DNA of 64,000 nt, taken from assembly GCF_002953935.1 (NCBI RefSeq), contig NZ_CP026514.1:3348001-3412000 (forward strand). The letters are read 5' to 3'. Under the pieces are notes generated by a model, which was not told where the DNA came from, made no database searches, and saw only the letters and a program-made list of their open reading frames with translations. Position numbers and translations under genes: made by a program. This document shows, one piece after another, positions 1 to 64,000 of the stretch (position 1 is the first letter of the stretch; each line of letters starts with the position of its first letter). The DNA comes from Arthrobacter sp. PGP41. GTDB taxonomy: Bacteria; Actinomycetota; Actinomycetes; Actinomycetales; Micrococcaceae.

Positions 1-156
1 GAGGACGATGATGTCCGGCCCATGCCGCCGGACGGCCTCCACGCCCGTCGCACCCGACTCGGCAGCATACACTCTCATGCCGGTGCTGACGAGGATTCCC
101 TCGATGAGAGCCCGGACGTCGTCGTCGTCATCAATGACAACGGCTGTCTTCCCCAT
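1..156 (-). CDS. Response regulator, N-terminal receiver domain (partial, runs off the window)
   Basis: The first 52 codons of a two-component response regulator are visible; the rest lies left of base 1. The protein opens MGKTAVVIDDDDDVRALIEG, with the acidic cluster that binds Mg2+ in CheY-like receivers. A hydrophobic strand ending DIIVL sits just before the expected phospho-acceptor Asp, which is outside the window. The ATG is preceded by AAAGGGGG, a good ribosome binding site. It begins 38 bases after the stop of the sensor kinase, so the pair is probably one operon. The output domain cannot be seen, so its target is unknown. Confidence 0.85.
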   Translation of the reverse strand, partial: MGKTAVVIDDDDDVRALIEGILVSTGMRVYAAESGATGVEAVRRHGPDIIVL

Positions 157-194
157 GGACACCAACCCCCTTTGTCCAACCGTAGCCCCTGGAA

Positions 195-1865
195 TCAGCG
201 GATGGCAGGCAGAGTCAGCGTGAATGTTGATCCGTTGCCGGGTTTGCTGGTGCATGTGATGCTGCCGCCGTGGTTTTCCACGATGGTTTTCGTGATTGCC
301 AGCCCCAAGCCTATTCCCGGGATCCCGGATTTCCGTGCGGTCTCGGACCGGAAAAACTTGGTGAAGAGCTCCCTCAGGTCCTCCTGCTTCATTCCGATCC
401 CGGTATCGGTGACCGAACAGAACACACCCTCTTTGGTGGCGCCGGCACGCACCGTCACATTCCCGCCGTCCGGCGAGTACTTGATGGCGTTGGAGAGCAG
501 GTTGTCCAGAACCTGGCCCATTCGTGTCGTATCTATCAGGGCCGGCACCTGGGGGGCTGATTCGTTGACCAGGTTCACGCCCGCTGCGCCGGCCAGCGGC
601 ACCGCCGTGGCCAGGCTGAACCCGATGATTTCGGCCAGGTCCGCCGGCTCCGGACGCACATCCACCGAGCCCGATGCTGCTGTGAGCAAATCCGTAACCA
701 GTCTCTGCAGCCGTTGACCGTTCCGCTGGATGACCTGCAGCATGGCGCCGGCGTCCCCCGGCAGGTCTTCCCTGGCAGTCAGCACCTCGGTGTACCCCAG
801 AATCGACGTCAACGGGGCGCGCAGTTCGTGGGTGACGTTGGAAAGGAACGCGTCCTTGGCGGTCATGGCCTCTATCAGGGCGGTGACGTCGGTGAAGGTC
901 ACCACCGACCCATCGAACCTGCCATCGTCGCGGATTGCCCTGGCGGACGTCGAAAATACCCGCTGCTTGCCGTTTTCGCCGATCCAGACCAGATAGTCGG
1001 AAAAGTCCTCTCCCCTGGCTGCCCGGCGCTCCGGCCGCATCTCGGGAACGAGCAGTTCCTTTCCCCCGCGGCCATAGATGTGCACCTCCGGCTCCCGGCC
1101 GGGAGCCGGAGAAGGATATGCAAGTGCGTAGTTGCGCTTCTGCTGCTGGTTTCTGAGGGTGCTGCTGCCTCCGGCGTCCAGGGCCAGGACGCCGACGCCA
1201 ACTGCGTCAACGACGGTGTTGATCAGCCGTTCTTTGCGTGCCGAGCTATCCAGCGCCGCCTGCAGCTGGCCCCGCGCCTCCTCCAGGGTGCGCTGCTGGT
1301 GGTCCCTGCTGGCGCTCAGGGTATGGACGGCGAAGCCCGTGGCGAACATCAGAACCGGCAACAGCACCACCACGCTGTACTCTTCTCCGGCGGCAGAGCC
1401 ACGGAGAAGCAGCGGGACCCAGACCGCCAGCAGCGGGCCGAGGAAACTCATTGCCAGGCCAAACCGCGGGTACAGCTGCGAACTCGTCAACCAGACCACC
1501 GGAAGGACAGCCATGGCCCCGAGGGCGGGAACGGTTTCCACGCCTGACTCGCGGATCATTCCGATCGGGACAAAGTCCAGGACAGGGACGGCAAGGGAAG
1601 CTGCCGGCGGGAGTCGCTGCCACGGGACGGCCAAGGCCAGGATGAACATCACCGCATGGAGCATTAGCCCGGCCTTGAACACCGGATCCAGCAGCAGTGC
1701 GGGATGGAAGACCAGCACTATGCCCGTCACCAGGACCATCGTCACCGTGAGCGGCAACTGGCTCAGCACCACCCGCGCCCGGGGGGAAAGCTCATGAAAA
1801 AACCTGTGCGCCGGTAACCAGGCAAGGCCATCGCTCACAGGTGCTCGCGAGACGTTCATGACCAC
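195..1865 (-). CDS. Membrane-bound sensor histidine kinase with PAS-like domain
   Basis: A 556-residue two-component sensor kinase. Hydrophobic segments between about residues 35 and 185 form a multi-pass membrane region. A PAS-like segment follows (about 210-330, ending near the motif VVTFTDVT). The HisKA dimerisation domain carries the phospho-accepting His346 in NVTHELRAPL. The HATPase domain shows an N box (NLLSNAIKYS), G1 (DTGIGM) and G2 (GIGLGLAI). It should phosphorylate the receiver protein encoded just downstream. The start is GTG with a weak ribosome binding site; an ATG two codons further in is equally possible. The multi-pass N-terminus gives no clue to the signal sensed. Confidence 0.9.
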   Translation of the reverse strand: MVMNVSRAPVSDGLAWLPAHRFFHELSPRARVVLSQLPLTVTMVLVTGIVLVFHPALLLDPVFKAGLMLHAVMFILALAVPWQRLPPAASLAVPVLDFVPIGMIRESGVETVPALGAMAVLPVVWLTSSQLYPRFGLAMSFLGPLLAVWVPLLLRGSAAGEEYSVVVLLPVLMFATGFAVHTLSASRDHQQRTLEEARGQLQAALDSSARKERLINTVVDAVGVGVLALDAGGSSTLRNQQQKRNYALAYPSPAPGREPEVHIYGRGGKELLVPEMRPERRAARGEDFSDYLVWIGENGKQRVFSTSARAIRDDGRFDGSVVTFTDVTALIEAMTAKDAFLSNVTHELRAPLTSILGYTEVLTAREDLPGDAGAMLQVIQRNGQRLQRLVTDLLTAASGSVDVRPEPADLAEIIGFSLATAVPLAGAAGVNLVNESAPQVPALIDTTRMGQVLDNLLSNAIKYSPDGGNVTVRAGATKEGVFCSVTDTGIGMKQEDLRELFTKFFRSETARKSGIPGIGLGLAITKTIVENHGGSITCTSKPGNGSTFTLTLPAIR

Positions 1866-2049
1866 ACGGCCCGCTCAGATCCACTAATACGGCCAGTGTT
1901 CAGCAACGAACCCTCCATGACCAGCAGACAGCTGTCCGCGCCGACTTCGAGCCATTCCGACAATGTTTCTCCATACCTCTGGCAAGCAGTTGCGTCTGCC
2001 TGGCCTAGTCTACCCACGGTGCTTGGAGTTACCGGGAGGCTGAACAGCC

Positions 2050-3160
2050 TCAGAGTACGGACGGTGCTGTTGTCTGACCCGCTAACGGAACAGCGGATGG
2101 TTCGGCGTCCTGTTCCTTGACGGGCACCTGCGTCATTTTCTGGGTGGGAGCGGGTGCTGGCGCAGGGGCTGACGCCGAAGTCTTCTCAGGGGAAGGGGAA
2201 GGCGCAGGGGTGACAGCAGGGGCGACAGCAGGGGGCCGAGGAGGGGTGGAAGACGAAACCTCAGCCTTGCTTTCCCCCTGTGCGTGCCCGTCGTCGTCCG
2301 CGGCATGGCTGTGGCTCCGGATCTGCGCAGCGGAGACCGCCCAGGCCGGAGGCGTCGCCGCCGAATCGCGGAAATCAGTCATGGTGGTATCAGCCGGGCG
2401 CTCCGCGAGGGTCAGAGGCTGGAGTGCCCAACGCGCAGGATCGGCGTGGCTGCCGTTCAAGACCGTTTAGAAGTGGAGGTGGCAGCCAGTGGACGCACCT
2501 GTGGTTCCGACCTTGGCAATGAGTTCGCCCGCCTGCACCGACTGACCTTGTTTCACGCCGACGCCTTCAAGGTGGTTATAGGTGGTGATGAGCCTTGCCG
2601 TGATCAAGCTCCACCCGGTTGCCGCCGCCCCACTGGTGGCAGCCTACGGCCCGCACTACGCCGGCATCAGCTGAGAAGACGTGCGTTCCGCAGGGAGCGG
2701 AGAAGTCCAGGCCCCAGTGGAACTCTCCCGCTGCTCCGGTGATCGGGCTGGTCCGCAGCCCGTAGGGTGAGCTCGGTGTCAGATCTTCGAGCGCTGCCGT
2801 CAGGGTGTCGGGCGCGGGCCGCCGCAGCCCCGCTGAGGCCGCGTGAAGTGACCCGGTTGGTTTCGTCGTTCCGGTGAGGACCACCGAGCGGCTGTAGGAC
2901 AGAAGGGTATCTGCCGGGGCCGAGACGACGACGGCGATTGGGACGGGCCAGCGGCTCGCCGAGGTGGCAGCTACCTTTGTAAGGCCTTGACCGGGGCCGT
3001 CGGCAGCCATCTGGCCTCTGACAGGAACCGATCCCACAGCTTGGAATCCGACAGCACACACAGCAAGGGCGGCGGTGCCCGCGCTCACAGCCAGGCGGAT
3101 AGCCACACGCTGTCTCCGGGAGATGCGCCGGACAGCGGACCGTGCCAGATGTTTTGCCAA
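2050..3160 (-). pseudogene. M23-family (LytM-type) peptidoglycan endopeptidase, broken by a frameshift and a stop
   Basis: Joined across frames, this is a secreted zinc endopeptidase. It starts at TTG 3160 after GGGGAG, with a basic N-terminus and a hydrophobic export segment near residues 23-48. The M23 domain follows: HWGLDF supplies the first His and Asp ligands and HLHF the last His. The frame breaks near 2590 in the family segment DHG-K-LITTYNHL, where one extra or two missing bases push it into a stop after HHHL. Read in the corrected frame, the domain continues to HLHF and then meets TAA near 2469, where the family normally has Glu (HLHFE). The remaining frame, to 2050, ends the domain (LNGSHADPARW) and adds a Pro/Ala-rich tail. 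Two independent lesions with otherwise intact coding suggest a recent loss. Sequencing error is possible but would have to occur twice. Confidence 0.85.
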
Positions 3161-3190
3161 TTGGTTCTCCCCGTAGAAACCGCCTGACTG

Positions 3191-4399
3191 CTACTTCCTT
3201 CGCATGCTTTCGGGGAGGGCCGTCCAGCCCCGGCTTATCAGGCCGGTTGCGCCCATTCCAACGCGGTTAGCCAGGCGGCGGCTGGGATCCTCAAGGAAGC
3301 GGAAGAAGACCTCCGTGAGGAGCAGAAGGAGTGGCCAGGCGACGATCAGCCCAAACCACGGATTCCCAGGGAATATCAGTGCTGTTGACACGACGATCGG
3401 CTCGTGAACCAAGTAAAGGCTGAATGATCTGGTACCAAGCCAGGAAATGACCCTTCCGCGTGACAGCTGAAGGGCCGGGCTCCAGACCATGAACGCCACG
3501 ACTAGTGCCGTGCAAGCCACAAGCAGAAAAAGTCTCGGAAGAGGGAGCCATGCTGTAGACCAGAGCATGGAGAGAATCACTGCTGCGCCCATCATTGACG
3601 CATCTCCTATCGGGCGCCGCTCTGCAAGGATCAAGATCTGGTCCTTGCCTGCCGCGAGAAAAGCGCCAATTCCAAACATGGGCAAATATTCAAGATAGGC
3701 ATTGTCGAGGGAAAATCCCGCAGCACTGAGCAAGATCATCGCGCCGGTTCCCGCCAGCCAAAAGCGCCCGAACAACCTCACAGCCAGGACATAGGCAGGA
3801 AGCATCAGTGAGAAAAGAATCTCCCACTTGAGGCTCCACAGCACCGAGTTGTATCTGCCTGTTCCGAGCAAAACAAGTGCCTCGCGGACGAGACCGAAGG
3901 GGCTTAGGCCACCGTCATGGGAGTTCACCCACCAAGTTTGCTGAGTAGAAGCGACCCGGGGGACCAAAATCATGGTCAGTGCTACCAGCAGAACCGATCC
4001 CACGATCGGTAGATAAATCCGAAGCAGCCTCTTTGGAAAGTAGCCCACCCAAGCGGGGCGGTGCCCGCGAAGAAAGGGGAGTACCAAGACGAAGCCCGAA
4101 AGGATAAAGAAGACGAAGACCGCTTCGCCGCCGGCATGAGTTACATGCAAAGGCGAATGTTGAATCGCCTTCGCCCATGGCTCCACCTGGTTCATGTCCG
4201 AGGGACGAGGCCCTCCTGCCCAAGCCTGGAAGATTAGTCCACAGTGCGTGAAGACCACGATCAGTGCAGCGATGCCACGCAGGCCGTCAAGGCCAAGAAA
4301 TCTCCCGCCTAAGTGTCGGGAGCTGCGGTCGGGCTCTCCGCGGCTTGCCGAACTGCTCAACTCGGTTCCCCGTAGCCGAAGGGATTCGTCCTCTGCCAT
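3191..4399 (-). CDS. Acyltransferase family 3 (OafA/YrhL type) membrane O-acyltransferase
   Basis: A 402-residue integral membrane protein of the acyltransferase 3 family, which moves acyl groups (often acetyl) onto extracytoplasmic sugars. The family opening FLGLDGLRGIAAL lies near residues 34-46, with the conserved His in VVFTHCG shortly after. About ten hydrophobic segments follow. There is no C-terminal SGNH domain, so this is the membrane-only form. The gene overlaps the end of galE by 43 bases, so the two are probably translated together. Given the glycan locus, it most likely acylates the exported polysaccharide or its lipid-linked precursor. The acyl group and acceptor cannot be read from the sequence. 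Confidence 0.85.
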   Translation of the reverse strand: MAEDESLRLRGTELSSSASRGEPDRSSRHLGGRFLGLDGLRGIAALIVVFTHCGLIFQAWAGGPRPSDMNQVEPWAKAIQHSPLHVTHAGGEAVFVFFILSGFVLVLPFLRGHRPAWVGYFPKRLLRIYLPIVGSVLLVALTMILVPRVASTQQTWWVNSHDGGLSPFGLVREALVLLGTGRYNSVLWSLKWEILFSLMLPAYVLAVRLFGRFWLAGTGAMILLSAAGFSLDNAYLEYLPMFGIGAFLAAGKDQILILAERRPIGDASMMGAAVILSMLWSTAWLPLPRLFLLVACTALVVAFMVWSPALQLSRGRVISWLGTRSFSLYLVHEPIVVSTALIFPGNPWFGLIVAWPLLLLLTEVFFRFLEDPSRRLANRVGMGATGLISRGWTALPESMRRK

Positions 4400-5376
4400 C
4401 TCCAGTGGTCCTCACACATGCTGGCGAGGTCCCTTCGGGCCGACCATCCCAGATCCGCAAGGGCGGAGGAAGGGTCCGCATAGCTGACAGCCGTATCCCC
4501 AGGGCGGCGGGCAACAAACTCATAGGGTATTTCACGTCCGGCCGCGTCGGCGAAGGCGCGGATAACCTCAAGCACGGAGGATCCCCGGCCGGTGCCCAGG
4601 TTCCATTGAAACGTCCCTGTCCTCGACTTCAGGAAGTCCAAAGCGGCTACGTGGCCGGCTGCCAAATCCATGACGTGGATGTAGTCGCGCACTCCCGTGC
4701 CATCCGGCGTCGGATAGTCATTGCCGTAGACGAGCACCTTATCGCGCCGGCCTACTGCAACCTGCGCGACAAAAGGTAGCAGGTTGTTGGGAACGCCCCG
4801 AGGGTCTTCGCCGATCAGGCCTGATTGGTGAGCCCCTACCGGGTTGAAGTAGCGCAGGAGGGCGATGCTCCAACGGGGGTCGGCTGAGCTGAGGTCCGAC
4901 AGGATGTCTTCAATCTGCTCTTTCGTCCTGCCATAGGGATTAGTGGCATCCAGGGGCGTTTTTTCCGTCAGGGGGACTTCCTCGGAGGCTCCGTACACAG
5001 TGGCGGAGGAGCTGAAGACGAGTGTCCGCACGCCTTCGTTGTCCATCGCATGCAACAGATTCAGGGTTCCAACGATGTTGTTCTGGTAGTACATCAGCGG
5101 TTTTGCCACTGACTCGCCGACAGCTTTCAGTCCGGCGAAGTGTATGACGGCGTCAGCTCCGGAGCGCGCAACAACGGCTTCCACTGCTCGTTCGTCCAGC
5201 AAATCAACTTCGCGAAAGTCGATATTGCGTCCCGCAAACTGTTGCACGCGCCGAAGGGATATGACTTGCGAATTTGACAGATTGTCAATAACAACAACTT
5301 CGTGTCCTGCTTCAAGCAAACAAAGCGAGGTGTGCGATCCGATGTAGCCGGCACCCCCAGTGACCAGTACCTTCAT
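4357..5376 (-). CDS. galE: UDP-glucose 4-epimerase
   Basis: A 339-residue extended short-chain dehydrogenase that interconverts UDP-glucose and UDP-galactose (possibly the N-acetyl forms) for polysaccharide synthesis. It begins MKVLVTGGAGYIGSH, with the NAD-binding GGAGYIG. Typical GalE blocks follow: HFAGLKAVGES, SSSATVYG, the catalytic Tyr/Lys in PYGRTK, LRYFNPVGAH and GVRDYIHVMDLA. The frame is open further upstream, but homology begins only at ATG 5376. That ATG has no clear ribosome binding site and lies about 7 bases from a TAGAGT -10-like box, so the message may be leaderless. Its stop lies inside the next gene. galU near 55 kb could supply the UDP-glucose. Confidence 0.95.
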   Translation of the reverse strand: MKVLVTGGAGYIGSHTSLCLLEAGHEVVVIDNLSNSQVISLRRVQQFAGRNIDFREVDLLDERAVEAVVARSGADAVIHFAGLKAVGESVAKPLMYYQNNIVGTLNLLHAMDNEGVRTLVFSSSATVYGASEEVPLTEKTPLDATNPYGRTKEQIEDILSDLSSADPRWSIALLRYFNPVGAHQSGLIGEDPRGVPNNLLPFVAQVAVGRRDKVLVYGNDYPTPDGTGVRDYIHVMDLAAGHVAALDFLKSRTGTFQWNLGTGRGSSVLEVIRAFADAAGREIPYEFVARRPGDTAVSYADPSSALADLGWSARRDLASMCEDHWRWQRTNPFGYGEPS

Positions 5377-5378
5377 AC

Positions 5379-5465
5379 GTTTCACTCTATGCGCAGATCG
5401 CGGATTTGAAACGCCAACTGCTTTAGTTTTTGATTCTCCGCCGCCAACAGCGCGTAGAGTGAACG
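5379..5465. promoter_or_regulatory. Divergent galE/gmd promoter region with a 16-base inverted repeat
   Basis: Bases 5379-5394 and 5450-5465 are inverted copies of one 16-base element (GCGCATAGAGTGAAAC on the minus strand, GCGCGTAGAGTGAACG on the plus strand). They differ at three positions. Each carries TAGAGT, a plausible actinobacterial -10 box, pointing at its own gene. On the gmd side, TTGATT at 5430-5435 could serve as a -35 box with a 19-base spacer. On the galE side the box is so near the ATG that transcription would begin at or beside the start codon. Paired promoters or a shared regulator binding site would both explain the symmetry. Confidence 0.45.
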
Positions 5466-5510
5466 AGGGACAGAGACCATGAATTCCAAGTTGGGCTGGG
5501 GAGCAAATCA

Positions 5511-6515
5511 ATGGATCTGCAAGGAATGGATTCCCCGAGACGGGCACTCATTACTGGCATAACGGGTCAGGACGGGCTCTACCTTGCCGAACTTCTGCTC
5601 AGCAAAGGCTATATTGTCTTTGGCCTGGTCCGCGGGCAGAGCAACCCAAAACGTGAGCTTCTTCACCGGATCATCCCGGAGGTCAAGGTATTGACCGGAG
5701 ACTTGACTGACGTCTCCAGCCTCATCCGTGTCCTGAGCATTGCCGGGCCGCACGAAGTGTACAACTTGGGCGCCATTTCCTTCGTCGGGTACTCGTGGGA
5801 GAACGCCGCCTTAACCAGTGACGTGACTGCCTTGGGTGTCTTGAACATGCTCGAAGCAACCAGGCTTTACGCCGGGAGCGACATTGGAAAAGTCCGCTTC
5901 TATCAGGCGTCTTCGTCCGAGATGTACGGCAAGGCCCAGGAGGTGCCGCAGACCGAGCGGACGCTGCTTTGGCCCCGCTCCCCCTATGGCGTGGCCAAGG
6001 CCTACGGCCACCATATGACCATCAATTACCGCGAATCGTATGGAATGCATGCTTCCAGCGGCATTCTGTTCAACCACGAATCTCCCCGGCGTGGACCGGA
6101 GTTCGTCACCCGCAAGGTCACCTTGGCAGTTGTACGGATCAAACTCGGCCTGCAGGAAACATTGGCCTTGGGAAACCTGGACGCCCGAAGGGACTGGGGG
6201 TTTGCCGGCGACTATGTGGAGGCCATGTGGCGGATGCTCCAGCAGCCCGAACCGGATGACTACGTCATTGCGACGGGCGAGTCCCGCTCCATCCGTGACC
6301 TGCTAGATGTGGCTTTTGCCGCCGTCGGAATTTCCGACTGGTCAGGCTACGTAACGCAAGATTCGGCGTTGATCCGTCCGGCCGAAGTGGAATCGCTAGT
6401 CGGCGACGCCAGTAAAGCCCATGCCGCATTGGGCTGGAAGCCGCAGGTGGATTTCAGGAGCCTGGTCTCGATGATGGTGGAACACGACCTGGCCAACCAG
6501 AAACACCTGGTCTAA
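5511..6515 (+). CDS. gmd: GDP-mannose 4,6-dehydratase
   Basis: A 334-residue extended SDR enzyme converting GDP-mannose to GDP-4-keto-6-deoxymannose, precursor of GDP-rhamnose, GDP-fucose or GDP-perosamine. Family signatures are the nucleotide-binding TGITGQDG (residues 15-22), YNLGAISFVGYSW, SSEMYGKAQEVPQTE, the catalytic Tyr/Lys in SPYGVAKAYGH and LFNHESPRRGPEFVTRK. The Gmd-specific RRDWGFAGDYVEAMW is also present. The ATG at 5511 has GGGGAG 8 bases upstream; the ATG five codons in has its purine run too close. It is divergent from galE and 25 bases ahead of a glycosyltransferase. No reductase or synthase that would finish the GDP-deoxy sugar is recognisable nearby. Confidence 0.94.
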   Translation: MDLQGMDSPRRALITGITGQDGLYLAELLLSKGYIVFGLVRGQSNPKRELLHRIIPEVKVLTGDLTDVSSLIRVLSIAGPHEVYNLGAISFVGYSWENAALTSDVTALGVLNMLEATRLYAGSDIGKVRFYQASSSEMYGKAQEVPQTERTLLWPRSPYGVAKAYGHHMTINYRESYGMHASSGILFNHESPRRGPEFVTRKVTLAVVRIKLGLQETLALGNLDARRDWGFAGDYVEAMWRMLQQPEPDDYVIATGESRSIRDLLDVAFAAVGISDWSGYVTQDSALIRPAEVESLVGDASKAHAALGWKPQVDFRSLVSMMVEHDLANQKHLV

Positions 6516-6540
6516 GCCGGGAAACGGAGAGGACAGCGGA

Positions 6541-7656
6541 TTGCCCGGGTTGATTGTTCATGAATGGATAGAGCAATACGGCGGTGCCGAGAAAGTCGCC
6601 GAAGAGTTCGCGATGATTTTCCCGGACGCAACCATTGCATGCCTGTGGGATGACTATCCGAAACGGTTTGCGCAGCGGAGTGTCATCGAATCTTGGTTGT
6701 CCAAAACTCCCCTCCGCCGGCGCAAGGCCCTCGCTCTTCCCTTCACCCTGCCCACATGGCGGTCTCTCAAGATTCCAGAGCGCCCCGACTGGATGCTCTG
6801 CAGCTCGCATCTATTCGCGCATCACGCGAAACTTTCCGGTGCCGGAAAGCAAGTTCCAAAATATGTTTACGCCTACACTCCGGCGAGATATGTATGGAAT
6901 CCGGAACTGGATGATCGGGGCAATTCACGTGCAGCCCGGGCTATCTCCAAGCCTCTGCAGACTATCGACCGTGCACGTGCCCAGGAAGCCACCTCGATTG
7001 CGGCTGTGAGTCATTACGTGCGCGAGAGGATACAGAACGCCTGGCTGCGGGACTGTGAGGTCATCCATCCGCCAGTTGACGTCGAGTATTACAGCAGCAG
7101 CAAAATTGCGCTCCTTACCCCCGTTGAAGGCGATCTACTGGAATCCTTGCCAGAGACATTCGTCCTCGGGGCTTCACGTTTCGTTCCGTACAAGAGACTG
7201 GACGGTGCCATCGCGTTCGGGGAGGCCAATCAAATTCCTGTGGTACTCGCCGGTTCCGGACCGCAGGAGTCCGCACTCCGGGAGTTGGCAGAATCAGCAA
7301 CAGTGCCGGTGCGGTTCGTGGTCCGGCCGTCGCAGCCGCTGCTCCGCGAGTTGTACGCGAGAGCCTGGGCTTTCATTTTTCCTGCAGTCGAAGATTTCGG
7401 CATCATGCCCCTCGAAGCAAACGCTACCGGGACACCGGTTATAGCTAGCACGGTAGGAGGCACGGCTGAATCGGTCAGGCATGGCGTCTCTGGACTTCTC
7501 CTGGAAAGCTTTTCAAGGTCGGAAATGAGGGCGGCGGCAAGCGCCTTGGAGGCAATTACCTTTGAGAACTGCCGCAAACAAACTGAAAGATTTGACCGAC
7601 ACGTTTTTCATTCTGAGATCAAGTCATGGGTCACATCTCACGGGACGACATTATGA
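6541..7656 (+). CDS. Glycosyltransferase family 4 (mannosyltransferase-like)
   Basis: A 371-residue GT-B glycosyltransferase. The N-terminal half opens LIVHEWIEQYGGAEKV, the acceptor-side signature of WbaZ-like mannosyltransferases, and continues CSSHLFAHH and YTPARYVW. The C-terminal half holds the nucleotide-sugar site: SRFVPYKRLDGAI, LAGSGPQESAL and the E-x7-E region FPAVEDFGIMPLEANATGTPVI. The start is TTG with GGAGAGGA upstream. It follows gmd by 25 bases and is probably co-transcribed, which hints at a GDP-sugar donor. It is a paralogue of the GT4 encoded at 14949-16118. Donor and linkage are inferred only. Confidence 0.85.
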   Translation: MPGLIVHEWIEQYGGAEKVAEEFAMIFPDATIACLWDDYPKRFAQRSVIESWLSKTPLRRRKALALPFTLPTWRSLKIPERPDWMLCSSHLFAHHAKLSGAGKQVPKYVYAYTPARYVWNPELDDRGNSRAARAISKPLQTIDRARAQEATSIAAVSHYVRERIQNAWLRDCEVIHPPVDVEYYSSSKIALLTPVEGDLLESLPETFVLGASRFVPYKRLDGAIAFGEANQIPVVLAGSGPQESALRELAESATVPVRFVVRPSQPLLRELYARAWAFIFPAVEDFGIMPLEANATGTPVIASTVGGTAESVRHGVSGLLLESFSRSEMRAAASALEAITFENCRKQTERFDRHVFHSEIKSWVTSHGTTL

Positions 7657-7800
7657 GTAGCTTACAATCCTCGAATGCGGGGCGAATATCATCATTGATG
7701 ATCCACGGGATCCGAAGCTCCCAGCGGGCCGATCTGATACTGATCCATATTCCGCCGCGTCCGCGGCGCGAATCATTTGTCGACGGAGGCGGGCTACGGC

Positions 7801-8568
7801 GTGAGTACGAATGAGGACATGAATGATTCGACCCCCGGTCGATTCTCTGTCGTGATCCCGACATTACAGAAGTCGAACCGGCTCGGTGAGATTGTCTCCA
7901 TCTGTGCCGCGCACCCATTGGTACTCGAGGTGCTCGTTATCAACAACTCGCCGCAGCCACTGATCTGGAAGACGCCCAACGTACGCGTCCTTCAACAGGA
8001 GCAGAACATCTTCGTGAACCCCGCGTGGAATCTGGGGGCGCGTGAAGCCCGTGGGGAGTATCTTGCCATTATCAACGACGATGTCGTGTTCGACCCTGTG
8101 GCTTTCACCCATACCGCAAAGATCCTCCAGCGTGGCCGGTTCGGGATCGTCGGGCCGGACCGGTCGACCTTCACCGAGTCAACGTCTGCACGCCCAGGCC
8201 ACAGGCTGGCACGCGGGTCCGGCACAATTTTCGGATTCGGCACGTTCATGTGCATGCGCCGTGCCGACTACGTCCCTATCCCGGAGGAGATGAGAATCTG
8301 GGGTGGCGACGACTGGTTGATCTTGAACCAGCGCCGCCCGCCCGCTGCGCTCATAGGTATCCGGTTTAGAACGGAAATGGGAACCAGCTCAGCGTCGCCG
8401 GCGATCCAGGCCCTCCGAGCATCTGAGCAGGAACGCGCTGACCGAATCCTCGAGCCCCTGCACGGAACACGCTGGTGGCATCGACTGGTACGGTGGGCAG
8501 ATGTCACCCGGGTCGCCCGCCACAAACTCCGTGGAAGGCTCGTCAGCCTAGGCGGCCGCGGACGCTGA
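7801..8568 (+). CDS. Glycosyltransferase family 2 (GT-A fold)
   Basis: A GT-A protein of about 255 residues. It opens FSVVIPTLQKSNRL, typical of GT2, and carries AIINDDVVFDP, where the acidic pair replaces the usual DXD that binds metal and nucleotide-sugar. The motif IWGGDDWLI near the C-terminal third is the usual position of the catalytic acid. The chosen start is GTG at 7801, with GGAGG 11 bases upstream; an in-frame ATG at 7819 is an alternative. The protein is short for the family, and the C-terminal third is basic with no membrane segment. It probably adds one sugar of the locus A repeat unit. Confidence 0.8.
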   Translation: MSTNEDMNDSTPGRFSVVIPTLQKSNRLGEIVSICAAHPLVLEVLVINNSPQPLIWKTPNVRVLQQEQNIFVNPAWNLGAREARGEYLAIINDDVVFDPVAFTHTAKILQRGRFGIVGPDRSTFTESTSARPGHRLARGSGTIFGFGTFMCMRRADYVPIPEEMRIWGGDDWLILNQRRPPAALIGIRFRTEMGTSSASPAIQALRASEQERADRILEPLHGTRWWHRLVRWADVTRVARHKLRGRLVSLGGRGR

Positions 8569-8937
8569 CAGTGGCAGGTGGTTCAGGCAAATCAGGGACT
8601 GGGTGCTGTCTGTCCCAGGCTCTGATCGTTGCTGTGCCTGCCGCAGAGCCCTTCTCGCCGATTTCATTTGCCTCTATCATCTTGGCCATCATGCTCACAG
8701 CTCATTAGGCGAATACGAGCACCGGTTCTCTCGGAATAGGCTGAGGAACCAGCTCTGCACCAATGGGGCTTCTGTCTGGCGGGGTCACCGAATTGGGCGT
8801 CATGGTCGAGCAAGGGTGGAGCGCCAGTTAACAATCTGGAATGCTTGCCATTAGTCTATGAGGAAAAAGAGACTAAACGGCCGGCCAACGTTATTTGTTG
8901 GCAGCCAACTCCGCGGAGGCTGGAAGAGGAAAGTTCG
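8569..8937. other. Gene-poor 369-base stretch between two glycosyltransferases
   Basis: No convincing gene is visible. A short hydrophobic plus-strand reading frame around 8620-8708 (ending IILAIMLTAH) resembles the start of a membrane protein but stops at once; it could be a decayed fragment or chance. The segment is less GC-rich than its surroundings towards the right end. It ends with GAGGAAAG, the ribosome binding site of the next gene. Confidence 0.35.
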
Positions 8938-9963
8938 ATGGGACGTAGCATAGACGACGCCGCGAATGGGATCGAATGTTCGTTAGTTGTTCCTACTCAC
9001 CGGGGAGCTCACCGTCTTCCTGTTTTGCTGGATGCACTCACCGCGCAGGACTACGACAAGCCCTGGGAACTCGTTATCGTCATCGACGGAAATCTTGACG
9101 CGACGGCTGAATTACTCGACTCGTATCGTGATCGCCTTCCTATCGTCCCATTGGTCCATGAAGAAGCAAAAGGCGTCGTTGCCGCTATGAACAACGGTAT
9201 TCGCGCAGCACACGGGCGAATAGTGATCCGTTGCGACGACGATCTGTCCCCCGGTCCCTCATTCCTTCGCCTTCATATGCGGCATCACAAAGAGGGGCGA
9301 CCTGTCGGCGTGATCGGCCCCACACGGGACGTCTTCGCCGATTCACCCTATGCGAGGGCATACGGAATTCCAGCCAACGAGCGCGCCCTGGCCGCCGCCT
9401 ATCGCAGGGACGGTTCCTACCGCTGGGTCGGCTGGGCTGCCAACAACTCGGTTCCGAGGGAAGTTCTCCTGTCCGTCGGCGGTTTCGATCCTCGCTTCGT
9501 TTATGGCCAGGACTCGGAGTTGGGATATCGAATCGCTTCGCAAGTGATTTCTATCATCGTTGATCCTGACCTCGAGACCCTGCACAGGGGACCCTCGACC
9601 AGCGTGGGATCACGGGCGGGACGCGCCTTTGTCTCTGGCGCCTCACGCCGCCTCTTCGACAGCATTCACACGGGCGCCCATCCTCCTCCCCCACGGCCGA
9701 GAGGTGTCAAGGGCAGGATTTGGGATGCCGGCGTGGGGAGCCTGACGTTTCTGCTGCGGACGCGGGAAGCTTATGCACTTGCCGGCAAGGCGGTAGATCG
9801 CTTTCTGGCCGTGCTGCCGCTTCCAGTGGCAAGCCGGATCATTTCTCTACTGGTCGAAGCTGCCGGAAGATCCGGACGGAAGCACGGAAGCATTGACCTT
9901 GGCTCATATAAAGATCAGAAGTCGGTGGAGCTTTCCCGGGAGCTGTCTGGGCAGAACCGATAG
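8938..9963 (+). CDS. Glycosyltransferase family 2
   Basis: A 341-residue GT2 enzyme. The fold begins CSLVVPTHRGAHRLPVLL, then IVIDGNLDAT, with the DXD-type metal and nucleotide-sugar motif in IRCDDDLSPG. The acceptor region is WVGWAANNSVPREVLLSVGGFDPRF, followed by the acidic YGQDSELGYR. The ATG at 8938 is preceded by AGAGGAAAG at good spacing; the upstream open frame lacks homology. It is a clear paralogue of the GT2 at 16158-17108, including the C-terminal helical part (DRFLAVLPLPVA compared with DAALPVLPRRLA). It faces the large minus-strand operon, whose last stop is 33 bases away. The sugar transferred is unknown. Confidence 0.85.
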   Translation: MGRSIDDAANGIECSLVVPTHRGAHRLPVLLDALTAQDYDKPWELVIVIDGNLDATAELLDSYRDRLPIVPLVHEEAKGVVAAMNNGIRAAHGRIVIRCDDDLSPGPSFLRLHMRHHKEGRPVGVIGPTRDVFADSPYARAYGIPANERALAAAYRRDGSYRWVGWAANNSVPREVLLSVGGFDPRFVYGQDSELGYRIASQVISIIVDPDLETLHRGPSTSVGSRAGRAFVSGASRRLFDSIHTGAHPPPPRPRGVKGRIWDAGVGSLTFLLRTREAYALAGKAVDRFLAVLPLPVASRIISLLVEAAGRSGRKHGSIDLGSYKDQKSVELSRELSGQNR

Positions 9964-9996
9964 GTTTGGCTCCAGGTTGGAAGCTGAGGGAACGAG

Positions 9997-10887
9997 TTAC
10001 TTGTAGTCTAAGAAGCTTGGCCGGACGGTATCGTCCTGAATAAGACGATGATGGTATTTCAGGGCGATCGGCGGAAGAATGTTCCCGAGGATATCAATCC
10101 AAGGAATAGGATATCCAGGATTATCTCCCCTTTCATTGCCAGGATGGCGCTTGAGCGCTTCAGCATAAAAATCCATCCGGTCAAGCAGGCGCCTATACCA
10201 TTCTCGGGTCAAAGGCGTCTGGGGTTTCATGATGAAGGCACCGTTTCCAATAAGTCTGCCGTAACGGTGCCGGACATCCCGGCCCAGCCTGCCCGGGAGC
10301 CTGGCCGTCATGTCCGAAGCCACCTCGTGGTATCCGAGGGCCCATTTGCCGGTATCCGCGTCGAGTTTGTCAAAAGCAGGCGACCAAGAGTGATGCAACG
10401 TCTTGATGTCGCAATACCCGCCGCCCCAAAAATTCATGAAGTAGCAGCGCAGGTAATCTGACCGGTGCACTAAAGAAAGATCGTGGAAGGCAGGATGGAG
10501 GGGCTCTCCAGGTAGAAGATAGCCGTCAAGCTTGTCTGGGGTGATGAGCCGCACGTCTATGCCTGGATTTTGGGCGATCATGCTCTCAAGCCCAACAAGG
10601 CGATTAGGCGTTATCGCATTACTGCCGGTCCAGAAGCAATAAATGACACGGTCGAGGGGACGGGGATAACCCGGCAGCATATCGCGGGTTAACCACTGGC
10701 CTGAATAGTTCTGAGGGTCGTACACATAAGGGGAGGCCCTGTCCGCGAATCGGAGAATCGCATCTTTCGACTGTTGGCGAAAGGGGTAGGTCCTTCGCAT
10801 TGTCCACTTCTTGGCCAGAAATGCCTGATGCTTTCCGGATTTTGCTCCGTTAACTGCTGCCCCAAGAACATCCTTATATAAGCCCAT
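9997..10887 (-). CDS. Capsular-polysaccharide-type glycosyltransferase (GT32-like, sugar-binding DXD region)
   Basis: A 296-residue protein with the features of the GT32/Caps_synth group. These are the strand VIYCFWTG near residue 80, the helix around HRSDYLRCYFM and the nucleotide-sugar and metal motif GGGYCDIKT. A later NGAFIMKP matches the family's acceptor region. The ATG has GAGAGAAG upstream. It is the last gene of the long minus-strand operon, 14 bases after the GT2 gene before it. It likely adds a hexose to the growing repeat unit; the exact donor cannot be read. Confidence 0.75.
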   Translation of the reverse strand: MGLYKDVLGAAVNGAKSGKHQAFLAKKWTMRRTYPFRQQSKDAILRFADRASPYVYDPQNYSGQWLTRDMLPGYPRPLDRVIYCFWTGSNAITPNRLVGLESMIAQNPGIDVRLITPDKLDGYLLPGEPLHPAFHDLSLVHRSDYLRCYFMNFWGGGYCDIKTLHHSWSPAFDKLDADTGKWALGYHEVASDMTARLPGRLGRDVRHRYGRLIGNGAFIMKPQTPLTREWYRRLLDRMDFYAEALKRHPGNERGDNPGYPIPWIDILGNILPPIALKYHHRLIQDDTVRPSFLDYK

Positions 10888-10901
10888 ACTTCTCTCAACC
10901 C

Positions 10902-11858
10902 TTAGTTAACGCGCGCTTCGAAGTCCATGATGTGTGCCCGAGGCGACCGCCCTAGGAACCGGTAACTCACATGACCCGCGACCACCCCCATGGCCCAGCC
11001 AAGTGCCCGCGCCTGGTCACGGCGGGTACTTGTACGGATCAACCTGTAGGACGTCAGCATGCGGCTGAGCAGAGTGCTGAGGCTTCCACGGAAAGAAATT
11101 GGGCCGAGTGGATGGCCGGTGGCATATCTGCACCATAAGAGCACGGAAGATTTGGCGTAATAGAAGTTCTGCCGGGCGGCTCCATAGCTGTCCGGCCGCT
11201 GGCGGTAGTCAACAATGGCTTCCGGGCACCAGCCTAAAGAGTAACCAGCAAGCTGGAGTCGCCATGCGAAGTCGGCCTCCTCGTGACCACGATCAAAGGA
11301 GGAGTCAAAACCTCCCAAGGCCAAAAGCACTTCCTGTCTGACTCCAATGCATCCACCTAGGGCGTACGGTAGGAAGCCGAAGATCCTGCCTAGCCCCAAC
11401 GTGACCGGGGGCTGGGTTCCCACGACTTCAGGGGGGTTCAGCCGGTCGAGCCGCGCGGCACCCCCCACGGCGTCATACCGGCCCAGCCCGTCCGCAAGTG
11501 CCTCAACCCATTTAGGGCAAACAACATCGTCCGCGTCGCAAATTAGTATCTTGTGCCCCCGAGCAGCGCGGGCACCCTCATTCCGGGCGTGTGAAACCCC
11601 TTGGACTTGCCCGGAATCGACAATGGTGAAGGCTGCAAACTGATCCGCTGCTCTAATCGCCACCTCGACGGTGTCGTCCGTTGAGCCATTATCCGAAATG
11701 ACTACTTCAAACGGCAGGCGCGTTTGCTGCCCGGCTAATGCAATGAGCTCTTCAGCCAAGGTAGAAGCGCCATTGTAGACGGGGATGACGACGCTCACAT
11801 CGATAGCTTCCCCCGGGCTGCGCGTTCGATTGAAGACGATCTTGGGGCCCTCAGCCAT
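10902..11858 (-). CDS. Glycosyltransferase family 2
   Basis: A 318-residue GT2 enzyme. It shows VSVVIPVYNGASTLAEEL, VVISDNGSTDDT, the donor motif ILICDADDVVCP and a typical C-terminal block (GGFDSSFDRGHEEADFAWRL) that supplies the catalytic acid. No strong membrane anchor is seen. The ATG overlaps the stop of the upstream gene by one base (TAATG), so translation is probably coupled. It is the fifteenth gene of the operon that starts near 27964. Confidence 0.85.
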   Translation of the reverse strand: MAEGPKIVFNRTRSPGEAIDVSVVIPVYNGASTLAEELIALAGQQTRLPFEVVISDNGSTDDTVEVAIRAADQFAAFTIVDSGQVQGVSHARNEGARAARGHKILICDADDVVCPKWVEALADGLGRYDAVGGAARLDRLNPPEVVGTQPPVTLGLGRIFGFLPYALGGCIGVRQEVLLALGGFDSSFDRGHEEADFAWRLQLAGYSLGWCPEAIVDYRQRPDSYGAARQNFYYAKSSVLLWCRYATGHPLGPISFRGSLSTLLSRMLTSYRLIRTSTRRDQARALGWAMGVVAGHVSYRFLGRSPRAHIMDFEARVN

Positions 11859-13108
11859 TACAGGCTACCTTTCTGCTTCGATATTCCTTCTAGGAGCAAG
11901 GGGCCGTAAACATGGCACAATGCATCGGTGAATTGTTCCCACCCGTAGACCCGAAGAGCCTTCTCCCGGACTTCCGCGCTTCGGTGATCGGCCTTGCCCT
12001 GTTCCTGAAGTATGTGAAGAACAGCATCCGCAAACGCCTGTGCGTCATCGTGCATTCCCGTGAACCAGGACGGATCGCCAATGCCTTCCGCCCCCACCGT
12101 CGTGGTCACGAGTGGGACCCCAGCCATCAGGGCGTCCACCACTTTAAACTTGACGCCGGCTCCAAGCCGGACAGGAACCACTACGACGGATGCCCGCTCA
12201 TAAAAAGGCTCCAGGTCATCAACAAAGCCCAACAACTCAACATCGGACAGCCTCGCAGCTTCCACGGTTGTTGAACGGACACCCAGGCCGGCAATACGGA
12301 AACGGGCCTCCGGCGCCGCAGCCTTTATTCGCGGCCATACATCGGCAAGGAACCAGAGAAGTCCTTCCTCGTTCTCCCACCGGGCAAGGAACCCCACAAA
12401 AAGTATTTCGCCTAGAACCGGGGTTGAACGGTCAACGTGTTCCATTCCGGCGGCAAGAGGTGGGGTAACCACACGGACTTCTGCTGTTCCCGCCGGTAGC
12501 AGATCTGCATCCTTCTGGCTCAGCAGAACGACCTTGTCCGCCGCTCGAACAATGCTACGTTCAAGACGGCGCGCAGTTGATGCTGCCCACGCCCACCTCA
12601 TTCGCGCTACGTGGGAAGTGGCTCCCTGGGAGGCCCGGCCGTAGCGCTGAGACAGTACGTCGTGGAATGTACATACAACCAGTGCTTCAGGGTTGAATCG
12701 ACGCAACATCGGGATGAGGGCTCCATATTCCTCCCACTGCAGGTCGATGACATCCGCGTGTCTGATTGCCTCCAGAACCTGCCGGTCCCGGAGCAAACTA
12801 ATCACAAACCGCCAAGGCGGCAAGGAAGGGGCAACCATTGACAGCAGCCGGGTTAGCGCGCGGTCCCAAGAGCTTGCCATTCGGCCAGCAGACCTGCCTA
12901 ACAATTGATAGCGAGGAACACCGCCAGATTTCAGAGCCCTCTGAGCCGCTGGCCCGTCCGGAGCAATGATAAACACATCATCGGATTTCGATGCCGCCTC
13001 GCTGACCCATTTAACGTAACGGCCGCCAGCATTATCCGGCTTAGCACAAGGCAAAGCAGCAGTGATCATGATGAAGCGTTTTCGTCGCTGTTCTTGGAAT
13101 GATTCCAT
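11858..13108 (-). CDS. Glycosyltransferase family 4 (GT-B fold)
   Basis: A 416-residue GT4 protein. The N-terminal domain includes GGRYVKWV and a long helical region. The C-terminal domain has ILFVGFLARWENEEGLLWFL, FRIAGLG, LGFVDDLEPFYERASVVVVPVRLGAGVKFKVVDALMAGVPLVTT and a closing helix. The pattern LGAGVKFKVVDAL is that of glycosyltransferases using the conserved Glu/Lys donor site, though the first Glu is not obvious. It starts 2 bases after the stop of the ABC transporter gene and overlaps the next gene by one base. Role: one transfer step in the locus A glycan. Confidence 0.8.
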   Translation of the reverse strand: MESFQEQRRKRFIMITAALPCAKPDNAGGRYVKWVSEAASKSDDVFIIAPDGPAAQRALKSGGVPRYQLLGRSAGRMASSWDRALTRLLSMVAPSLPPWRFVISLLRDRQVLEAIRHADVIDLQWEEYGALIPMLRRFNPEALVVCTFHDVLSQRYGRASQGATSHVARMRWAWAASTARRLERSIVRAADKVVLLSQKDADLLPAGTAEVRVVTPPLAAGMEHVDRSTPVLGEILFVGFLARWENEEGLLWFLADVWPRIKAAAPEARFRIAGLGVRSTTVEAARLSDVELLGFVDDLEPFYERASVVVVPVRLGAGVKFKVVDALMAGVPLVTTTVGAEGIGDPSWFTGMHDDAQAFADAVLHILQEQGKADHRSAEVREKALRVYGWEQFTDALCHVYGPLLLEGISKQKGSL

Positions 13109-13110
13109 CC

Positions 13111-14952
13111 TTATCCAAGCTTTCCGAGTGCCACAAGGTGGGCGAATTCCGCATTCTGGCGCTCTACTTCAGCGAAACTTCCTTCAGCTTGGATGCGACC
13201 ATCAGACATAAAGACGACCTTGTCAGCATTCTTTACCGTAGAAAGCCTGTGGGCCACGAGCACAATAGTCATAGCACCGCTAAGGGAATCAATCGTGTCC
13301 GAGATTTTTCGCTCCGTGGCATTATCCAATGCTGCTGTCGCCTCATCGAGCACAAGTATTGACGGCTTGCGGTACAGAGCCCTTGCTATTCCAACGCGCT
13401 GTCGCTGCCCACCCGACAACCTCACTCCGCGCTCGCCCACGCGAGTGGAAAGGCCGGCGGGCATTTCCTCGACAAGGGGTGCCAACTGCGCGAGCTGGAC
13501 CGCCTCCAGGAGACGGTCCCGGTCGATGGCTCGAGGGTCCACGCCAAAGGCAATATTGCCCGCGAGCGTGTCGTCAAGGAGAAAAACGTCCTGAGGTACT
13601 ACTCCCAGCCCTGAATACCAGCTAGGAAGGTCGTCGAAAATATTTTCTCCCCCCGAGCTGACTGTGCCTGATGTTGGTTCAAGGAGCCCGAGGATGACGT
13701 CCAATAGCGTACTTTTCCCCGCGCCGCTGGAGCCGACAAACGCCGTTGTCTGTCCACGAATAATTTTGGTGGAAACTTCCTGTACCACGAATACGTCAGA
13801 GTCCCGGTATCTATAACTTACGTGGTCCAACACAACGTCCCCCGAGAATATCTTCGATGACGGAGAGGACTCTGAGTGGTAGCCGTCAGCGTCAAGACGC
13901 TCGACCTCTTCGGCCAGTATTCGCATCCCCACCTGGCCCGTTCGTATCCCGCCAATGGTGGCAACAACTCTATTCATGGTCGGTAGGAGACGTACGGCAG
14001 CAGCAGCGTAAACACCAAGAACGGCCAAAGCCAGCTCCTTCGTGCCCGTGCTGAACAGCACTAAGGCAATGCCCGCGATTCCAAGGACGAAGCCCATTTC
14101 AAGGATGTACTTGGGTATTTCGGAAACCAGCGAGGCAAGTCGGCTGGCATGTGCCCGATCGGCTTTAGCTTGCCCGAACCTATTGACGAACAGGTCCGCA
14201 CTGGACGAAAGGCGTGCCTCTCTGAATCCGTTCAAGCCAGGCATCAGAGCAGTCCACGCCTCAAGATCCGACTTTGCCATGGCCAGCCCGATCTGCAGAT
14301 GACGTTTTTTCAGGGCCCTTTGGATGGCCCAGCCGAGCAGTCCAAAGACCGCAATGGCGAAGATTGTCACCAGAGGTGAAACGATCAGCAGGACAACGAG
14401 AATGGCGGCGAGCGTTAGCGCGTCTGCAAGAAGGCCTATGAGACCGAGGAAGACCTGGCCAAAGGTCTGGCTAACGGATGAAGCGAGGTTACGGTGAATA
14501 ACCGAAATTTCACGTTCACGGTGCGCCCAATAGGGGGCTAATAAATACCGACGCAGCAGTTCCGTTGCGGCCTCAGCCTCGAGCTTGGTTGTATGGCCGA
14601 GTAACCACCAACGGAATGCGACGGTAGCCAGACTCTTGAGCGCGAATGCAAGCCCGACCGCCAAGGCTACTGCCAAGATCAGTGTTTGCTCGTCCTTTGT
14701 ACCCAGAAGATTCGAGACGTGCACTAGAACTCCCTGCGACGGGTCGGCGCCTGTCACAAGCTGCATAAGCGGGAGTGTGGCAGCAACACCAATCATGTCC
14801 AGTGCTGCAATGACGCAGGACCCCAAGACGGCGAGCAGCACCCAAACACGTACTGGTCGGCGGATCAGCCGGCAAACAACTCTTAGATCGGCAAACATGG
14901 CATCCCTGCATTCAGTTTCCTCATCTGCGTCCTTCTTGCCATGTGAAGTCAC
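13111..14952 (-). CDS. ABC-type exporter or flippase (MsbA/PglK-like half transporter)
   Basis: A 613-residue half transporter with a six-helix membrane domain (about residues 25-335) fused to an ATPase. The ATPase shows Walker A GSSGAGKST with Lys413, the Q loop (VVPQDVFL), the signature LSGGQRQR, Walker B ILVLDEATAALD and the switch His in VAHRLST. Half transporters of this kind flip lipid-linked sugars; PglK does so for the Campylobacter glycan. It sits among glycosyltransferase genes, overlapping the GT4 before it by four bases (ATGA). No Wzx is recognised in locus A, so this may be the flippase for that glycan. Export of another lipid cannot be excluded. Confidence 0.88.
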   Translation of the reverse strand: MTSHGKKDADEETECRDAMFADLRVVCRLIRRPVRVWVLLAVLGSCVIAALDMIGVAATLPLMQLVTGADPSQGVLVHVSNLLGTKDEQTLILAVALAVGLAFALKSLATVAFRWWLLGHTTKLEAEAATELLRRYLLAPYWAHREREISVIHRNLASSVSQTFGQVFLGLIGLLADALTLAAILVVLLIVSPLVTIFAIAVFGLLGWAIQRALKKRHLQIGLAMAKSDLEAWTALMPGLNGFREARLSSSADLFVNRFGQAKADRAHASRLASLVSEIPKYILEMGFVLGIAGIALVLFSTGTKELALAVLGVYAAAAVRLLPTMNRVVATIGGIRTGQVGMRILAEEVERLDADGYHSESSPSSKIFSGDVVLDHVSYRYRDSDVFVVQEVSTKIIRGQTTAFVGSSGAGKSTLLDVILGLLEPTSGTVSSGGENIFDDLPSWYSGLGVVPQDVFLLDDTLAGNIAFGVDPRAIDRDRLLEAVQLAQLAPLVEEMPAGLSTRVGERGVRLSGGQRQRVGIARALYRKPSILVLDEATAALDNATERKISDTIDSLSGAMTIVLVAHRLSTVKNADKVVFMSDGRIQAEGSFAEVERQNAEFAHLVALGKLG

Positions 14953-16118
14953 CCTTCCAATTCTCTTCCAAAATCAAGAATTTCGCGCCGGAGACGCTCC
15001 CGGAACCGCTCCTCGGAAAACGTGTTTGCGTGCGCTCTGATCGCCTCTGGGTCCCATCTGGCTGGATCGAATGATTCAACAGCATCCCGGATGAACTGTG
15101 CGCTGGGGCGTTCGATGAAACGCCCTGTTATCCCTTCGACGATCGTGTCCAGGTAACCCCCACCGCGTAAAGCAATCGTGGGTTTACCCCAGGCACCAGC
15201 CTCCAGGGGGGTGATGCCGAAATCCTCATGGGAGGGAGCTATAACAGCCCGGCACAGCGAATAGGCCCACCGCATCTGCGCGTCGGTCAGATGTTCAATA
15301 ATCTTGACGTTTGCCGGACAGGATTCCCTCAAGTCTGCGGCCAAAGGTCCGGCCCCGATTACCAGGAGACGCTCATCGAGATAACGGAACGCCTCTATCG
15401 CCTCGCCCACGTTCTTATAGGGCAGCAGGCGGGAAACGATGAGGAAGTGACCCCCCTGCTGAACAAAATCCTCAATTCCACGCACGGGGGTACGCTCGCC
15501 GCTGATATCCACGCTGTGCGGCGGATGGAACACCTCAGCCTCGATACCGTAAACGTCTTTGAGCCGTTGCCGGACCACTGTGGAGTTAGCCACATACTTA
15601 TCCGCCCTCTTCGCTGCCCGGCCGTCCCACCAGCGCAGGAACGGCTTTAGGAGCGTGAGCCCCCACCCCACCGGCGACTGCCATGCCGGACGTCCCAGGT
15701 ACTGTTCTGTAAGGTACAGCCAGCGGGCGGGCGAATGGCAGTATACGAACACCTTGCCTGGCATGTGGAAGCCGTGTGCCCAGCCCGTGCTGGATACGAT
15801 GACAATGTCGGCAGGGATCTTAAGCATGGATGAAGCGTGCGGAAGCAAAGCCAGCGCCAGCCTGTGATCACGCCGGAACAGCGGAATGCGGTTGAGAGGA
15901 GAAGTGACAATTTTGGCGGACCTAAACTCCGCATAGGTGTCATCCGGGTGATAAAGCGTCGTATAAATCGTCGCCTCGGGAAAAGCCCGGAGCATGGCTA
16001 GCACAACTCGTTCGGCTCCACCCCGCTGTGTGAGGTAGTCGTGGGCTATCGCAATTTCGGGTCTCGGCTTCGCGGACGCCACATTTACAGGCGATGCCCG
16101 GTCAATTTCGGTATCCAT
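14949..16118 (-). CDS. Glycosyltransferase family 4 (mannosyltransferase-like)
   Basis: A 389-residue GT-B enzyme. The N-terminal signature IAHDYLTQRGGAERVVLAML and the later YCHSPARWLY match WbaZ-type enzymes. The donor domain contains IVSRLLPYKNVGEAIEAF, LVIGAGPLAADL and the E-x7-E block PSHEDFGITPLEAGAWGKPTIA. It is a paralogue of the GT4 at 6541-7656. It ends four bases inside the ABC transporter gene (ATGA), so the two are likely translationally coupled. It starts 39 bases after the previous gene's stop, one of the few true gaps in this operon. Confidence 0.87.
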   Translation of the reverse strand: MDTEIDRASPVNVASAKPRPEIAIAHDYLTQRGGAERVVLAMLRAFPEATIYTTLYHPDDTYAEFRSAKIVTSPLNRIPLFRRDHRLALALLPHASSMLKIPADIVIVSSTGWAHGFHMPGKVFVYCHSPARWLYLTEQYLGRPAWQSPVGWGLTLLKPFLRWWDGRAAKRADKYVANSTVVRQRLKDVYGIEAEVFHPPHSVDISGERTPVRGIEDFVQQGGHFLIVSRLLPYKNVGEAIEAFRYLDERLLVIGAGPLAADLRESCPANVKIIEHLTDAQMRWAYSLCRAVIAPSHEDFGITPLEAGAWGKPTIALRGGGYLDTIVEGITGRFIERPSAQFIRDAVESFDPARWDPEAIRAHANTFSEERFRERLRREILDFGRELEG

Positions 16119-16157
16119 TCCTCACCCCTCTCAGTGCAAGTTCGGTGTAGCGGTTGT

Positions 16158-17108
16158 TCAGAAATGTGTTCTGGCTCGATGGGGATGGACTATCCCCGCC
16201 CGCCCCGCTGACTCCACGGCCAGCGCCACCAGCTTTTCTGCAAGCCGCCTCGGAAGTACTGGCAATGCCGCGTCAATAGCCAATCCACCTACTTTGATGG
16301 TCCGCTCGTTTGCGAAGGTGCTGGCCAGAGCCACCAACGTTGACCAGAGGCTTGGGCTTTGTGGGATCGCTGCCAAGGGCTCGGGACCGTGTTTGGCTAT
16401 GAAGATCTCCCTCGCTGCCCCGGAATGGAGGGCACGTATAGCCCTGACGCCTGTCGTCGTTGCCGCCACGTGGTGTGCGGTGGTCAGTGAGGGCTGGATG
16501 CGGACGGGAATACCCATCTTCTTGAGGCGATAGCCGAAATCAACATCCTCCCAACCGTAAGCGCGGTACCGCTCGTCGTAGCCGCCCAGCCGCTCGTGAA
16601 CTTCCCTCAGCACGGAAACGTTGCCGGCCCAGTACCGCCACTGGTCGTCGCTACTGGTTGCCAGGGCATGCGCGCGAAAACGCTCGTCAACTGCCCGGCC
16701 GTAGACACGTGCATACGCAGTTTCCGTGAAAATGTTCCTGCACAGACCTACGATGCCGACAGGATCTCCCCGGTGCTCTGCCAGGTGCTTGCGGACGTAG
16801 TCCGGGGCGGGCTCCAGGTCATCATCGCACCTGATCAGCACGCGACCCTTGGCTGCTTTGGCCGCTGCATTCAAGGCTGCCGCCCTCCCCTTGTTCTCGG
16901 GAAAGACGATTATCCGCAGGGCCATGTCCGGATGTTCTGCAGCCCACCGCCCCAGGACCTCGGCGCTATTATCCATGTCCCCATCGACTACGATAATCAC
17001 TTCGAAGTCTGCGCAGTCCTGCCGAGACAGTGCTGAGAGCAGAATGGGCAGGCGGAGTGCGCCGCCCCGGGAAGGCACAACGATGGATGCTTCCAGTTGG
17101 GAATTCAT
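16158..17108 (-). CDS. Glycosyltransferase family 2
   Basis: A 316-residue GT2 enzyme with SIVVPSRGGALRLPILL, IIVVDGDMDNS, the metal and donor motif IRCDDDLEPAP and the C-terminal block GGYDERYRAYGWEDVDFGYRL. The start at ATG 17108 is set by AGGAGG six bases upstream and by a four-base overlap (ATGA) with the preceding gene; a longer frame to 17150 lacks support. It is a paralogue of the GT2 at 8938-9963. The C-terminal 80 residues are helical and conserved between the two, so they are probably functional. Donor and acceptor are unknown. Confidence 0.88.
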   Translation of the reverse strand: MNSQLEASIVVPSRGGALRLPILLSALSRQDCADFEVIIVVDGDMDNSAEVLGRWAAEHPDMALRIIVFPENKGRAAALNAAAKAAKGRVLIRCDDDLEPAPDYVRKHLAEHRGDPVGIVGLCRNIFTETAYARVYGRAVDERFRAHALATSSDDQWRYWAGNVSVLREVHERLGGYDERYRAYGWEDVDFGYRLKKMGIPVRIQPSLTTAHHVAATTTGVRAIRALHSGAAREIFIAKHGPEPLAAIPQSPSLWSTLVALASTFANERTIKVGGLAIDAALPVLPRRLAEKLVALAVESAGRAGIVHPHRARTHF

Positions 17109-18160
17109 GCGTTTCCTCCTGAAAAGGAGGGGCTTGGTATTACGCCCCATTGTTTTAGCAGTGCTTCAAGACGCGACCCTCCGGCCATCGGCGAAAAACA
17201 TGAAAGCCAGCGTTCATACGCCTTCGTCACATAGACCAATCCGCCGTCGTCCACTGCCTTCCTGATGGCCTTGGCCAGTTCCTCCGCGTCGCCTGCCGGA
17301 ACCACCCATGGGCATTCGGGACCTGCTATTTCCGGCAGCGCACCGGCGTCGCTGATGACAAACGGGACACGGGCGGACATGGCCTCTGCGACAACGAGAC
17401 CAAAGCTTTCGGGCACCAGCGACGGGCACACCATGACGTCAACCGCACCAAAGAATTTGGCTGGCTCCATCCAGCCCGGGCGGTCCATCAGATGATTTAC
17501 GGGTGCCAACGCCTGTTCCAGTTCACGCTGTGCGGCGTCCGTGGTAAAGCGTGGTTCTCCCGCCAGCACGAGTCGGTATCTTCCAGGAGTCTGCGCGTCG
17601 AGCTGCTGCAGCGCTGCGGCAAGCACACCCACGCCCTTTTCAAGCGAGGGCCGGCCGAGGAAACCGAGACGAACGGCTCCTTCATGGGGCTGCCGGGCGG
17701 GGCGGACCTCCTCCACCCAGTTTTCCAGGACGATTGAACCCGGCAGGCGTGCAGCCAACGAACGGGAGGGGACAAGTGTGGCCGCTGCGCGTTTTCTGGC
17801 AACCCCCGCGAGGATGGACTGTGCGCCCCGAGGCAGCTGGTGGAGGTGGACCACGCGACGGCCCATCAGGGCCGTGGCGGCGGACGGCACCAGCCCGTTG
17901 CACCACAGCAGCCCATCAGGATGAGTCAGTCTCCAGTGCCGCAGCGCAACCATGTACCCGGCCCGGCTTGACGCCGGAAGGACCACCGTGGGATGACCAG
18001 CGGCGCGGGATGCTTCCACGAGCGTTGACGGCGCCGCGGGACCCACTACCGAAACGGAGACTCCAAGCTCCCTGGCCTGCATGGCCAGCGCCAGAAGCAT
18101 CACCTCGCCGCCGCCGACGTCGCCGTTGTTGGTTGCGAGTATCATCTTGGTCGCCCTCAT
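17105..18160 (-). CDS. Glycosyltransferase family 4
   Basis: A 351-residue GT-B enzyme. It starts MRATKMILATNNGDVGGGEVM, with the Gly-rich acceptor loop, then VHLHQLPRG. The donor domain has LGFLGRPSLEKGVGVLAAAL, LVLAGEPRF, and the E-x7-E block SLVPESFGLVVAEAMSARVP. The start was placed at ATG 18160, which overlaps the upstream stop by four bases; an ATG 15 bases further out is less likely. It follows the polymerase gene directly and is coupled at both ends. It likely builds part of the repeat unit polymerised by its neighbour. Confidence 0.87.
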   Translation of the reverse strand: MRATKMILATNNGDVGGGEVMLLALAMQARELGVSVSVVGPAAPSTLVEASRAAGHPTVVLPASSRAGYMVALRHWRLTHPDGLLWCNGLVPSAATALMGRRVVHLHQLPRGAQSILAGVARKRAAATLVPSRSLAARLPGSIVLENWVEEVRPARQPHEGAVRLGFLGRPSLEKGVGVLAAALQQLDAQTPGRYRLVLAGEPRFTTDAAQRELEQALAPVNHLMDRPGWMEPAKFFGAVDVMVCPSLVPESFGLVVAEAMSARVPFVISDAGALPEIAGPECPWVVPAGDAEELAKAIRKAVDDGGLVYVTKAYERWLSCFSPMAGGSRLEALLKQWGVIPSPSFSGGNA

Positions 18161-19347
18161 GCGGCTATCCTCCACTTCCGGCGTGACGGCGGCGCCAGTG
18201 ATCCCCGGTTCCTGAGACCGCGCCGGGGTGGTGCTGCCGGAGGCAGCTTCTGGGCCGCCTCATACTGCATTGCCAGTCCCAGTGCGATAGCTGTGGGCAG
18301 CGTCAGCAGCACCTCGCCCAGGTTCAACGCGCAGACGGCAACTCCGAGCAGCGCCGCCTCATACCAGACATTGCGTTGCCCGCGCGGCAGTCGGATCAGG
18401 GCGAGGAACGCAATCCCCAACAGGGCGGCCATAATTATGAAGCCCACCCAGCCGGTCTCCGCACGGAGCGCGAGGTATGAACTGTGATAGAAAAATGTCA
18501 GTCCGTCCACGTTGATTCGGGCAGTGCCCGCGCCGTTGCCAATCAGCGGGTTCCGGTCCACGTCCACGATTTCCAAGGCAAAGATGCGGGCTCGCAGTGC
18601 GTCGCTTCCTGCCCTGTCCGCAAAGGCACCCGTGGCGAAGGAGTCCTGCGGGATAGTGCTCACCCACCACATCAACAGGCCCACGGTTGCCATACCCAAC
18701 CACCGGGACCCGAATCGGCCAAGGACCACCCAGACCGCCATGATCGCCACCGCAAGCATGGTGGTCCTGGATTCGGTCAAGTACACACCGCCGAGGCAAA
18801 CGGCGATCAGCCCCACGCGCTGCCAGTTTTTAGTGAGGGCCGGGATGGCCAACGCTGCGCAGACAGCAATCAGGAATCCGCCAGCATTCGGGTCGCCAAA
18901 AGGACCTGTCATCCGTCCGATGTAGGAACTCTGCGGCAGCGTGATGGCACCCCAAACGATGCCCGCCACCAGTCCTATCGCCAGCCCCCGCCCGATCGCG
19001 ACGCGGTTCAATCGGCCAGAGGCGACTGCGAGAATTACGGCTGCGAAGAGAGAGATGTTGAGGATTCTCCGCATATCGACATCACCGTTGAGCAGTGAGG
19101 TGAGGAAAAGCCACACTGGCACGGCAACAACCAGAGGCGCGAGGGCAAGGGCCAACTTCGGGCCCCGATACGGCGCAAAAGCCGCGAACAGCATTACAAG
19201 TCCCATTGCAATCGAGTTCGCCGGCACGCCAAGGCCGGGCACGTTTACGGCATCCAGGAACATCGCGGAAAACATCAGCACCACAAACGGTGCTATTGGT
19301 GCGCCTGCGGCGGTCCGGGGTTCAGCGAGCGCGGATGCCTGTTTCAT
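18157..19347 (-). CDS. O-antigen polymerase/ligase-like membrane protein (Wzy type)
   Basis: A 396-residue protein with about ten to eleven hydrophobic segments. It has the O-antigen ligase/polymerase layout: a larger extracytoplasmic loop (about residues 235-290, including NPLIGNGAGT) followed by HSSYLALRAETGWVGF, the His-containing region typical of Wzy_C proteins. It should polymerise lipid-linked repeat units outside the membrane. The ATG at 19347 overlaps the upstream stop by four bases. The last 35 residues are Pro/Arg-rich and cytoplasmic. Locus B carries its own, different polymerase, so each locus seems self-contained. Confidence 0.8.
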   Translation of the reverse strand: MKQASALAEPRTAAGAPIAPFVVLMFSAMFLDAVNVPGLGVPANSIAMGLVMLFAAFAPYRGPKLALALAPLVVAVPVWLFLTSLLNGDVDMRRILNISLFAAVILAVASGRLNRVAIGRGLAIGLVAGIVWGAITLPQSSYIGRMTGPFGDPNAGGFLIAVCAALAIPALTKNWQRVGLIAVCLGGVYLTESRTTMLAVAIMAVWVVLGRFGSRWLGMATVGLLMWWVSTIPQDSFATGAFADRAGSDALRARIFALEIVDVDRNPLIGNGAGTARINVDGLTFFYHSSYLALRAETGWVGFIIMAALLGIAFLALIRLPRGQRNVWYEAALLGVAVCALNLGEVLLTLPTAIALGLAMQYEAAQKLPPAAPPRRGLRNRGSLAPPSRRKWRIAA

Positions 19348-20429
19348 GTCCGGCCTACCTCCACATACTTCCGGGCGATGGAGGCGGCCATGGCGGTAAT
19401 GTCCGGCCACCGTGGATCTAGCTTGGGCCGCTGATCCACGTCGGTTGCCTGCCGCTTGACCGCCTCCACGATGCGGTCCACGTCGCCGGCGTCAACCAGG
19501 CACTCCGGCGGCAGGATTTCCGGGTTACCGCCCACGGGGGTCGCCACCACGCCCAGCCCGGCGTTGACAGCGTCCAGCAGGGTGTAGGAGCAGTTTTCCC
19601 AGACCGAGAGCTGTACCAGGACGTCGGCCGCGGCCATTGCTTCGCCCGCGTCGAGGAATCCGGGGAAGGTGACGGCCTGCTCAATGCCAAGCTGCCCGGC
19701 AAGCTCTTGGAGTTCGCCGCGCATAGGCCCTTCGCCGGCCACGGTCAAGGTGGCGCCGGGGAGGTCCGCGTGCAGTTTCGCGAAGGCATTCAGCAGGTCC
19801 GGGAGGCGTTTCTCCGGGGACAGGCGGGAGAGGGACAGCACGCGCGGCCCCTCCGTCGCCGGCATCCGGGAGGCGCCAGCGGATCCTCCACCCGAGGAGC
19901 GGTCCACGCCGTTCGGTATGACCTTAATGAACTTGCCGGGGTTCCATTTTGCCTCCATGGCCCGGCGCGTGGCCTCCGATACCGCGATAATCCCATCGGC
20001 ACGGCGCAGGCGCAGGGTGTGCAGCGCTGCTTTGATGCGGGACTTGGCAACCGACCCGTGGTACACGAGGTCGTCGGCAGCGATCCCGTGTTCGGTGGTG
20101 ACCAGCCGGGTACGCCTGTCCCCCGCCAAAGCACACGCAGCCACCACGTCCGCATAGGAGAGATGGCTGTGCACAACGGCCGGCCGCAGGGTTCGCACAG
20201 TCCGCCCCATGGTCTGCAGTGATGCGCGGAAGCCGGCCGCCGGCCCGAACGGCCCGGTGACGACGGCGGTGCCGCCTTCCCTCAGCAGCGCGGCGAGCGG
20301 ACCTTCCGGGCAGAGGACCACCAGGCGCCACCCCGGCAGCCCGGCCCTGGCGACGTCAAGGACGTGCCGTGCCACGCCCCCGAGGTCCGCCACGGGAACC
20401 ACCCACAAGGCTGTGGGGACCGCCGTCAT
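19344..20429 (-). CDS. Glycosyltransferase family 4
   Basis: A GT-B enzyme of about 361 residues. Acceptor domain: VVPVADLGGVARHVLDVA and VVHSHLSYADVV, then TTEHG. Donor domain: VLSLSRLSPEKRLPDLLNAF, LTVAGEGPMRGEL and a terminal block LLDAVNAGLGVVATPVGG, in which the position of the first family Glu is occupied by VWENCSYTLLDAV. Two close ATGs (20435 and 20429) compete. 20429 is preferred because the GGGCGGGA purine run is seven bases from it and almost touches the other. It lies between the NeuB-fusion and polymerase genes. Confidence 0.83.
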   Translation of the reverse strand: MTAVPTALWVVPVADLGGVARHVLDVARAGLPGWRLVVLCPEGPLAALLREGGTAVVTGPFGPAAGFRASLQTMGRTVRTLRPAVVHSHLSYADVVAACALAGDRRTRLVTTEHGIAADDLVYHGSVAKSRIKAALHTLRLRRADGIIAVSEATRRAMEAKWNPGKFIKVIPNGVDRSSGGGSAGASRMPATEGPRVLSLSRLSPEKRLPDLLNAFAKLHADLPGATLTVAGEGPMRGELQELAGQLGIEQAVTFPGFLDAGEAMAAADVLVQLSVWENCSYTLLDAVNAGLGVVATPVGGNPEILPPECLVDAGDVDRIVEAVKRQATDVDQRPKLDPRWPDITAMAASIARKYVEVGRT

Positions 20430-20446
20430 TGTCATTTCCCGCCCGC

Positions 20447-22690
20447 TCAGTACCATGCCTCGAGCCGTTCCAGAGCGGTCCAGAATGCGGCACCGTCATT
20501 CACGTGCCCCTGCCAGATCTCGGGGATGAAACCGGCTTCAGGGCTCAGCCTGTCCAGTTGTTTGGCCAGCGCAGCGAAGTCCACCTCGCCTTCGCCTACC
20601 TGCACGCCCTCGCCGTCAACGCCCGTGGCGTCAACCATGTGCAGGTGGATGGTGTGCGGGGCGAGTGCTTCAACGGCCTCGGAAAAGGGCATGCCCAGGA
20701 AGTTCGCGGCCAGCTTGGTGTGCGAGACGTCCAGGCACAGTCTGGTCCCCGTTTGTGCCGCGAACTCGGCGGTGTCGTGCGGGTCAAGGAATAGGTTGTG
20801 GAATTGCTGTCCGCCCATAAGCCAGGGATAGGGCGGCAGGGTCTGGGCCGCAATCCGGACGCCGTCGGTGTCCAGCCGTTGCAGGGCCTGCGCCACGCGC
20901 GCGTACTTCCGTGCCCGTTCCTGCGCCGGAATGTGCCTGTCCTTGGTGAACCCGCCCATGGTCACCACCATGATGGGTTCGTCCTCCTGCTTGAACCAGC
21001 GGGTCAGCGAGCGGGTGATATCAACGGTCCGCTGGACTTCGGCAATGGACCGCTCCCAGTGCGCGCCGTCCTCCGAGGCCAGGTCAACCAGGAAGTCGCC
21101 CGCGAAAAGGTCCGGCAAGTGGGTGGTGAAGCCCATATCCAGCGGCGCCGTGAACACGGAGTCGGCGTCGATCTCCAGGTCCTTGTAGGAAAAGTGGAAC
21201 TCCAGGAAGTCGGGCGAGCAGTCCTTGATCAGCGCCTCGTGGTCGTGATACCTGACCGGCAGCCCCCACGGGCGGCGGAAGTCAAAGTCTCTCCCCTTCG
21301 GTGCGTGGTCCCGGAGGTCGCCCTCGTAGAAAAAGTCCCCTTCGGCCACATCCCTTGGCGCGGTCCTGCCCAGCAGCAGCGGCAGGGCATTAGGCTGCAG
21401 GCCGCGCCCGGGGCTCTTGACGTCGACGTCGGCGCTGCCGATCACCTGCCCCTTCGCGATGGGACGGGCCGCCACCAGCGATTTGGCCAGGTTAATGCGG
21501 TTCATCATCTCGCCCGGGGAGACGGTCCGCGGCGATTTCCCGCCGATGGACTCCTCCACCTCCCGGATCCGGGTGACCATCCGGGCGAACTCTTCGGGAA
21601 GGAGGGAGACCGTGTGGTCGTTGCCTTCCATGGTGGTGTCAACCGTGAAGTGCTTCTCGATGATCCTTGCCCCGCGGGCGACGGCGGCAATGGGCACGTG
21701 GTAGCCGCGCTCGTGGCCCGAGTACCCAACGATGCACTGGCCGATCTCGGCCAGGCGGTCCAGGTACGCCAGGTTCACGTCCTTGAAGGGCGCGGGGTAC
21801 GTCGATTGTGTGTGCAGCAGGGCGAACGCGGCGCCTGCCGAGCGCAGCAGCGCAGCGCTCTCCCGGATCTCGTCTTCCCGGGACATCCCCGTGCTGGCGA
21901 TCAGCGGGACGCCGCGGTCAGCCACGTTCCGCAGGAGCTCGTGATTGGTGAGGTCCGCCGATGCGATCTTGAGCGCCGGTAGCCCGTAATCAACCAGCGA
22001 CTGGGCGCTGGCAATGTCCCACGGCGTGCAGAGCACATCAATGCCCTGGTCCCGGCAGTGGTCAAAGACCGTGAACAGGTCCTCAGCGTCCAGTGAGAAC
22101 CGGGAGAGGAGATCCAGCGTGTATTGCGTGCCCAGGTCCTCGCCGGCGGAGCTGCCGCTGGACTGGCGGTAGAGCGACTTCATGTCCCGGAGCTGGAACT
22201 TCACGGCGTCGGCTCCGGCCTCCTGCGCGAGGTCCACCAGCCGCTTGGCCAGGTCCACCGAACCGTTGTGGTTGTTCCCGATTTCGGCGATGAGGAAGGC
22301 GGGGTGGCCTGGTCCGATGTGGTGCCGGCCGATGCGCATTTCGTCAGCCCGGTCAACGGCGATGGCACGCAGGTGCCCGCGTGCGTCCACCAGCGGAAGG
22401 TGGCTGACGTTGCGGGGCATCAGCACGGCCAGGTCTGCCGGGCTGGTGGTGTGGCTTGCGCTGCGGACGGCGCGGTTTGCGACGGCCAGGCAGCTGACGT
22501 TCAGTCCTTCAGCAGGGTTTTCGACGATCCACCGGCGGAAGTCGCCGTCGGACAGCGAGCCTTGGAGCACGCCGTGCTCGTCCACGCAGAAGACGATGCG
22601 TTCCTGGTTGGCCGTGATTTTCTGGAGACCGGTGAGCACAGGATCTTCGGAAAAGACGATGTAGGGCAGGGTATTGCGTTCGATGATCAT
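20447..22690 (-). CDS. NeuB-type nonulosonic acid synthase fused to CBS-pair, SAF and sugar-isomerase domains
   Basis: A 747-residue fusion; stand-alone NeuB proteins are about 350. Residues 1-115 look like a CBS pair. About 130-380 is the NeuB TIM barrel, with IAEIGNNHNG, ADAVKFQ, CTPWD, KIASADLTN, STGMS and IEKHFT. This enzyme class condenses phosphoenolpyruvate with an N-acetylated amino sugar to form a sialic, legionaminic or pseudaminic acid. About 400-465 is an SAF (antifreeze-like) cap. From about 480 a second TIM barrel resembles sugar-phosphate isomerase/epimerases (LDVSHTKLAANF, HLHMVDATG). It is coupled to neuA by a four-base overlap. No separate UDP-sugar hydrolysing 2-epimerase is seen. 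Which nonulosonic acid is made cannot be fixed. Confidence 0.9.
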   Translation of the reverse strand: MIIERNTLPYIVFSEDPVLTGLQKITANQERIVFCVDEHGVLQGSLSDGDFRRWIVENPAEGLNVSCLAVANRAVRSASHTTSPADLAVLMPRNVSHLPLVDARGHLRAIAVDRADEMRIGRHHIGPGHPAFLIAEIGNNHNGSVDLAKRLVDLAQEAGADAVKFQLRDMKSLYRQSSGSSAGEDLGTQYTLDLLSRFSLDAEDLFTVFDHCRDQGIDVLCTPWDIASAQSLVDYGLPALKIASADLTNHELLRNVADRGVPLIASTGMSREDEIRESAALLRSAGAAFALLHTQSTYPAPFKDVNLAYLDRLAEIGQCIVGYSGHERGYHVPIAAVARGARIIEKHFTVDTTMEGNDHTVSLLPEEFARMVTRIREVEESIGGKSPRTVSPGEMMNRINLAKSLVAARPIAKGQVIGSADVDVKSPGRGLQPNALPLLLGRTAPRDVAEGDFFYEGDLRDHAPKGRDFDFRRPWGLPVRYHDHEALIKDCSPDFLEFHFSYKDLEIDADSVFTAPLDMGFTTHLPDLFAGDFLVDLASEDGAHWERSIAEVQRTVDITRSLTRWFKQEDEPIMVVTMGGFTKDRHIPAQERARKYARVAQALQRLDTDGVRIAAQTLPPYPWLMGGQQFHNLFLDPHDTAEFAAQTGTRLCLDVSHTKLAANFLGMPFSEAVEALAPHTIHLHMVDATGVDGEGVQVGEGEVDFAALAKQLDRLSPEAGFIPEIWQGHVNDGAAFWTALERLEAWY

Positions 22691-23400
22691 CTGCGGGCTT
22701 CCTTTTCTGTCCCCTGCATCTGCCTGGATGCGAGCATCTGCTGCTCCACGGTGCTGAAATCCAGTTCGGTGTCTATGTCCACGCCTTCGGCCTCCTCCAT
22801 CACGAAGAGACCAATGCGTCCGCCGAGCCGGTTGGAGAACTTGCGGTAGATCTCCGTGCGGGTCAAGTAGAGGGAACCTGTTTCCCGGTAGCGGTAGTCC
22901 CCCTCGGCCAGGTCCTGGCGGCGGGGCCGGCGGTCGACGGCGTATTGGGCCATGGGCGGGTCCCCTGCCGTCCAGAGGAACGGGGTTTGGGGCACGACGC
23001 CGACCAGCGAGTCCACGCGCGAGTCAAGGAACTGCGCAACGGCGCGGTCAAGGGTGCCGGGATGGCGGATGGGCGAGGTTGCCTGCAGCAGCATGACGGC
23101 GTCGGGTTCCCTGCCTTGCGCTGTGCGGTATTCGATGGCGTGCTGCACCACGGGTTCCGTTGCTGTTTCATCCCGGGCGAGTTCCTCCGGCCGCAGGAAC
23201 GGCACGTCGGCGCCGGCTTGCAGGGCCACTTCCGCGATCTCATGGTCATCGGTGGACACCAGGACGTCCAGCCCGCAGTCCGCAGCCAGCGCCTGCTCAA
23301 TGGTCCAGCTGACCAGCGGCTTGCCTGCCAAGTCGCGGATATTCTTACGAGGAATCCCCTTGGATCCGCCGCGGACCGGTATCACGCACAGGATATTCAC
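22687..23400 (-). CDS. neuA: CMP-N-acylneuraminate cytidylyltransferase-like protein
   Basis: A 237-residue nucleotidyltransferase that activates a nonulosonic acid as its CMP derivative. Signatures are the N-terminal CVIPVRGGSKGIPRKNI (P-loop-like Arg/Lys region for CTP), STDDHEIAEVA, LLQATSPIRHP and the late DIDTELDF, whose acids bind Mg2+. Length fits NeuA without an esterase domain. It sits immediately before the NeuB fusion (ATGA overlap) and after the candidate transferase at 23397-24431. That gives the chain synthase, activator, transferase. Sialic versus legionaminic specificity cannot be told by eye. Confidence 0.9.
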   Translation of the reverse strand: MNILCVIPVRGGSKGIPRKNIRDLAGKPLVSWTIEQALAADCGLDVLVSTDDHEIAEVALQAGADVPFLRPEELARDETATEPVVQHAIEYRTAQGREPDAVMLLQATSPIRHPGTLDRAVAQFLDSRVDSLVGVVPQTPFLWTAGDPPMAQYAVDRRPRRQDLAEGDYRYRETGSLYLTRTEIYRKFSNRLGGRIGLFVMEEAEGVDIDTELDFSTVEQQMLASRQMQGTEKEARR

Positions 23401-24431
23401 GAAACTTCCCTCACTTGCTGGACAACGATTTCTGCAATAGCGCGGGCCGGTTCCAGATCCGGACGGGCGGGAGCGGGTGTCGGTTCAGTTCCCCAACGGG
23501 ACATGCCGTACCGTTCCCAGAACTCCTCCAGCCAAGCGGGAGGTGAGGGATAAGTGACCCAGGCGGGGATGCCTCGGGCTGCGGCTTCAAGTACACCTGT
23601 GGAGAAGACCGACGCGATCGGAGCATTAAGTTCCGCGAGCGGAATTCCGGACCGGTCCAGCGTCACACCCCGCCGTTCCCAGAGTGCGTGCTGCAAACGC
23701 GATAGACGGTCCGTCTCGGAGGGATGTGGCCGGTACATGGCACCGGTTGTGGTACAGAACAGCGTTGCCGCCCGCGCAAAACCGGACCGTGGGAGTTCCG
23801 CGCCGTGCAGCTGGCCCAGAAACACCGGACGCGCGTCCTCACTCACCCGCCCGGAGCCTTGCGCCCCCGCCGTCCACAGCAGCTGCGAACCGACCACATC
23901 CCAGGTAACGTCGCAGCGGCCGGAGCGCCAGAATTCGGCGTCGGCGTCACTGAACGCGAGCAGGTGCGCGTCCTCGGGCAGCGGGGGCGCGTGGGGTGTC
24001 ATCAGTCCGTGCTGGACGACGTAAAACCGCGCGCCCAGGTGCCGCGACCATTGGTATGCCACGGCACCGACGGGCAGATAGTGTCCGCTGCCGGCAACGA
24101 GTCTGATATCGGCGAGCTGTTCGGGGGCAGCGTCAGCATGGACCGGGACGAGTTGCCATGGCCCACCAGGAAGATTTTTCCGGATATCCTCCGGGGCCAA
24201 GACGGCAACGGACTCCGACTGAAGGAACTCAAGAGGACGGACTAGGGAAGCCAGTGATGTTGGTTTAGTCGAGTCAAGAGTAAACAAGGCTCGCGGCGAG
24301 GTCCCTCTAACGGCAAGGACCGGCTTGGTGGCAGAGTGCCTCGTGATGAGGGACTTTGCTCTGCGGAGCGGGCTGGTGGCCCTTTGCCAGCGGAACCAGG
24401 CCTCGAGGTCGTGCGGGTGGTTTAGCCCCAT
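23397..24431 (-). CDS. Putative GT-B glycosyltransferase, candidate nonulosonate transferase
   Basis: A 344-residue soluble protein not assigned to a named family with certainty. Visible features are ARFYVVQHGLMTPHAPPLP, an interior YRPHPSETDRL and a later PIASVFSTGVLEAAARGIPAWV. The His-Pro segment and the Ser/Thr-Gly loop resemble the CMP-binding motifs (HP and SS/ST) of bacterial polysialyl- and sialyltransferases. Its position directly upstream of neuA and the NeuB gene, with a four-base overlap, fits a role in using the CMP-sugar. The alternative is a CDP-glycerol-type transferase. The overlap with the previous gene is ten bases. Confidence 0.55.
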   Translation of the reverse strand: MGLNHPHDLEAWFRWQRATSPLRRAKSLITRHSATKPVLAVRGTSPRALFTLDSTKPTSLASLVRPLEFLQSESVAVLAPEDIRKNLPGGPWQLVPVHADAAPEQLADIRLVAGSGHYLPVGAVAYQWSRHLGARFYVVQHGLMTPHAPPLPEDAHLLAFSDADAEFWRSGRCDVTWDVVGSQLLWTAGAQGSGRVSEDARPVFLGQLHGAELPRSGFARAATLFCTTTGAMYRPHPSETDRLSRLQHALWERRGVTLDRSGIPLAELNAPIASVFSTGVLEAAARGIPAWVTYPSPPAWLEEFWERYGMSRWGTEPTPAPARPDLEPARAIAEIVVQQVREVS

Positions 24432-25420
24432 AATTCCTCCAGCGTTGCGATCCGGTGGCCGAAGGTATGTTGCTCCAACGTGCGTCGCTGGCCTGCCATT
24501 CGAATCCTTTGGGCCCAGTGGCCGTCAAGGAGCGCCCTCCGGCAGAGCTCCACCAGTTCTTCCGCCGATTCGAAGACCAGGACTTCGTCTCCGACGTCGT
24601 ACATTGAATCCACGTCCGCCCGATCAAGAATCTGAAGCGCACCAACCCCGGCTGCTTCGAAAGTACGCATAGTGAAACCATCCTGGTCTCCATGAAGATT
24701 CAGCGTTGCCGGCGACCCCTGCATGACGCCGTAAGCTTCTGCGCGTGCCATGTCCCTGCCGACCGGAATCCCGGCACTTGAGAACTGGCGTGTACGCAAG
24801 ACATCAAATGGATGCCTGGACCAGGTGCGGCCGTAGGCCTTGACGGGAACAGCGGAAGCTGCCAGCTCCCGCAGCAGGTTTTCCCGCGAGTCATATCTGG
24901 CGCCGATAAAGGAAATATGATCCTCGCGGATTCGGGGAACGGGAACTGAGTCATCGAACGCGAGCGGCACGTGCCGAGCCTCGATGCCCTGTTCCGTCAG
25001 GCTTTCCGTATCTTGGCGGCTGTAACTTGCTATCGGTCCGGCATTTCTTAGCTGCTCGGGTGTATACCGCATGCGCCGTAGCTCGTCGTAGAGCCAGGTC
25101 ACGCGGGGAATTCGGCGCTCGTCCAGCGCCTGCCACCAGTCGGGACCGAGCTGGTCCCCCTTCACCAGCACAACGACGTCTGGACCGGCTGCGTTGAGGG
25201 CGGCGAGCGCACGATCGGTCAGCTTTTGTTCCATCTTGGCAGGACGCCATTTTTCCGGCAGCTCGTGCAGCAGTTTGTTGCCCAGCCTCTGGTTGAAAGG
25301 ACCGGCGGCGTCATAGCAGTGGACGGTGACCTGGTGCCCACGGCGTTCCAAGGCTGTGCTCATCGCGTTCCAATACCCATGGAACACGGGACTGACCAAA
25401 AGAATCCGCACAGGCTTCAT
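24422..25420 (-). CDS. CgeB-like glycosyltransferase
   Basis: A 332-residue GT-B protein resembling the CgeB/glyco_trans_1_2 group. It starts RILLVSPVFHGYWNAMSTAL, with VVVLVKGDQL and VTWLYDELRRM in the first half. The second half contains ISFIGARYDSRENLL, VKAYGRTWSRHPF, then LNLHGDQDGFTMRTFEAAGVGALQI. The last is the typical C-terminal block (TMRTFEAAGCG in relatives) that holds the donor. Its ATG overlaps the previous stop by four bases and its end overlaps the next gene by ten. The family is common in surface glycan clusters; the sugar is unknown. Confidence 0.8.
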   Translation of the reverse strand: MKPVRILLVSPVFHGYWNAMSTALERRGHQVTVHCYDAAGPFNQRLGNKLLHELPEKWRPAKMEQKLTDRALAALNAAGPDVVVLVKGDQLGPDWWQALDERRIPRVTWLYDELRRMRYTPEQLRNAGPIASYSRQDTESLTEQGIEARHVPLAFDDSVPVPRIREDHISFIGARYDSRENLLRELAASAVPVKAYGRTWSRHPFDVLRTRQFSSAGIPVGRDMARAEAYGVMQGSPATLNLHGDQDGFTMRTFEAAGVGALQILDRADVDSMYDVGDEVLVFESAEELVELCRRALLDGHWAQRIRMAGQRRTLEQHTFGHRIATLEELWG

Positions 25421-26481
25421 TCGGTCAGACCCCGGGCCTTAAGCTCATCCAGGGCTTCGTCCCACGCTTCTGGGGCAGCGCCCCGTTCATGCCAGGAGGA
25501 GCGGATGAAATCGGCGATGGCCTCCTTTGTCTGCCATCGCGGCAATGGTGCTCCCAGCGCCCTCAACCGTCTCAGGTCCGCGCAGGCGTGATCGATGTCT
25601 CCCGCCCGGCGTACAGCGAGGTACTCAATCGGCACATTGACGTTGGGCGCTGCCTCCATGGCATAGAGCGCCAGTTCCTTGAGGGTGGTACGCACTCCCG
25701 TACCGCTATTCAATACGCGAGGTGTTTCCAAGGCTCCCTCCGTATTCTCGAGGCTCCATTCGATGAGAGCCACGACGTCCTCTACATGGACGAAATCCCT
25801 AGTCTGTGTGCCATCGCCGTAGAGGGTTAGCGGCAAACCGTCCTTGAGGCGGGCGAGGAACGCTGCCAGGACGCCGGTATAGGGGTTATGAAGCGCTTGG
25901 CCTCGGCCGATGACATTCTGGGGCCTGATGATGGTCGCGGGAACTTTTGCTGCCACTGTCTCCATGAGGACGTGCTCGGCCCGGGACTTGGTTTCCCCAT
26001 AGACAGAAACGGGTCGGTGCCGGTCCTCTTCGGAGGAAGGGACCAGTGTGCCGTCTGCACCACCGTCGACTCCAGCAGGCAGTGACTCCCCTGGGGAAAG
26101 GACGCGCCCTTCCCCGTAAACGGCACGGGAGCTCAATAAGACGATCTTCGCGCCCCACCGGACAGCAGCTTCCGCAGCCATCCGTGTACCCTCCACATTC
26201 ACCCGCCGGTAATGCTCGGTCTCATACATGGACTGGGCGGTGCCGGTTTCCGCCGCAAGGTGAACCACCGCGTCGTGCGGCGGCAGCGACATCCACGCAC
26301 CAACGTCAGCAACATCGCCGAGGAACACCTCGCCAGGGAAGCGTTCGGCAGAATCCTGTGGATCCTGGTGAACCTGTGAGTCAAGGATGTCTAGGGCTGT
26401 CACGTCATGCCCGGCGCCGACGAGTGATTGGGCCAGATGCTGTCCAATGAATCCGGCCCCGCCGGTAATGAGCACTTTCAT
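25417..26481 (-). CDS. NAD-dependent epimerase/dehydratase (extended SDR, nucleotide-sugar)
   Basis: A 354-residue extended SDR with MKVLITGGAGFIGQHLA, VVHLAAETGTAQSM, SSRAVYGEG, the catalytic pair in VYGETKSRAE (Tyr-x3-Lys) and TRDFVHVEDVV. It belongs to the UDP- or GDP-sugar epimerase/dehydratase group. An insertion of about 25 residues (around 130-155) sits between SSRAVYGEG and the Tyr, and the family is not narrow enough to fix the substrate. It is embedded in the operon with four-base overlaps at both ends. Its neighbours are the hexapeptide acyltransferase and the CgeB-like gene. It probably supplies a locus-specific donor. Confidence 0.85.
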   Translation of the reverse strand: MKVLITGGAGFIGQHLAQSLVGAGHDVTALDILDSQVHQDPQDSAERFPGEVFLGDVADVGAWMSLPPHDAVVHLAAETGTAQSMYETEHYRRVNVEGTRMAAEAAVRWGAKIVLLSSRAVYGEGRVLSPGESLPAGVDGGADGTLVPSSEEDRHRPVSVYGETKSRAEHVLMETVAAKVPATIIRPQNVIGRGQALHNPYTGVLAAFLARLKDGLPLTLYGDGTQTRDFVHVEDVVALIEWSLENTEGALETPRVLNSGTGVRTTLKELALYAMEAAPNVNVPIEYLAVRRAGDIDHACADLRRLRALGAPLPRWQTKEAIADFIRSSWHERGAAPEAWDEALDELKARGLTE

Positions 26482-27059
26482 CGTCCGGTACTTCCTGATC
26501 TGTCCAGTTGATTCAGTAGTCGTCCAGCGAGGACGCGTGCGGGGGCTCCACCGACGGTGGCACCCGCGGGGACGTCACGTGTGACAACCGATCCAGCGCC
26601 GACGACGGCACCGTCTCCTATGCTGACGCCGCCAAGAATGATGGCTCGCTGCCCAATAAAGCATCTGTCTCCGATGCGGATCGGACCGGTGCCATGCACG
26701 GTGGAAAGGTCGCCCTGCAGGTGCGTACTGGAACCGATGTATGCCCCGTCAGCGATCACGCATCCTGAACCCACCGTGACATCGTCCAAGGCGTGAAGGT
26801 GCACATCATGGCCCAGATAGACGTCATCGCCGACAGCCAGGTTCCCTCCTTCTTCGGTGGCAAGCCAGGCCCCTTCGTAGATTGCACATCGCTTGCCGAG
26901 GCTGATTCGCTCCACGCCGCGCAGGACCAGCGGCTTAACAACCACGGTGCCTCCACCTAGCGCGCGGAATGCCCTCCGATAGACAATGGTGGTGACCGCT
27001 TTCGCGAGCCTCCAGCGAATGGAAGGCGGGGCCTCGGCAAGGAATTTCATGATCCCCAT
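26478..27059 (-). CDS. Left-handed beta-helix (hexapeptide) O-acyltransferase, LbetaH superfamily
   Basis: A 193-residue acyltransferase of the WbbJ/LacA kind. Hexapeptide repeats ([LIV]-G-x4 pattern) run from about residue 45 to 175: ISLGKRCAIY, VTVGSGCVIADGAYIGSS, IRIGDRCFIGQRAIILGG, VSIGDGAVVGAGSVVTRDVP. The family ending GGAPARVLAGR is present. The start at ATG 27059 overlaps the previous stop by one base (TGATG), with AAGGAG nine bases upstream; an open frame nine codons longer is unlikely. It probably transfers acetyl from acetyl-CoA to a sugar of the repeat unit or nucleotide-sugar. Confidence 0.88.
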   Translation of the reverse strand: MGIMKFLAEAPPSIRWRLAKAVTTIVYRRAFRALGGGTVVVKPLVLRGVERISLGKRCAIYEGAWLATEEGGNLAVGDDVYLGHDVHLHALDDVTVGSGCVIADGAYIGSSTHLQGDLSTVHGTGPIRIGDRCFIGQRAIILGGVSIGDGAVVGAGSVVTRDVPAGATVGGAPARVLAGRLLNQLDRSGSTGR

Positions 27060-27964
27060 CAGTGATTTCTCCTTAAATAGCCCCACTCACGCCGAAAAAT
27101 TTCCACGGCGTGGAGGTCGCGCCCAGCAGCCTGCCGAACCAGATTGACCCAGAAGTTGATGGCCGATGCGAGCCCAAGTGCTATCCGCAAGATTCGCGGA
27201 TTGCCCCACTTCTCTGCGTAGAGCTTCCGCGAGTCCACCAGCCACTGGCGGCGCCTGGTGGAATCCGAGGATCCTCCGCCTTCATGGGTGACGGCGACCG
27301 TTCCAATAAAGACGGACGGAACGCCGCGGTCACGGAGCCGGCGTTGCAGGTCCACTTCCTCCGAGTTCATGAAGAATTCTTCGTCAAAGCCGCCAACGGC
27401 CCGGAATTCGCCTGTGGGCACCAGCATGGCGGCCCCCATCACCCAGTCAACGGGAACCACCGCGCCGTCCACGCAGCGGGTATCGTGCCCCACCATTTCG
27501 TGCAGGAGGGGTAGATGGCGCCAGCGCGCGAGCGGCGTGAGCCACTCAGTAACCTGGTGCCGCACTGCGGGGAAATGCCTGCCCACCCACTGCGGCACGC
27601 CGTTGTGCCCCAGGACCTGGGGACTCACCACGGCAGGCTGCCAGGGAGCGGCGGCGCGCAGGAGATCCGCAACGAAAGTGGGACTGATTTCAAGGTCGCT
27701 GTTCAGGATCAGCAGCAGGGGGTGCTCAGCCAGGGCGGCACCCGAGTTAACTGCGGAGCCGAATCCCCCGTTCACTGGTCTGCGCACAACTGCCACGCCT
27801 GCAGTGTCAGGAAAGGGAACCGGGGAGCAGTCATCGACGACGACCAGCTGCAAAGCCCCGGTGCCTTCCTGCACTTGGAGTGCTTTGATGAGGGCAAAAG
27901 CAGGCCGTGGGTCTCCATAGTGGGGAACGACTACGGTGACAGGCGTCATCGGTTCTTCACTCAT
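27059..27964 (-). CDS. Glycosyltransferase family 2, first gene of the large minus-strand operon
   Basis: A GT2 enzyme of about 301 residues. It shows VTVVVPHYGDPRPAFALI, LVVVDDCSPVPF, LLILNSDLEIS as the donor/metal motif, and the rhamnosyltransferase-like block DWVMGAAMLVPTGEFRAVGGFDEEFFMNSEEVDLQRRLRDRG (split here only for description; it runs about residues 178-219). That pattern is typical of WbbL-like rhamnosyltransferases. The ATG at 27964 was chosen over an open frame reaching TTG 28000; the purine run AGGGG is close. A likely role is adding the first sugar after the lipid-linked primer; rhamnose is inferred. Confidence 0.83.
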   Translation of the reverse strand: MSEEPMTPVTVVVPHYGDPRPAFALIKALQVQEGTGALQLVVVDDCSPVPFPDTAGVAVVRRPVNGGFGSAVNSGAALAEHPLLLILNSDLEISPTFVADLLRAAAPWQPAVVSPQVLGHNGVPQWVGRHFPAVRHQVTEWLTPLARWRHLPLLHEMVGHDTRCVDGAVVPVDWVMGAAMLVPTGEFRAVGGFDEEFFMNSEEVDLQRRLRDRGVPSVFIGTVAVTHEGGGSSDSTRRRQWLVDSRKLYAEKWGNPRILRIALGLASAINFWVNLVRQAAGRDLHAVEIFRREWGYLRRNH

Positions 27965-28272
27965 GGCCCCTGCCACTTTCGGTGGAACCGCAAAGAACAA
28001 CCATCATTTCCCCCCTGCTGTTTGCCAGCGTTGCTAGGGCCGCCGGATGAGACGTTCCGACGTGGGATTTACCGCGCCCCACAACACCTGCACTTCCAAC
28101 ATACTATGAACAGAATTTTAATGACCATGCAGGTCGAATTTCTGCTTTAAAAGTTGACAAGTTTGCTTATTATCCTCTCCATGAACCTCGACCTGAAGGA
28201 GTGCGTGTATAGAATCAAAGAACTTGCCCCGTAATGGGGGAGGTCTCTTTCGAGGTCAGAAAGGTTTCACCC
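27965..28272. promoter_or_regulatory. Divergent intergenic region driving the two arms of locus A
   Basis: This 308-base region separates the start of the minus-strand operon (27964) from the BY-kinase gene (28273). It is the only AT-rich stretch of this part, from about 28090 to 28185. It holds a perfect TTGACA at 28154-28159 with no good -10 at the ideal distance, and TAGAAT at 28210-28215 preceded by CTCGACC 16 bases away. The second pair would give a plausible plus-strand promoter with a leader of about 55 bases. The minus-strand promoter could not be pinned down. Confidence 0.4.
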
Positions 28273-29727
28273 GTGGAGCTCAGCACCTATCTGCGAATCC
28301 TTCGCCGCAATTGGATTATGGTGGTGGCCTTCACGCTTCTTGGGCTGGTTGCCGCCACGGCCTATACGCTCAGTATCAAACCCACCTATACGGCCCAGAC
28401 AAAGCTTTTCCTGGCAACCCAAAGCTCCGGATCGGTGGGTGACCTGCAGCAGGGAAATACCTTTATCCAGGCGCGCGTCCAGTCCTACGTCGAAGCCGCC
28501 ATGACACCTGCGGTTTTGGAGCCTGCGGCTGAAAGCTTGGGAAAGCCAGTGGGTGAACTGGTGGGCAAAGTGACAGCCAGCGCCGGCCCGAACACCGTGA
28601 TCATTTCGATAGTGGCCACCGACAGTTCGGCGGTGCAGGCGGCGGCGATTGCCCAAGCGGTCGGTGAGAGCCTCATCGAAGTGATCGATGAACTCGAAAA
28701 ACCGACCAATGGCACAGGGTCCTCGCCTGTCCGGCTTTCGGTGGTCACCCCCGCGGCGCCGCCGGCTGAGCCGTCCGCCCCGAACAACCGGCTTAACATT
28801 GCCCTCGGGGGGGCCATCGGACTGGCCCTTGGCACGGGCCTGGCCCTCCTTCGGAACATGCTTGACACCAAGGTGCGCGGCGAGACTGACCTGCAAAGGG
28901 TCACCGATGCGCCCGTCCTGGGAGGAATCGCGTTCGACGCCGACGCCACCAAAAAGCCCCTTCTCACCCAGGCTCCGTCCCAGGGCACACGGGCAGAGTC
29001 GTTCCGCCAGATAAGGACCAACCTGCAGTTCGCCCACGTTAGCCACGGATCCAAGGCCGTCCTGGTGACGTCGTCGCTTCCTGGAGAAGGCAAAAGCACA
29101 ACCGCCATCAACCTTGCCATCGCCGTGGCGCAAGGCGGGCAGTCCGTAGCGTTGGTGGACGCCGACTTGAGGCGGTCCCGGGTGGGAGAGTACCTGGGAC
29201 TTGAAAAGAACGCGGGCCTGACCACCGCCCTCCTCGGAAAGGCCGATCTAAGCGAGCTTCTGCAGCACTGGGGCCAGGACGAACTTTATGTGCTGACGGC
29301 AGGGCAGACGCCGCACAACCCCAGCGAACTGCTGGGGACGGGAGCCATGAAGAACTTAATTCTTCGGCTTGAGCAGGATTTTGATGCGGTCATCATTGAT
29401 GCACCTCCCCTGCTGCCGGTCACCGACGCAGCAGTACTGGCACAGCACGTGGGCGGCGTCGTCCTGATGGTCGGGTCCTCCCGAGTGAAGCTCCCCGATC
29501 TCGAAAAGTCCCTGAATGCCTTGGACATGGTCGAGGCCGACGTGCTGGGCGTGGTGCTTAATTTCCTGCCTGTTAAAGGCCCGGACGCATACGCCTACAG
29601 CTACTACAGCTACGAAACCGACCAGCCCAAGGCAAAGAAGAGAAACAAAAAAACGGCGGATAGGAAAAATTCGCGTCCGCCTGCCCTTGATTCTGTTGAG
29701 CCGCCCCGTGACCATGCCGCCCGCTGA
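28273..29727 (+). CDS. Wzz-type chain-length regulator fused to a BY-type tyrosine kinase (copy A)
   Basis: A 484-residue protein controlling polysaccharide chain length and export. A Wnt/Wzz domain lies between two membrane segments (about residues 15-32 and 175-195). The cytoplasmic BY-kinase follows: Walker A in LPGEGKSTT (Lys274), Walker A' VALVDADLRR, Walker B VIIDAPPLLPVTDA. A C-terminal tyrosine cluster (YAYSYYSYE, near 435-443) is the likely autophosphorylation tail. The GTG start at 28273 has AGAAAGG upstream and aligns with the paralogue's MELKDYLRI; a frame 13 codons longer lacks a ribosome binding site. It begins the divergent arm: transferase, DUF4012 and LAXTG genes follow. The paralogue is at 50027-51517. 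Confidence 0.92.
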   Translation: MELSTYLRILRRNWIMVVAFTLLGLVAATAYTLSIKPTYTAQTKLFLATQSSGSVGDLQQGNTFIQARVQSYVEAAMTPAVLEPAAESLGKPVGELVGKVTASAGPNTVIISIVATDSSAVQAAAIAQAVGESLIEVIDELEKPTNGTGSSPVRLSVVTPAAPPAEPSAPNNRLNIALGGAIGLALGTGLALLRNMLDTKVRGETDLQRVTDAPVLGGIAFDADATKKPLLTQAPSQGTRAESFRQIRTNLQFAHVSHGSKAVLVTSSLPGEGKSTTAINLAIAVAQGGQSVALVDADLRRSRVGEYLGLEKNAGLTTALLGKADLSELLQHWGQDELYVLTAGQTPHNPSELLGTGAMKNLILRLEQDFDAVIIDAPPLLPVTDAAVLAQHVGGVVLMVGSSRVKLPDLEKSLNALDMVEADVLGVVLNFLPVKGPDAYAYSYYSYETDQPKAKKRNKKTADRKNSRPPALDSVEPPRDHAAR

Positions 29728-29767
29728 CCGCTAGGAACCGGTTCACCATTCCTGCCGAAAGGTGCTT

Positions 29768-31213
29768 ATGGCCATGCGTGAAGACCCTAATTGGCAGTCG
29801 CGTTATGCACGGCGCCTGGCCGTGACGGATGCCGCCGCGGTACTTTGGGCTACGCTGGGCGCTCTTGTCTTTCGGTTCGGCAGCCCGGACAGCGGCAGCA
29901 TCATCAGCAAAGAAGGAATGCCCTATATTTCAATTTCCCTCGTCCTGGCCTGCAGCTGGTGGCTCATGCTTTCTGCCTGGGGCACCAGGGATTCACGCAT
30001 TCTGGGACACGGGACCGAGGAATACAAAAGGGTAGTCAGTTCCTCGCTATGGCTGTTCGGAATAATCGCCATTGTCTCCTACACCTTCCAGTTCGACACA
30101 GCACGCGGTTATGTCGGCATCGCGCTCCCTGCCGGGCTGGGTATCCTGCTGCTGTCCCGGTTCCTGATCCGCCAGTTCCTGCAGCTTGATCGCCATGCCG
30201 GAAAGAGCATGTCCAGGGTGCTCATCATTGGTGGCCCCGGCAGCGCCGAGCACCTTGCCCGGTCCCTGTCCCTTCACCCCATGGCCGGTTATGTTCCTGC
30301 CGCCACGTACCTGCCGGGCAGTCCGGAGGGAACAACTGTTGCCGCGGATTTGAACCTTCCCACACTCGGCCATGCGACGGACCCGGAAAGCATTGCCAGC
30401 ACCATCAAGGAGTTCAAGCCCGACGCGGTGGCCCTGTCCGGCGGTGTCAACCTTCAGCCCCGGGCTATCCGTGCCCTGGGCTGGGCGCTGGCCGACATGG
30501 ATGTCCGCATGATCATGGCTCCTGCCTTGACGGATGTTGCAGGTCCGCGGATCCACACGCAGCCGGTTGCGGGCCTGCCGCTCATTCACGTTTCCACCCC
30601 TAACCTGGCGCCCGCCCAGCGGTTTGTGAAGCGCGCTTTCGATGTGGCGGGAGCAGGATCACTCATACTGGCCTTCTCCCCTTTGCTCCTGGCGCTTGCC
30701 CTCGTGATCCGCCTTGACAGTCCCGGGCCCGTACTTTTCCGGCAGGAGCGGGTGGGAACCCAGGGGACGAGGTTCCACATGCTCAAGTTCCGTTCCATGG
30801 TGGTGGACGCCGAGAAGCAGCTGCGCGAACTCCGGCTCATGAACCAAGGCAGCGGGGTATTGTTCAAGATCAAGGATGATCCGCGGGTCACCAGGGTGGG
30901 CCGGTTCATCCGCCGCTACAGCCTGGATGAACTTCCCCAGCTGTTCAACGTCCTCAGCGGCTCCATGAGCCTTGTGGGACCACGCCCCCCGCTGCCGTCG
31001 GAGGTTGAGCAGTACGAGAACCATGTGCACAGGCGCCTGCTGGTGCGGCCCGGACTTACCGGGCTGTGGCAGGTGAGCGGGCGCTCCCTGCTGTCATGGG
31101 AGGACACGGTGCGCCTGGACCTTTACTACGTGGAAAACTGGTCCGTGTCCGGCGATATCTCCATCCTGCTGCGAACCTTCCGCGCCGTGGTAAGCCGACA
31201 TGGCGCCTATTAG
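29768..31213 (+). CDS. Polyprenyl-phosphate sugar-1-phosphate transferase (WbaP/WcaJ type initiating enzyme)
   Basis: A 481-residue enzyme that starts each glycan unit by moving a sugar phosphate from a UDP-sugar to undecaprenyl phosphate. Four hydrophobic segments fill the first 150 residues. A Rossmann-like CoA_binding_3 segment (VLIIGGPGSAEHLA) follows. The catalytic domain starts KRAFDVAGAG near residue 275 and includes SPGPVLFRQERVG, KFRSMVVDAE (acidic catalytic region), RYSLDELPQLFNV, SLVGPRPP and RPGLTGLWQVSGR. The ATG at 29768 follows GAAAGG by five bases. It lies 40 bases after the BY-kinase gene. The usual sugar for this group is glucose or galactose, not decided here. Confidence 0.93.
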   Translation: MAMREDPNWQSRYARRLAVTDAAAVLWATLGALVFRFGSPDSGSIISKEGMPYISISLVLACSWWLMLSAWGTRDSRILGHGTEEYKRVVSSSLWLFGIIAIVSYTFQFDTARGYVGIALPAGLGILLLSRFLIRQFLQLDRHAGKSMSRVLIIGGPGSAEHLARSLSLHPMAGYVPAATYLPGSPEGTTVAADLNLPTLGHATDPESIASTIKEFKPDAVALSGGVNLQPRAIRALGWALADMDVRMIMAPALTDVAGPRIHTQPVAGLPLIHVSTPNLAPAQRFVKRAFDVAGAGSLILAFSPLLLALALVIRLDSPGPVLFRQERVGTQGTRFHMLKFRSMVVDAEKQLRELRLMNQGSGVLFKIKDDPRVTRVGRFIRRYSLDELPQLFNVLSGSMSLVGPRPPLPSEVEQYENHVHRRLLVRPGLTGLWQVSGRSLLSWEDTVRLDLYYVENWSVSGDISILLRTFRAVVSRHGAY

Positions 31214-31249
31214 CCGCGGCGCCCGCCCGCAACACGAAAGGGTTGCTGC

Positions 31250-33148
31250 GTGACAGGAATCGAAACCGCCGAGGCACAGCAGCACCCGGGCCAGCCCGTC
31301 AAGGTCCGGAAGAAAAGTCGGAGCCACGCCCGGCGAAGGCTCCGCAGACGGCTGGTCCGGCTGGCAGTCGCAATTGGCATCCTTGCTTTGACGGGCGGGG
31401 CCTGCGCGGCCTGGCTCGCCCACCGCGCGGACCAGGTCAAAACCCATCTTGAGGCGACCGCTGTCCTGCTTCCCGCCGTCGAACAAAAACTCCTGGCCGG
31501 TGACGTGGAAGGCGGAAAAGCCGTCCTCGAAGAACTGCAGGATCACTCAACAGCAGCCCGCGAAGCCGGAACCGACCCGCTCTGGAAGGCAGCGTCGTCG
31601 GTCCCCCAGCTTGGTGCCAATTTCTCAGCGGTGACCGCTGTTGCCCAGTCCGCGGACGACGTCGTCCAGGGAGCTGTTGCGCCTCTGGTCGGCACGTTCG
31701 GTTCGATCGCGTGGGAGGACCTGGCGCCGAAAGGTGGGAAGATCGACGCTGCAGCCCTTCGTGACGCCTCCCCCACACTCGGGACAGCCGCGAGGACAGT
31801 CCAGCTCTCCTACGAACGGCTGGCGGCCATCGACCAATCGGCACTCCTGCCCCAGATCGCCGGTCCCCTCGGCGAAGCAATAACGCCCCTTAATGAAGCC
31901 CGCGGCGCACTCAACGCCGCCGCTGCTACCGCCAAAGTCCTGCCGCCCATGCTGGGCATGGACGGGCCGCGGAATTACCTCATCCTCATTCAGAACAGTG
32001 CCGAGGTGCGGGCCACCGGCGGTATCCCCGGCGCCGTGGCCGTCATCAGTGCTGACAGGGGCACCATTAAGCTCGCCGGCCAGGCAAGCGCGGGCGACGT
32101 CGGTATCTTTGATCCGCCCCTGGACGTCCCTGAGGACCAGGAGCGGATCTTCACAACCCGGATGGGAACCCAGTTGCAGAACGTTAACCTGACCCCGGAT
32201 TTTCCCACCGCAGCGTCCACTGCAAGCAGCATGTGGGAAAAGAGAAACCCGGGCACCAAAATTGACGGAGTCATTGCCCTGGATCCCTTGGTGCTGGCAA
32301 ATGTACTGCGCGCCACGGGCCCTGTTGCCTTGAAGGACCCCGCGATGCTGGCGGTGGTGAAGCCCACAGGGCTTCCCGCCACTTTGACGGCAGACAACGC
32401 GGTGAAAACGCTCCTGTCCGATTCCTATGCCGCCTTGCCGGACCCCGGATTGCAGGACGACTACTTCGCCCGCATGGCCAGCGAGGTGTTCACCGCCGTT
32501 GCCGATGGTCAGGGCGACGGCAAGAGGCTGGTCGAGGAACTGGTCCGGAGCTCGGAACAGAACCGGCTGTACGTCTGGTCCGCGCGGCCTGACGAACAGC
32601 GGGCCATTAGCACAACCGCGGTGTCCGGCATGATTGCCGGGTCCGCGCAGGAACGGGCCTCCTTTGGCCTGTATTTCAACGACAGCACCGGCGCAAAGAT
32701 GGACTACTACGTGCGGCGGACGGCGCAGCTGGTACAGGCATGCACGCCCGACGGCGGATCGGCCGTTACGCTGCGCGTCACCTTAACGAACACTGCCCCC
32801 GCCGACGCCGCCGGGTCGCTGCCGAAATATGTCACCGGCCAGGGGGTCTTCGGGGTAGAGGCCGGGCGCGTACGGACCAACGTCATCGCGTATGGTCCTG
32901 GCAGATCCCTCCTGGAGAAAGCCAGGGCTGGCGGCGGCGCTGCGCAGCTGTCCTCGTTCCGCCAGGACCAGAGGCCGGTTGCTGTTCTTACGGCTGAAAT
33001 GGGGCCGGGCGAGACTGAGACCGTGGAGATCGATTTTTCCCGGGTAACCGCGCAAAGTGATCTTGATCTCAATGTCACGCCGACCATCCAGCCCCTGGAG
33101 GATGTGGTCCGGCCTCCGGTAAGGGCGGAATCATGCCCGGCCCATTAG
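31250..33148 (+). CDS. DUF4012 domain membrane protein (copy A)
   Basis: A 632-residue protein. A basic N-terminus (RRRLRRRLVRLA) precedes one membrane segment at about residues 36-59. The rest is a large extracellular region, DUF4012, with an opening helical part (KLLAGDVEGGKAVLEELQ), then the family core MDGPRNYLILIQNSAEVRATGGIPGAVAVI (about 242-271). Later blocks are TPDFPTAASTASSMWE, DGVIALDPLVLANVLRATGPV and SFGLYFNDSTGAKMDYYV. The function of DUF4012 is not established. The gene is in a tight run after the initiating transferase (36-base gap), and a small cell-wall protein follows. It likely acts outside the membrane in polysaccharide assembly or attachment (inference). GTG start after AAAGGG. 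Confidence 0.9.
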   Translation: MTGIETAEAQQHPGQPVKVRKKSRSHARRRLRRRLVRLAVAIGILALTGGACAAWLAHRADQVKTHLEATAVLLPAVEQKLLAGDVEGGKAVLEELQDHSTAAREAGTDPLWKAASSVPQLGANFSAVTAVAQSADDVVQGAVAPLVGTFGSIAWEDLAPKGGKIDAAALRDASPTLGTAARTVQLSYERLAAIDQSALLPQIAGPLGEAITPLNEARGALNAAAATAKVLPPMLGMDGPRNYLILIQNSAEVRATGGIPGAVAVISADRGTIKLAGQASAGDVGIFDPPLDVPEDQERIFTTRMGTQLQNVNLTPDFPTAASTASSMWEKRNPGTKIDGVIALDPLVLANVLRATGPVALKDPAMLAVVKPTGLPATLTADNAVKTLLSDSYAALPDPGLQDDYFARMASEVFTAVADGQGDGKRLVEELVRSSEQNRLYVWSARPDEQRAISTTAVSGMIAGSAQERASFGLYFNDSTGAKMDYYVRRTAQLVQACTPDGGSAVTLRVTLTNTAPADAAGSLPKYVTGQGVFGVEAGRVRTNVIAYGPGRSLLEKARAGGGAAQLSSFRQDQRPVAVLTAEMGPGETETVEIDFSRVTAQSDLDLNVTPTIQPLEDVVRPPVRAESCPAH

Positions 33149-33272
33149 CGGTCCTGCTTCCCGGTGAATCCTTTGGGTAGCCTGCCGGAAAACTGGGTTG
33201 TTCCTGCGGTTTCCCTCGGACTGCCCTGTTAAGATTGGTACTAATCCCAACGGCGCTTCACGGTTATCTGCG

Positions 33273-33285
33273 CGTGAAAATCACG
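33273..33285. promoter_or_regulatory. Short palindrome upstream of the LAXTG gene
   Basis: CGTGA-AAA-TCACG is a perfect 5+5 inverted repeat with a three-base centre. It lies 47 bases before the start of the LAXTG gene in the 183-base gap after the DUF4012 gene. It has the size of a regulator half-site pair, not of a terminator. It could also be a 5' leader hairpin. Confidence 0.3.
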
Positions 33286-33331
33286 TGGGGGCCTGCTAAT
33301 TCAATGCTCACATGATTTTGGGGAATCAGAC

Positions 33332-33934
33332 ATGAAGAAGACCGTTTCCGCCCTGGCCCTCGCCGGCTCACTCGCATTCCTTGGCGCAGGAGGGGCACAG
33401 GCAAACCATGACACGGACTACCCGTCCGCGCCGGTAACGGGAACCGTCAGCGACGGTACTGTAGCTCCCGGCGAATCCTTCATCTTCAGCGGAACCGGCT
33501 TCAACCCAGGCGAACCCATCGCAATGGAAGTTTCCCGTGAAGATGCGGAGCCTTCCGCCGCCGGAGCTGCCGGGACGGCGGGCGGCCCTTCCGCCGCTTC
33601 CCCTGCAGGCATGATCGTGCCCCTGGAAAAGATTGCCAGCGCGACCACCACGGCGGACGCCGCCGGGAACTTCTCCCACCCCTTCGACCTGAATGAGAAC
33701 GGCCTTTACACCCTGGAAGCCACCGGCCTCCAGTCCGGCCACGTAGTCACTGCACAGGTTGTTGTTCACGCGGTTACCAATGAAGTAGCTCTTGCCAAGA
33801 CCGGCGGTGTCCCCTTGGCCAACACCGGGCTAAGCTCCGGCATGCTGATCTGGGGAGCAGCCGGCCTGGGTGCCCTTGTTTTCGGTGCGGGCAGTGTGGT
33901 TGCGGCGAAGCGCCGTGCGGCGGTGGCTGCTTGA
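33332..33934 (+). CDS. Small secreted LAXTG-anchored surface protein with doubled sorting motif (copy A)
   Basis: A 200-residue surface protein. It has a signal peptide (MKKTVSALALAGSLAFLGAG, cleavage probably after AQA near residue 24). An extracellular beta-sandwich-like part follows, with ATVAPGE-type motif (DGTVAPGESFIFSGTGF). A cell-wall sorting region ends it: two pentapeptides in tandem (LAKTG at 154-158 and LANTG at 162-166), a hydrophobic helix (LIWGAAGLGALVFGAG) and a basic tail (KRRAA). LAXTG is the signal cut by class E sortases in high-GC actinobacteria. It follows the DUF4012 gene, and a paralogue with three motifs sits in the same place in locus B. Its molecular role is unknown. 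Confidence 0.9.
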   Translation: MKKTVSALALAGSLAFLGAGGAQANHDTDYPSAPVTGTVSDGTVAPGESFIFSGTGFNPGEPIAMEVSREDAEPSAAGAAGTAGGPSAASPAGMIVPLEKIASATTTADAAGNFSHPFDLNENGLYTLEATGLQSGHVVTAQVVVHAVTNEVALAKTGGVPLANTGLSSGMLIWGAAGLGALVFGAGSVVAAKRRAAVAA

Positions 33935-34242
33935 CACGTGCCCAGTGCACGTAGATGGCGCACTTTTCTAAGGGTGAAAACATCCCCTAGATCGAATGGC
34001 CACGCGGACCACCGAAACGGGTCCGGAATTCTTGCCACTAGGCTTGCCGGCGTCCTAAACGGATAGTCGATGATCTTCCGTCTGGCCAGTGGATGCGCCA
34101 AATGCAAAGCGCCTGGCCCATCCTGTTTCAGACGCCCACATTTCAACCTAGGTAACACCAGCCCCATCACCGTACTCGCAGTACGTTAATTCGAGTAGTC
34201 CCCACGGTGGATTGCCCAACCTAGCGTAAATACCGTCAGAGC
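33935..34242. other. Intergenic region between locus A and the tailspike-like gene
   Basis: This 308-base stretch has no convincing gene. A weak hairpin (ACGTGC, five-base loop, GCACGT; 33936-33952) overlaps the end of the LAXTG gene region without a T run. CGTACT-CGC-AGTACG at 34171-34185 is a perfect 6+6 palindrome, about 58 bases before the next start. TAAATA at 34227-34232 could be a -10 box only ten bases from the ATG, suggesting a very short or absent leader for that gene. Confidence 0.35.
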
Positions 34243-36300
34243 ATGACGAGTAACGCTGAATACCCGAAGCGACCGGTGCCCGGAGGCGATGCCGTCGTCA
34301 AGCGTCGAGGCCTTCTCCGTATCGGAACACTGCTGACCGCCTTTACGGGGACCTCCGCAATGCATGTCGCGGCAGGCGACACCGCCCAAGCAGGATCCGG
34401 CGACAAAGCGCCTACCAACTCGTACGTCCCCCTAGCGGAAAAGGGTTCCCCACTAGGTGTCGCTACGTTGGACGGAAACGCGAAGATCGTATCCGCTCAG
34501 CTTCCCGACCTCTCGGCCATATATGCGAAGCGAGAAGCTGTACAACTTAGGGACTTTTTGGACCCTACAAGAATGGAGGGAACCACCAACGACGCTCCGG
34601 CACTTTCCGCGGCGTTGGCGGCACTGCCGCCGGACGGTGGACGGCTCGTCTGGGCGGGCACCGATCTGCGCATCAGCACAGCCGTTGACTTCAACAAGCC
34701 GGTTACTGTAGTGGGCACCCACAGGGAACGGTCCAAGCTAACCGTAACGGGCTCGAAGCTTGTTTCTATATCCGCATCCAGCGTCATGTTCACCGACATT
34801 GGATTTTATGGATCCGGACTGGCGGACGGCTCTGTTCTGTTCAACAGCGAGAAAACCGTCACAAAAAGCCACCGGAACTGGAGGTTCGAGAACTGCCTTT
34901 TCCAGTCATGTGGAATCGTCCGATTCAGCAAAATTGGCTGTGTGCAGACGGACGGTACCGTTCTTGTCAAAGGCACCGATATCAGTGGAGACCTGGCACT
35001 CATAGGCTGCGAAGTAACAGGCATCCGCAGCGCCTACGGCATCGAGATAAACGGGGTTGACGGGGTGATCGTTGAGGGGTGCCACATCCATAGCAACGGC
35101 ATCGATGCTACGAACGGCGAGGGCCTAAAAATCCTCGGCAGTTCTTCAAATGTACGGGTTGCACTAAATCAAATCGACAACAATACTCGTGACGGACTCG
35201 ACATGTACGATTGCGCGGTCGCCACGGTCATTGGGAACGACATTCACAATAATGGTGTCTACGGAATCGAAGCCAAATGGGCGGTCAGTACTGTCCATAC
35301 GGTCGATAAATTCATCGTGTCCAATAATAGGATCTACGCCAATGCAACAGGCGGCTTGAATGTCGATGTTCCATTATCCGTCGTTTCAGGAAACCAGGTT
35401 TACGGCAATAAAGGAACGGGCCTGCGGATTGGTGCGGCCTTCGACGACGCTAGCGCCGCGACTAAGTATTCAATCATCAACGCTAATGTCGTCTCCGCAA
35501 ACACCGGCAACGGCATCCTGATCAGCAACGCCGGTGACAGCATCACTGTGACAAGTAATCAAGTTCATTCAAATGGGGCGTCCGGTATTGCATTCGGAGC
35601 CGCCACGGTGGGCGCAATCATCAGCCAGAACCAATGCTTCGGCAACGCTGGCCGCGGAATCAGCATCGGCGGGACGGGGCACATCATTGGTTCCAACCGC
35701 AGTCAGGACGTCGGCAACTTTTACCTCGTTTCCGGTTCCACCGCGCACACGTTTATGCAGGCTGCCGGATCGGCCCAGACGGGGCTTTTCGCTTCGGGTT
35801 ACTATTACGGGCCTGGTGGGGGTAGGTCAACCACAACCATGACGGCAGGTCTCCTGACGTTCGTGCCATTTTGGGTCGGCATGGCAACCAACTTCTCCAT
35901 GATCGGCGCAGAAGTAACTACAGCCGGTGCGGCAGGAACTGCGCTAAGGCTGGGCATATATAGGGACTCCGGCAAGGGTCTGCCCGATGCGTTAATCCTT
36001 GATGCCGGCAAAGTAGACGCCGCTACAACGGGCCCCAAAGAATTGAGTATCGCGCAAGCTCTCAGCCCCGGCTTGTACTGGCTGGCTGCCCTTGCCGAAA
36101 TTGGAGCGCCCGTTGTTCGCACGGTAAGCGCGGTGGGCCTGACTCCTGTTGGTGCGGGCTCCTTGGCTACGGCGACCGGCGCGTCAAGCCAGTCCGGTCA
36201 TTACCGAAGCGGGGTGGCTCCTGGTGCGTTGCCGGTGCCGGCAGGGACCTTCAACGGAACTACAGCGGGGCCCGCCCTCGTGGTGCTGAAGGCCAGCTAG
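34243..36300 (+). CDS. Tat-exported right-handed beta-helix protein with phage-tailspike-like modules
   Basis: A 685-residue protein. The N-terminus is Tat-like: KRRGLLRIG, a hydrophobic stretch and an Ala-rich site (GDTAQA) near residue 50. Next comes a tail-fibre-like linker, EKGSPLGVATLDGNAKIVSAQLPD (about 66-89). Residues about 105-500 form a pectate-lyase-3-type beta-helix, with short repeats such as NNTRDGLDMYD, NDIHNNGVYGIEA and NANVVSANTGNGILISN. The C-terminal part (about 520-685: GPGGGRSTTTMTAG, VGMATNFSMIGAEVTTAGAAG, LRLGIYRDSGKGLPDA) resembles domains I know from actinophage tail proteins. It may bind or trim the exported glycan. Catalytic residues cannot be assigned. It stands alone, facing the convergent wzx gene. 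Confidence 0.75.
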   Translation: MTSNAEYPKRPVPGGDAVVKRRGLLRIGTLLTAFTGTSAMHVAAGDTAQAGSGDKAPTNSYVPLAEKGSPLGVATLDGNAKIVSAQLPDLSAIYAKREAVQLRDFLDPTRMEGTTNDAPALSAALAALPPDGGRLVWAGTDLRISTAVDFNKPVTVVGTHRERSKLTVTGSKLVSISASSVMFTDIGFYGSGLADGSVLFNSEKTVTKSHRNWRFENCLFQSCGIVRFSKIGCVQTDGTVLVKGTDISGDLALIGCEVTGIRSAYGIEINGVDGVIVEGCHIHSNGIDATNGEGLKILGSSSNVRVALNQIDNNTRDGLDMYDCAVATVIGNDIHNNGVYGIEAKWAVSTVHTVDKFIVSNNRIYANATGGLNVDVPLSVVSGNQVYGNKGTGLRIGAAFDDASAATKYSIINANVVSANTGNGILISNAGDSITVTSNQVHSNGASGIAFGAATVGAIISQNQCFGNAGRGISIGGTGHIIGSNRSQDVGNFYLVSGSTAHTFMQAAGSAQTGLFASGYYYGPGGGRSTTTMTAGLLTFVPFWVGMATNFSMIGAEVTTAGAAGTALRLGIYRDSGKGLPDALILDAGKVDAATTGPKELSIAQALSPGLYWLAALAEIGAPVVRTVSAVGLTPVGAGSLATATGASSQSGHYRSGVAPGALPVPAGTFNGTTAGPALVVLKAS

Positions 36301-36376
36301 CCCTCACACGCATAGGTACTCGCAATCATGGAGACGGACATTGGTGCCGATCGCAGCGTTTCATCCTTTACTGGTG

Positions 36377-36391
36377 CCTGAAAATTTCAGG
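36377..36391. repeat. Perfect 15-base palindrome between convergent genes
   Basis: CCTGAAA-A-TTTCAGG is a 7+7 inverted repeat with a single central base. It lies in the 120-base gap between the ends of the tailspike-like gene (plus) and the flippase gene (minus). The loop is too small and there is no following T run, so it is not a standard terminator. A protein binding site or chance are the alternatives. Confidence 0.35.
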
Positions 36392-36420
36392 CCGTTGGCC
36401 CGGCAACCCGTAGGAGGAAA

Positions 36421-37710
36421 CTAACGGCCATCGAGGGTGGGCTGAACGGGCGCCACGTTCAGTGCTCGCCGTCTGGCGCGCCGCGACGTGGCTGGAAGGA
36501 TCACAACGAATAACAAGCAAACGTACAAGACCAGCGCAACGACTTCTCCTGCGGCCACGGCTATGGCACCACCCATGATGCCCCAGGCCGGAACGGCCGC
36601 CCACGAGACTGCAGCTGTTGTGACCAAGATTGCAAGGTTTATGGGCAATTGAACGGCGAACTTCCGCATCGCGTTGACTGCAGTACCCAAGAACATTGTC
36701 GTGTAGAGGACCGCTGAACCGGCCATCATCACGATCAAGACGTCGCTTCGCTCGGCATACTCAACTCCAAATACGAAAGCGAGGACTGGGCGGCCCACGA
36801 GGGCTACCCCTAGCACGCCAATTAGGCCAATACTGGCACCGAAGAAGACCAGTTTTTTTAGGCTTGATCGAAATTGTGCATACGCCCCGGAAGCGTATAG
36901 GTTTGCCAGACGTGGGCTGGCCGCTTCCCCTACCGAATTAATGACTATGCTCGTGACCATGAGCATATAGGCCAGTGCAGCGAATATTCCGAGACTGGTT
37001 GTGCCCTCACTCGCTTCTATAAAGTAGCGCGGGACATTTGTTGATAAGGAAGAGACGGACAGCCCAACCCCCAAGGGCAACGCGAGCCACGTCAACCGCC
37101 AAAAGGGCTTGCGCGAGAAGCTTGGAACAACTCGAATGCCCAGACGGCGTACCCGAATAAACGTGCCAAAGACCTGCAGGAACGTGAAGAGCGCCAGGGC
37201 AGCAACTGCGACTTCCACCTGCCGGGTCAACGCGATCGCGCCGGCGAAGGCGGCAAACCCCCCAGCCCCCCGCCAAGCTTGCGACCGTGCCACGATGTGT
37301 AGCATCTCTCGACGCTGCATGGCTCCGTAGAAGATATCGATAATTGACTCGAGGGCTTTAAAAGCAGTCACAGCAGCGACGGTCGCCGCCGTGCGCGATT
37401 CAACGTCGAGGGCAAGGACCACTCCTATCACCGCTGCACTGGCCAAAGTTGAAGTAAATAGACGTTGCCCCAGATATTCGCCGAAAGAATACTCGCCCCG
37501 CGCGTCTGTCACTTGAACTTGTCGAAGTTTTAGGCTTGAGAAGAGAAAAACAGGCGCGGTGATCGCCAATGCCAAAGCATAGCGTCCCACCTCAGCAGGG
37601 CTAGTGAGCTGAGCCAGGACGGAGAGCATACCGAACTGGCCCAGTGCATAGACTGAGTTACCACTGATTGCGCTTCGTACATTAGTGAGCATCGACCTCT
37701 GTCGCGTCAT
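36421..37710 (-). CDS. Wzx-type lipid-linked oligosaccharide flippase
   Basis: A 429-residue polytopic protein with about 12 hydrophobic segments, of the MATE-like MVF/Wzx group. It shows the N-terminal SAISGNSVYALGQFGMLSVLAQLTSPAEVG (split hydrophobic helices) and a basic loop RRLGIRVVPSFSR. It should turn undecaprenyl-linked repeat units to the outside for locus B. The ATG at 37710 is supported by GGAGG nine bases upstream; a TTG 42 bases further out is unlikely. It is the last gene of the minus-strand arm of locus B and stands 193 bases from the acetyltransferase gene, so it may have its own promoter. Confidence 0.87.
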   Translation of the reverse strand: MTRQRSMLTNVRSAISGNSVYALGQFGMLSVLAQLTSPAEVGRYALALAITAPVFLFSSLKLRQVQVTDARGEYSFGEYLGQRLFTSTLASAAVIGVVLALDVESRTAATVAAVTAFKALESIIDIFYGAMQRREMLHIVARSQAWRGAGGFAAFAGAIALTRQVEVAVAALALFTFLQVFGTFIRVRRLGIRVVPSFSRKPFWRLTWLALPLGVGLSVSSLSTNVPRYFIEASEGTTSLGIFAALAYMLMVTSIVINSVGEAASPRLANLYASGAYAQFRSSLKKLVFFGASIGLIGVLGVALVGRPVLAFVFGVEYAERSDVLIVMMAGSAVLYTTMFLGTAVNAMRKFAVQLPINLAILVTTAAVSWAAVPAWGIMGGAIAVAAGEVVALVLYVCLLFVVILPATSRRARRRALNVAPVQPTLDGR

Positions 37711-37903
37711 TGCCAAAGGCCTCCGTCGAAATGGGATGCGGTACCGGGCCAAACAATAAATTGAGTCGCGTGTGCAAGCCGAAGCGCGCTCATCAACATA
37801 GCAGAGTGAATTCTTGTACAGCCACCGGAGCCTCCTCGCTCACGCTAATCCCATCGACCCGACCTTACCTGTCAGCGATTGCCAGCTCCGCTTGGCGGCT
37901 GGA

Positions 37904-38581
37904 CTATCCTTCAGACCATCTTGCAGGGACGCCAACCGCGACCTTCTCCGGCGGCACGTCACGCGTCACGCACGCCATGGCGCCAACCGTGGCGGCTGCA
38001 CCTATAGTAAGTCCCTGCAGAACGGTCGCCCCTGCACCAATAAGGACTCGGGTGCAGCAGTGCACCATCCCTGACAGGACCGCCCCAGGATTCACGGACA
38101 CGAACTCCTCAAGTACCGCGTCATGACCAATCGTGCTGTGGGGGTTGACGTGAGAGTGCAGGCCGAGGGTGACAAAGCTTGAAACTTGAGCTCCAGCACA
38201 GACTACGGTCCCGGGGTCTATCCGGCAGTTACTTCCTATTCCGGCACTGGGATGGATTACGATTCCCGGTCGCAGCCCTGCCGCCGTTAATCTTCCGTGT
38301 GCCTGGGCCCGTATGGCCGGGTCCCCAATCCCAACCACAAACTCTTCCGTGGGCCTCGTGGCCAACCAAGCTTCCTCAGTCCCCAAAAATGGAACGTCAA
38401 GGGACTTCAGACGTTGAAGTTTGAACTCTGTTGGCCGCGAGTCCACCACGCCGACGAGTCGCGTCGGACGCCCCGTCGCCTCTGATTCAGCCTTGAGAGC
38501 TTCTATTGTCTCTCGGCCAAATCCACCAGCTCCGATAAGCACGATAGGCGCAATGGTCGGGAGACTGAAACCGCGGCACAT
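37904..38581 (-). CDS. NeuD/PglD-like sugar O- or N-acetyltransferase
   Basis: A 225-residue acetyltransferase. An N-terminal Rossmann-like nucleotide-sugar domain starts IVLIGAGGFGRETIEAL and is followed by a left-handed beta-helix: AGIGSNCRIDPGTVVCAGAQVSS, VNPHSTIGHDAVLEEFVSVNPGA, VLIGAGATVLQGLTIGAAATVGAMACVTRDVP. The catalytic His is probably the one in STIGHDA. This is the PglD/NeuD architecture, which acetylates the 4-amino group of UDP-4-amino-4,6-dideoxy-GlcNAc (bacillosamine route) or O-acetylates sialic acid. With PglE- and PglF-like genes in the same locus, the first is favoured. The ATG follows GAGGAAAG. Confidence 0.88.
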   Translation of the reverse strand: MCRGFSLPTIAPIVLIGAGGFGRETIEALKAESEATGRPTRLVGVVDSRPTEFKLQRLKSLDVPFLGTEEAWLATRPTEEFVVGIGDPAIRAQAHGRLTAAGLRPGIVIHPSAGIGSNCRIDPGTVVCAGAQVSSFVTLGLHSHVNPHSTIGHDAVLEEFVSVNPGAVLSGMVHCCTRVLIGAGATVLQGLTIGAAATVGAMACVTRDVPPEKVAVGVPARWSEG

Positions 38582-38703
38582 ACTTTCCTCACGTTTCTTT
38601 TCAAGACGTTCGACTGCCTAGGAATTGAAGTTTTCGGTTACTTGATGGCCAGTCGCCGACATAGTCAGTTGGTTCATCTCTCCACAACGCTGATGGCATC
38701 GCA

Positions 38704-40146
38704 TCATGGAACCAGCATCCGGGCTTCCAGCAATTGCTTGGCCCTGGCCCAGACAATGCTTACAGCAAGGAGGAACAGGCCGAACACACCCCACAGGGGT
38801 AATGGCGCAAAAGAATTTCGCACATGCATGAGAATCAGGACGGCGAAGATACCCAACATTGCCACCCGCACAGGCGTGACACGCCCCCGGGCGATAAGGC
38901 CTCCGGTAAGCCCTGTCAGCCCCATCACGACGACGATCCCTGCGTTGCCAAAGTTGTGATGAGCCTCAGCCACTATCGAGCCGCCAATCTGCCCTATTCT
39001 CTGTGCGATCTCTACGTTCATGAGACGATAATCATCTTCCGCCGGAATCGTAGGTACCAGCAGCAGCGAGGAGAGTCCCCTCTCAAAGGGTGCCCAATAA
39101 GTAGTTCCGAGTTCGAAGTCCTCGCCAGCATCCACATGCCATTCAATGCTTGCCACGAGTGGGCGCACCGAATATCCCATTTCCTCGATTCCTTCGAGCG
39201 GCCCCGCAGAAACGTTTGTTCCTTCCATTCCCCGCAGCCCAACAGTCCTTACTTGGGCCACGGCTGCGATAGCAAAGAGCAAAATAATCGACGCTACAAC
39301 GAAAATCTTGCCCGACGGCATGCGGTTACGTTTCGCATAGACCGCCAATGCCGATACGAAGGGTATCAGCGTTTCACCCCGTAGGCCGATAACAAAGCCT
39401 GCGAGCACGAAGAGCGCGAATGCAATGAGAGCAACTTTCCCGAAGGGTCTGAAAGGATCTTGGGCTAGGAAAACTGCACCGATTGCTATAACCAAGTACA
39501 GCAACCCCATTGGGAAGACCTTTGTCGCCGATAAGAAGTGCTCGTATGTTCCCGTCACAAACATCGGCCCTGCAGTGGCAGCTCCCACGCCGAACCATAG
39601 GGACACACCGGAAAAAACCAGTAAACTGCCCGTATCGGCCACCGTACAGCGTTCTATTGCATGAACAGTCGGAACATTTTGAAACCGAGTGGTCTCGTTT
39701 TTCGCCTTTTTAGATCCGGAGAGCCAACTACCTAGGCCTGCGAAAACAGCAAAGCTCAGGAAAGCAAGCATCAAGGGCCAAGCTACCGTTCGCATGTTTT
39801 CTTCATTAATCCAAGAAGTCCAGATACCATTCGGCTTAACGGAGGACCTTCCGGTGAAAGCGGGTCCCACATATAATCCAACGTGAAAAAGACTGATTAC
39901 TAGGAACAGAAGAAAAGGCAGCGACCATACTCGTTCTGGAAACATGCGCGTTATTGAGAAGCCCACAAAGATGGTGATGCAAAGGACAAGTATCGAGAAC
40001 TCCTGCAAACCGAAACCGGTCAGTAGTTCTTGTCCGTATATGACCGCTACCAGTAACAGGAGCGCATTGGGAGTCGCCCATGCTAGCGGCGAGCAGCGCG
40101 AAGTCACATTGACAATGCTTCCGAATGGCGACGTCGATCCACTCAT
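38704..40146 (-). CDS. O-antigen polymerase (Wzy)-like membrane protein, locus B
   Basis: A 480-residue protein with about 11-12 hydrophobic segments and a long extracytoplasmic loop (about residues 280-380). It contains short Arg-rich loops (VIGLRGETLIPF, VRTVGLRGMEG) of the kind found in O-antigen polymerases with Arg-rich periplasmic loops. It should join repeat units end to end. The ATG at 40146 overlaps the stop of the upstream glycosyltransferase by four bases. It differs from the locus A polymerase in sequence, suggesting different repeat units. A role as a lipid-linked sugar ligase is the alternative. Confidence 0.75.
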   Translation of the reverse strand: MSGSTSPFGSIVNVTSRCSPLAWATPNALLLLVAVIYGQELLTGFGLQEFSILVLCITIFVGFSITRMFPERVWSLPFLLFLVISLFHVGLYVGPAFTGRSSVKPNGIWTSWINEENMRTVAWPLMLAFLSFAVFAGLGSWLSGSKKAKNETTRFQNVPTVHAIERCTVADTGSLLVFSGVSLWFGVGAATAGPMFVTGTYEHFLSATKVFPMGLLYLVIAIGAVFLAQDPFRPFGKVALIAFALFVLAGFVIGLRGETLIPFVSALAVYAKRNRMPSGKIFVVASIILLFAIAAVAQVRTVGLRGMEGTNVSAGPLEGIEEMGYSVRPLVASIEWHVDAGEDFELGTTYWAPFERGLSSLLLVPTIPAEDDYRLMNVEIAQRIGQIGGSIVAEAHHNFGNAGIVVVMGLTGLTGGLIARGRVTPVRVAMLGIFAVLILMHVRNSFAPLPLWGVFGLFLLAVSIVWARAKQLLEARMLVP

Positions 40147-41291
40147 GATGACCATAGCCTCATATAACGCTGGACCACGGTGTCCATATCGAAGTCAGAG
40201 CCACGCAATGAGTCCAGCGCCTGTATCCGTTCCTGCCGGTCAGTCGGTGACAGCAGTTCCTGTTCCAAAGCCTCCGACCAGAGATCCAGAGGCGCATCGC
40301 AGCTCAACAAGGCGACTCTCGAGAGCTTTTGGGCGAGAAATCTGCAACCCGGCAGGTCAGTGGCGACGACAGGGACTCCAGCGCATCGAGCCTCAACAAG
40401 AACGCCGGGAAGGCCCTCTAATAGGGAAGTAAACAAGAGGACGTCTGCGTGGTGCAGGATGTCTACGACTTCACTTCGCTCCCCTAGGAACACGACCCTG
40501 TCGGTTATACCGCTTTCTCGCAACTTACGGAGCCAACGCTGCTTGTTGGCGAGGGCATCCCCTGCGTCTCTTCCATCCCTGCCAACGAAGACCAAAGTAC
40601 CGGGATTGTTTCGCTGACAGTAGCGGCTGAAGATGTCCAATGCGCCGTCGCGGTTTTTCGTTGGAGAATCCGCGCGCCCCAGGTGAAGAAGCAAAGGACG
40701 CGGAATACCTTCAAGGAACTTGGGGGGAGGGTTATTATCCGGTCTTGAAAAGTTTGCAAGGTCGAATCCGTTGACTATCACGCTGCAACGGGAATCCGTC
40801 TCCCAATTCGTATCCCAGGCGAGCGACATGGTGGCCGGCGATACCGCGACGATATGTGTGGCAGAAAGTCTAATGAGCTGTTTGAGGGTGAAGGTTTTGG
40901 CCTTTGAGAAACCGTTGAGTGACGACGAGGGTTGTCCGTCTGAGCGGTAATGAACAATTCTCGTCCCAACCCCAGCCAACAGTGCCAACATAGTGATAAA
41001 CCCGGACGTGTGATGCACGTGTGAGTGAACAACATCTACGTGGTTGCGGCGAAGAAATCGAAGAAACCTGAAGGGGAAGGACCAGGAGTAAACTCGGATG
41101 GGAACAACGTGGGCTCCCGCCGCTTTGTATTCCGCGGAGAGCGAGCCCTCTCTTCCGCTGAGCGTAAGCATATAAGTCGATATATTTGAGTCAACGCTTC
41201 TGATCAGATCCAACGTACGCATTTCAACGCCGCCCCGGTCGAGTGATCCAAGGATGTGGGCGACTTTCAGGTTTCTCCGCGGGCTATGCAC
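40143..41291 (-). CDS. Glycosyltransferase family 4, locus B
   Basis: A GT-B enzyme of about 382 residues. Acceptor half: KVAHILGSLDRGGVEMRTLDLI and VDVVHSHVHHTSGF. Donor half: LLLHLGRADSPTKNRDGALDIF, LVFVGRDGRD, VVFLGERSEVVDILHHADVLLFTSLLEGLPGVLVEARCAGVPVVAT with the E-x7-E pattern. The start was set at GTG 41291, which overlaps the previous stop by eight bases. A long upstream open frame with no homology lies inside the neighbouring gene and was not used. There is no strong ribosome binding site, consistent with coupling. Third codon positions are relatively AT-rich compared with locus A. Confidence 0.83.
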   Translation of the reverse strand: MHSPRRNLKVAHILGSLDRGGVEMRTLDLIRSVDSNISTYMLTLSGREGSLSAEYKAAGAHVVPIRVYSWSFPFRFLRFLRRNHVDVVHSHVHHTSGFITMLALLAGVGTRIVHYRSDGQPSSSLNGFSKAKTFTLKQLIRLSATHIVAVSPATMSLAWDTNWETDSRCSVIVNGFDLANFSRPDNNPPPKFLEGIPRPLLLHLGRADSPTKNRDGALDIFSRYCQRNNPGTLVFVGRDGRDAGDALANKQRWLRKLRESGITDRVVFLGERSEVVDILHHADVLLFTSLLEGLPGVLVEARCAGVPVVATDLPGCRFLAQKLSRVALLSCDAPLDLWSEALEQELLSPTDRQERIQALDSLRGSDFDMDTVVQRYMRLWSS

Positions 41292-42501
41292 TGCTACTGC
41301 GAACAGTTGATCGGGCAGTAAATGTCGAGAGGAAGCTATCCAGCGCTTCAGCCGACGATTCTTCAATGATCGAATGGGCGGACTGCATGTTACGCTCGGA
41401 TTGCCGGGGCCAGTCGTGATTTTCATTAACTGAATTGCAGACTGCCCTCTCAAGAGCATCCACACTGTTAGCTTCAAAAAGGAAACTGGGCTCCAGAATC
41501 TCTGGAATTCCCCCGACATTACTTGCAATACAGGGGAGTCCTAGTGCCATCGCCTCAATTAGCGCCCTTGGAACTCCTTCCGTCCGGGAGGGCATCACGA
41601 AAAGATCCGACTTCTTGAGAATCTCGCGAACGTCCTCGGGAGAATCAATATGGCCGTGGAACCGCACGTGGCCGGCTAAATCAAATTCATCAGCCATCGC
41701 CTTGAGCCGGTCATGGTAGTTACCGGAGCCGACAATATCCAAGGACAATTCCCACCCGTTCGCTCGCAATCGCGCCAAGGCCGAAATAAGGAGGTCATGA
41801 CCCTTGTACATCTGGTCATGACTGCCAACAGCAACCAGCCTCCAGTTATTTTTTTTGGAAGGCCGCGGTCTAGGTTCTTTTGCAAACGAGCCCGGCGTCA
41901 GAGCCACGTCTGAACGCGCAATCGTGGGAGTGCCTGGGCTGGTAGGGTACAGGTCTTGCAACTGGCGTCGGGTTACATAAATAGCGGCGTCCACTTTTCT
42001 CAGCTGATTCCGCATGCTCCATCCGGCCAACCGGGCCGACAGCCGGCCCACCCAACCGGCAACGCCCGTTCCCAACACCGCCCTAGGATCCCCTACCACC
42101 TGCGCGAGCACTGGGGCCTTCGCCCGCTGCGCACCCCGTACCACTAGGCCAGCCAGGACGCCGGGGAACCGTCCACCATAAAAGGCTTGGCCGTCAGCGC
42201 AGTACTCTAACACCTGCCGCCGTACACCCAAGTAGTGCGCCGCCAACTGTCGCGCCCCTTTGTAGTCAGTGACGCTGGCAACCCTGACATTTGGCCCCTC
42301 CACCGGACGTCCCGCATCGCTGGGTGCACCCGCCACTCTGGCAATCAGTACAAGCTGGTCAAAGGTCCGTAACCAAGGCATAAGATTCTCATGCCAGTCG
42401 TTGGGGTTGACCGACCACACACGACCGTCAGGTCCCCTATGACATCGGGATTCCGTGGCAAAGAACAATACGCGCGACTTGGCGGGACTAATTCCTGTCA
42501 A
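41284..42501 (-). CDS. Glycosyltransferase family 4, locus B
   Basis: A 405-residue GT-B enzyme. The N-terminal half contains RVLFFATESRCHRGPDGRVWS and a helical region; the donor half has WRLVAVGSHDQMYKGHDLLI, LDIVGSGNYHDRLKAM, VRFHGHI, and the E-x7-E block PSRTEGVPRALIEAMALGLP. The TTG start at 42501 has GGAG eight bases upstream and lies within the last 14 bases of the epimerase gene, so translation is likely coupled. It follows the UDP-sugar epimerase and dehydrogenase genes, whose product may be its donor (inference). Confidence 0.83.
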   Translation of the reverse strand: MTGISPAKSRVLFFATESRCHRGPDGRVWSVNPNDWHENLMPWLRTFDQLVLIARVAGAPSDAGRPVEGPNVRVASVTDYKGARQLAAHYLGVRRQVLEYCADGQAFYGGRFPGVLAGLVVRGAQRAKAPVLAQVVGDPRAVLGTGVAGWVGRLSARLAGWSMRNQLRKVDAAIYVTRRQLQDLYPTSPGTPTIARSDVALTPGSFAKEPRPRPSKKNNWRLVAVGSHDQMYKGHDLLISALARLRANGWELSLDIVGSGNYHDRLKAMADEFDLAGHVRFHGHIDSPEDVREILKKSDLFVMPSRTEGVPRALIEAMALGLPCIASNVGGIPEILEPSFLFEANSVDALERAVCNSVNENHDWPRQSERNMQSAHSIIEESSAEALDSFLSTFTARSTVRSSSA

Positions 42502-43426
42502 AAGAAGAACTCCGCATCCAGTTGATAGTTTCGTTTAATCCTAGTTCCAACGGTTTCGCCACCACGTCCGGGAAAAGGCTCTTGAATAGAGAGTCATCCG
42601 CCATAGAATCGCGGACGTCCCCAGGGCGAGGGTCACTGTGAGTCACCTCCAACCGCCGGTCGAGACACTTCTCGAGTAATTTGATGACCTCAAGGAGTGA
42701 AACCCGGGAACCAAAAGCCAGATTGACTGCCGAAGCGGATGCAATGCGCTTGATGGCAGAAATAGCCAAGGCCTCGGTAACAGTGTCAACGAACGTAAAA
42801 TCACGTGTTTGACAACCGTCGCCGTGCACGGTCAAAGGCTGACCACGCAAAGCCTGAGATATGAAACTTGGCACCACGGCAGCGTAGGCGTGCCCAGGGG
42901 CCTGCAGCGGGCCATACACGTTAAAGAACCTGAACGGCAAAACAGACATATCGTAAACGGCCTGATAAGCCAGAGCATACGATTCGGTGGCCAACTTGCT
43001 GACAGCGTAAGGGCTGATTGGGGCCGTTCGCAATGTCTCCGACTTAGGCAGCACCGGGTTACTCCCGTATACGGACGAAGAAGACGCCAAGACAACATGG
43101 GATCCATGTCTTCTCGCCGCTTCCAAAACGTACAAGGTCCCCGTCGCGTTGACTTCGTGACTCAGTACAGGATCAACAATGGATCTAGGAACCGATGGCC
43201 TAGCGGCCAAATGTATGACTGAGTCCGCGCCTTGTACTACTTGACCCAACAAAGCTCTATCGAGGATGCTTCCTTCATGAAATTCCACATCGAATCCCTC
43301 GATGTTGGCCCGATATCCAGACGACAGATCGTCCAGAACGACCACCTTTTCGACACCCCGGTCGATCAACTTTTCAACCACGTTGGCCCCGATGAAGCCC
43401 GCACCGCCGGTCACTACAACTTTCAT
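42488..43426 (-). CDS. NAD-dependent nucleotide-sugar epimerase (WbpP/TviC-like)
   Basis: A 312-residue extended SDR with MKVVVTGGAGFIGANVV, VIHLAARPSVPRSI, LASSSSVYGS, the catalytic Tyr/Lys in SPYAVSKLATE and FRFFNVYGP plus TRDFTFVDTV. It resembles UDP-GlcNAc/UDP-GlcNAcA 4-epimerases. Next to it lies a UDP-sugar C6 dehydrogenase gene. The same pair (TviB/TviC, WbpO/WbpP) makes UDP-GalNAcA in Vi antigen and O-antigen clusters. That makes UDP-GalNAcA, or a related uronic acid, the likely product. It may alternatively act on UDP-GlcA. It is 37 bases after the dehydrogenase gene. Confidence 0.87.
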   Translation of the reverse strand: MKVVVTGGAGFIGANVVEKLIDRGVEKVVVLDDLSSGYRANIEGFDVEFHEGSILDRALLGQVVQGADSVIHLAARPSVPRSIVDPVLSHEVNATGTLYVLEAARRHGSHVVLASSSSVYGSNPVLPKSETLRTAPISPYAVSKLATESYALAYQAVYDMSVLPFRFFNVYGPLQAPGHAYAAVVPSFISQALRGQPLTVHGDGCQTRDFTFVDTVTEALAISAIKRIASASAVNLAFGSRVSLLEVIKLLEKCLDRRLEVTHSDPRPGDVRDSMADDSLFKSLFPDVVAKPLELGLNETINWMRSSSFDRN

Positions 43427-43463
43427 TAGGTATCCAATCCTGTCTGCAAGGAAAATGGCAACA

Positions 43464-44729
43464 TCACAAAACGTCTACGTTGGGTTGTGCACCAATTACG
43501 TTACGGGTGTCCAGAACAAACTTCGCCAGACGCTTAATCATCCCGTAATCCACAGAGCTGTGGTCCGTGACAATAAGCACCGCATCCGCTTGCCGAACTT
43601 CAGATTCTGTTAGTTCGACAATCGGGGCATCAAGCGGAATAGAGCCGATGGCGAGATGGGGCTCCACGATTCTGAGATTCGCACCACGCAACTGAAGCAT
43701 TCTAGCGAGCGGCTCGGCCGGCGACTCGCGCAGGTCTCCGCTATCTCTCTTATATGCGAAACCAATCATTAGGATTCTCGATCCCATAATTGGAAGAGCG
43801 CGCTTGTTCAACGCAAGACTAAGACGCTGAACCACGTACTCAGGCATATGGTCGTTGATGTCGTTGGCGAGTTCAACGAAACGGAAACTCCTGCCGAGTG
43901 TTCTCCGAACTTCCCAAGACAAGTAGGAAGGATCTACCGGAAGGCAATGGCCGCCGACACCTGGACCAGGAACAAACTTCATATAGCCAAAAGGCTTAGA
44001 AGAGGCCGCCTCAATGGACTCCCAAATATTAATGCCCAACTCGTTTGCATAGACCGCAAGCTCGTTGACCAAGGCTATATTGACATGCCGAAAGGTATTC
44101 TCCAGCAGTTTGGTGAGCTCAGCCTCCTTAGGCGAACTGACAGGGACGGTGCACCGAACAAAACGATTGTAGAAATCTTGGACTTTCCGAAGCGAATCAG
44201 TGCATATCCCCGACACGACCTTGGGGGTATTGGCAAGATTCCAGTGCGCATTACCGGGGTCAATTCGTTCAGGACTGTATCCGACAAAGAAATCGATTCC
44301 CGCCTTGAGTCCACTTCCCTGCTCCAAGATCGGAACCAGGAGTTGCTCCGTGGTGCCGGGATAAGTGGTTGACTCAAGAATTACGGTGCAGGACTTTGTT
44401 ACATGCGGAGATAGCTCACGGGCGGCATCTTCGATGTAAGAAAGATCCGGCCTGCTTTCAGTCAACGGCGTGGGAACGGTTATCACGGCAACGGAAAATC
44501 CGCATGCATCAGAGTAATCGCTCCGGGCGCGGTAGGAGTTGCTGTTCAGTGCCTCTAGCAACTGCTCATCGGAGATATCCTCGACGTAGGACCTGCCTGA
44601 ATTCAGCCAGTCGACCTTACGCTTGTCAGTATCAATGCCTACAACGTCAAACCCAGCGCCGGCAGCCAGCATGGCGACGGGAAGGCCAACATAACCCTGT
44701 CCTACAACGATCACTTTAGTTTCAGGCAC
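43464..44729 (-). CDS. Nucleotide-sugar C6 dehydrogenase (WbpA/TviB-like)
   Basis: A 421-residue UDP-glucose/GDP-mannose dehydrogenase family enzyme, oxidising C6 of a UDP-sugar (UDP-GlcNAc or UDP-ManNAc) to the uronic acid. It shows VIVVGQGYVGLPVAML for NAD, VITVPTPL, ESTTYPGTTE, FFVGYSPERIDPGN, the helix LLENTFRHVNIALVNELA and the catalytic Cys in GPGVGGHCLPVDP (around residue 258). The C-terminal domain has GFAYKRDSGDLRESPA. The combination of STTYPGT and SPERIDPGN is typical of the N-acetyl-sugar subgroup. It pairs with the epimerase gene downstream. Confidence 0.92.
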   Translation of the reverse strand: MPETKVIVVGQGYVGLPVAMLAAGAGFDVVGIDTDKRKVDWLNSGRSYVEDISDEQLLEALNSNSYRARSDYSDACGFSVAVITVPTPLTESRPDLSYIEDAARELSPHVTKSCTVILESTTYPGTTEQLLVPILEQGSGLKAGIDFFVGYSPERIDPGNAHWNLANTPKVVSGICTDSLRKVQDFYNRFVRCTVPVSSPKEAELTKLLENTFRHVNIALVNELAVYANELGINIWESIEAASSKPFGYMKFVPGPGVGGHCLPVDPSYLSWEVRRTLGRSFRFVELANDINDHMPEYVVQRLSLALNKRALPIMGSRILMIGFAYKRDSGDLRESPAEPLARMLQLRGANLRIVEPHLAIGSIPLDAPIVELTESEVRQADAVLIVTDHSSVDYGMIKRLAKFVLDTRNVIGAQPNVDVL

Positions 44730-44782
44730 AGCTATTCCATTCTATGGGCTCAACGACAAACAAATCCTTCAACACCGCCGCA

Positions 44783-46645
44783 TCATGATTCCTTGGCTAA
44801 GTTCTCCCCTGGAAATTCGCGCTTCGTGGCATACCCTACCTCCGCAACTTCGCTACTGCGAAAGAGCGCGGGGAAGGTACGAAGGAGAATTGCAAGGTCG
44901 AGGCCGAGGGATATATTACGGGCATAGAACGTGTCGAGCTGCAACTTTTCTTCCCATTCAAGGAGGTTGCGCCCGCTCACCTGTGCGAGCCCGGTGATAC
45001 CGGGCTTCACCTCATGTCGCCGGGCTTGTTCAGGGGTATAGCGCTCTAAGTACTTCATTAGCAAGGGCCTAGGACCCACCAGGCTCATCTCACCTCTAAG
45101 CACATTCACCAGGCTGGGAAGTTCATCCAGGCTTGTACTTCGCAGCCATCTTCCGAATGGCGTCATCCGGTCTTCATCAGAGACAAGTCCCTTTGCAGCA
45201 TCTGGATTTTTCATTGTCCGAAATTTGAGCAACTCGAAGGGCACCCCAGCCAAGCCAGGCCTTTGCTGACGGAAGAGAACCGGACGCCCAAGGGCCTTCC
45301 GGACGGCCACATACAATGATGCCTGAATCGGAAGTGTCATCACCAAAAGTAGGCCAGCGACTACCACATCGACGACTCTTTTTACTCTGGTGTAACCCAT
45401 GTGCGGTTTCCCGGGGGAATCCTCAGGTAAGAGGCTAGAGCGATGGCGGTGAATAGCTGCCCCCGAAGTTCCTCTTGCAGGAATCCGCCCTGATGCTAGT
45501 CTCTCGATCGAGTCCACAAGCGCTGCAGCGGTTTCTTTATCATTGAAACCAGCGAGGATCTGCGCGCGGCTGGCTCTTCCCTTGGCGGCAAGGGAAGCTG
45601 ACTCGAAGTCTGCGTAGGCTTCCGACAAAGCCCAGCTAAGCCGACTGACGTCATTCACCGGCACCACCCAACCGCTTGTCGAGTCAGTCGTTTCAGGAAG
45701 GCCGCCAGCCTCACTTACGATTCTTGCCACGCCGCAGGCTCCCGCTTCAAGTGCAGCCCCGTGATTTTCGGATAGGGAAGGGCTTACGCTGACATTTGAA
45801 GCCCAGTAATACGGGCGGACATCGTCGACACTATCGATCCATGTAATGTTCAGTGCTGGATCAGAATAGCGGCTCATCAATTCATCGCGGTGTAATCTTC
45901 CAGCGACGTCGAATCCAGCGCCCACGAGTAGGAGCTGAGAATTGGGGTGAGTAGCTATAAATTCCTTCCACGCCGCAAGTAGTACGTCGTGCCCCTTAAT
46001 GCCAACGCCTGGGTAGACGAGATTTTTCGGACCGTATACGTAGGCGATCATTACCGCAACAAATACGTCAGCGCCGAGCCCTAGCCCATGACGCGCACTT
46101 GCCTGCTCTTCGGGGAGGGGCGGACGGAATTTGTCTGTGTCCACCCCATAAGGAAGTGCTGTCAATCCGTTAGCCGCACGCCCTAATGCCCGATATCTAG
46201 CGGCGGTATGGGCACTCCCAGCTACCACAAGAGTGTCCAAGCCCATCAGCTTCCTCTCAACGGCGCTTATCACTGGGGAGTCGAGATAGAGGGGGCCTGC
46301 CACCATGTGGACCCTTGGTATACGCAGCCCGAGTGAAGCGATTCGGACTGCCAAGGCCGATGCGTAAAGGTGGTAATGCAAAACGTCAGCCTGTGAGCGC
46401 ACCAATTGGCGCCGAAGTCTCAACAAGCCAATCAGCGTCTTCAGTGATGGACGGTACTTAAAATCAAAAGAGGCATCTTCCACCTTGACGTCCAAGTCAT
46501 GCAAGATAGTTTTCAGCTTCCCGGGACCGCGAGGGATAATAACCGTAACACTGTGTCCCCTCCGGATCATCTCCAAGAGGTGCGGAATTATCCACCGGCC
46601 ACCCTCGTTTGTTTTCAAAACGACCGTAATTCTAAGCTGTTTCAC
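44783..46645 (-). CDS. Glycosyltransferase family 4 fused to a PglC-type phosphoglycosyl transferase
   Basis: A 620-residue fusion. Residues 1-390 are a GT4 enzyme (VVLKTNEGGRWIIPHLLEM, LPYGVDTDKFRPP, SLSENHGAALEAGACGVARIV). After a linker, residues about 420-620 are a small membrane phosphoglycosyl transferase. It has KRVVDVVVAGLLLV as its re-entrant helix, then RPVLFRQQRPG, KFRTMKNPD (Arg-Thr-Met and acidic site), STSLDELPSLVNVL, SLVGPRPLLMKYLERY and KPGITGLAQVSGR. One protein could load a phospho-sugar onto the lipid and then add the second sugar. The start at GTG 46645 has AAAGG six bases upstream; ATG 46660 lacks one. It follows the PglE-like gene in the bacillosamine-type group. Confidence 0.88.
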   Translation of the reverse strand: MKQLRITVVLKTNEGGRWIIPHLLEMIRRGHSVTVIIPRGPGKLKTILHDLDVKVEDASFDFKYRPSLKTLIGLLRLRRQLVRSQADVLHYHLYASALAVRIASLGLRIPRVHMVAGPLYLDSPVISAVERKLMGLDTLVVAGSAHTAARYRALGRAANGLTALPYGVDTDKFRPPLPEEQASARHGLGLGADVFVAVMIAYVYGPKNLVYPGVGIKGHDVLLAAWKEFIATHPNSQLLLVGAGFDVAGRLHRDELMSRYSDPALNITWIDSVDDVRPYYWASNVSVSPSLSENHGAALEAGACGVARIVSEAGGLPETTDSTSGWVVPVNDVSRLSWALSEAYADFESASLAAKGRASRAQILAGFNDKETAAALVDSIERLASGRIPARGTSGAAIHRHRSSLLPEDSPGKPHMGYTRVKRVVDVVVAGLLLVMTLPIQASLYVAVRKALGRPVLFRQQRPGLAGVPFELLKFRTMKNPDAAKGLVSDEDRMTPFGRWLRSTSLDELPSLVNVLRGEMSLVGPRPLLMKYLERYTPEQARRHEVKPGITGLAQVSGRNLLEWEEKLQLDTFYARNISLGLDLAILLRTFPALFRSSEVAEVGYATKREFPGENLAKES

Positions 46646-46716
46646 TTGGTACCTTTGCATGGGTAGAAGCAGCTGCATGGATACCCGTGGAATGGAAAGT
46701 GTTCACGCAGCGGTGA

Positions 46717-47853
46717 TCAATTCATACGAGCGGTCAGAAAACGCTCGATCGCTTGGACTACTCTTGACATTTCTTGCTCTTTCATGGCGCTCCCGCTTGG
46801 AAGGGTCAAGCCACTTTCGAAAAGCCGATCCGAGCTCCCATTGACGCGCCTTCGGTGCTGCTGAAACACAGGCTGTAGATGCATGGGCTTCCAAAGGGGC
46901 CTGGTCTCCACATTGACATCCCCCAGTGCTTCGCTCAGCTGTTTGGCGGACCAGCCAGCTTCAGACTCGTTGACAACTACAGATGTCAACCAGCAATTGT
47001 CTTCTGCGTCGTTAGCTCCGCCAAATATTTCAACACCCGGCACGGCGGCAAATAACTCGCGATAGTGCTCACGAATTTGGCGGCGCCTCTCGATCATGTC
47101 GTCGAGCCTGGACAACTGCGCGCGTCCGAGGGCCGCCAGCAGGTTGCTTAGCCGGTAGTTGAAGCCAATCTCTGTGTGTTCATAATGAAGAGTAGGCTGG
47201 CGTGCCTGTGTGGCCAGATACCGGACTTTAGACGCAACCGCCTCGTCGTCCGTCATGAGCATCCCGCCTCCGGACGTCGTCATGACCTTGTTCCCGTTGA
47301 ACGAGAATACGGCGTCGTCTCCCCATGATCCTGTGGGACGCCCCATATATGAGGCACCTAGAGATTCTGCCGCGTCGGCTATCACTGGAATCCCCGCCTC
47401 GCCTGCCAGAACTTGGATAGTGCGGTAGTCAACTGCTTTGCCTAAGAGATCAACCGGCATTATCGCGGCAACCCGTGCACCGGTTTGCTCAAGTTCCTGG
47501 AGAGATTCCGACAAGAGCGCTGGATCCATGTTGCCTGTTTCTGGAAGGCAGTCTATGAAGTACGGCTCAGCCCCTGAGTAGACAATCGCATTAGCTGTCG
47601 CCGCGAAGGTCATCGTCGAAGTGAGGACCAGGTCGCCAGGTCCAACGCCGCGCGCCAACAGGGCAAGGTGAAGGGCAGCGGTTCCAGAACTCAAAGCAAC
47701 GGCGTGCTTGCGGCCGATCCGCTCAGCCATATCAGTTTCAAAGCCGTCTACGTCAGGGCCGAGCGGTGCTATCCAGCCGGAGCGAAGCGCCTCCAGAATA
47801 TATCTTTCCTCCAGTGCCCCGACATCAGGAGAAGACATATAGATTCTATGCAT
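46717..47853 (-). CDS. DegT/DnrJ/EryC1 aminotransferase (PglE-like)
   Basis: A 378-residue PLP-dependent sugar aminotransferase. It shows YMSSPDVGALEERYILEAL, SSGTAALHLALLA, TSTMTFAATANAI, ADAAESLGAS (Asp binding the pyridine N), the Schiff-base Lys in FSFNGNKVMTTSGGGML, and later NYRLSNLLAALGRAQL. It transfers an amino group to a keto-sugar nucleotide. The 4-keto product of the PglF-like enzyme just upstream is the natural substrate, giving a 4-amino-4,6-dideoxy sugar. A perosamine-synthase-like role using the Gmd product is an alternative. ATG 47853 lies next to a GTG at 47859 that overlaps the previous stop; GGGGTG is five bases before the ATG. Confidence 0.9.
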   Translation of the reverse strand: MHRIYMSSPDVGALEERYILEALRSGWIAPLGPDVDGFETDMAERIGRKHAVALSSGTAALHLALLARGVGPGDLVLTSTMTFAATANAIVYSGAEPYFIDCLPETGNMDPALLSESLQELEQTGARVAAIMPVDLLGKAVDYRTIQVLAGEAGIPVIADAAESLGASYMGRPTGSWGDDAVFSFNGNKVMTTSGGGMLMTDDEAVASKVRYLATQARQPTLHYEHTEIGFNYRLSNLLAALGRAQLSRLDDMIERRRQIREHYRELFAAVPGVEIFGGANDAEDNCWLTSVVVNESEAGWSAKQLSEALGDVNVETRPLWKPMHLQPVFQQHRRRVNGSSDRLFESGLTLPSGSAMKEQEMSRVVQAIERFLTARMN

Positions 47854-47855
47854 TT

Positions 47856-49721
47856 TCACACCCCGAACGACGACGCTAGATAGGGTTTATGCGTCGGAGA
47901 CGTGCGGGCGTTCGATTTTGCCCATGATTCATAGTCCAGCTCTTCCGGTGCTATTGGCGGAACCGACGTGTGCGTAATCTGAGGGTGAAATGGGCGCTCG
48001 TCTTGTTCCGACGCGTCGATCAGGTCCTCATGCAGCTTTTCCCCCTCGCGAAGTCCGGTAAAAACGATCTCGATCGGCTTACCGGACTTCGAGATCATGC
48101 GCTTGGCAACATCGAGAATCTTTACTGGTTTTCCCATGTCAAGAATGAGGACCTCCCCAGCCCTGCCTATAGCTCCTGCTTGTATGACGAGCTGGCAAGC
48201 CTCGGGTATCGTCATGAAATATCTTGTTACTTCCGGGTCAGTGACGGTCACTGGGCCGCCCGATTCAATTTGCTCGATGAATGTTGGCAACATTGAACCG
48301 CGACTTCCAAGAACATTTCCAAAGCGAACGGAAAGGTAATTTCTGTCCGTGGCTGCGGCTGCCCAGGCGGTGAGCATTTCAGCTGTACGTTTTGAGTAGC
48401 CCAGAACGCTGGTTGGATTCGCAGCCTTGTCGGTGGAGATATTGATGAATGTCTTCACACCAGCCTTCCGAGAGGCCTCGAGAACATTCAGCGTGCCAAG
48501 CACATTGGTCTTCCAAGCTTCATCTGGATACTGTTCCAGCATGGGGAGATGTTTCAGGGCAGCAGCATGAAACACGACCTCGGGCCGGGCGCGTTCAAAC
48601 GCGATGTGCAATGCATCCTGATCGCGGATGTCTGCCAAAACCACGTCATCGCTGTCCAGCAGGCCATGACCGGCAATCGACATTTGCACGCCGTGCAGTC
48701 CGGACTCGTCACGGTCCAGCATGACCAACTCCATCGGCGAGAATCTAGAAAGCTGCCGACACAGCTCCGAACCAATGGACCCCCCGGCACCGGTCACGAG
48801 CACTCTCTTATTGGTGACGTAGCCGGCTATGGCTTCCACAGCCGTGTCGACCGGGTGTCGTCCAATAAGGTCTTCAATTGCGACCTCACGGAGATCCGCG
48901 AGCTTCATCTTGTTGTCCAGAATTTCCGACAAGGGGGGCAGGACGCGAAGACGGATCGACGCACTGTCCGCAAAGTCAGAAACTCGTCTCATAAACTCGG
49001 CATCGGCCCGTGCAACGCAGAGCACTACGTCGCTCGCGCCAGTCATACTTGCAACCGATGCTAGATCCTCACCCCTCCCCATGACTTGGATATTCGACAG
49101 CCGAAGGTGCCGCTTCAGCGGATCATCATCGATCAAACCCACGGGGATGTAGCGGGATTTAGGATCACTCCGCATTTGTCTCACCAAGTAGGCTCCGGTC
49201 TGACCGGCACCGTAGATAAGCACTCGCCGTGAGGAATCGGTTGGTTTAATACGCCGTTCTATGAGTGCCCGCCGAACGTATCGGCTTCCTCCCATCAGAA
49301 TGAAGGCGATCGGCATCGCCAAAAGTGCGGCGCTTCGGGGAACGTCACCCGGCTTCATGACAAGGACACTGATCAGGAATAGCACGGCTGCTACCGAAAG
49401 AACCGTCGAAAGCAGCGTCTGTGCTTCATGGAACGCCCCGGATTGATGACGGCCCCGATATAACGCGAACATCCATCCCATGCCGGCCTGCAGGAAGACG
49501 GCAACGAGGGCGAGCGAACCCACGGCATACCAGGCAACGTTTCCAGCAACAAAATCAAATCTGAACAACACAGCTAGCGTCAGTGCAACGACCCAACACT
49601 CTGCGTCGACAGCATATTGGACCACGCGCGAAGCCAGCAGAGCAGCCCGATCGCCAGAGCCTTGTGTTGGCGCACTTGCACCGTCCATCCGCTCAGCTGC
49701 ACCCACTGTTCCATCCCCCAT
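47856..49721 (-). CDS. Membrane nucleotide-sugar 4,6-dehydratase (PglF/WbpM/CapD type)
   Basis: A 621-residue enzyme with four membrane helices in the first 160 residues and a CoA_binding_3-like segment (VLIYGAGQTGAYLVRQM). The C-terminal SDR domain shows VLVTGAGGSIGSELCRQL, FHAAALKHLPMLE and the atypical active site STDKAANPTSVLGYSK. It also has RFGNVLGSRGSMLPTF and TRYFMTIPEA. This family removes water from UDP-GlcNAc, making the 4-keto-6-deoxy sugar that the next gene's aminotransferase would use. The start at ATG 49721 has AGGA five bases upstream; open frames reach 49811 but lack homology. It heads the minus-strand arm of locus B, so the promoter should lie in the gap to 50027. Confidence 0.9.
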   Translation of the reverse strand: MGDGTVGAAERMDGASAPTQGSGDRAALLASRVVQYAVDAECWVVALTLAVLFRFDFVAGNVAWYAVGSLALVAVFLQAGMGWMFALYRGRHQSGAFHEAQTLLSTVLSVAAVLFLISVLVMKPGDVPRSAALLAMPIAFILMGGSRYVRRALIERRIKPTDSSRRVLIYGAGQTGAYLVRQMRSDPKSRYIPVGLIDDDPLKRHLRLSNIQVMGRGEDLASVASMTGASDVVLCVARADAEFMRRVSDFADSASIRLRVLPPLSEILDNKMKLADLREVAIEDLIGRHPVDTAVEAIAGYVTNKRVLVTGAGGSIGSELCRQLSRFSPMELVMLDRDESGLHGVQMSIAGHGLLDSDDVVLADIRDQDALHIAFERARPEVVFHAAALKHLPMLEQYPDEAWKTNVLGTLNVLEASRKAGVKTFINISTDKAANPTSVLGYSKRTAEMLTAWAAAATDRNYLSVRFGNVLGSRGSMLPTFIEQIESGGPVTVTDPEVTRYFMTIPEACQLVIQAGAIGRAGEVLILDMGKPVKILDVAKRMISKSGKPIEIVFTGLREGEKLHEDLIDASEQDERPFHPQITHTSVPPIAPEELDYESWAKSNARTSPTHKPYLASSFGV

Positions 49722-50026
49722 CGTTGTCCTACAAGATGAGTCAACCAGAAATGACCGCATCGCACTGACATTAAACCATCCAGTTTCAAACCTTTGGACT
49801 GCGTGTGTCATAAGCCGGAGGAGCGCTCGCGGGGACGGGCGTCCGGCACGTTTCCCTCGCTCTGTCGACGCCCGGTATTAACCCGACGGCCGAGCGCCGC
49901 GTGGATGGCCTCTCCCCGTCCCTCAAGACGCCGGCATGAGCCAGCAGTTACGCGAGCAGTAGCTGGCCTCTTCGACAGGTAGGATGTTGCAACGTACAGC
50001 CAAAAGCAATTTCGGAAGGGGCTCTT
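49722..50026. other. Divergent intergenic region of locus B
   Basis: This 305-base stretch separates the PglF-like and BY-kinase starts. No gene is convincing. TAGGAT at 49980-49985 is a good actinobacterial -10 box for the plus strand, about 42 bases ahead of the GTG start, with GGAAGGGG as the ribosome binding site at 50014-50021. No clear -35 box is seen. The minus-strand promoter was not located. Confidence 0.4.
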
Positions 50027-51517
50027 GTGGAGCTTAAAGACTACTTGCGCATTTTCCGCCGAAACTGGATTTTGGTTACCGCGTCCCTGCTTCTTGGCCT
50101 ACTGGGTGCGGGGGCCGCAACGTTGCTGGTCAAGCCTAATTACGTTGCAGAGACTACGCTATTCGCAGCCCTGCAAAATACGGGTTCGGTTACCGAGCTA
50201 CAACAGGGAAACGTGTTTACACAGGCACGCGTTCAGTCGTATGTCAAGACTGTAACGACTCCAACGGTCCTGCAACCCGTTATTGACAATTTAGGTTTGG
50301 ACATAACTCCGCGCGCTCTCGGTTCGAGAATTACGGCTACCTCGGATATGAATACTGTTCTAATCAACATATCCGTTGCCGATGAATCACCCGTCATGGC
50401 GGCCGCTATCGCACAAGCCGTCGGCAATAGCCTGGTGGAAGCTGTCGAGGAACTGGAAAGGCCATCGTCCGGCTCCCCGTCCCCAGTACGACTCTCGATC
50501 GTCGCCCCAGCGGTGGCCCCGACATCACCTTCATCGCCAAACGTCCGACTCAATCTAGCCTTGGGTGTCCTGCTCGGGCTCGGTGCTGGACTCGTATTTG
50601 CAATACTCCGCTCAGTACTCGACACCCGCCTTCGCGGCGAAGTCGATTTTCGAAGGATTAGCGATGCTCCAATTCTCGGGGGCATCAACTTTGACACTGA
50701 CGCAGCCAAGAAACCGCTGCTGACGCAGACAGGTGCTCAAAGCCCCCGCGCGGAGTCCTTTCGTCAGCTGCGTACGAACCTGCAGTTCGCCCATGTAAGC
50801 CACGAATCGAAGGCAGTGCTCGTCACTTCGTCCCTTCCTGGTGAAGGAAAAAGCACAACCGCGATCAACCTCGCAATTGCTTTGGCTGAATCCGGGCAGA
50901 CAGTGGCGCTCGTCGACGCCGACCTCAGAAGACCAATGGTTGCCGAGTACTTGGGGCTGCCCCGTGGTGCCGGACTCACTACAGCTCTGATCGGCAAGGC
51001 AGAACTCAATGATCTGCTGATGCCATGGGGCGAGAATGCACTCTACATACTGGCAGCGGGCCAAGCTCCCCCAAATCCGAGTGAGCTGCTAGGATCCGAC
51101 AAGATGAGGGAACTCATCTCAAGCCTGGAGGCCACCTTCGACGCGGTCATCATAGATGCACCGCCGCTACTCCCAGTTACCGATGCCGCGGTGCTCGCTC
51201 AGCAAGTTGGCGGCGTTGTACTAGTCGTAGGCGTCCAGAAGGTACGAACCACCGACGTCGAGAAGTCGCTGGGAGCTTTACGAATGGTCAAGGCGGATTT
51301 GCTTGGGGCCATCCTTAACAAACTTCCGGCCAAAGGACCGGACGCTTATACGTACAGCCAGTACTCATACGAGAGCACCACGCCTGTTTCAACCCTTAGG
51401 GCTAAAACCAACGAAACAAATTCCGGCAGTGGTCCTGACCGTCCGGCTCGTAGTGGCGAAACCCGCGAAGCGCGCAGGCTAAGTAATGCGGTCAACAGGG
51501 AGCGCAGTGAACTCTAA
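50027..51517 (+). CDS. Wzz-type chain-length regulator fused to a BY-type tyrosine kinase (copy B)
   Basis: A 496-residue paralogue of the protein at 28273-29727, colinear over its full length. It opens MELKDYLRIFRRNW, has membrane segments near residues 15-35 and 180-200, and the kinase has Walker A LPGEGKSTT (Lys275), Walker A' VALVDADLRR and Walker B VIIDAPPLLPVTDA. The tyrosine tail is YTYSQYSYE, with fewer tyrosines than copy A. Shared protein blocks are near-identical while synonymous sites differ widely, so the duplication is not recent. GTG start after GGAAGGGG. It is followed by DUF4012 and LAXTG genes in the same order as in locus A, without an initiating transferase between. Confidence 0.92.
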   Translation: MELKDYLRIFRRNWILVTASLLLGLLGAGAATLLVKPNYVAETTLFAALQNTGSVTELQQGNVFTQARVQSYVKTVTTPTVLQPVIDNLGLDITPRALGSRITATSDMNTVLINISVADESPVMAAAIAQAVGNSLVEAVEELERPSSGSPSPVRLSIVAPAVAPTSPSSPNVRLNLALGVLLGLGAGLVFAILRSVLDTRLRGEVDFRRISDAPILGGINFDTDAAKKPLLTQTGAQSPRAESFRQLRTNLQFAHVSHESKAVLVTSSLPGEGKSTTAINLAIALAESGQTVALVDADLRRPMVAEYLGLPRGAGLTTALIGKAELNDLLMPWGENALYILAAGQAPPNPSELLGSDKMRELISSLEATFDAVIIDAPPLLPVTDAAVLAQQVGGVVLVVGVQKVRTTDVEKSLGALRMVKADLLGAILNKLPAKGPDAYTYSQYSYESTTPVSTLRAKTNETNSGSGPDRPARSGETREARRLSNAVNRERSEL

Positions 51518-53312
51518 ACCCGGCGACTTCGGTAAAAGACGCGGGAAAACCGTTTTTTTAGTATCGATCATAATTCTAATTGGCGGACTTCTAAGTGGAT
51601 GGCTTGCATTTCGTGCCTTGCAGATAGAAGCAGAAATGTCAGCTGCGCGGCCTCTCCTCTCTCAATTCGAGGATGAGCTTACAAAAGGGGATCTTCCCGC
51701 CGCCTCTTCAACTCTCGCAAAGCTTCGTGGCCACGGGGCCGCTTCGCAGTCCGCAGCTACCGATCCCATCTGGACAGCTGCCCGCGCGCTGCCCCTCATC
51801 GGAACGAACTTCTCCGCCGTCACCGAACTGGCTTTGTCTTCTGTCGAGTTGGCAGATGGGGCAGCGACACCGGTGCTCAAGACGCTCGAAGACATCAGTA
51901 TCGAAAAACTCATGTCCGGAAACGGCGGCATCGATCTTGCCGCCATTTCTGGCGCCAGTCCTGCCCTATCTTCGGCGGCGGACACCGTCTCCTTGACGCA
52001 TGGGCGCTTGTCAGACATCGAAACTTCCGCCCTTGTTCCGCAGATCGCCGCTCCCCTAGACCAGGCGATCGAGGCGCTCGCACCTGTGAAAGACAAGCTG
52101 ACAGATGCAGCGAACGCTTCAAAGATACTTCCGAGCTTATTAGGCGCAGAGGGCGCCAGAAACTACTTAGTCCTCGTACAGAACAACGCCGAGATTCGTG
52201 CCACCGGCGGCCTTGCAGGAGCACTCGCTGTTCTTCGTGCCCACGATGGAAGAATTGAATTAGTTACGCAGTCCAGCGGATCTGCCCTCGGAATGTTTTC
52301 CCCCGCGATCTCCGTGGACCCGAATCAGACGACCATTTACAGCAACCGGTTGGGAAAGTTCATCGGCGATGTGAACCTAACACCAGACTTTCCGACTGTT
52401 GCTGCGTCGGCCAAAGCCATGTGGGAAAGCCGGCATAGTGAACGCATTGAGGGCGTTATTGCAATAGATCCTGTTGTTTTAGCTCATCTGCTGGACGCAT
52501 CAGGGCCGCTGGAAGTTGCAAAAGATCCGGCAACTACGTCTGGGTTGCCTGCAACACTGACGGCAGGCAACGTGGTGAAAACGCTTCTATCCGATGTCTA
52601 TACACACCTTGAGGGCGACAGCTCACAAGACGCATACTTCGCCGACGTCTCGCGGAAAATCTTCGAATCAGTTTCCTCGGGGAGTATTCCTGGCCCCAAG
52701 CTGCTCGACGCACTCTCTAAAAGCGTAAGCGAGGGACGCGTTCTCGTTTGGAGTGCCCACAAACCGGAACAAGAGATTTTGACTCAGAATCCGTTGGGAG
52801 GATCGATTTCCGGACCAGCCGCCAGCGGCGCCGCATTTGGGGTGTATTTCAACGACGGGACGGGTGCGAAGATGGATTTCTACGTCAGGCGTTCTGTGCA
52901 GCTGGCAAAGTTCTGCGAAAATGACGGATACTCGCTTTACAAAGTAAGGGTAAAGCAAACCAACACGGCGCCGCCAAATGCTGCTACGTCACTGCCGGAT
53001 ACCGTGACGGGCGCTGGCCTTCACGGCGTCCCCGCAGGTTTTGTCCAAACAAATGTTGTCATTTACGGTCCCGCTTTTTCTCAGGTGGATATAACTAGAA
53101 AGGACGGTACCCAAGTCCCATTCGCATCCCACCTCCATGAGAACCGTCCGGTCGGTACCATGGCCACCAGGCTGGCGCCCGGCCAGTCTACTGAACTGGA
53201 AATGACGTTCATCACAGTCGTTCAGGACTCTCCGCCAAACATACGTGTCACGCCCACGGTGCAGCCTGTCCATGACGTCTGGCGGGTACCGGAATATGTT
53301 GGATGTGGATAG
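51507..53312 (+). CDS. DUF4012 domain membrane protein (copy B)
   Basis: A protein of about 601 residues, paralogous to the one at 31250-33148. One membrane segment lies near residues 18-38 (VFLVSIIILIGGLLSGWLAF). The extracellular DUF4012 core shows GARNYLVLVQNNAEIRATGGLAGALAVL, TPDFPTVAASAKAMWE, EGVIAIDPVVLAHLLDASGPL and AFGVYFNDGTGAKMDFYVRRS. The start was set at GTG 51507, after AGGGAG; an ATG at 51486 would extend it seven codons. It overlaps the BY-kinase gene by 11 bases, so the two are co-translated. The gene order is that of locus A, which argues that DUF4012 works with the kinase and the LAXTG protein. Confidence 0.9.
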   Translation: MNSKPGDFGKRRGKTVFLVSIIILIGGLLSGWLAFRALQIEAEMSAARPLLSQFEDELTKGDLPAASSTLAKLRGHGAASQSAATDPIWTAARALPLIGTNFSAVTELALSSVELADGAATPVLKTLEDISIEKLMSGNGGIDLAAISGASPALSSAADTVSLTHGRLSDIETSALVPQIAAPLDQAIEALAPVKDKLTDAANASKILPSLLGAEGARNYLVLVQNNAEIRATGGLAGALAVLRAHDGRIELVTQSSGSALGMFSPAISVDPNQTTIYSNRLGKFIGDVNLTPDFPTVAASAKAMWESRHSERIEGVIAIDPVVLAHLLDASGPLEVAKDPATTSGLPATLTAGNVVKTLLSDVYTHLEGDSSQDAYFADVSRKIFESVSSGSIPGPKLLDALSKSVSEGRVLVWSAHKPEQEILTQNPLGGSISGPAASGAAFGVYFNDGTGAKMDFYVRRSVQLAKFCENDGYSLYKVRVKQTNTAPPNAATSLPDTVTGAGLHGVPAGFVQTNVVIYGPAFSQVDITRKDGTQVPFASHLHENRPVGTMATRLAPGQSTELEMTFITVVQDSPPNIRVTPTVQPVHDVWRVPEYVGCG

Positions 53313-53483
53313 CAGTCAAATCCTGTCATGACGCTCAACAAACTGGACGTGGACATTGCTCCCGACGTCCTCCGGATGGTACGTTTTCCAAGGGTTCTAA
53401 ACTCGAAGTTTCTGCAATTGTCTCTTGCAGGAAGGTCGTCTCAATTCGAGTACATGTAAACAAACGTCTCCGGGGGGACATCA

Positions 53484-54065
53484 ATGAAGAAAATATTCGC
53501 AGCACTCGCGCTGGCCGGTTCAATCGCACTCGTGGGCACAGCGCCGGCAATTGCCGCCAACTATCCGCCCTTGCCGCCGGCGGCCACCGTATCCGACGCC
53601 ACTGTTGCGCCGGGTGAAACCTTTATTTTCACGGCTCAGGGTTTCCTTCCCGGCGAATCCGTGACCGTCACCATCACGCTCACAACAACCGGCGCCGCAA
53701 ACACTGGCGGCACCGCGGTCTCTGCAAGGATCCCGATCTTCCAGGCACCGATAACTGTCAACGCTACCGCTGATGCTCAGGGAAAGATTTCGGTTCCGCT
53801 CGCGTTGAACGAACCAGGTACCTACTCCATCACGGCGACGGGCAACACCTCCCGTGTAACTGCCGGTCCGGTCTTCGTTACGGTTGTGGCTTCGTTGGCT
53901 AACACCGGCGGTGCTCCCCTCGCCAACACCGGCGGAGCTCCCCTGGCGAACACGGGTGCTGACGCCAGCCTGCTCCTTTGGGGTGCAGCAGGCGTGGGCG
54001 CACTGGGCCTCGGTGCAGCAGGCGTCATCATCGTCCGCCGCAACAAGAACCAGGCTGCCGCCTAG
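53484..54065 (+). CDS. Small secreted LAXTG-anchored surface protein with tripled sorting motif (copy B)
   Basis: A 193-residue paralogue of the protein at 33332-33934. It has a signal peptide (MKKIFAALALAGSIALVGTA, cut after AIA near residue 24). The extracellular domain has ATVSDATVAPGETFIFTAQGF, followed by a Thr-rich part. The sorting region holds LANTGGAP twice and a third LANTG (residues 138-158), then LLLWGAAGVGALGLGAAG and the basic tail RRNKNQ. Only the last pentapeptide is at the usual distance from the helix. GGGGGGAC lies seven bases before the ATG. A strong terminator follows. Processing by a class E sortase is expected; no sortase gene is in this window. Confidence 0.9.
   Translation: MKKIFAALALAGSIALVGTAPAIAANYPPLPPAATVSDATVAPGETFIFTAQGFLPGESVTVTITLTTTGAANTGGTAVSARIPIFQAPITVNATADAQGKISVPLALNEPGTYSITATGNTSRVTAGPVFVTVVASLANTGGAPLANTGGAPLANTGADASLLLWGAAGVGALGLGAAGVIIVRRNKNQAAA
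53895..53957 (+). repeat. 24-base tandem repeat encoding LANTGGAP
   Basis: Two full 24-base copies (53895-53918 and 53919-53942) and a 15-base partial copy (53943-53957) encode LANTGGAP, LANTGGAP, LANTG. The copies differ at several synonymous positions (for example GGT/GGA, TTG/CTC/CTG). The repeats are therefore maintained as protein and are not a fresh slippage product. The copy A gene has LAKTGGVP then LANTG at 33791-33829. Confidence 0.85.
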
Positions 54066-54089
54066 CAGCAACGCGTCAAGAGCAAGAAC

Positions 54090-54132
54090 AGGTGGGTGGT
54101 TTTCCGGGCAGCCGGGACACCACCCACCTTTT
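54090..54132 (+). terminator. Strong factor-independent terminator after the LAXTG gene
   Basis: A perfect 11-base stem (AGGTGGGTGGT at 54090-54100, ACCACCCACCT at 54119-54129) with an 18-base loop containing further GC pairs is followed by TTTT. It lies 25 bases after the stop of the locus B LAXTG gene. It should end the kinase, DUF4012 and LAXTG transcript. Confidence 0.8.
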
Positions 54133-54177
54133 GCATGCCGCTGCATTGGACTGGCCCAACGACGGGTTGTGCAAGCT

Positions 54178-54333
54178 ATGACTGGTATGGGAAGACACTG
54201 GCGCAGGACACCACGAGAGTTCGACTTCTCCGTGCCGCTCCCCCGCCCCCAGGTGCTCCGCTATGTCCTTTTGGGACTTCTGGGGATTGCAGCCGTGGGC
54301 ACCGCAGCACTGGCCCTGCTCCGGACTACGTGA
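54178..54333 (+). CDS. Possible small one-helix membrane protein
   Basis: A 51-codon frame starting MTGMGRHWRRTPREFDF, with a hydrophobic segment near residues 28-47 (LRYVLLGLLGIAAVGTAALAL). Its TGA lies next to the VanZ-like frame. Third positions are reasonably GC-rich and basic residues precede the helix, as in a real membrane protein. There is no good ribosome binding site and no recognised family. The competing frame in the same region gives an unconvincing Trp/Pro-rich N-terminus for the VanZ-like gene, which supports this one. It may be chance. Confidence 0.35.
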   Translation: MTGMGRHWRRTPREFDFSVPLPRPQVLRYVLLGLLGIAAVGTAALALLRTT

Positions 54334-54340
54334 GTACGTC

Positions 54341-54799
54341 TTGAGGCATCTCCGTAGCCCCAGGGCTTGGCGGGTACTTCTCGTCGCGATGCTGGTCCCC
54401 CTGGCTTTCGTCGCCTTCTGGCCTGCCCCGGTGGACCAGCCTGTGGCTGGCACCCTCACCGGCATCCTGGACTTCCTTCACCGCCACGGAACTCCAGCTT
54501 GGTTCAGTTACAAGTTCGTGGAGGCCGCAGCGAATGTGGTCCTGTTTATCCCCCTCGGTTTTGCAGCGTCGCTTGCATTTGCCCAAAAGCGCTGGTGGCA
54601 AACTGGTTTTCTCGGACTAATAATTTCCGGGTGCATGGAACTGGGCCAGCTCATGTTTCTCCACAACCGCTTCTCCAGCCTGCAGGATCTCGTGACAAAT
54701 ACGTCAGGAGCTGCCATCGGCGCCCTGCTGGCCACTGTGGCCCTTAACAGGCTGGAGGTCCGCCGCCTCCCGGCAGCGGACCTCCAAAATGATCTGTAA
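54341..54799 (+). CDS. VanZ-like membrane protein
   Basis: A protein of about 152 residues with four hydrophobic segments. It contains EAAANVVLFIPLGFAASL, a following LIISGCMELGQLMF and the C-terminal LQDLVTNTSGAAIGALLA. The pattern NVxLFxPLG, ExxQ and D(I/L)xxNxxGxxxG is that of the VanZ family. VanZ confers low-level teicoplanin resistance in enterococci, but most homologues have no known role. The start is unclear: TTG 54341 fits the family's length, while ATG 54263 adds an unlikely N-terminus. It converges with galU, whose stop is eight bases away. Confidence 0.7.
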   Translation: MRHLRSPRAWRVLLVAMLVPLAFVAFWPAPVDQPVAGTLTGILDFLHRHGTPAWFSYKFVEAAANVVLFIPLGFAASLAFAQKRWWQTGFLGLIISGCMELGQLMFLHNRFSSLQDLVTNTSGAAIGALLATVALNRLEVRRLPAADLQNDL

Positions 54800-54807
54800 C
54801 GCTTTTC

Positions 54808-55698
54808 TTAGTTCACGAAGCCCTTCATCCAGGTCTTCAGGTCCTCCCCGAACTCGACGCGCTCGGACGCAAGCGTGATGACTGCCTTGAGGTAGCTCAG
54901 CTTGTCGCCCGTGTCGAAGCGGCGGCCCTTGAACACCACCCCGTAGACGCCGGAGCCCTCCCCCTCGCCGGTGGCAAGCGTCTGCAGCGCGTCGGTCAGC
55001 TGGATTTCGCCGCCCCGGCCGGGCTCCGTCTCCTCGAGGACGCCGAACACTGACGGGTGCAGCACGTACCGGCCAATAACCGCCAGATTGGACGGTGCCT
55101 CGCCCACTGCGGGCTTCTCCACCAGGCTGTTCACGCGGACGTAATCCTCACCGTCCACTGCGGTGATGTCCGCGCAACCGTAGGCACTGATCTGGGAGGG
55201 ATCAACCTCGATCAGGGCGATCACCGAACCGCCGGTCTTCTGCTGCACCGCCATCATGGTGCTCAGCAGATCCTCGGCTTCGTCAATGAGGTCGTCACCC
55301 AGCAGGACAGCAAACGGCTCGTTGCCCACGTGCTGCGCTGCGCACAGCACCGCATGACCCAGGCCTTTGGCCTCGCCCTGGCGGACATAGTGGATGGGGC
55401 CCAGCTCGGACGCGTGCTCCACAGAAGCGAGGCGGTCCGTGTCGCCCTTCTTCTCCAGCGCACGCTCCAGGCCTGGCTCGCGGTCGAAGTGGTCCTCCAG
55501 GGAGCGCTTGTTGCGTCCCGTGATCATCAGCAGGTCGGTGAGGCCCGACTTCACGGCTTCCTCGACGACATACTGGATGGCTGGCCGGTCAACCACCGGC
55601 AACATTTCCTTCGGCATAGCCTTGGTGGCGGGCAGGAAGCGAGTCCCCAATCCGGCAGCAGGAATGACGGCTTTGGTGATAGCTTTCCCCGTAGTCAT
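54808..55698 (-). CDS. galU: UTP-glucose-1-phosphate uridylyltransferase
   Basis: A 296-residue enzyme making UDP-glucose from UTP and glucose 1-phosphate, the base of most glycan donors here. It contains AVIPAAGLGTRFLPATKAMPKEMLP (nucleotide loop, about residues 10-34), QYVVEEAV, HYVRQGEAKGLGHAVLCA, VLLGDDL (metal Asp), SLVEKPAVGEAP, the sugar-binding GRGGEIQLTDAL and GRRFDTGDKLSYLKA. Length and motifs match GalU exactly. It stands convergent to the VanZ-like gene. It supplies UDP-glucose for galE and for the initiating transferase. Confidence 0.97.
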   Translation of the reverse strand: MTTGKAITKAVIPAAGLGTRFLPATKAMPKEMLPVVDRPAIQYVVEEAVKSGLTDLLMITGRNKRSLEDHFDREPGLERALEKKGDTDRLASVEHASELGPIHYVRQGEAKGLGHAVLCAAQHVGNEPFAVLLGDDLIDEAEDLLSTMMAVQQKTGGSVIALIEVDPSQISAYGCADITAVDGEDYVRVNSLVEKPAVGEAPSNLAVIGRYVLHPSVFGVLEETEPGRGGEIQLTDALQTLATGEGEGSGVYGVVFKGRRFDTGDKLSYLKAVITLASERVEFGEDLKTWMKGFVN

Positions 55699-55763
55699 AG
55701 CTGAACCTTACAAACCAGCTATGACTGATAGCAATTTCCCTGCCGGACCACCTATGCGGGCGG

Positions 55764-55973
55764 CTAGGGCCCGGACTCGGCCGAGAACGTGGTTCCGCCT
55801 TCATCCGTCACCATCTGGTCCGATTCCCTGAGCACAGCCGATGCGGAACAGTCATCGCAGCGGCCAACAAACTGGTGGGGGCAGGCCGCGAGGTTGGTCC
55901 CGTCCCCGGTGGACATTCTGATTCGCATGGTTCCCGCCGTTCCTGAATCGTCCCGGCTCACCAGGAGACTCAT
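55764..55973 (-). CDS. Possible small hypothetical protein with Cys/His cluster
   Basis: A frame of about 69 residues, with several possible starts up to 56129. The C-terminal half reads ACPHQFVGRCDDCSAS, a His and three Cys that could bind a metal or form a disulfide. Its third positions are GC-rich. No family is recognised and there is no clear ribosome binding site. The plus strand also carries open frames here, so coding is uncertain. It lies between galU and the phenylacetate operon. Confidence 0.3.
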   Translation of the reverse strand: MSLLVSRDDSGTAGTMRIRMSTGDGTNLAACPHQFVGRCDDCSASAVLRESDQMVTDEGGTTFSAESGP

Positions 55974-56183
55974 TCGTCCAACCGCCGCGCCGGTGGTGCC
56001 GGCGAATGCTGCGGTGGGAGCGTGGCCACTAAGCCCTCGCCTCGCCGGCACTTCCATTGAACAACCAGGCCAGGCGGGAAACACGAGTAGGCGATACGTG
56101 TTTACAACGGGCCAACCGTACTTACCCAAGTCCAGGGAACCGGGCCCTACCTAAGCCCCCATCGGGCCTGGCTCCACAGGCGC

Positions 56184-56963
56184 CTAACCCCCAAATACCG
56201 GCTCCCGCTTCTCCTGGAACGCCCGGAACCCTTCGGCATAGTCGTCTGTTTTGCAGAGCCGCGCCTGCTCGGTGTTCTCCTCCGCCATGGCCTCCCACAG
56301 GCCCAGGCGCTGGTCCCGGATGTGCGCCACCAGCTCCTTGCTGGCCACGAACGCGCCGGTGGCGCCGGTGGCCACCTTCGCCACAATCTCCCGGGTGCTG
56401 TCCAACAACGACTCCGCCGGCATGGCCCGGCTGAACAGGCCCTGGGCCACGGCCTCGGCGCCGGAAATCAGCTCCGCGGTGTAGATCAGGTCCAGCGTCC
56501 GGTGCATGCCCAGCCGCTCCGTGAAGTACCAGTGCCCGCCCGAGTCCAGCGTGGCCCCCAGCTTGGCGAACGGCGAGCCGAACTTCGCGTTCTCCGCCAC
56601 GTACACCACGTCCGTGGCCAGCAGCAGCCCCAGCCCCACGCCCAGGCACGCCCCGTGGGCGGCCGCGAACGTCGGAGCGGGGAAGGACGCCATCTTCTTC
56701 AGCAACGGCTCCACCAGCCCGCCCAGGTACGCGGCAGCGTCGTCGCTCTCCGGCTTCACCGCAGAGATGTCGCGGCCCGCGCAGAAGGCCCGGCCCTCTC
56801 CCCTCAGCAGCAGCGCCCGCACCTCACCGCGCGAGGCGGCGGCAGCAGCGTCGTCGTACGCCTGGGACAGCTCCGCCAGCGCCTGCTCATCCAGCGAATT
56901 CAGCTTGTGCGGGGCGTCCAGCACAACCTCGGCAACGCCGTTGGTGATGGAGAGGGAAATCAT
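56184..56963 (-). CDS. Enoyl-CoA hydratase/isomerase family protein, last gene of the paa operon
   Basis: A 259-residue crotonase-fold enzyme. It shows the oxyanion-hole blocks GRAFCAGRDIS (about residues 57-67) and HGACLGVGLGLLLATDVVY (about 103-121). GSPFAKLGATLDSGGHWYF follows, where the second catalytic acid would sit. In phenylacetate clusters this family includes PaaF (dehydration/hydration) and PaaG (isomerisation of ring-1,2-epoxyphenylacetyl-CoA to the oxepin). PaaG-like activity is likely given the gene's place after paaE. The symbol is left open because PaaF/PaaG cannot be told apart by eye. It follows paaE by 46 bases. Confidence 0.85.
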   Translation of the reverse strand: MISLSITNGVAEVVLDAPHKLNSLDEQALAELSQAYDDAAAAASRGEVRALLLRGEGRAFCAGRDISAVKPESDDAAAYLGGLVEPLLKKMASFPAPTFAAAHGACLGVGLGLLLATDVVYVAENAKFGSPFAKLGATLDSGGHWYFTERLGMHRTLDLIYTAELISGAEAVAQGLFSRAMPAESLLDSTREIVAKVATGATGAFVASKELVAHIRDQRLGLWEAMAEENTEQARLCKTDDYAEGFRAFQEKREPVFGG

Positions 56964-57009
56964 TGGGGCTCCTATTGTTCAGACGGGCAACGTTGGGACG
57001 GGTCAAGAC

Positions 57010-58251
57010 TCAGACGTCGAAGTCGACCGTGACTTCCTTGCTGGTGGGGTGGCTCTGGCAGGTCAGCACATAGCCCTTGTCCAGCTCATCCTGCTCCAGC
57101 GCATAGTTTTCGTCCATGGTCACGCTGCCGGTGACCACCTTGGCCCGGCACGTGCCGCACACTCCCCCGGCACACGCGAACGGCACATCCGGGCGGACCC
57201 GCAGCGCCGCGTTGAGGATGGACTCGCGGGCATGGGTGGGACTGGCCACCTCGCCCTGCAGGCCGTCCAGCTTGAACGTGATCTTGTACGTCTCCTTGGA
57301 CTCGTCCACCAGCACGGGACGGCCGGCGTTGCCCTCCGGCTTGTCCGGCTTGCCGGACGTGAACAGCTCGAACCGGACGTTCTCCGGCTTCACGCCGCGC
57401 TCGGCCAGGGTGTCCCGGCACAGCTGCACCAGCTCGAACGGCCCGCACAGGAACCACTCGTCCACATCGTCCGCGTGGATGGCGGTGCCCAGCAGCTGCC
57501 GGAGCTTCTCGGAATCGATACGGCCGGACAGGAGCGGGGCGATCCGCTGCTCGCGGGACAGCACGTGGTGGATGGCCAGCCGCTGCGGATACTTGTCCTT
57601 CAGGTCCGCGAGCTCTTCCAGGAACATCACGTCCATGGCCGCCTTGTTGGCGTAGATGAGGTCGAACCGGCACTCCGGGTTGGCGGCCAGCAGCGTCCGG
57701 GCGATGGCGATCACCGGGGTGATGCCGGATCCGGCGGCGATGGCCACGAAGTTGGCTTCCCCCTGGGAGGCGACGTCCCCCGCCAGCTCCTCCGGGTTGT
57801 TCATGGAGTTCATCCGGTTCTGCTCCACGGCCTGGCCGTCGCGGCCGTGCCGGGATACGAACGCGCCCATGGGGCTCATGACGTCCAGGGTGTCCCCGGC
57901 CTTCAGCTCGGCGTTGGCCCAGGTGGAGAACAGTCCGCCCAGGTCCTTCTTGATGGCCACGCGGATCTCGCTGGTGCCGTCCCCGAAGCTGCGCGGCTCG
58001 GCGCAGATGGAGTAGCTGCGGCGGATTTCCTTGGGCTCGCCGGCCTCGTCCGGCAGCGTGGTGCGCAGGGCCACGTACTGGCCGGGCAGGTAGTCGAACT
58101 GGCCGGCGAGCTCCGCGGGCACATGGAAGGCGACCTCGATGGCGTCCTCGGTGAGCCGGCGCACCTCCTTCACGGCGAGGGTGTGGAAGGACGGACGACG
58201 GCGGCCGGTGGCCTGCGCCTCTTCGGCGGCGGTCTGGCGGACAACAGGCAT
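57010..58251 (-). CDS. paaE: Phenylacetyl-CoA epoxidase reductase subunit PaaE
   Basis: A 413-residue flavoprotein passing electrons from NADPH to the PaaA di-iron site. Ferredoxin-NADP reductase part: RRSYSICAEP (FAD binding, about 77-86), GSGITPVIAI (nucleotide loop, about 175-184), LCGPFELV. C-terminal plant-type 2Fe-2S domain: CAGGVCGTC and a later Cys in VLTCQSHP, giving the Cys-x4-Cys-x2-Cys...Cys pattern. It is about 50 residues longer than E. coli PaaE; a segment rich in Asn and Gln around residues 137-167 accounts for part. It starts at ATG 58251, nine bases after the paaD stop. Confidence 0.95.
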   Translation of the reverse strand: MPVVRQTAAEEAQATGRRRPSFHTLAVKEVRRLTEDAIEVAFHVPAELAGQFDYLPGQYVALRTTLPDEAGEPKEIRRSYSICAEPRSFGDGTSEIRVAIKKDLGGLFSTWANAELKAGDTLDVMSPMGAFVSRHGRDGQAVEQNRMNSMNNPEELAGDVASQGEANFVAIAAGSGITPVIAIARTLLAANPECRFDLIYANKAAMDVMFLEELADLKDKYPQRLAIHHVLSREQRIAPLLSGRIDSEKLRQLLGTAIHADDVDEWFLCGPFELVQLCRDTLAERGVKPENVRFELFTSGKPDKPEGNAGRPVLVDESKETYKITFKLDGLQGEVASPTHARESILNAALRVRPDVPFACAGGVCGTCRAKVVTGSVTMDENYALEQDELDKGYVLTCQSHPTSKEVTVDFDV

Positions 58252-58260
58252 GGGGCTTCC

Positions 58261-58809
58261 TTACAGCACTTTGAAGTAGTCGAACGGTTCCCTGCAGTCC
58301 TGGCACACATAGAGCGCCTTGCAGGAGGTGGAGCCGAAGCGGGTGAGCTCTTTGGTGTTCAGGCTGGCGCACTGCGGGCACTTGACGGCCATCTTCAGCC
58401 GGATGGGGCCGGCGTGCCGTGCTGTTTTTCCACCTGCGGCCGCGTTGCCCGCCGGCGGGGCGATGCCGTATTCCTGCAGCTTCTGCTTTCCGGCGTCCGT
58501 CATCCAGTCCGTGGTCCAGGCCGGGGCGAGCACCTGGTCCACCTCCACGTCCGGGTATCCTTCTTTGGCAAACGCCGTCTTGAGGTCATCGCGGATGGCG
58601 TCCATGGCCGGGCAGCCCGAGTAGGTGGGCGTGATGGTGACCCTTACCTTTTCGCCCGTCACGTCCACATTCCGCAGGATTCCCAGGTCCTCGATGCTCA
58701 GCACCGGGATCTCCGGGTCCACCACGGTGGCGGCGATGTCCCAGGCCTTCTGCCGGGGCGTGCGGGTCCGGGTTTCGAAATCGGAGATGTACATGTCCAT
58801 GACGGTCAC
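58261..58809 (-). CDS. paaD: Phenylacetyl-CoA epoxidase maturation subunit PaaD
   Basis: A 182-residue protein of the MIP18/DUF59 group, needed for the epoxidase to mature (Fe-S insertion in PaaE is proposed). The N-terminal DUF59 segment has VVDPEIPVLSIEDLG and PTYSGCPAMDAI with its conserved Cys. A C-terminal zinc-ribbon has CPQCASLNT and CQDCREPF. The GTG start overlaps the paaC stop by four bases (GTGA), so it is translationally coupled. Its presence with paaABCE confirms the complete complex. Confidence 0.94.
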   Translation of the reverse strand: MTVMDMYISDFETRTRTPRQKAWDIAATVVDPEIPVLSIEDLGILRNVDVTGEKVRVTITPTYSGCPAMDAIRDDLKTAFAKEGYPDVEVDQVLAPAWTTDWMTDAGKQKLQEYGIAPPAGNAAAGGKTARHAGPIRLKMAVKCPQCASLNTKELTRFGSTSCKALYVCQDCREPFDYFKVL

Positions 58810-59699
58810 CAGCTTGCCCCGGGATGCTCGCGGGCCAGCACCTGCATTTCGGCCAGGATGTAGCCGAGGTACTCGGAATGCCTGCCCTGCCGGCCGCCGC
58901 CGGGTGCGGCTGGAACGTCCGGGACCTCCAGCCCGGCCTCGGCCAGGACTTCGCCGGTCAGCCGGTCGAAGTCCTCTTTGAGCGAGGAAGGCTCGACGGC
59001 GATGCCAGCCTCCGCGAGGCGGCGCGTCAGGTGGTCATCGCGGAAGAGTTCCTCCACGTACGGCCACATGATGCGCAGGCCGTGGATCATTCGGGTGCGG
59101 GATTCCTCCGTGCCGCCGGCCAGGCGCAGGATCCACTGGGCGCTGTGGTCCCGGTGGTAATCCACTTCCTTCACGGCCTTCGCGGCGATGGCGGCCAGTG
59201 TGGCGTCTGTTGACTCCGTGAGGCGGCGGTAGAGCTCGTACTGGTAGTAGCTCACCACGAACTGGCGGGCGATGGTGGCGGCGAAGTCGCCGTTGGGCTG
59301 TTCGAACAGGTGCGCGGAGCGGAACTCGTGCTCGCGGCGGAAGTAGGCGAGGTCATCCTCGGACTTGGGCGTTCCGTCCTCGTTTTCGAGGGCTCCCCCG
59401 GCGTAGCTGAGGAACGAGCGGGCGTGGCCCAGCTGGTCCAGGGCGATGTTGCCCAGGGCCACGTCCTCCTCCAGCTCGGGCGCGCGGGAGATCCAGTGGC
59501 CCAGTCGCTGGGCGAGGATCAGGGCGTCGTCGCCCAGGCGTAGCGCGTATTCGGCCACATCCTCGGTGGGCTTGGCCAGGCCGGTGCGGACCTCGAGCGC
59601 GATGTCCTCCGGGCGGAGGGCGTTGCCGGGGGTGATGCGGGTGGCGGAGGCGTTGCTGTCTCCCGCCACGCCGGTGGAAATGTCGCCGTGGCCGCTCAC
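58806..59699 (-). CDS. paaC: Phenylacetyl-CoA epoxidase structural subunit PaaC
   Basis: A 297-residue ferritin-like subunit, a paralogue of PaaA that lacks the full di-iron set and stabilises the complex. Conserved blocks are LRLGDDALILAQRLGHWISRAPELEEDVALGNIALDQLGHARSFL (about 51-95), REHEFR, ARQFVVSYYQYELY, KEVDYHRDHSAQW and the basic MIHGLRIMWPYVEEL. The first 35 residues are an extension with no clear homology. The GTG start overlaps the paaB stop by four bases. Confidence 0.95.
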   Translation of the reverse strand: MSGHGDISTGVAGDSNASATRITPGNALRPEDIALEVRTGLAKPTEDVAEYALRLGDDALILAQRLGHWISRAPELEEDVALGNIALDQLGHARSFLSYAGGALENEDGTPKSEDDLAYFRREHEFRSAHLFEQPNGDFAATIARQFVVSYYQYELYRRLTESTDATLAAIAAKAVKEVDYHRDHSAQWILRLAGGTEESRTRMIHGLRIMWPYVEELFRDDHLTRRLAEAGIAVEPSSLKEDFDRLTGEVLAEAGLEVPDVPAAPGGGRQGRHSEYLGYILAEMQVLAREHPGASW

Positions 59700-60076
59700 A
59701 GGTGCTTCACCCCTTCGCTCTTGGTGTAGTACGTGGCGTGGCGGTAATCCTTGCCCTGGGGCGACTCGAAGAACGAACCCTTTGCGTCCGGATCGCTGGC
59801 GGCGATGGCGTCCGCGGGGACAACCCAGATGGACACGCCCTCGTTGCGGCGGGTGTAGAGGTCCCGGGCATTTCGCAGGGCCATGGCGGCATCGGGTGCG
59901 TGCAGGGACCCGGCGTGGACGTGGCTCAGGCCGCGGCTGGACCGGACGAAGACCTCCCAGAGGCCCCAGGCGCTCTTGTCATGGTGCTCCTGCGGAGCTG
60001 GGGATGCCTTCGGGGCGTCGCGGTTGATTTCCGTTGCCGAGCTGGCGGGGGCTTCGGGGTTGCCGTGGGGGCTCAT
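59696..60076 (-). CDS. paaB: Phenylacetyl-CoA epoxidase subunit PaaB
   Basis: A 126-residue bridging subunit of the epoxidase complex. The family part runs [47 protein letters not shown] and ends with [14 protein letters not shown]. About 30 Pro/Ala/His-rich residues precede it, making the protein longer than the E. coli one (about 95). The ATG at 60076 overlaps the paaA stop by four bases (ATGA); the open frame upstream of it lies inside paaA and is not used. Confidence 0.95.
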
Positions 60077-61089
60077 GCTGCGTATTCCTTCGTCGTCTTT
60101 GACTGCTTTGCTGCCTGTTTCGCGGCATATGCCGCGGCTGCCTCGCGGACCCACGCGCCGTCGTCGTGCGCCTGCCTGCGGCGCTCAAGGCGCTGGGAGT
60201 TGCAGGGGCCGCGGCCGGCGAGCACTTCCTGGAACTCGTGCCAGTCCAGCGGGCCGTGCTCCCACCGCTTGGTGTCCTCGTTGAAGCGGATCTGGTCATC
60301 CGGGAGGGTGAGGCCCAGGACCCTGACCTGCTCCACCATCATGCCCACGAAGCGGCTCCGCAGCTCGTCGTTGCTGAAGCGCTTGATGTTCCAGGCCATG
60401 GACTGCTTGGAGTTGGGCGAATCGTCATCCGGCGGGCCGAACATCATCAGGGCCGGGGCGTACCAGCGGTTCACCGCGTCCTGGGCCATCTGCTTCTGCG
60501 CGGGAGTGCCGTTGGAGAGTTCCAGCAGGATCTCGAAGCCCTGGCGCTGGTGGAAGGACTCTTCCTTGCAGATGCGCACCATGGCGCGGCCGTACGGGCC
60601 GTAGGAGGCGCGGCACAGCGGGACCTGGTTGCAGATGGCGGCGCCGTCCACCAGCCAGCCGATAGCACCCATGTCCGCCCAGGTCAGCGCCGGGTAGTTG
60701 AAGATGCTGGAGTAGCGGGCCTTGCCGGCGATCAGCGCGTCCGTCATCTCGTCCCGGTTCTGGCCCAGGGTCTCGGCGGCGGAGTAGAGGTACAGCCCGT
60801 GGCCGGCCTCGTCCTGGACCTTGGCCATGAGGATGGCCTTGCGCTTCAGGCTGGGGGCCCGGGAGATCCAGTTGGCCTCCGGCTGCATGCCGATGATCTC
60901 GGAGTGGGCGTGCTGGGAGATCTGGCGCAGGAGGGTCTTGCGGTAGGCCGCCGGCATCCAGTCCCGGGGCTCGATGCGCGAGTCCTCGGCAATAACGCGG
61001 TCGAAGTTGGCCTGGCCCGCCGCGTCTGCCGTTTCGCTGGTTCCAGCCGTTCGCTCAGCTGGCACTGACTGCAAGTTCTGCGCTGCCAT
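60073..61089 (-). CDS. paaA: Phenylacetyl-CoA epoxidase catalytic subunit PaaA
   Basis: A 338-residue di-iron oxygenase that epoxidises the ring of phenylacetyl-CoA with O2. Iron ligands lie in [14 protein letters not shown] (Glu and His, about 88-101) and [13 protein letters not shown] (Glu and His, about 172-184). [32 protein letters not shown] is the conserved N-terminal block. The ATG has AGGAG five bases upstream. It is the first gene of a five-gene operon with overlapping starts. A PaaR-like operator sits about 41 bases upstream, so the operon should be induced by phenylacetyl-CoA. Confidence 0.97.
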
Positions 61090-61129
61090 GGTTGCTCCTA
61101 TGCAAAGACCTTCGGGGACGGCCGGAATT

Positions 61130-61151
61130 ATTTACCGACCGTTCGTTCAGG
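61130..61151 (-). promoter_or_regulatory. Candidate PaaR (TetR-family) operator upstream of paaA
   Basis: The 22 bases 61130-61151 contain ACCG-AC-CG-TT-CGTT and fit the palindrome I recall for the corynebacterial phenylacetate repressor PaaR (ACTNACCGNNCGNNCGGTNAGT) at 13 of 16 fixed positions. It overlaps TAAATA on the minus strand, a plausible -10 box for paaA. No paaR gene is in this window. Confidence 0.55.
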
Positions 61152-61502
61152 ATATGCGGGAGCGCCGGACCCCGTCAAGCGCCTCCGCCACCCCCGCGAT
61201 GAGGGACACTCCGGCGCCGGTGGCTGCACGGCGACTGACGGGGACCGCCTTAAGCTCCTGCTAAAGGTGCGCGGCCACGGTCCGTAATGTCTGCGAAATG
61301 TCCCGCCCGGCCTACACCGCGGACATATACTGGCCACGCCCTACCGGGCCTAATGACAGCCACAGGTCTCCTCACGTCGGCGTTTGGGCGCCGCCGACAG
61401 CACCCAGCCCGCACACAGTTTTCCTGCATCGCCTGACGCCGGGCCTCCATGAAACCGGTGTTTGCACGGACGTCGGATGCCGACTTCTAAGAATGGATGG
61501 TC
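61152..61502. other. Intergenic region between paaA and a secreted-protein gene
   Basis: This 351-base stretch has no gene I can support. Short GC-rich open frames on both strands lack homology and good starts. The left part carries the paa promoter. The right part must hold the promoter of the plus-strand gene that follows, but no -35/-10 pair stands out. Confidence 0.35.
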
Positions 61503-62522
61503 ATGAGACGGTTCCTGGTATTGATGACTGCTGTTGCACTGGCTTGCCTCGGCATGCCCGTGCTGGTTCCGGGTACTGCCCAGGCTGCACCGGGGCCCTG
61601 CATAGGCGCACCGGCAGCCGACGGGACGAACTACGCCGAAACGCGGCAGTTCGTGGACACCCAGGCGTGGTGGGTGCCGGACGTGGATCAGGCGAACAAT
61701 TCCACCACCAACACCGGCCATGTGCACCTGGGGGCGTGCATACCTGAGCGCGAAACGATCAGCTCGGGCAACCTCACCGTCAAAGTGAGGGTGACTCTCC
61801 ACGACAACCCTGGCAAGGCGAACTACGTCTCCATGGTGTTCAAAACCTCAGACAGAGAAACAACCGTCCAAAAGTGCTACCTGCGGGCCACTGCATCAAA
61901 CTTCAGCTGCCCCGGACCTGCAAGCAACGGCAAAGGGGATTTTGTGTGCTCCGGCACCTGCGAGCGTTGGCTGACGTTCTCGCAGCCCATCTCTTCATTC
62001 AATCATTCCGGCCTGCAGGAAGTCCGCTTCCGCGCTTTCGTCCCGGAGCCGGACGGCAAGGAAATGGTCGCCAGCTTCAACTGGCAGGTGGGCATCCAAA
62101 ACGGAAAATCCCCGTCGAACGTCTCCAGGTACCCGTTCCTGCGCGGCAAGGGCTGGTACACGCACGCCCTGTACTGCGAGGCCTCGGTCCGCAGCCTCCC
62201 CCTTCCCGACGGTCCGGTTTCAGGCATCTGGACGCCAGTAGTGGGGCTGACCACCCATCCTGACGGCTCACTCCCGGCCACCCACTCATTCATCGCGATC
62301 GACCCGGACTTCCACGGTTCCCCGCCAAACCGCGGAACCGTGCTGTGGGACGCCGCCGGCCCCTACGGCCCCGAACCTTTTGGGGCTGCTCCCCTTTCCA
62401 TCGACACCCGGACACTGGCCAACGGCGTGCACAAGCTGCACCTGAGGACCTCGTGCCGCGACAACACCCTGGGTTCAACCAACGCCGGCGTGACCGTGAT
62501 TCCCTTCACGGTGGCCAACTGA
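61503..62522 (+). CDS. Secreted protein of unknown function
   Basis: A 339-residue exported protein. The signal peptide is MRRFLVLMTAVALACLGMP with a cut near AQA (about residue 28). The mature part has several Cys residues (CIGAP, CIPER, CYLRAT, FSCPG, CSGTC, YCEAS, SCRDN) that probably form disulfides. It looks beta-rich, with SSGNLTVKVRVTLHD and EVRFRAFVPEPDGKEM. I do not recognise a family. ATG 61503 was chosen because it starts directly before the basic residues; ATG 61497 is two codons upstream. It is not in an operon with the paa genes. Confidence 0.8.
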   Translation: MRRFLVLMTAVALACLGMPVLVPGTAQAAPGPCIGAPAADGTNYAETRQFVDTQAWWVPDVDQANNSTTNTGHVHLGACIPERETISSGNLTVKVRVTLHDNPGKANYVSMVFKTSDRETTVQKCYLRATASNFSCPGPASNGKGDFVCSGTCERWLTFSQPISSFNHSGLQEVRFRAFVPEPDGKEMVASFNWQVGIQNGKSPSNVSRYPFLRGKGWYTHALYCEASVRSLPLPDGPVSGIWTPVVGLTTHPDGSLPATHSFIAIDPDFHGSPPNRGTVLWDAAGPYGPEPFGAAPLSIDTRTLANGVHKLHLRTSCRDNTLGSTNAGVTVIPFTVAN

Positions 62523-62752
62523 CGGCCCCGGCGGCGGCACCGGCGTCGTGCTTCGCGTTTGGAATCAGTACGCCCTGCTGAGGTGCTCGACTGGCAAATT
62601 CAGTTTCGACACGGATGCTCCACTGCGCAGCCCATATATCGGCTGCGTCAGGTCAGAGGAGCGTCGAGACGGAACAAGGGCGTCGCCCACCGTTGTCCAC
62701 ATAGCAGCAGACACCCCTCCCGCGCCCGCCCGGCAGCTGGGATCGTCAATCC

Positions 62753-63727
62753 ATGCCAGATATGCCTCCGCTCTTCTTGTCCCGCGAGCGCATCCTGCTT
62801 GGGATCACCCCGAATGAGCTCGCCAAGCGCGTGAAGGCCGGCGATTTGGCCCGTATCCGGCACGGCGTCTACACGGACGGTGCAGCCTGGCGCAATCTGA
62901 AGCCATGGGAGCAGTACCGGCTCCGCGTGCAGGCAGCGGCCGAAACGTTCGAAAAGCCCACGGTCTTCGCACGCCACTCCGCAGCCAGCGTCTGGGGAGT
63001 GCCCACCGTCGGCTTGCACCACCCGGTGGAGGCCCTCACCATGAAGAACGACGGCGGCCGGTCGCGGGCCGGGGTCAGCCGTCACTACGCGGCGCCGGCG
63101 GGGCTTCAGATAGTCAGGCGGGAGGGGCTTCTGGTCACAGACCGCATCCGCACCGTCCTGGACCTGGCAGCGTATACTCCCTTCGCCGAGGCTGTTGTAC
63201 CTATGGACCATGTGCTTCGCCCGGACAGAATACGAAGGCTGGCTGCCCTGACCAAGGCCGAACTCGAAGGCGCCATCGAACCGAACTACTCCGCTGCCGC
63301 CGGGCGGAGGATCCGTGCGGTTATTGAGTTTGCTGATCCTGCCTCTGGGTCGGCCGGAGAATCGTTGAGCCGGGCACTGATCCATCTGGCTGGCTTCGAG
63401 CCTCCGGTTCTCCAACAAGAGTTTGTGGACGCAGCCGGCCGTGTGGGCTACGCGGATTTCCATTGGAAGCAGTGCAAAGTTGTTGGCGAATTCGACGGCG
63501 ACGAAAAGTATGTCAAGCCGGAATATGTCAAGGGCAGGACCGCGTCGCAGGCCGTGATAGCGGAAAAGAGGCGCGAGGACCGGATCCGGGCCTTGGGGCT
63601 GAAGGTTGTGCGCTGGCATTGGGCTGACCTCATGGAAGCCGGGACCCTGCAACGGAAGCTGGCGGCGGCCGGCGTGCCCCGCCGTCGTACGCGCTCTGCC
63701 GTAATCGACGCGCAAACGCGTCCGTGA
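62753..63727 (+). CDS. AbiEi-like antitoxin-type N-terminus fused to a DUF559-like domain
   Basis: A 324-residue protein. The N-terminus (ITPNELAKRVKAGDLARIRHGVYTD, about 19-43) resembles the winged-helix antitoxin domain of the type IV AbiEi family. Then comes HSAASVWGVP and RTVLDLAAYTP, found in the same group. The C-terminal 110 residues resemble DUF559/Vsr-like nuclease folds: GYADFHWKQCKVVGEFDGDEKY, a Glu/Asp centre, and KRREDRIRALGLKVVRWHW. Such proteins are common and scattered in Actinobacteria, usually without a partner toxin, as here. Whether it cuts nucleic acid is unknown. Confidence 0.75.
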   Translation: MPDMPPLFLSRERILLGITPNELAKRVKAGDLARIRHGVYTDGAAWRNLKPWEQYRLRVQAAAETFEKPTVFARHSAASVWGVPTVGLHHPVEALTMKNDGGRSRAGVSRHYAAPAGLQIVRREGLLVTDRIRTVLDLAAYTPFAEAVVPMDHVLRPDRIRRLAALTKAELEGAIEPNYSAAAGRRIRAVIEFADPASGSAGESLSRALIHLAGFEPPVLQQEFVDAAGRVGYADFHWKQCKVVGEFDGDEKYVKPEYVKGRTASQAVIAEKRREDRIRALGLKVVRWHWADLMEAGTLQRKLAAAGVPRRRTRSAVIDAQTRP

Positions 63728-63759
63728 CGCGCATGTTCCCCGGCGCCCCCGTTATCCCC

Positions 63760-63811
63760 GCGTCGACAAGGAATATGCGCGTCGAGAAGGAGTTTGCGCA
63801 CGAGGAACGGG
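63760..63811. repeat. Short imperfect tandem repeat
   Basis: About 2.7 copies of a 19-base unit: GCGTCGACAAGGAATAT at 63760-63776, GCGCGTCGAGAAGGAGTTT at 63777-63795, then GCGCACGAGGAACGGG at 63796-63811. They lie just after the stop of the DUF559-like gene. The end of that gene (around 63708-63735) has related GCGCAAACGCG and GACGCGCATG segments. No hairpin or T run marks it as a terminator. Confidence 0.4.
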
Positions 63812-63906
63812 ATGCGGGCGCAACCAGCAGGGAAACCGTCGGGGGAGGCTGTGCAGACGCAGGTTCGGGGCTTCCCGAGACGCAGCGGCCGGGGCTAGCC
63901 TGAGCC

Positions 63907-64000
63907 ATGGTCACTCTGGGACCGGCAGGCCAGGGCATGGAGCTACAGGCGGGGCTCAGCACTGAGCTGCGCGCCTTGCCCGGCCTGCTGAAGGCGCTGG
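63907..64000 (+). CDS. Start of an unidentified gene (partial, runs off the window)
   Basis: An open frame of 31 codons reaches the right edge. It begins MVTLGPAGQGMELQAGLSTE and continues as a Leu-rich amphipathic stretch (LRALPGLLKAL). Third positions are strongly GC-rich, as in genes of this genome. No ribosome binding site is convincing, and an in-frame ATG ten codons in is an alternative start. The family cannot be named from this fragment. Confidence 0.45.
   Translation, partial: MVTLGPAGQGMELQAGLSTELRALPGLLKAL

Follow-up and report, generated by a model that had tools for sequence, protein, structure and literature searches.

The 64,000-nucleotide stretch of Arthrobacter sp. PGP41 DNA analysed here (the window) carries two colinear, diverged modules, A (28234-33934) and B (50027-54065), with all of their genes on the plus strand. 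The features discussed below are as follows.

10902-28000, minus: glycosyltransferase, Wzy_C-like, NeuB and cytidylyltransferase genes, divergent from module A
28234-29727, plus: Wzz/BY-kinase, copy A (Pfam Wzz and AAA_31 above cut-off, GNVR below; TIGR01007, 166 bits against a cut-off of 108)
29762-31213, plus: initiating polyprenyl glycosylphosphotransferase, copy A (PF02397, Bac_transf; TIGR03025, 429 bits against a cut-off of 295.6)
31250-33148, plus: DUF4012 membrane protein, copy A (PF13196, 152 bits)
31958-32617, plus: LCP-like domain of DUF4012, copy A (residues 237-456)
33332-33934, plus: small secreted LAXTG protein, copy A, proposed glycan acceptor
33419-33421, plus: invariant N-terminal Tyr codon (Tyr30), copy A
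33815-33829, plus: LANTG sorting motif adjoining the hydrophobic segment, copy A
36421-49811, minus: glycan operon divergent from module B (products given in the text)
50027-51517, plus: Wzz/BY-kinase fusion, copy B (TIGR01007, 170 bits against a cut-off of 108)
51486-53312, plus: DUF4012 membrane protein, copy B (PF13196, 143 bits; 32-base overlap with the kinase gene)
52146-52790, plus: LCP-like domain of DUF4012, copy B (residues 221-435)
53484-54065, plus: small secreted protein, copy B, with three LANTG motifs, proposed glycan acceptor
53562-53564, plus: invariant N-terminal Tyr codon (Tyr27), copy B
53943-53957, plus: last LANTG sorting motif, copy B

The coordinates, together with A/B protein identities of 63% for the kinase (297/471), 44% for DUF4012 (263/592) and 43% for the small protein (86/200), confirm the view of the first-pass annotation that the modules are paralogous, with the same gene order and strand. 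Its further claim that they are not an assembly duplicate is borne out by four-fold degenerate sites, which differ at 75% in the kinase, 73% in DUF4012 and 68% in the small protein, so that a recent duplication is likewise excluded. The 4.27 Mb single-contig, Pseudarthrobacter-like genome contains two PF13196 matches, and both DUF4012 copies lie above the curated cut-off of 28 bits. As had also been noted, each module is divergent from minus-strand glycan genes (a GT2 gene at 27059-28000 and a dehydratase gene at 47856-49811), and the initiating transferase lies within module A but in the opposite arm for module B (domain at 44783-46678, minus). The operon divergent from module B encodes flippase-like, NeuD/PglB-type acetyltransferase and Wzy proteins, glycosyltransferases, an epimerase, a UDP-sugar dehydrogenase, a fusion of GT4 and initiating transferase, an aminotransferase and a 4,6-dehydratase-like protein.

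The copy A kinase more probably starts at the GTG at 28273 than at 28234, since the former aligns with the start of its copy B homologue. A Wzz domain, an autokinase domain and a C-terminal Tyr cluster (YAYSYYSYE in copy A) mark the protein as a BY-kinase. The small protein of copy A has a signal peptide, an Ig-like region, LAKTG and LANTG motifs, a hydrophobic segment and an Arg tail; it has no match over cut-off in Pfam or NCBIfam, and no anchor model matched. That of copy B matches TIGR01167 (LPXTG_anchor) with 19.8 bits against a cut-off of 15.9 (E = 0.0009), and a genome-wide search with the curated anchor model gave no match at E ≤ 0.001 in this genome. The Ig-like look of the small proteins was judged by eye, Pfam matches being weak and below cut-off. 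With a C-terminal LAXTG, a hydrophobic stretch, a basic tail and a class E sortase encoded in the genome (L047; NF033747 class_E_sortase, 260 bits against a cut-off of 160), both copies are predicted class E sortase substrates.

Linkage of the genes was assessed at DUF4012 loci of relatives. A small secreted gene, usually with a sorting signal, adjoins DUF4012 at 21/21 loci from the family, compared with 4/195 other genes. DUF4012 was detected in 138/296 class-level genomes, and in two samples totalling 80 loci among the matches listed a sorting-signal gene is adjacent in 35, against 19/425 other genes (20/40 in the second sample, or 19/40 under slightly different overlap rules). Both rates, obtained with home-made detectors for signal peptides and sorting signals, are far above those for other genes at the same loci; at the other 45 class-level loci no adjacent sorting-signal gene was detected. 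At phylum level (49/149 genomes with DUF4012) a sample of 20 among the matches listed from outside the class gave such a neighbour for 3/21 DUF4012 genes and none for 18/21. Strong homologues of the small protein (E ≤ 1e-6) occur in 20/22 genomes with DUF4012 and 1/98 without; at E ≤ 1e-3 the figures are 20/22 and 6/98. Protein homologue searches covered the best 120 of 900 and the best 120 of 855 matches. At two family loci (L029 and L044) a second small sorted gene lies 0.8 and 1.9 kb away, and the products of these likewise start with Tyr-Pro.

Co-occurrence of the DUF4012 and LAXTG genes above chance and correlated phylogenies, both named as tests in the first-pass annotation, are seen, the two trees being largely congruent, although related sequences are not independent and the Fisher and Mantel statistics therefore look more significant than they are. 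The proposed three-gene unit survives only in part: the DUF4012/LAXTG pair holds, but a BY-kinase is encoded less than 5 kb upstream of DUF4012, on the strand that DUF4012 occupies, at just 8/21 family loci, each time with an initiating transferase intervening, and the kinase is not supported as a member of such a unit. The transferase itself is found at 12/21, counts in which a few genes could be missed as contig ends truncate three of the loci. What is conserved is the combination of DUF4012 with a small secreted protein that in most cases carries a sorting signal.

Different types of sorted protein occupy the slot beside DUF4012, and these neighbours, although without detectable homology, share a Tyr in the otherwise variable N-terminal tail behind the signal peptide. 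In the family an automatic count finds it in 18/21, the cleavage sites in the other three (L032, L042 and L043) being called just past the Tyr. Within 15 residues it is present in 14/18 neighbours of a hand-picked list from the first class sample, and with a 20-residue window in 16/20. Since the criteria shifted from these windows to Y[PTVGA] within 25 residues, and strict YP was picked after the second set was known, the 16/20 is the only fair replication. Strict YP, adjacent compared with elsewhere, is found in 12/38 against 13/339 in the family and in 7/57 against 9/378 and 11/51 against 2/372 in the class samples; outside the class the difference (2/22 against 2/139) is not significant (p = 0.09). 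A neighbour with a Tyr-Pro start and no recognised sorting signal is present at 6/62 loci lacking an adjacent sorting-signal gene. Among unlinked sorted proteins the motif occurs in 3/24, counting six matches to the small-protein family (one of which, L271, has the motif); some Tyr lies within the first 20 residues in 6/18 of a control set that is small, includes some mis-parsed entries and leaves out those six. The Tyr could instead be conserved for structural reasons.

DUF4012 itself is predicted to contain an LCP alpha-beta-alpha fold. The AlphaFold models have pLDDT 84.4 and pTM 0.78 for copy A and 88.1 and 0.84 for copy B. Each protein has one TM-like segment, beginning near residue 34 (A) or 19 (B), and in copy A this is followed by a helical region, the LCP-like domain and a beta-rich C-terminal part. 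An N-terminal membrane anchor is thus combined with what would be an extracytoplasmic domain. In the fold comparison the lowest LCP entries tie in Z (8.4, 8.8) with the first unrelated ones, although the latter align to different regions of the model. Sequence methods do not make the connection: PF03816 is absent among the Pfam matches of either copy up to E = 1, no NCBIfam model matches them, whereas L050, a genuine LCP protein encoded in this genome, matches TIGR00350, a DUF4012 profile matched no LCP chain among PDB sequences, and hhalign gives a probability of at most 2.7%, with a plausible register.

Among 63 DUF4012 sequences, Arg reaches 40% only at positions 241, 254, 304, 332, 395, 439 and 490, and the catalytic Args of LCP enzymes (R149 and R266 in Actinomyces oris; R267, R362 and R374 in Cps2A) are not conserved. 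Between residues 255 and 438, where a weak profile alignment places both essential Args, none exceeds 43%, and the enzyme may therefore lack the canonical LCP chemistry. E252, Y393 and K483 are invariant (63/63), D345 is present in 62/63 and R254 in 60/63, as is typical of active-site residues. In one case DUF4012 is fused to an MraY/WecA-type domain; the N-terminal extensions of two long frames (L290 and L140) seem to come from frames called too far upstream.

The excerpts of literature mentioning DUF4012 yielded no tested function. The closest known system appears to be LcpA of A. oris, an LCP enzyme described as mediating glycosylation of the sortase-anchored GspA (PMC6381275). DUF4012 resembles it in adjoining a predicted sortase-substrate gene (21/21 family and 35/80 class loci), but differs in lacking a PF03816 match and the conserved Args LcpA needs, in its extra helical and beta-rich parts and in its setting in Wzy-type glycan loci; the N-terminal Tyr motif is a feature of the DUF4012 partners, the side on which it was examined. 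With the LCP transferases TagT, Cps2A and Staphylococcus aureus LcpA it shares predicted fold, likely membrane topology and association with glycopolymer genes, but neither a sequence family match nor the catalytic Arg set, and the acceptor proposed here is a protein. In the EPS locus of Bifidobacterium longum 105-A a DUF4012 gene, annotated as an auxiliary protein, lies between welE and wzz, near initiating transferase and chain-length genes as here, but the passage on that locus shows no sorted protein and no test of DUF4012 function (PMC5412050). Bacterial glycans O-linked to Tyr are known from S-layer proteins, which resemble the present case in the use of a surface-protein Tyr as glycan site but differ in the kind of protein; their transfer step is described as still to be defined, and the word LytR does not occur in the text on these glycans (PMC2943079).

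We propose, with a probability of about one half, that DUF4012 is an LCP-like ligase joining lipid-linked polysaccharide to the small protein before sortase anchoring, much as has been proposed for LcpA and GspA of A. oris, the chemistry and acceptor residue being inferred. The earlier suggestion of a role in attaching surface glycan is compatible with the predicted LCP-like fold. In a surface polysaccharide pathway of the Wzy type, DUF4012 and the small gene would provide the final step; the BY-kinase/Wzz would fix chain length, and kinase or initiating transferase may be encoded elsewhere. DUF4012, which would cross the membrane once and expose its LCP-like domain outside the cytoplasm, would move polysaccharide from undecaprenyl diphosphate onto the small protein emerging from the Sec translocon. 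Conservation suggests the invariant Tyr or its vicinity as the likeliest site. The class E sortase would then join the LAXTG end to peptidoglycan, making the small protein a tether between glycan and wall. Modules A and B may be old, separate lineages in which DUF4012 and acceptor genes moved together, one pair per glycan locus.

The predicted fold could also be read as that of an enzyme fixing polysaccharide directly on peptidoglycan, which is described as the acceptor of most known LCP enzymes (PMC7831098). The LAXTG protein would then be a separate wall-bound partner, for example an Ig-like glycan binder organising the coat, consistent with the Ig-like appearance of the small proteins and with the 45/80 class loci lacking an adjacent sorted protein. 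We consider this rather unlikely, as it predicts neither the strict pairing in the family nor an invariant Tyr in the variable tail of non-homologous neighbours. The missing canonical Args, the large parts flanking the LCP-like domain and the presence of three ordinary LCP proteins in the genome would suit an LCP-fold protein without catalytic activity. As a scaffold or chaperone it would bind either the lipid-linked glycan or the small protein during its synthesis and pass it to another enzyme, with an unlinked transferase doing the chemistry; given the near-invariant E252, R254, D345, Y393 and K483 and the MraY/WecA-type fusion, such a role seems improbable.

Weakening of the linkage with distance (3/21 outside the class) and the second genes of L029 and L044 might suggest mere operon convenience, the small protein then belonging to a set of sorted surface proteins that are produced along with the coat, and being chemically unconnected to DUF4012. 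That is very hard to reconcile with the near-perfect match in presence and absence (20/22 against 1/98 at E ≤ 1e-6), the agreement of the trees, the single N-terminal motif of differing proteins in one slot and the Tyr-Pro start of those same second genes.

More tentatively than the ligase reading itself, DUF4012 proteins might form a class of their own among oligosaccharyltransferases, one with the LCP fold, placing whole Wzy-made polysaccharides on a Tyr at the newly formed N-terminus of secreted proteins. Within the family, sortase would then attach these proteins to peptidoglycan; at loci whose Tyr-Pro protein lacks a sorting signal, the product would be a released glycoprotein. To our knowledge, the means by which many actinobacteria fasten capsules and exopolysaccharides to the cell are unsettled. 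If the proposal is correct, the widespread DUF4012 family would gain a role as glycan ligase, and its acceptor motif would be short and open to testing, a matter of interest also to makers of protein-polysaccharide conjugates.

The two modules lie on the forward strand where the first-pass annotation had placed them, and comprise the following genes.

Genes of modules A and B (window coordinates)
28234-29727, +, copy A kinase, followed by the initiating transferase of the same module
29762-31213, +, copy A initiating transferase, between kinase and DUF4012
31250-33148, +, copy A DUF4012
33332-33934, +, copy A small LAXTG protein
50027-51517, +, copy B kinase
51486-53312, +, copy B DUF4012
53484-54065, +, copy B small LAXTG protein

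Copies A and B share 63% identity in the kinase, 44% in DUF4012 (PF13196) and 43% in the small protein, with divergence at four-fold sites close to saturation. Third-position GC also differs between A and B (0.72 against 0.58 in the kinase, 0.75 against 0.57 in DUF4012), which is consistent with separate histories of the two modules. Among the matches listed, the closest to copy A comes from Pseudarthrobacter sp. C1, at 94% identity. In the 4.27 Mb, single-contig host genome two DUF4012 genes were found, along with three ordinary LCP (LytR-CpsA-Psr) genes and two sortase-family genes, one of class E scoring well above the cut-off and one class F-like, below its cut-off.

Kinase, DUF4012 and small protein had been proposed to form one functional unit. 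DUF4012 occurs in 22 of 120 family (Micrococcaceae-level) genomes, the host included, and each of the 21 relatives contributed a locus of at most 19 kb, three of these being shorter owing to contig ends. In every one (21/21) a small secreted protein with a LAxTG signal is encoded directly 3' of DUF4012 on the same strand, as against 4/195 other large genes with such a neighbour. A kinase, on the other hand, is encoded in the same orientation no more than 5 kb upstream at only 8/21 loci, always with an initiating transferase between; the transferase itself is so placed at 12/21. A strong homologue of the small protein (E≤1e-6) is present in 20/22 genomes with DUF4012 but in 1/98 without, the latter at a contig edge in a genome 82% complete, and both DUF4012 genomes that lack one have a LAATG gene downstream of DUF4012. 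The original finding is thus real, but narrowed to a two-gene unit of DUF4012 and small sorted protein.

DUF4012 and small-protein trees are largely congruent over 23 pairs (Mantel r 0.78, reached in 0/2000 permutations), although r still includes species relatedness and the trees are shown without support values. In both, copy A groups with loci L029, L034, L038 and L040 of other genomes, while copy B belongs to the other large clade, with the same-genus loci L026, L035 and L036, its placement inside that clade differing between trees. The modules thus belong to two old lineages, in each of which DUF4012 and the small gene travelled as a pair.

More broadly, DUF4012 is present in 138/296 genomes of the class, from which two sets of 40 loci were drawn. 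A sorting-signal gene, either downstream or upstream, adjoins DUF4012 at 15/40 and 20/40 loci, compared with 8/216 and 11/209 other genes, respectively. Outside the class the figures are 3/21 DUF4012 genes and 4/95 other genes. Linkage thus holds strictly within the family, is common across the class and is weak outside it.

Alignment of 31 small proteins (23 from the family and eight chosen at class level) shows that the invariant residues of the mature part, kept in all 31, are the sorting-motif Gly, G100 and G112 (as numbered in copy B) and a Tyr that closely follows the signal peptide; an Ig-core-like Tyr is kept in 29. In all 120 copy B homologues among the matches listed, a Tyr stands no more than 13 residues from the called cleavage site. 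A Tyr among the first 20 residues of the mature protein is found in 12/15 adjacent sorted proteins of the first class set and in 16/20 of the second, a sample unseen beforehand. Y[PTVGA] occurs within 25 residues in 27/35 adjacent sorted proteins (mean 8.0, maximum 18 in 2000 within-protein shuffles), and 11/12 of their BLAST clusters contain one or more members that have it; of unlinked sorted proteins, only 2/18 do. In the family and in each of the class samples, secreted proteins with a YP start are enriched beside DUF4012 relative to the rest of the locus; outside the class this enrichment is not significant. Where no recognised sorting signal adjoins, the neighbour is a YP-start secreted protein at 6/62 loci, one of the six having a sorting-like motif at its end. 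The Tyr is thus common to DUF4012 neighbours without detectable homology, the pattern expected of a short acceptor or recognition site.

Sorting-like motifs are repeated in copy B (53895-53957, LANTG three times) and copy A (33791-33829, LAKTG and LANTG), as in L026, L035 and L036, and only the last adjoins the hydrophobic segment. The leader between DUF4012 and the small gene measures 183 bases in A (33149-33331) and 171 in B (53313-53483), where its 3' end is a G-rich, ribosome-binding-like stretch, GGGGGGAC; the gap is 68-272 bases in 20/21 relatives, and an Rfam search of the leader gave no match.

Both DUF4012 proteins have a predicted LCP-like fold and a C-terminal beta-rich part (residues 466-632 in A, 448-608 in B) weakly resembling oligosaccharyltransferase and GPI-transamidase complex chains and M1 aminopeptidases; Cys498 and Cys629 are each kept in 60/63 sequences. 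At L285, a locus from another class, one protein (3875-6769) joins DUF4012 to an MraY/WecA-type transferase domain (PF00953). This fusion, one among five long DUF4012 frames scanned, points to undecaprenyl-linked substrates; a second genome of that genus has a DUF4012 frame of equal length.

Directly after module A lies a right-handed beta-helix protein (Pfam Beta_helix, 34243-36300), perhaps a polysaccharide-acting enzyme, and directly after module B a VanZ-like protein (Pfam VanZ, 54263-54799) that scores far under cut-off with the NCBIfam vanZ models. An initiating sugar transferase domain is fused to a GT4 glycosyltransferase at 44783-46678. Among glycan genes left of module A, an ABC transporter (13111-14952) has MsbA- and PglK-like scores under the family cut-offs, and one frame (20447-22690) combines NeuB and SAF domains with a xylose-isomerase-like TIM barrel; together with the adjoining cytidylyltransferase gene it represents a likely nonulosonate pathway.

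Passages of earlier papers list a DUF4012 gene, termed an auxiliary protein, in the B. longum EPS locus (PMC5412050), discuss DUF4012 together with other protein families from CPR and Gram-positive bacteria (PMC6744442) and treat it as a hub gene of a biofilm transcriptome (PMC7917626). Gene pairing, the predicted fold, residue conservation and motif enrichment are observed here, and the parsimonious reading that joins them is a putative glycan ligase with a sorted acceptor, in which the donor, the catalytic step, the residue that accepts the chain and the sequence of events are inferred. The operon would produce a lipid-linked polysaccharide, with chain length controlled by the kinase/Wzz protein; the LCP-like DUF4012 protein would transfer the chain to its neighbour, perhaps through the exposed Tyr, and sortase E would join the other end of that neighbour to peptidoglycan. 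Precedents are A. oris LcpA/GspA, an LCP enzyme with a sortase-anchored glycosylated protein, and Tyr-linked S-layer glycans (PMC2943079). Among the listed abstract openings of open-licence papers on protein glycosylation and LCP enzymes, on capsules and sorted proteins, on Tyr-linked glycans and on how polysaccharides are attached, none but the A. oris work and its reviews couples a protein of this kind to a sorted acceptor. We thus place the DUF4012 pair, with its putative chemistry, near the known arrangement of LCP ligase and sorted acceptor, as a variant new to it.
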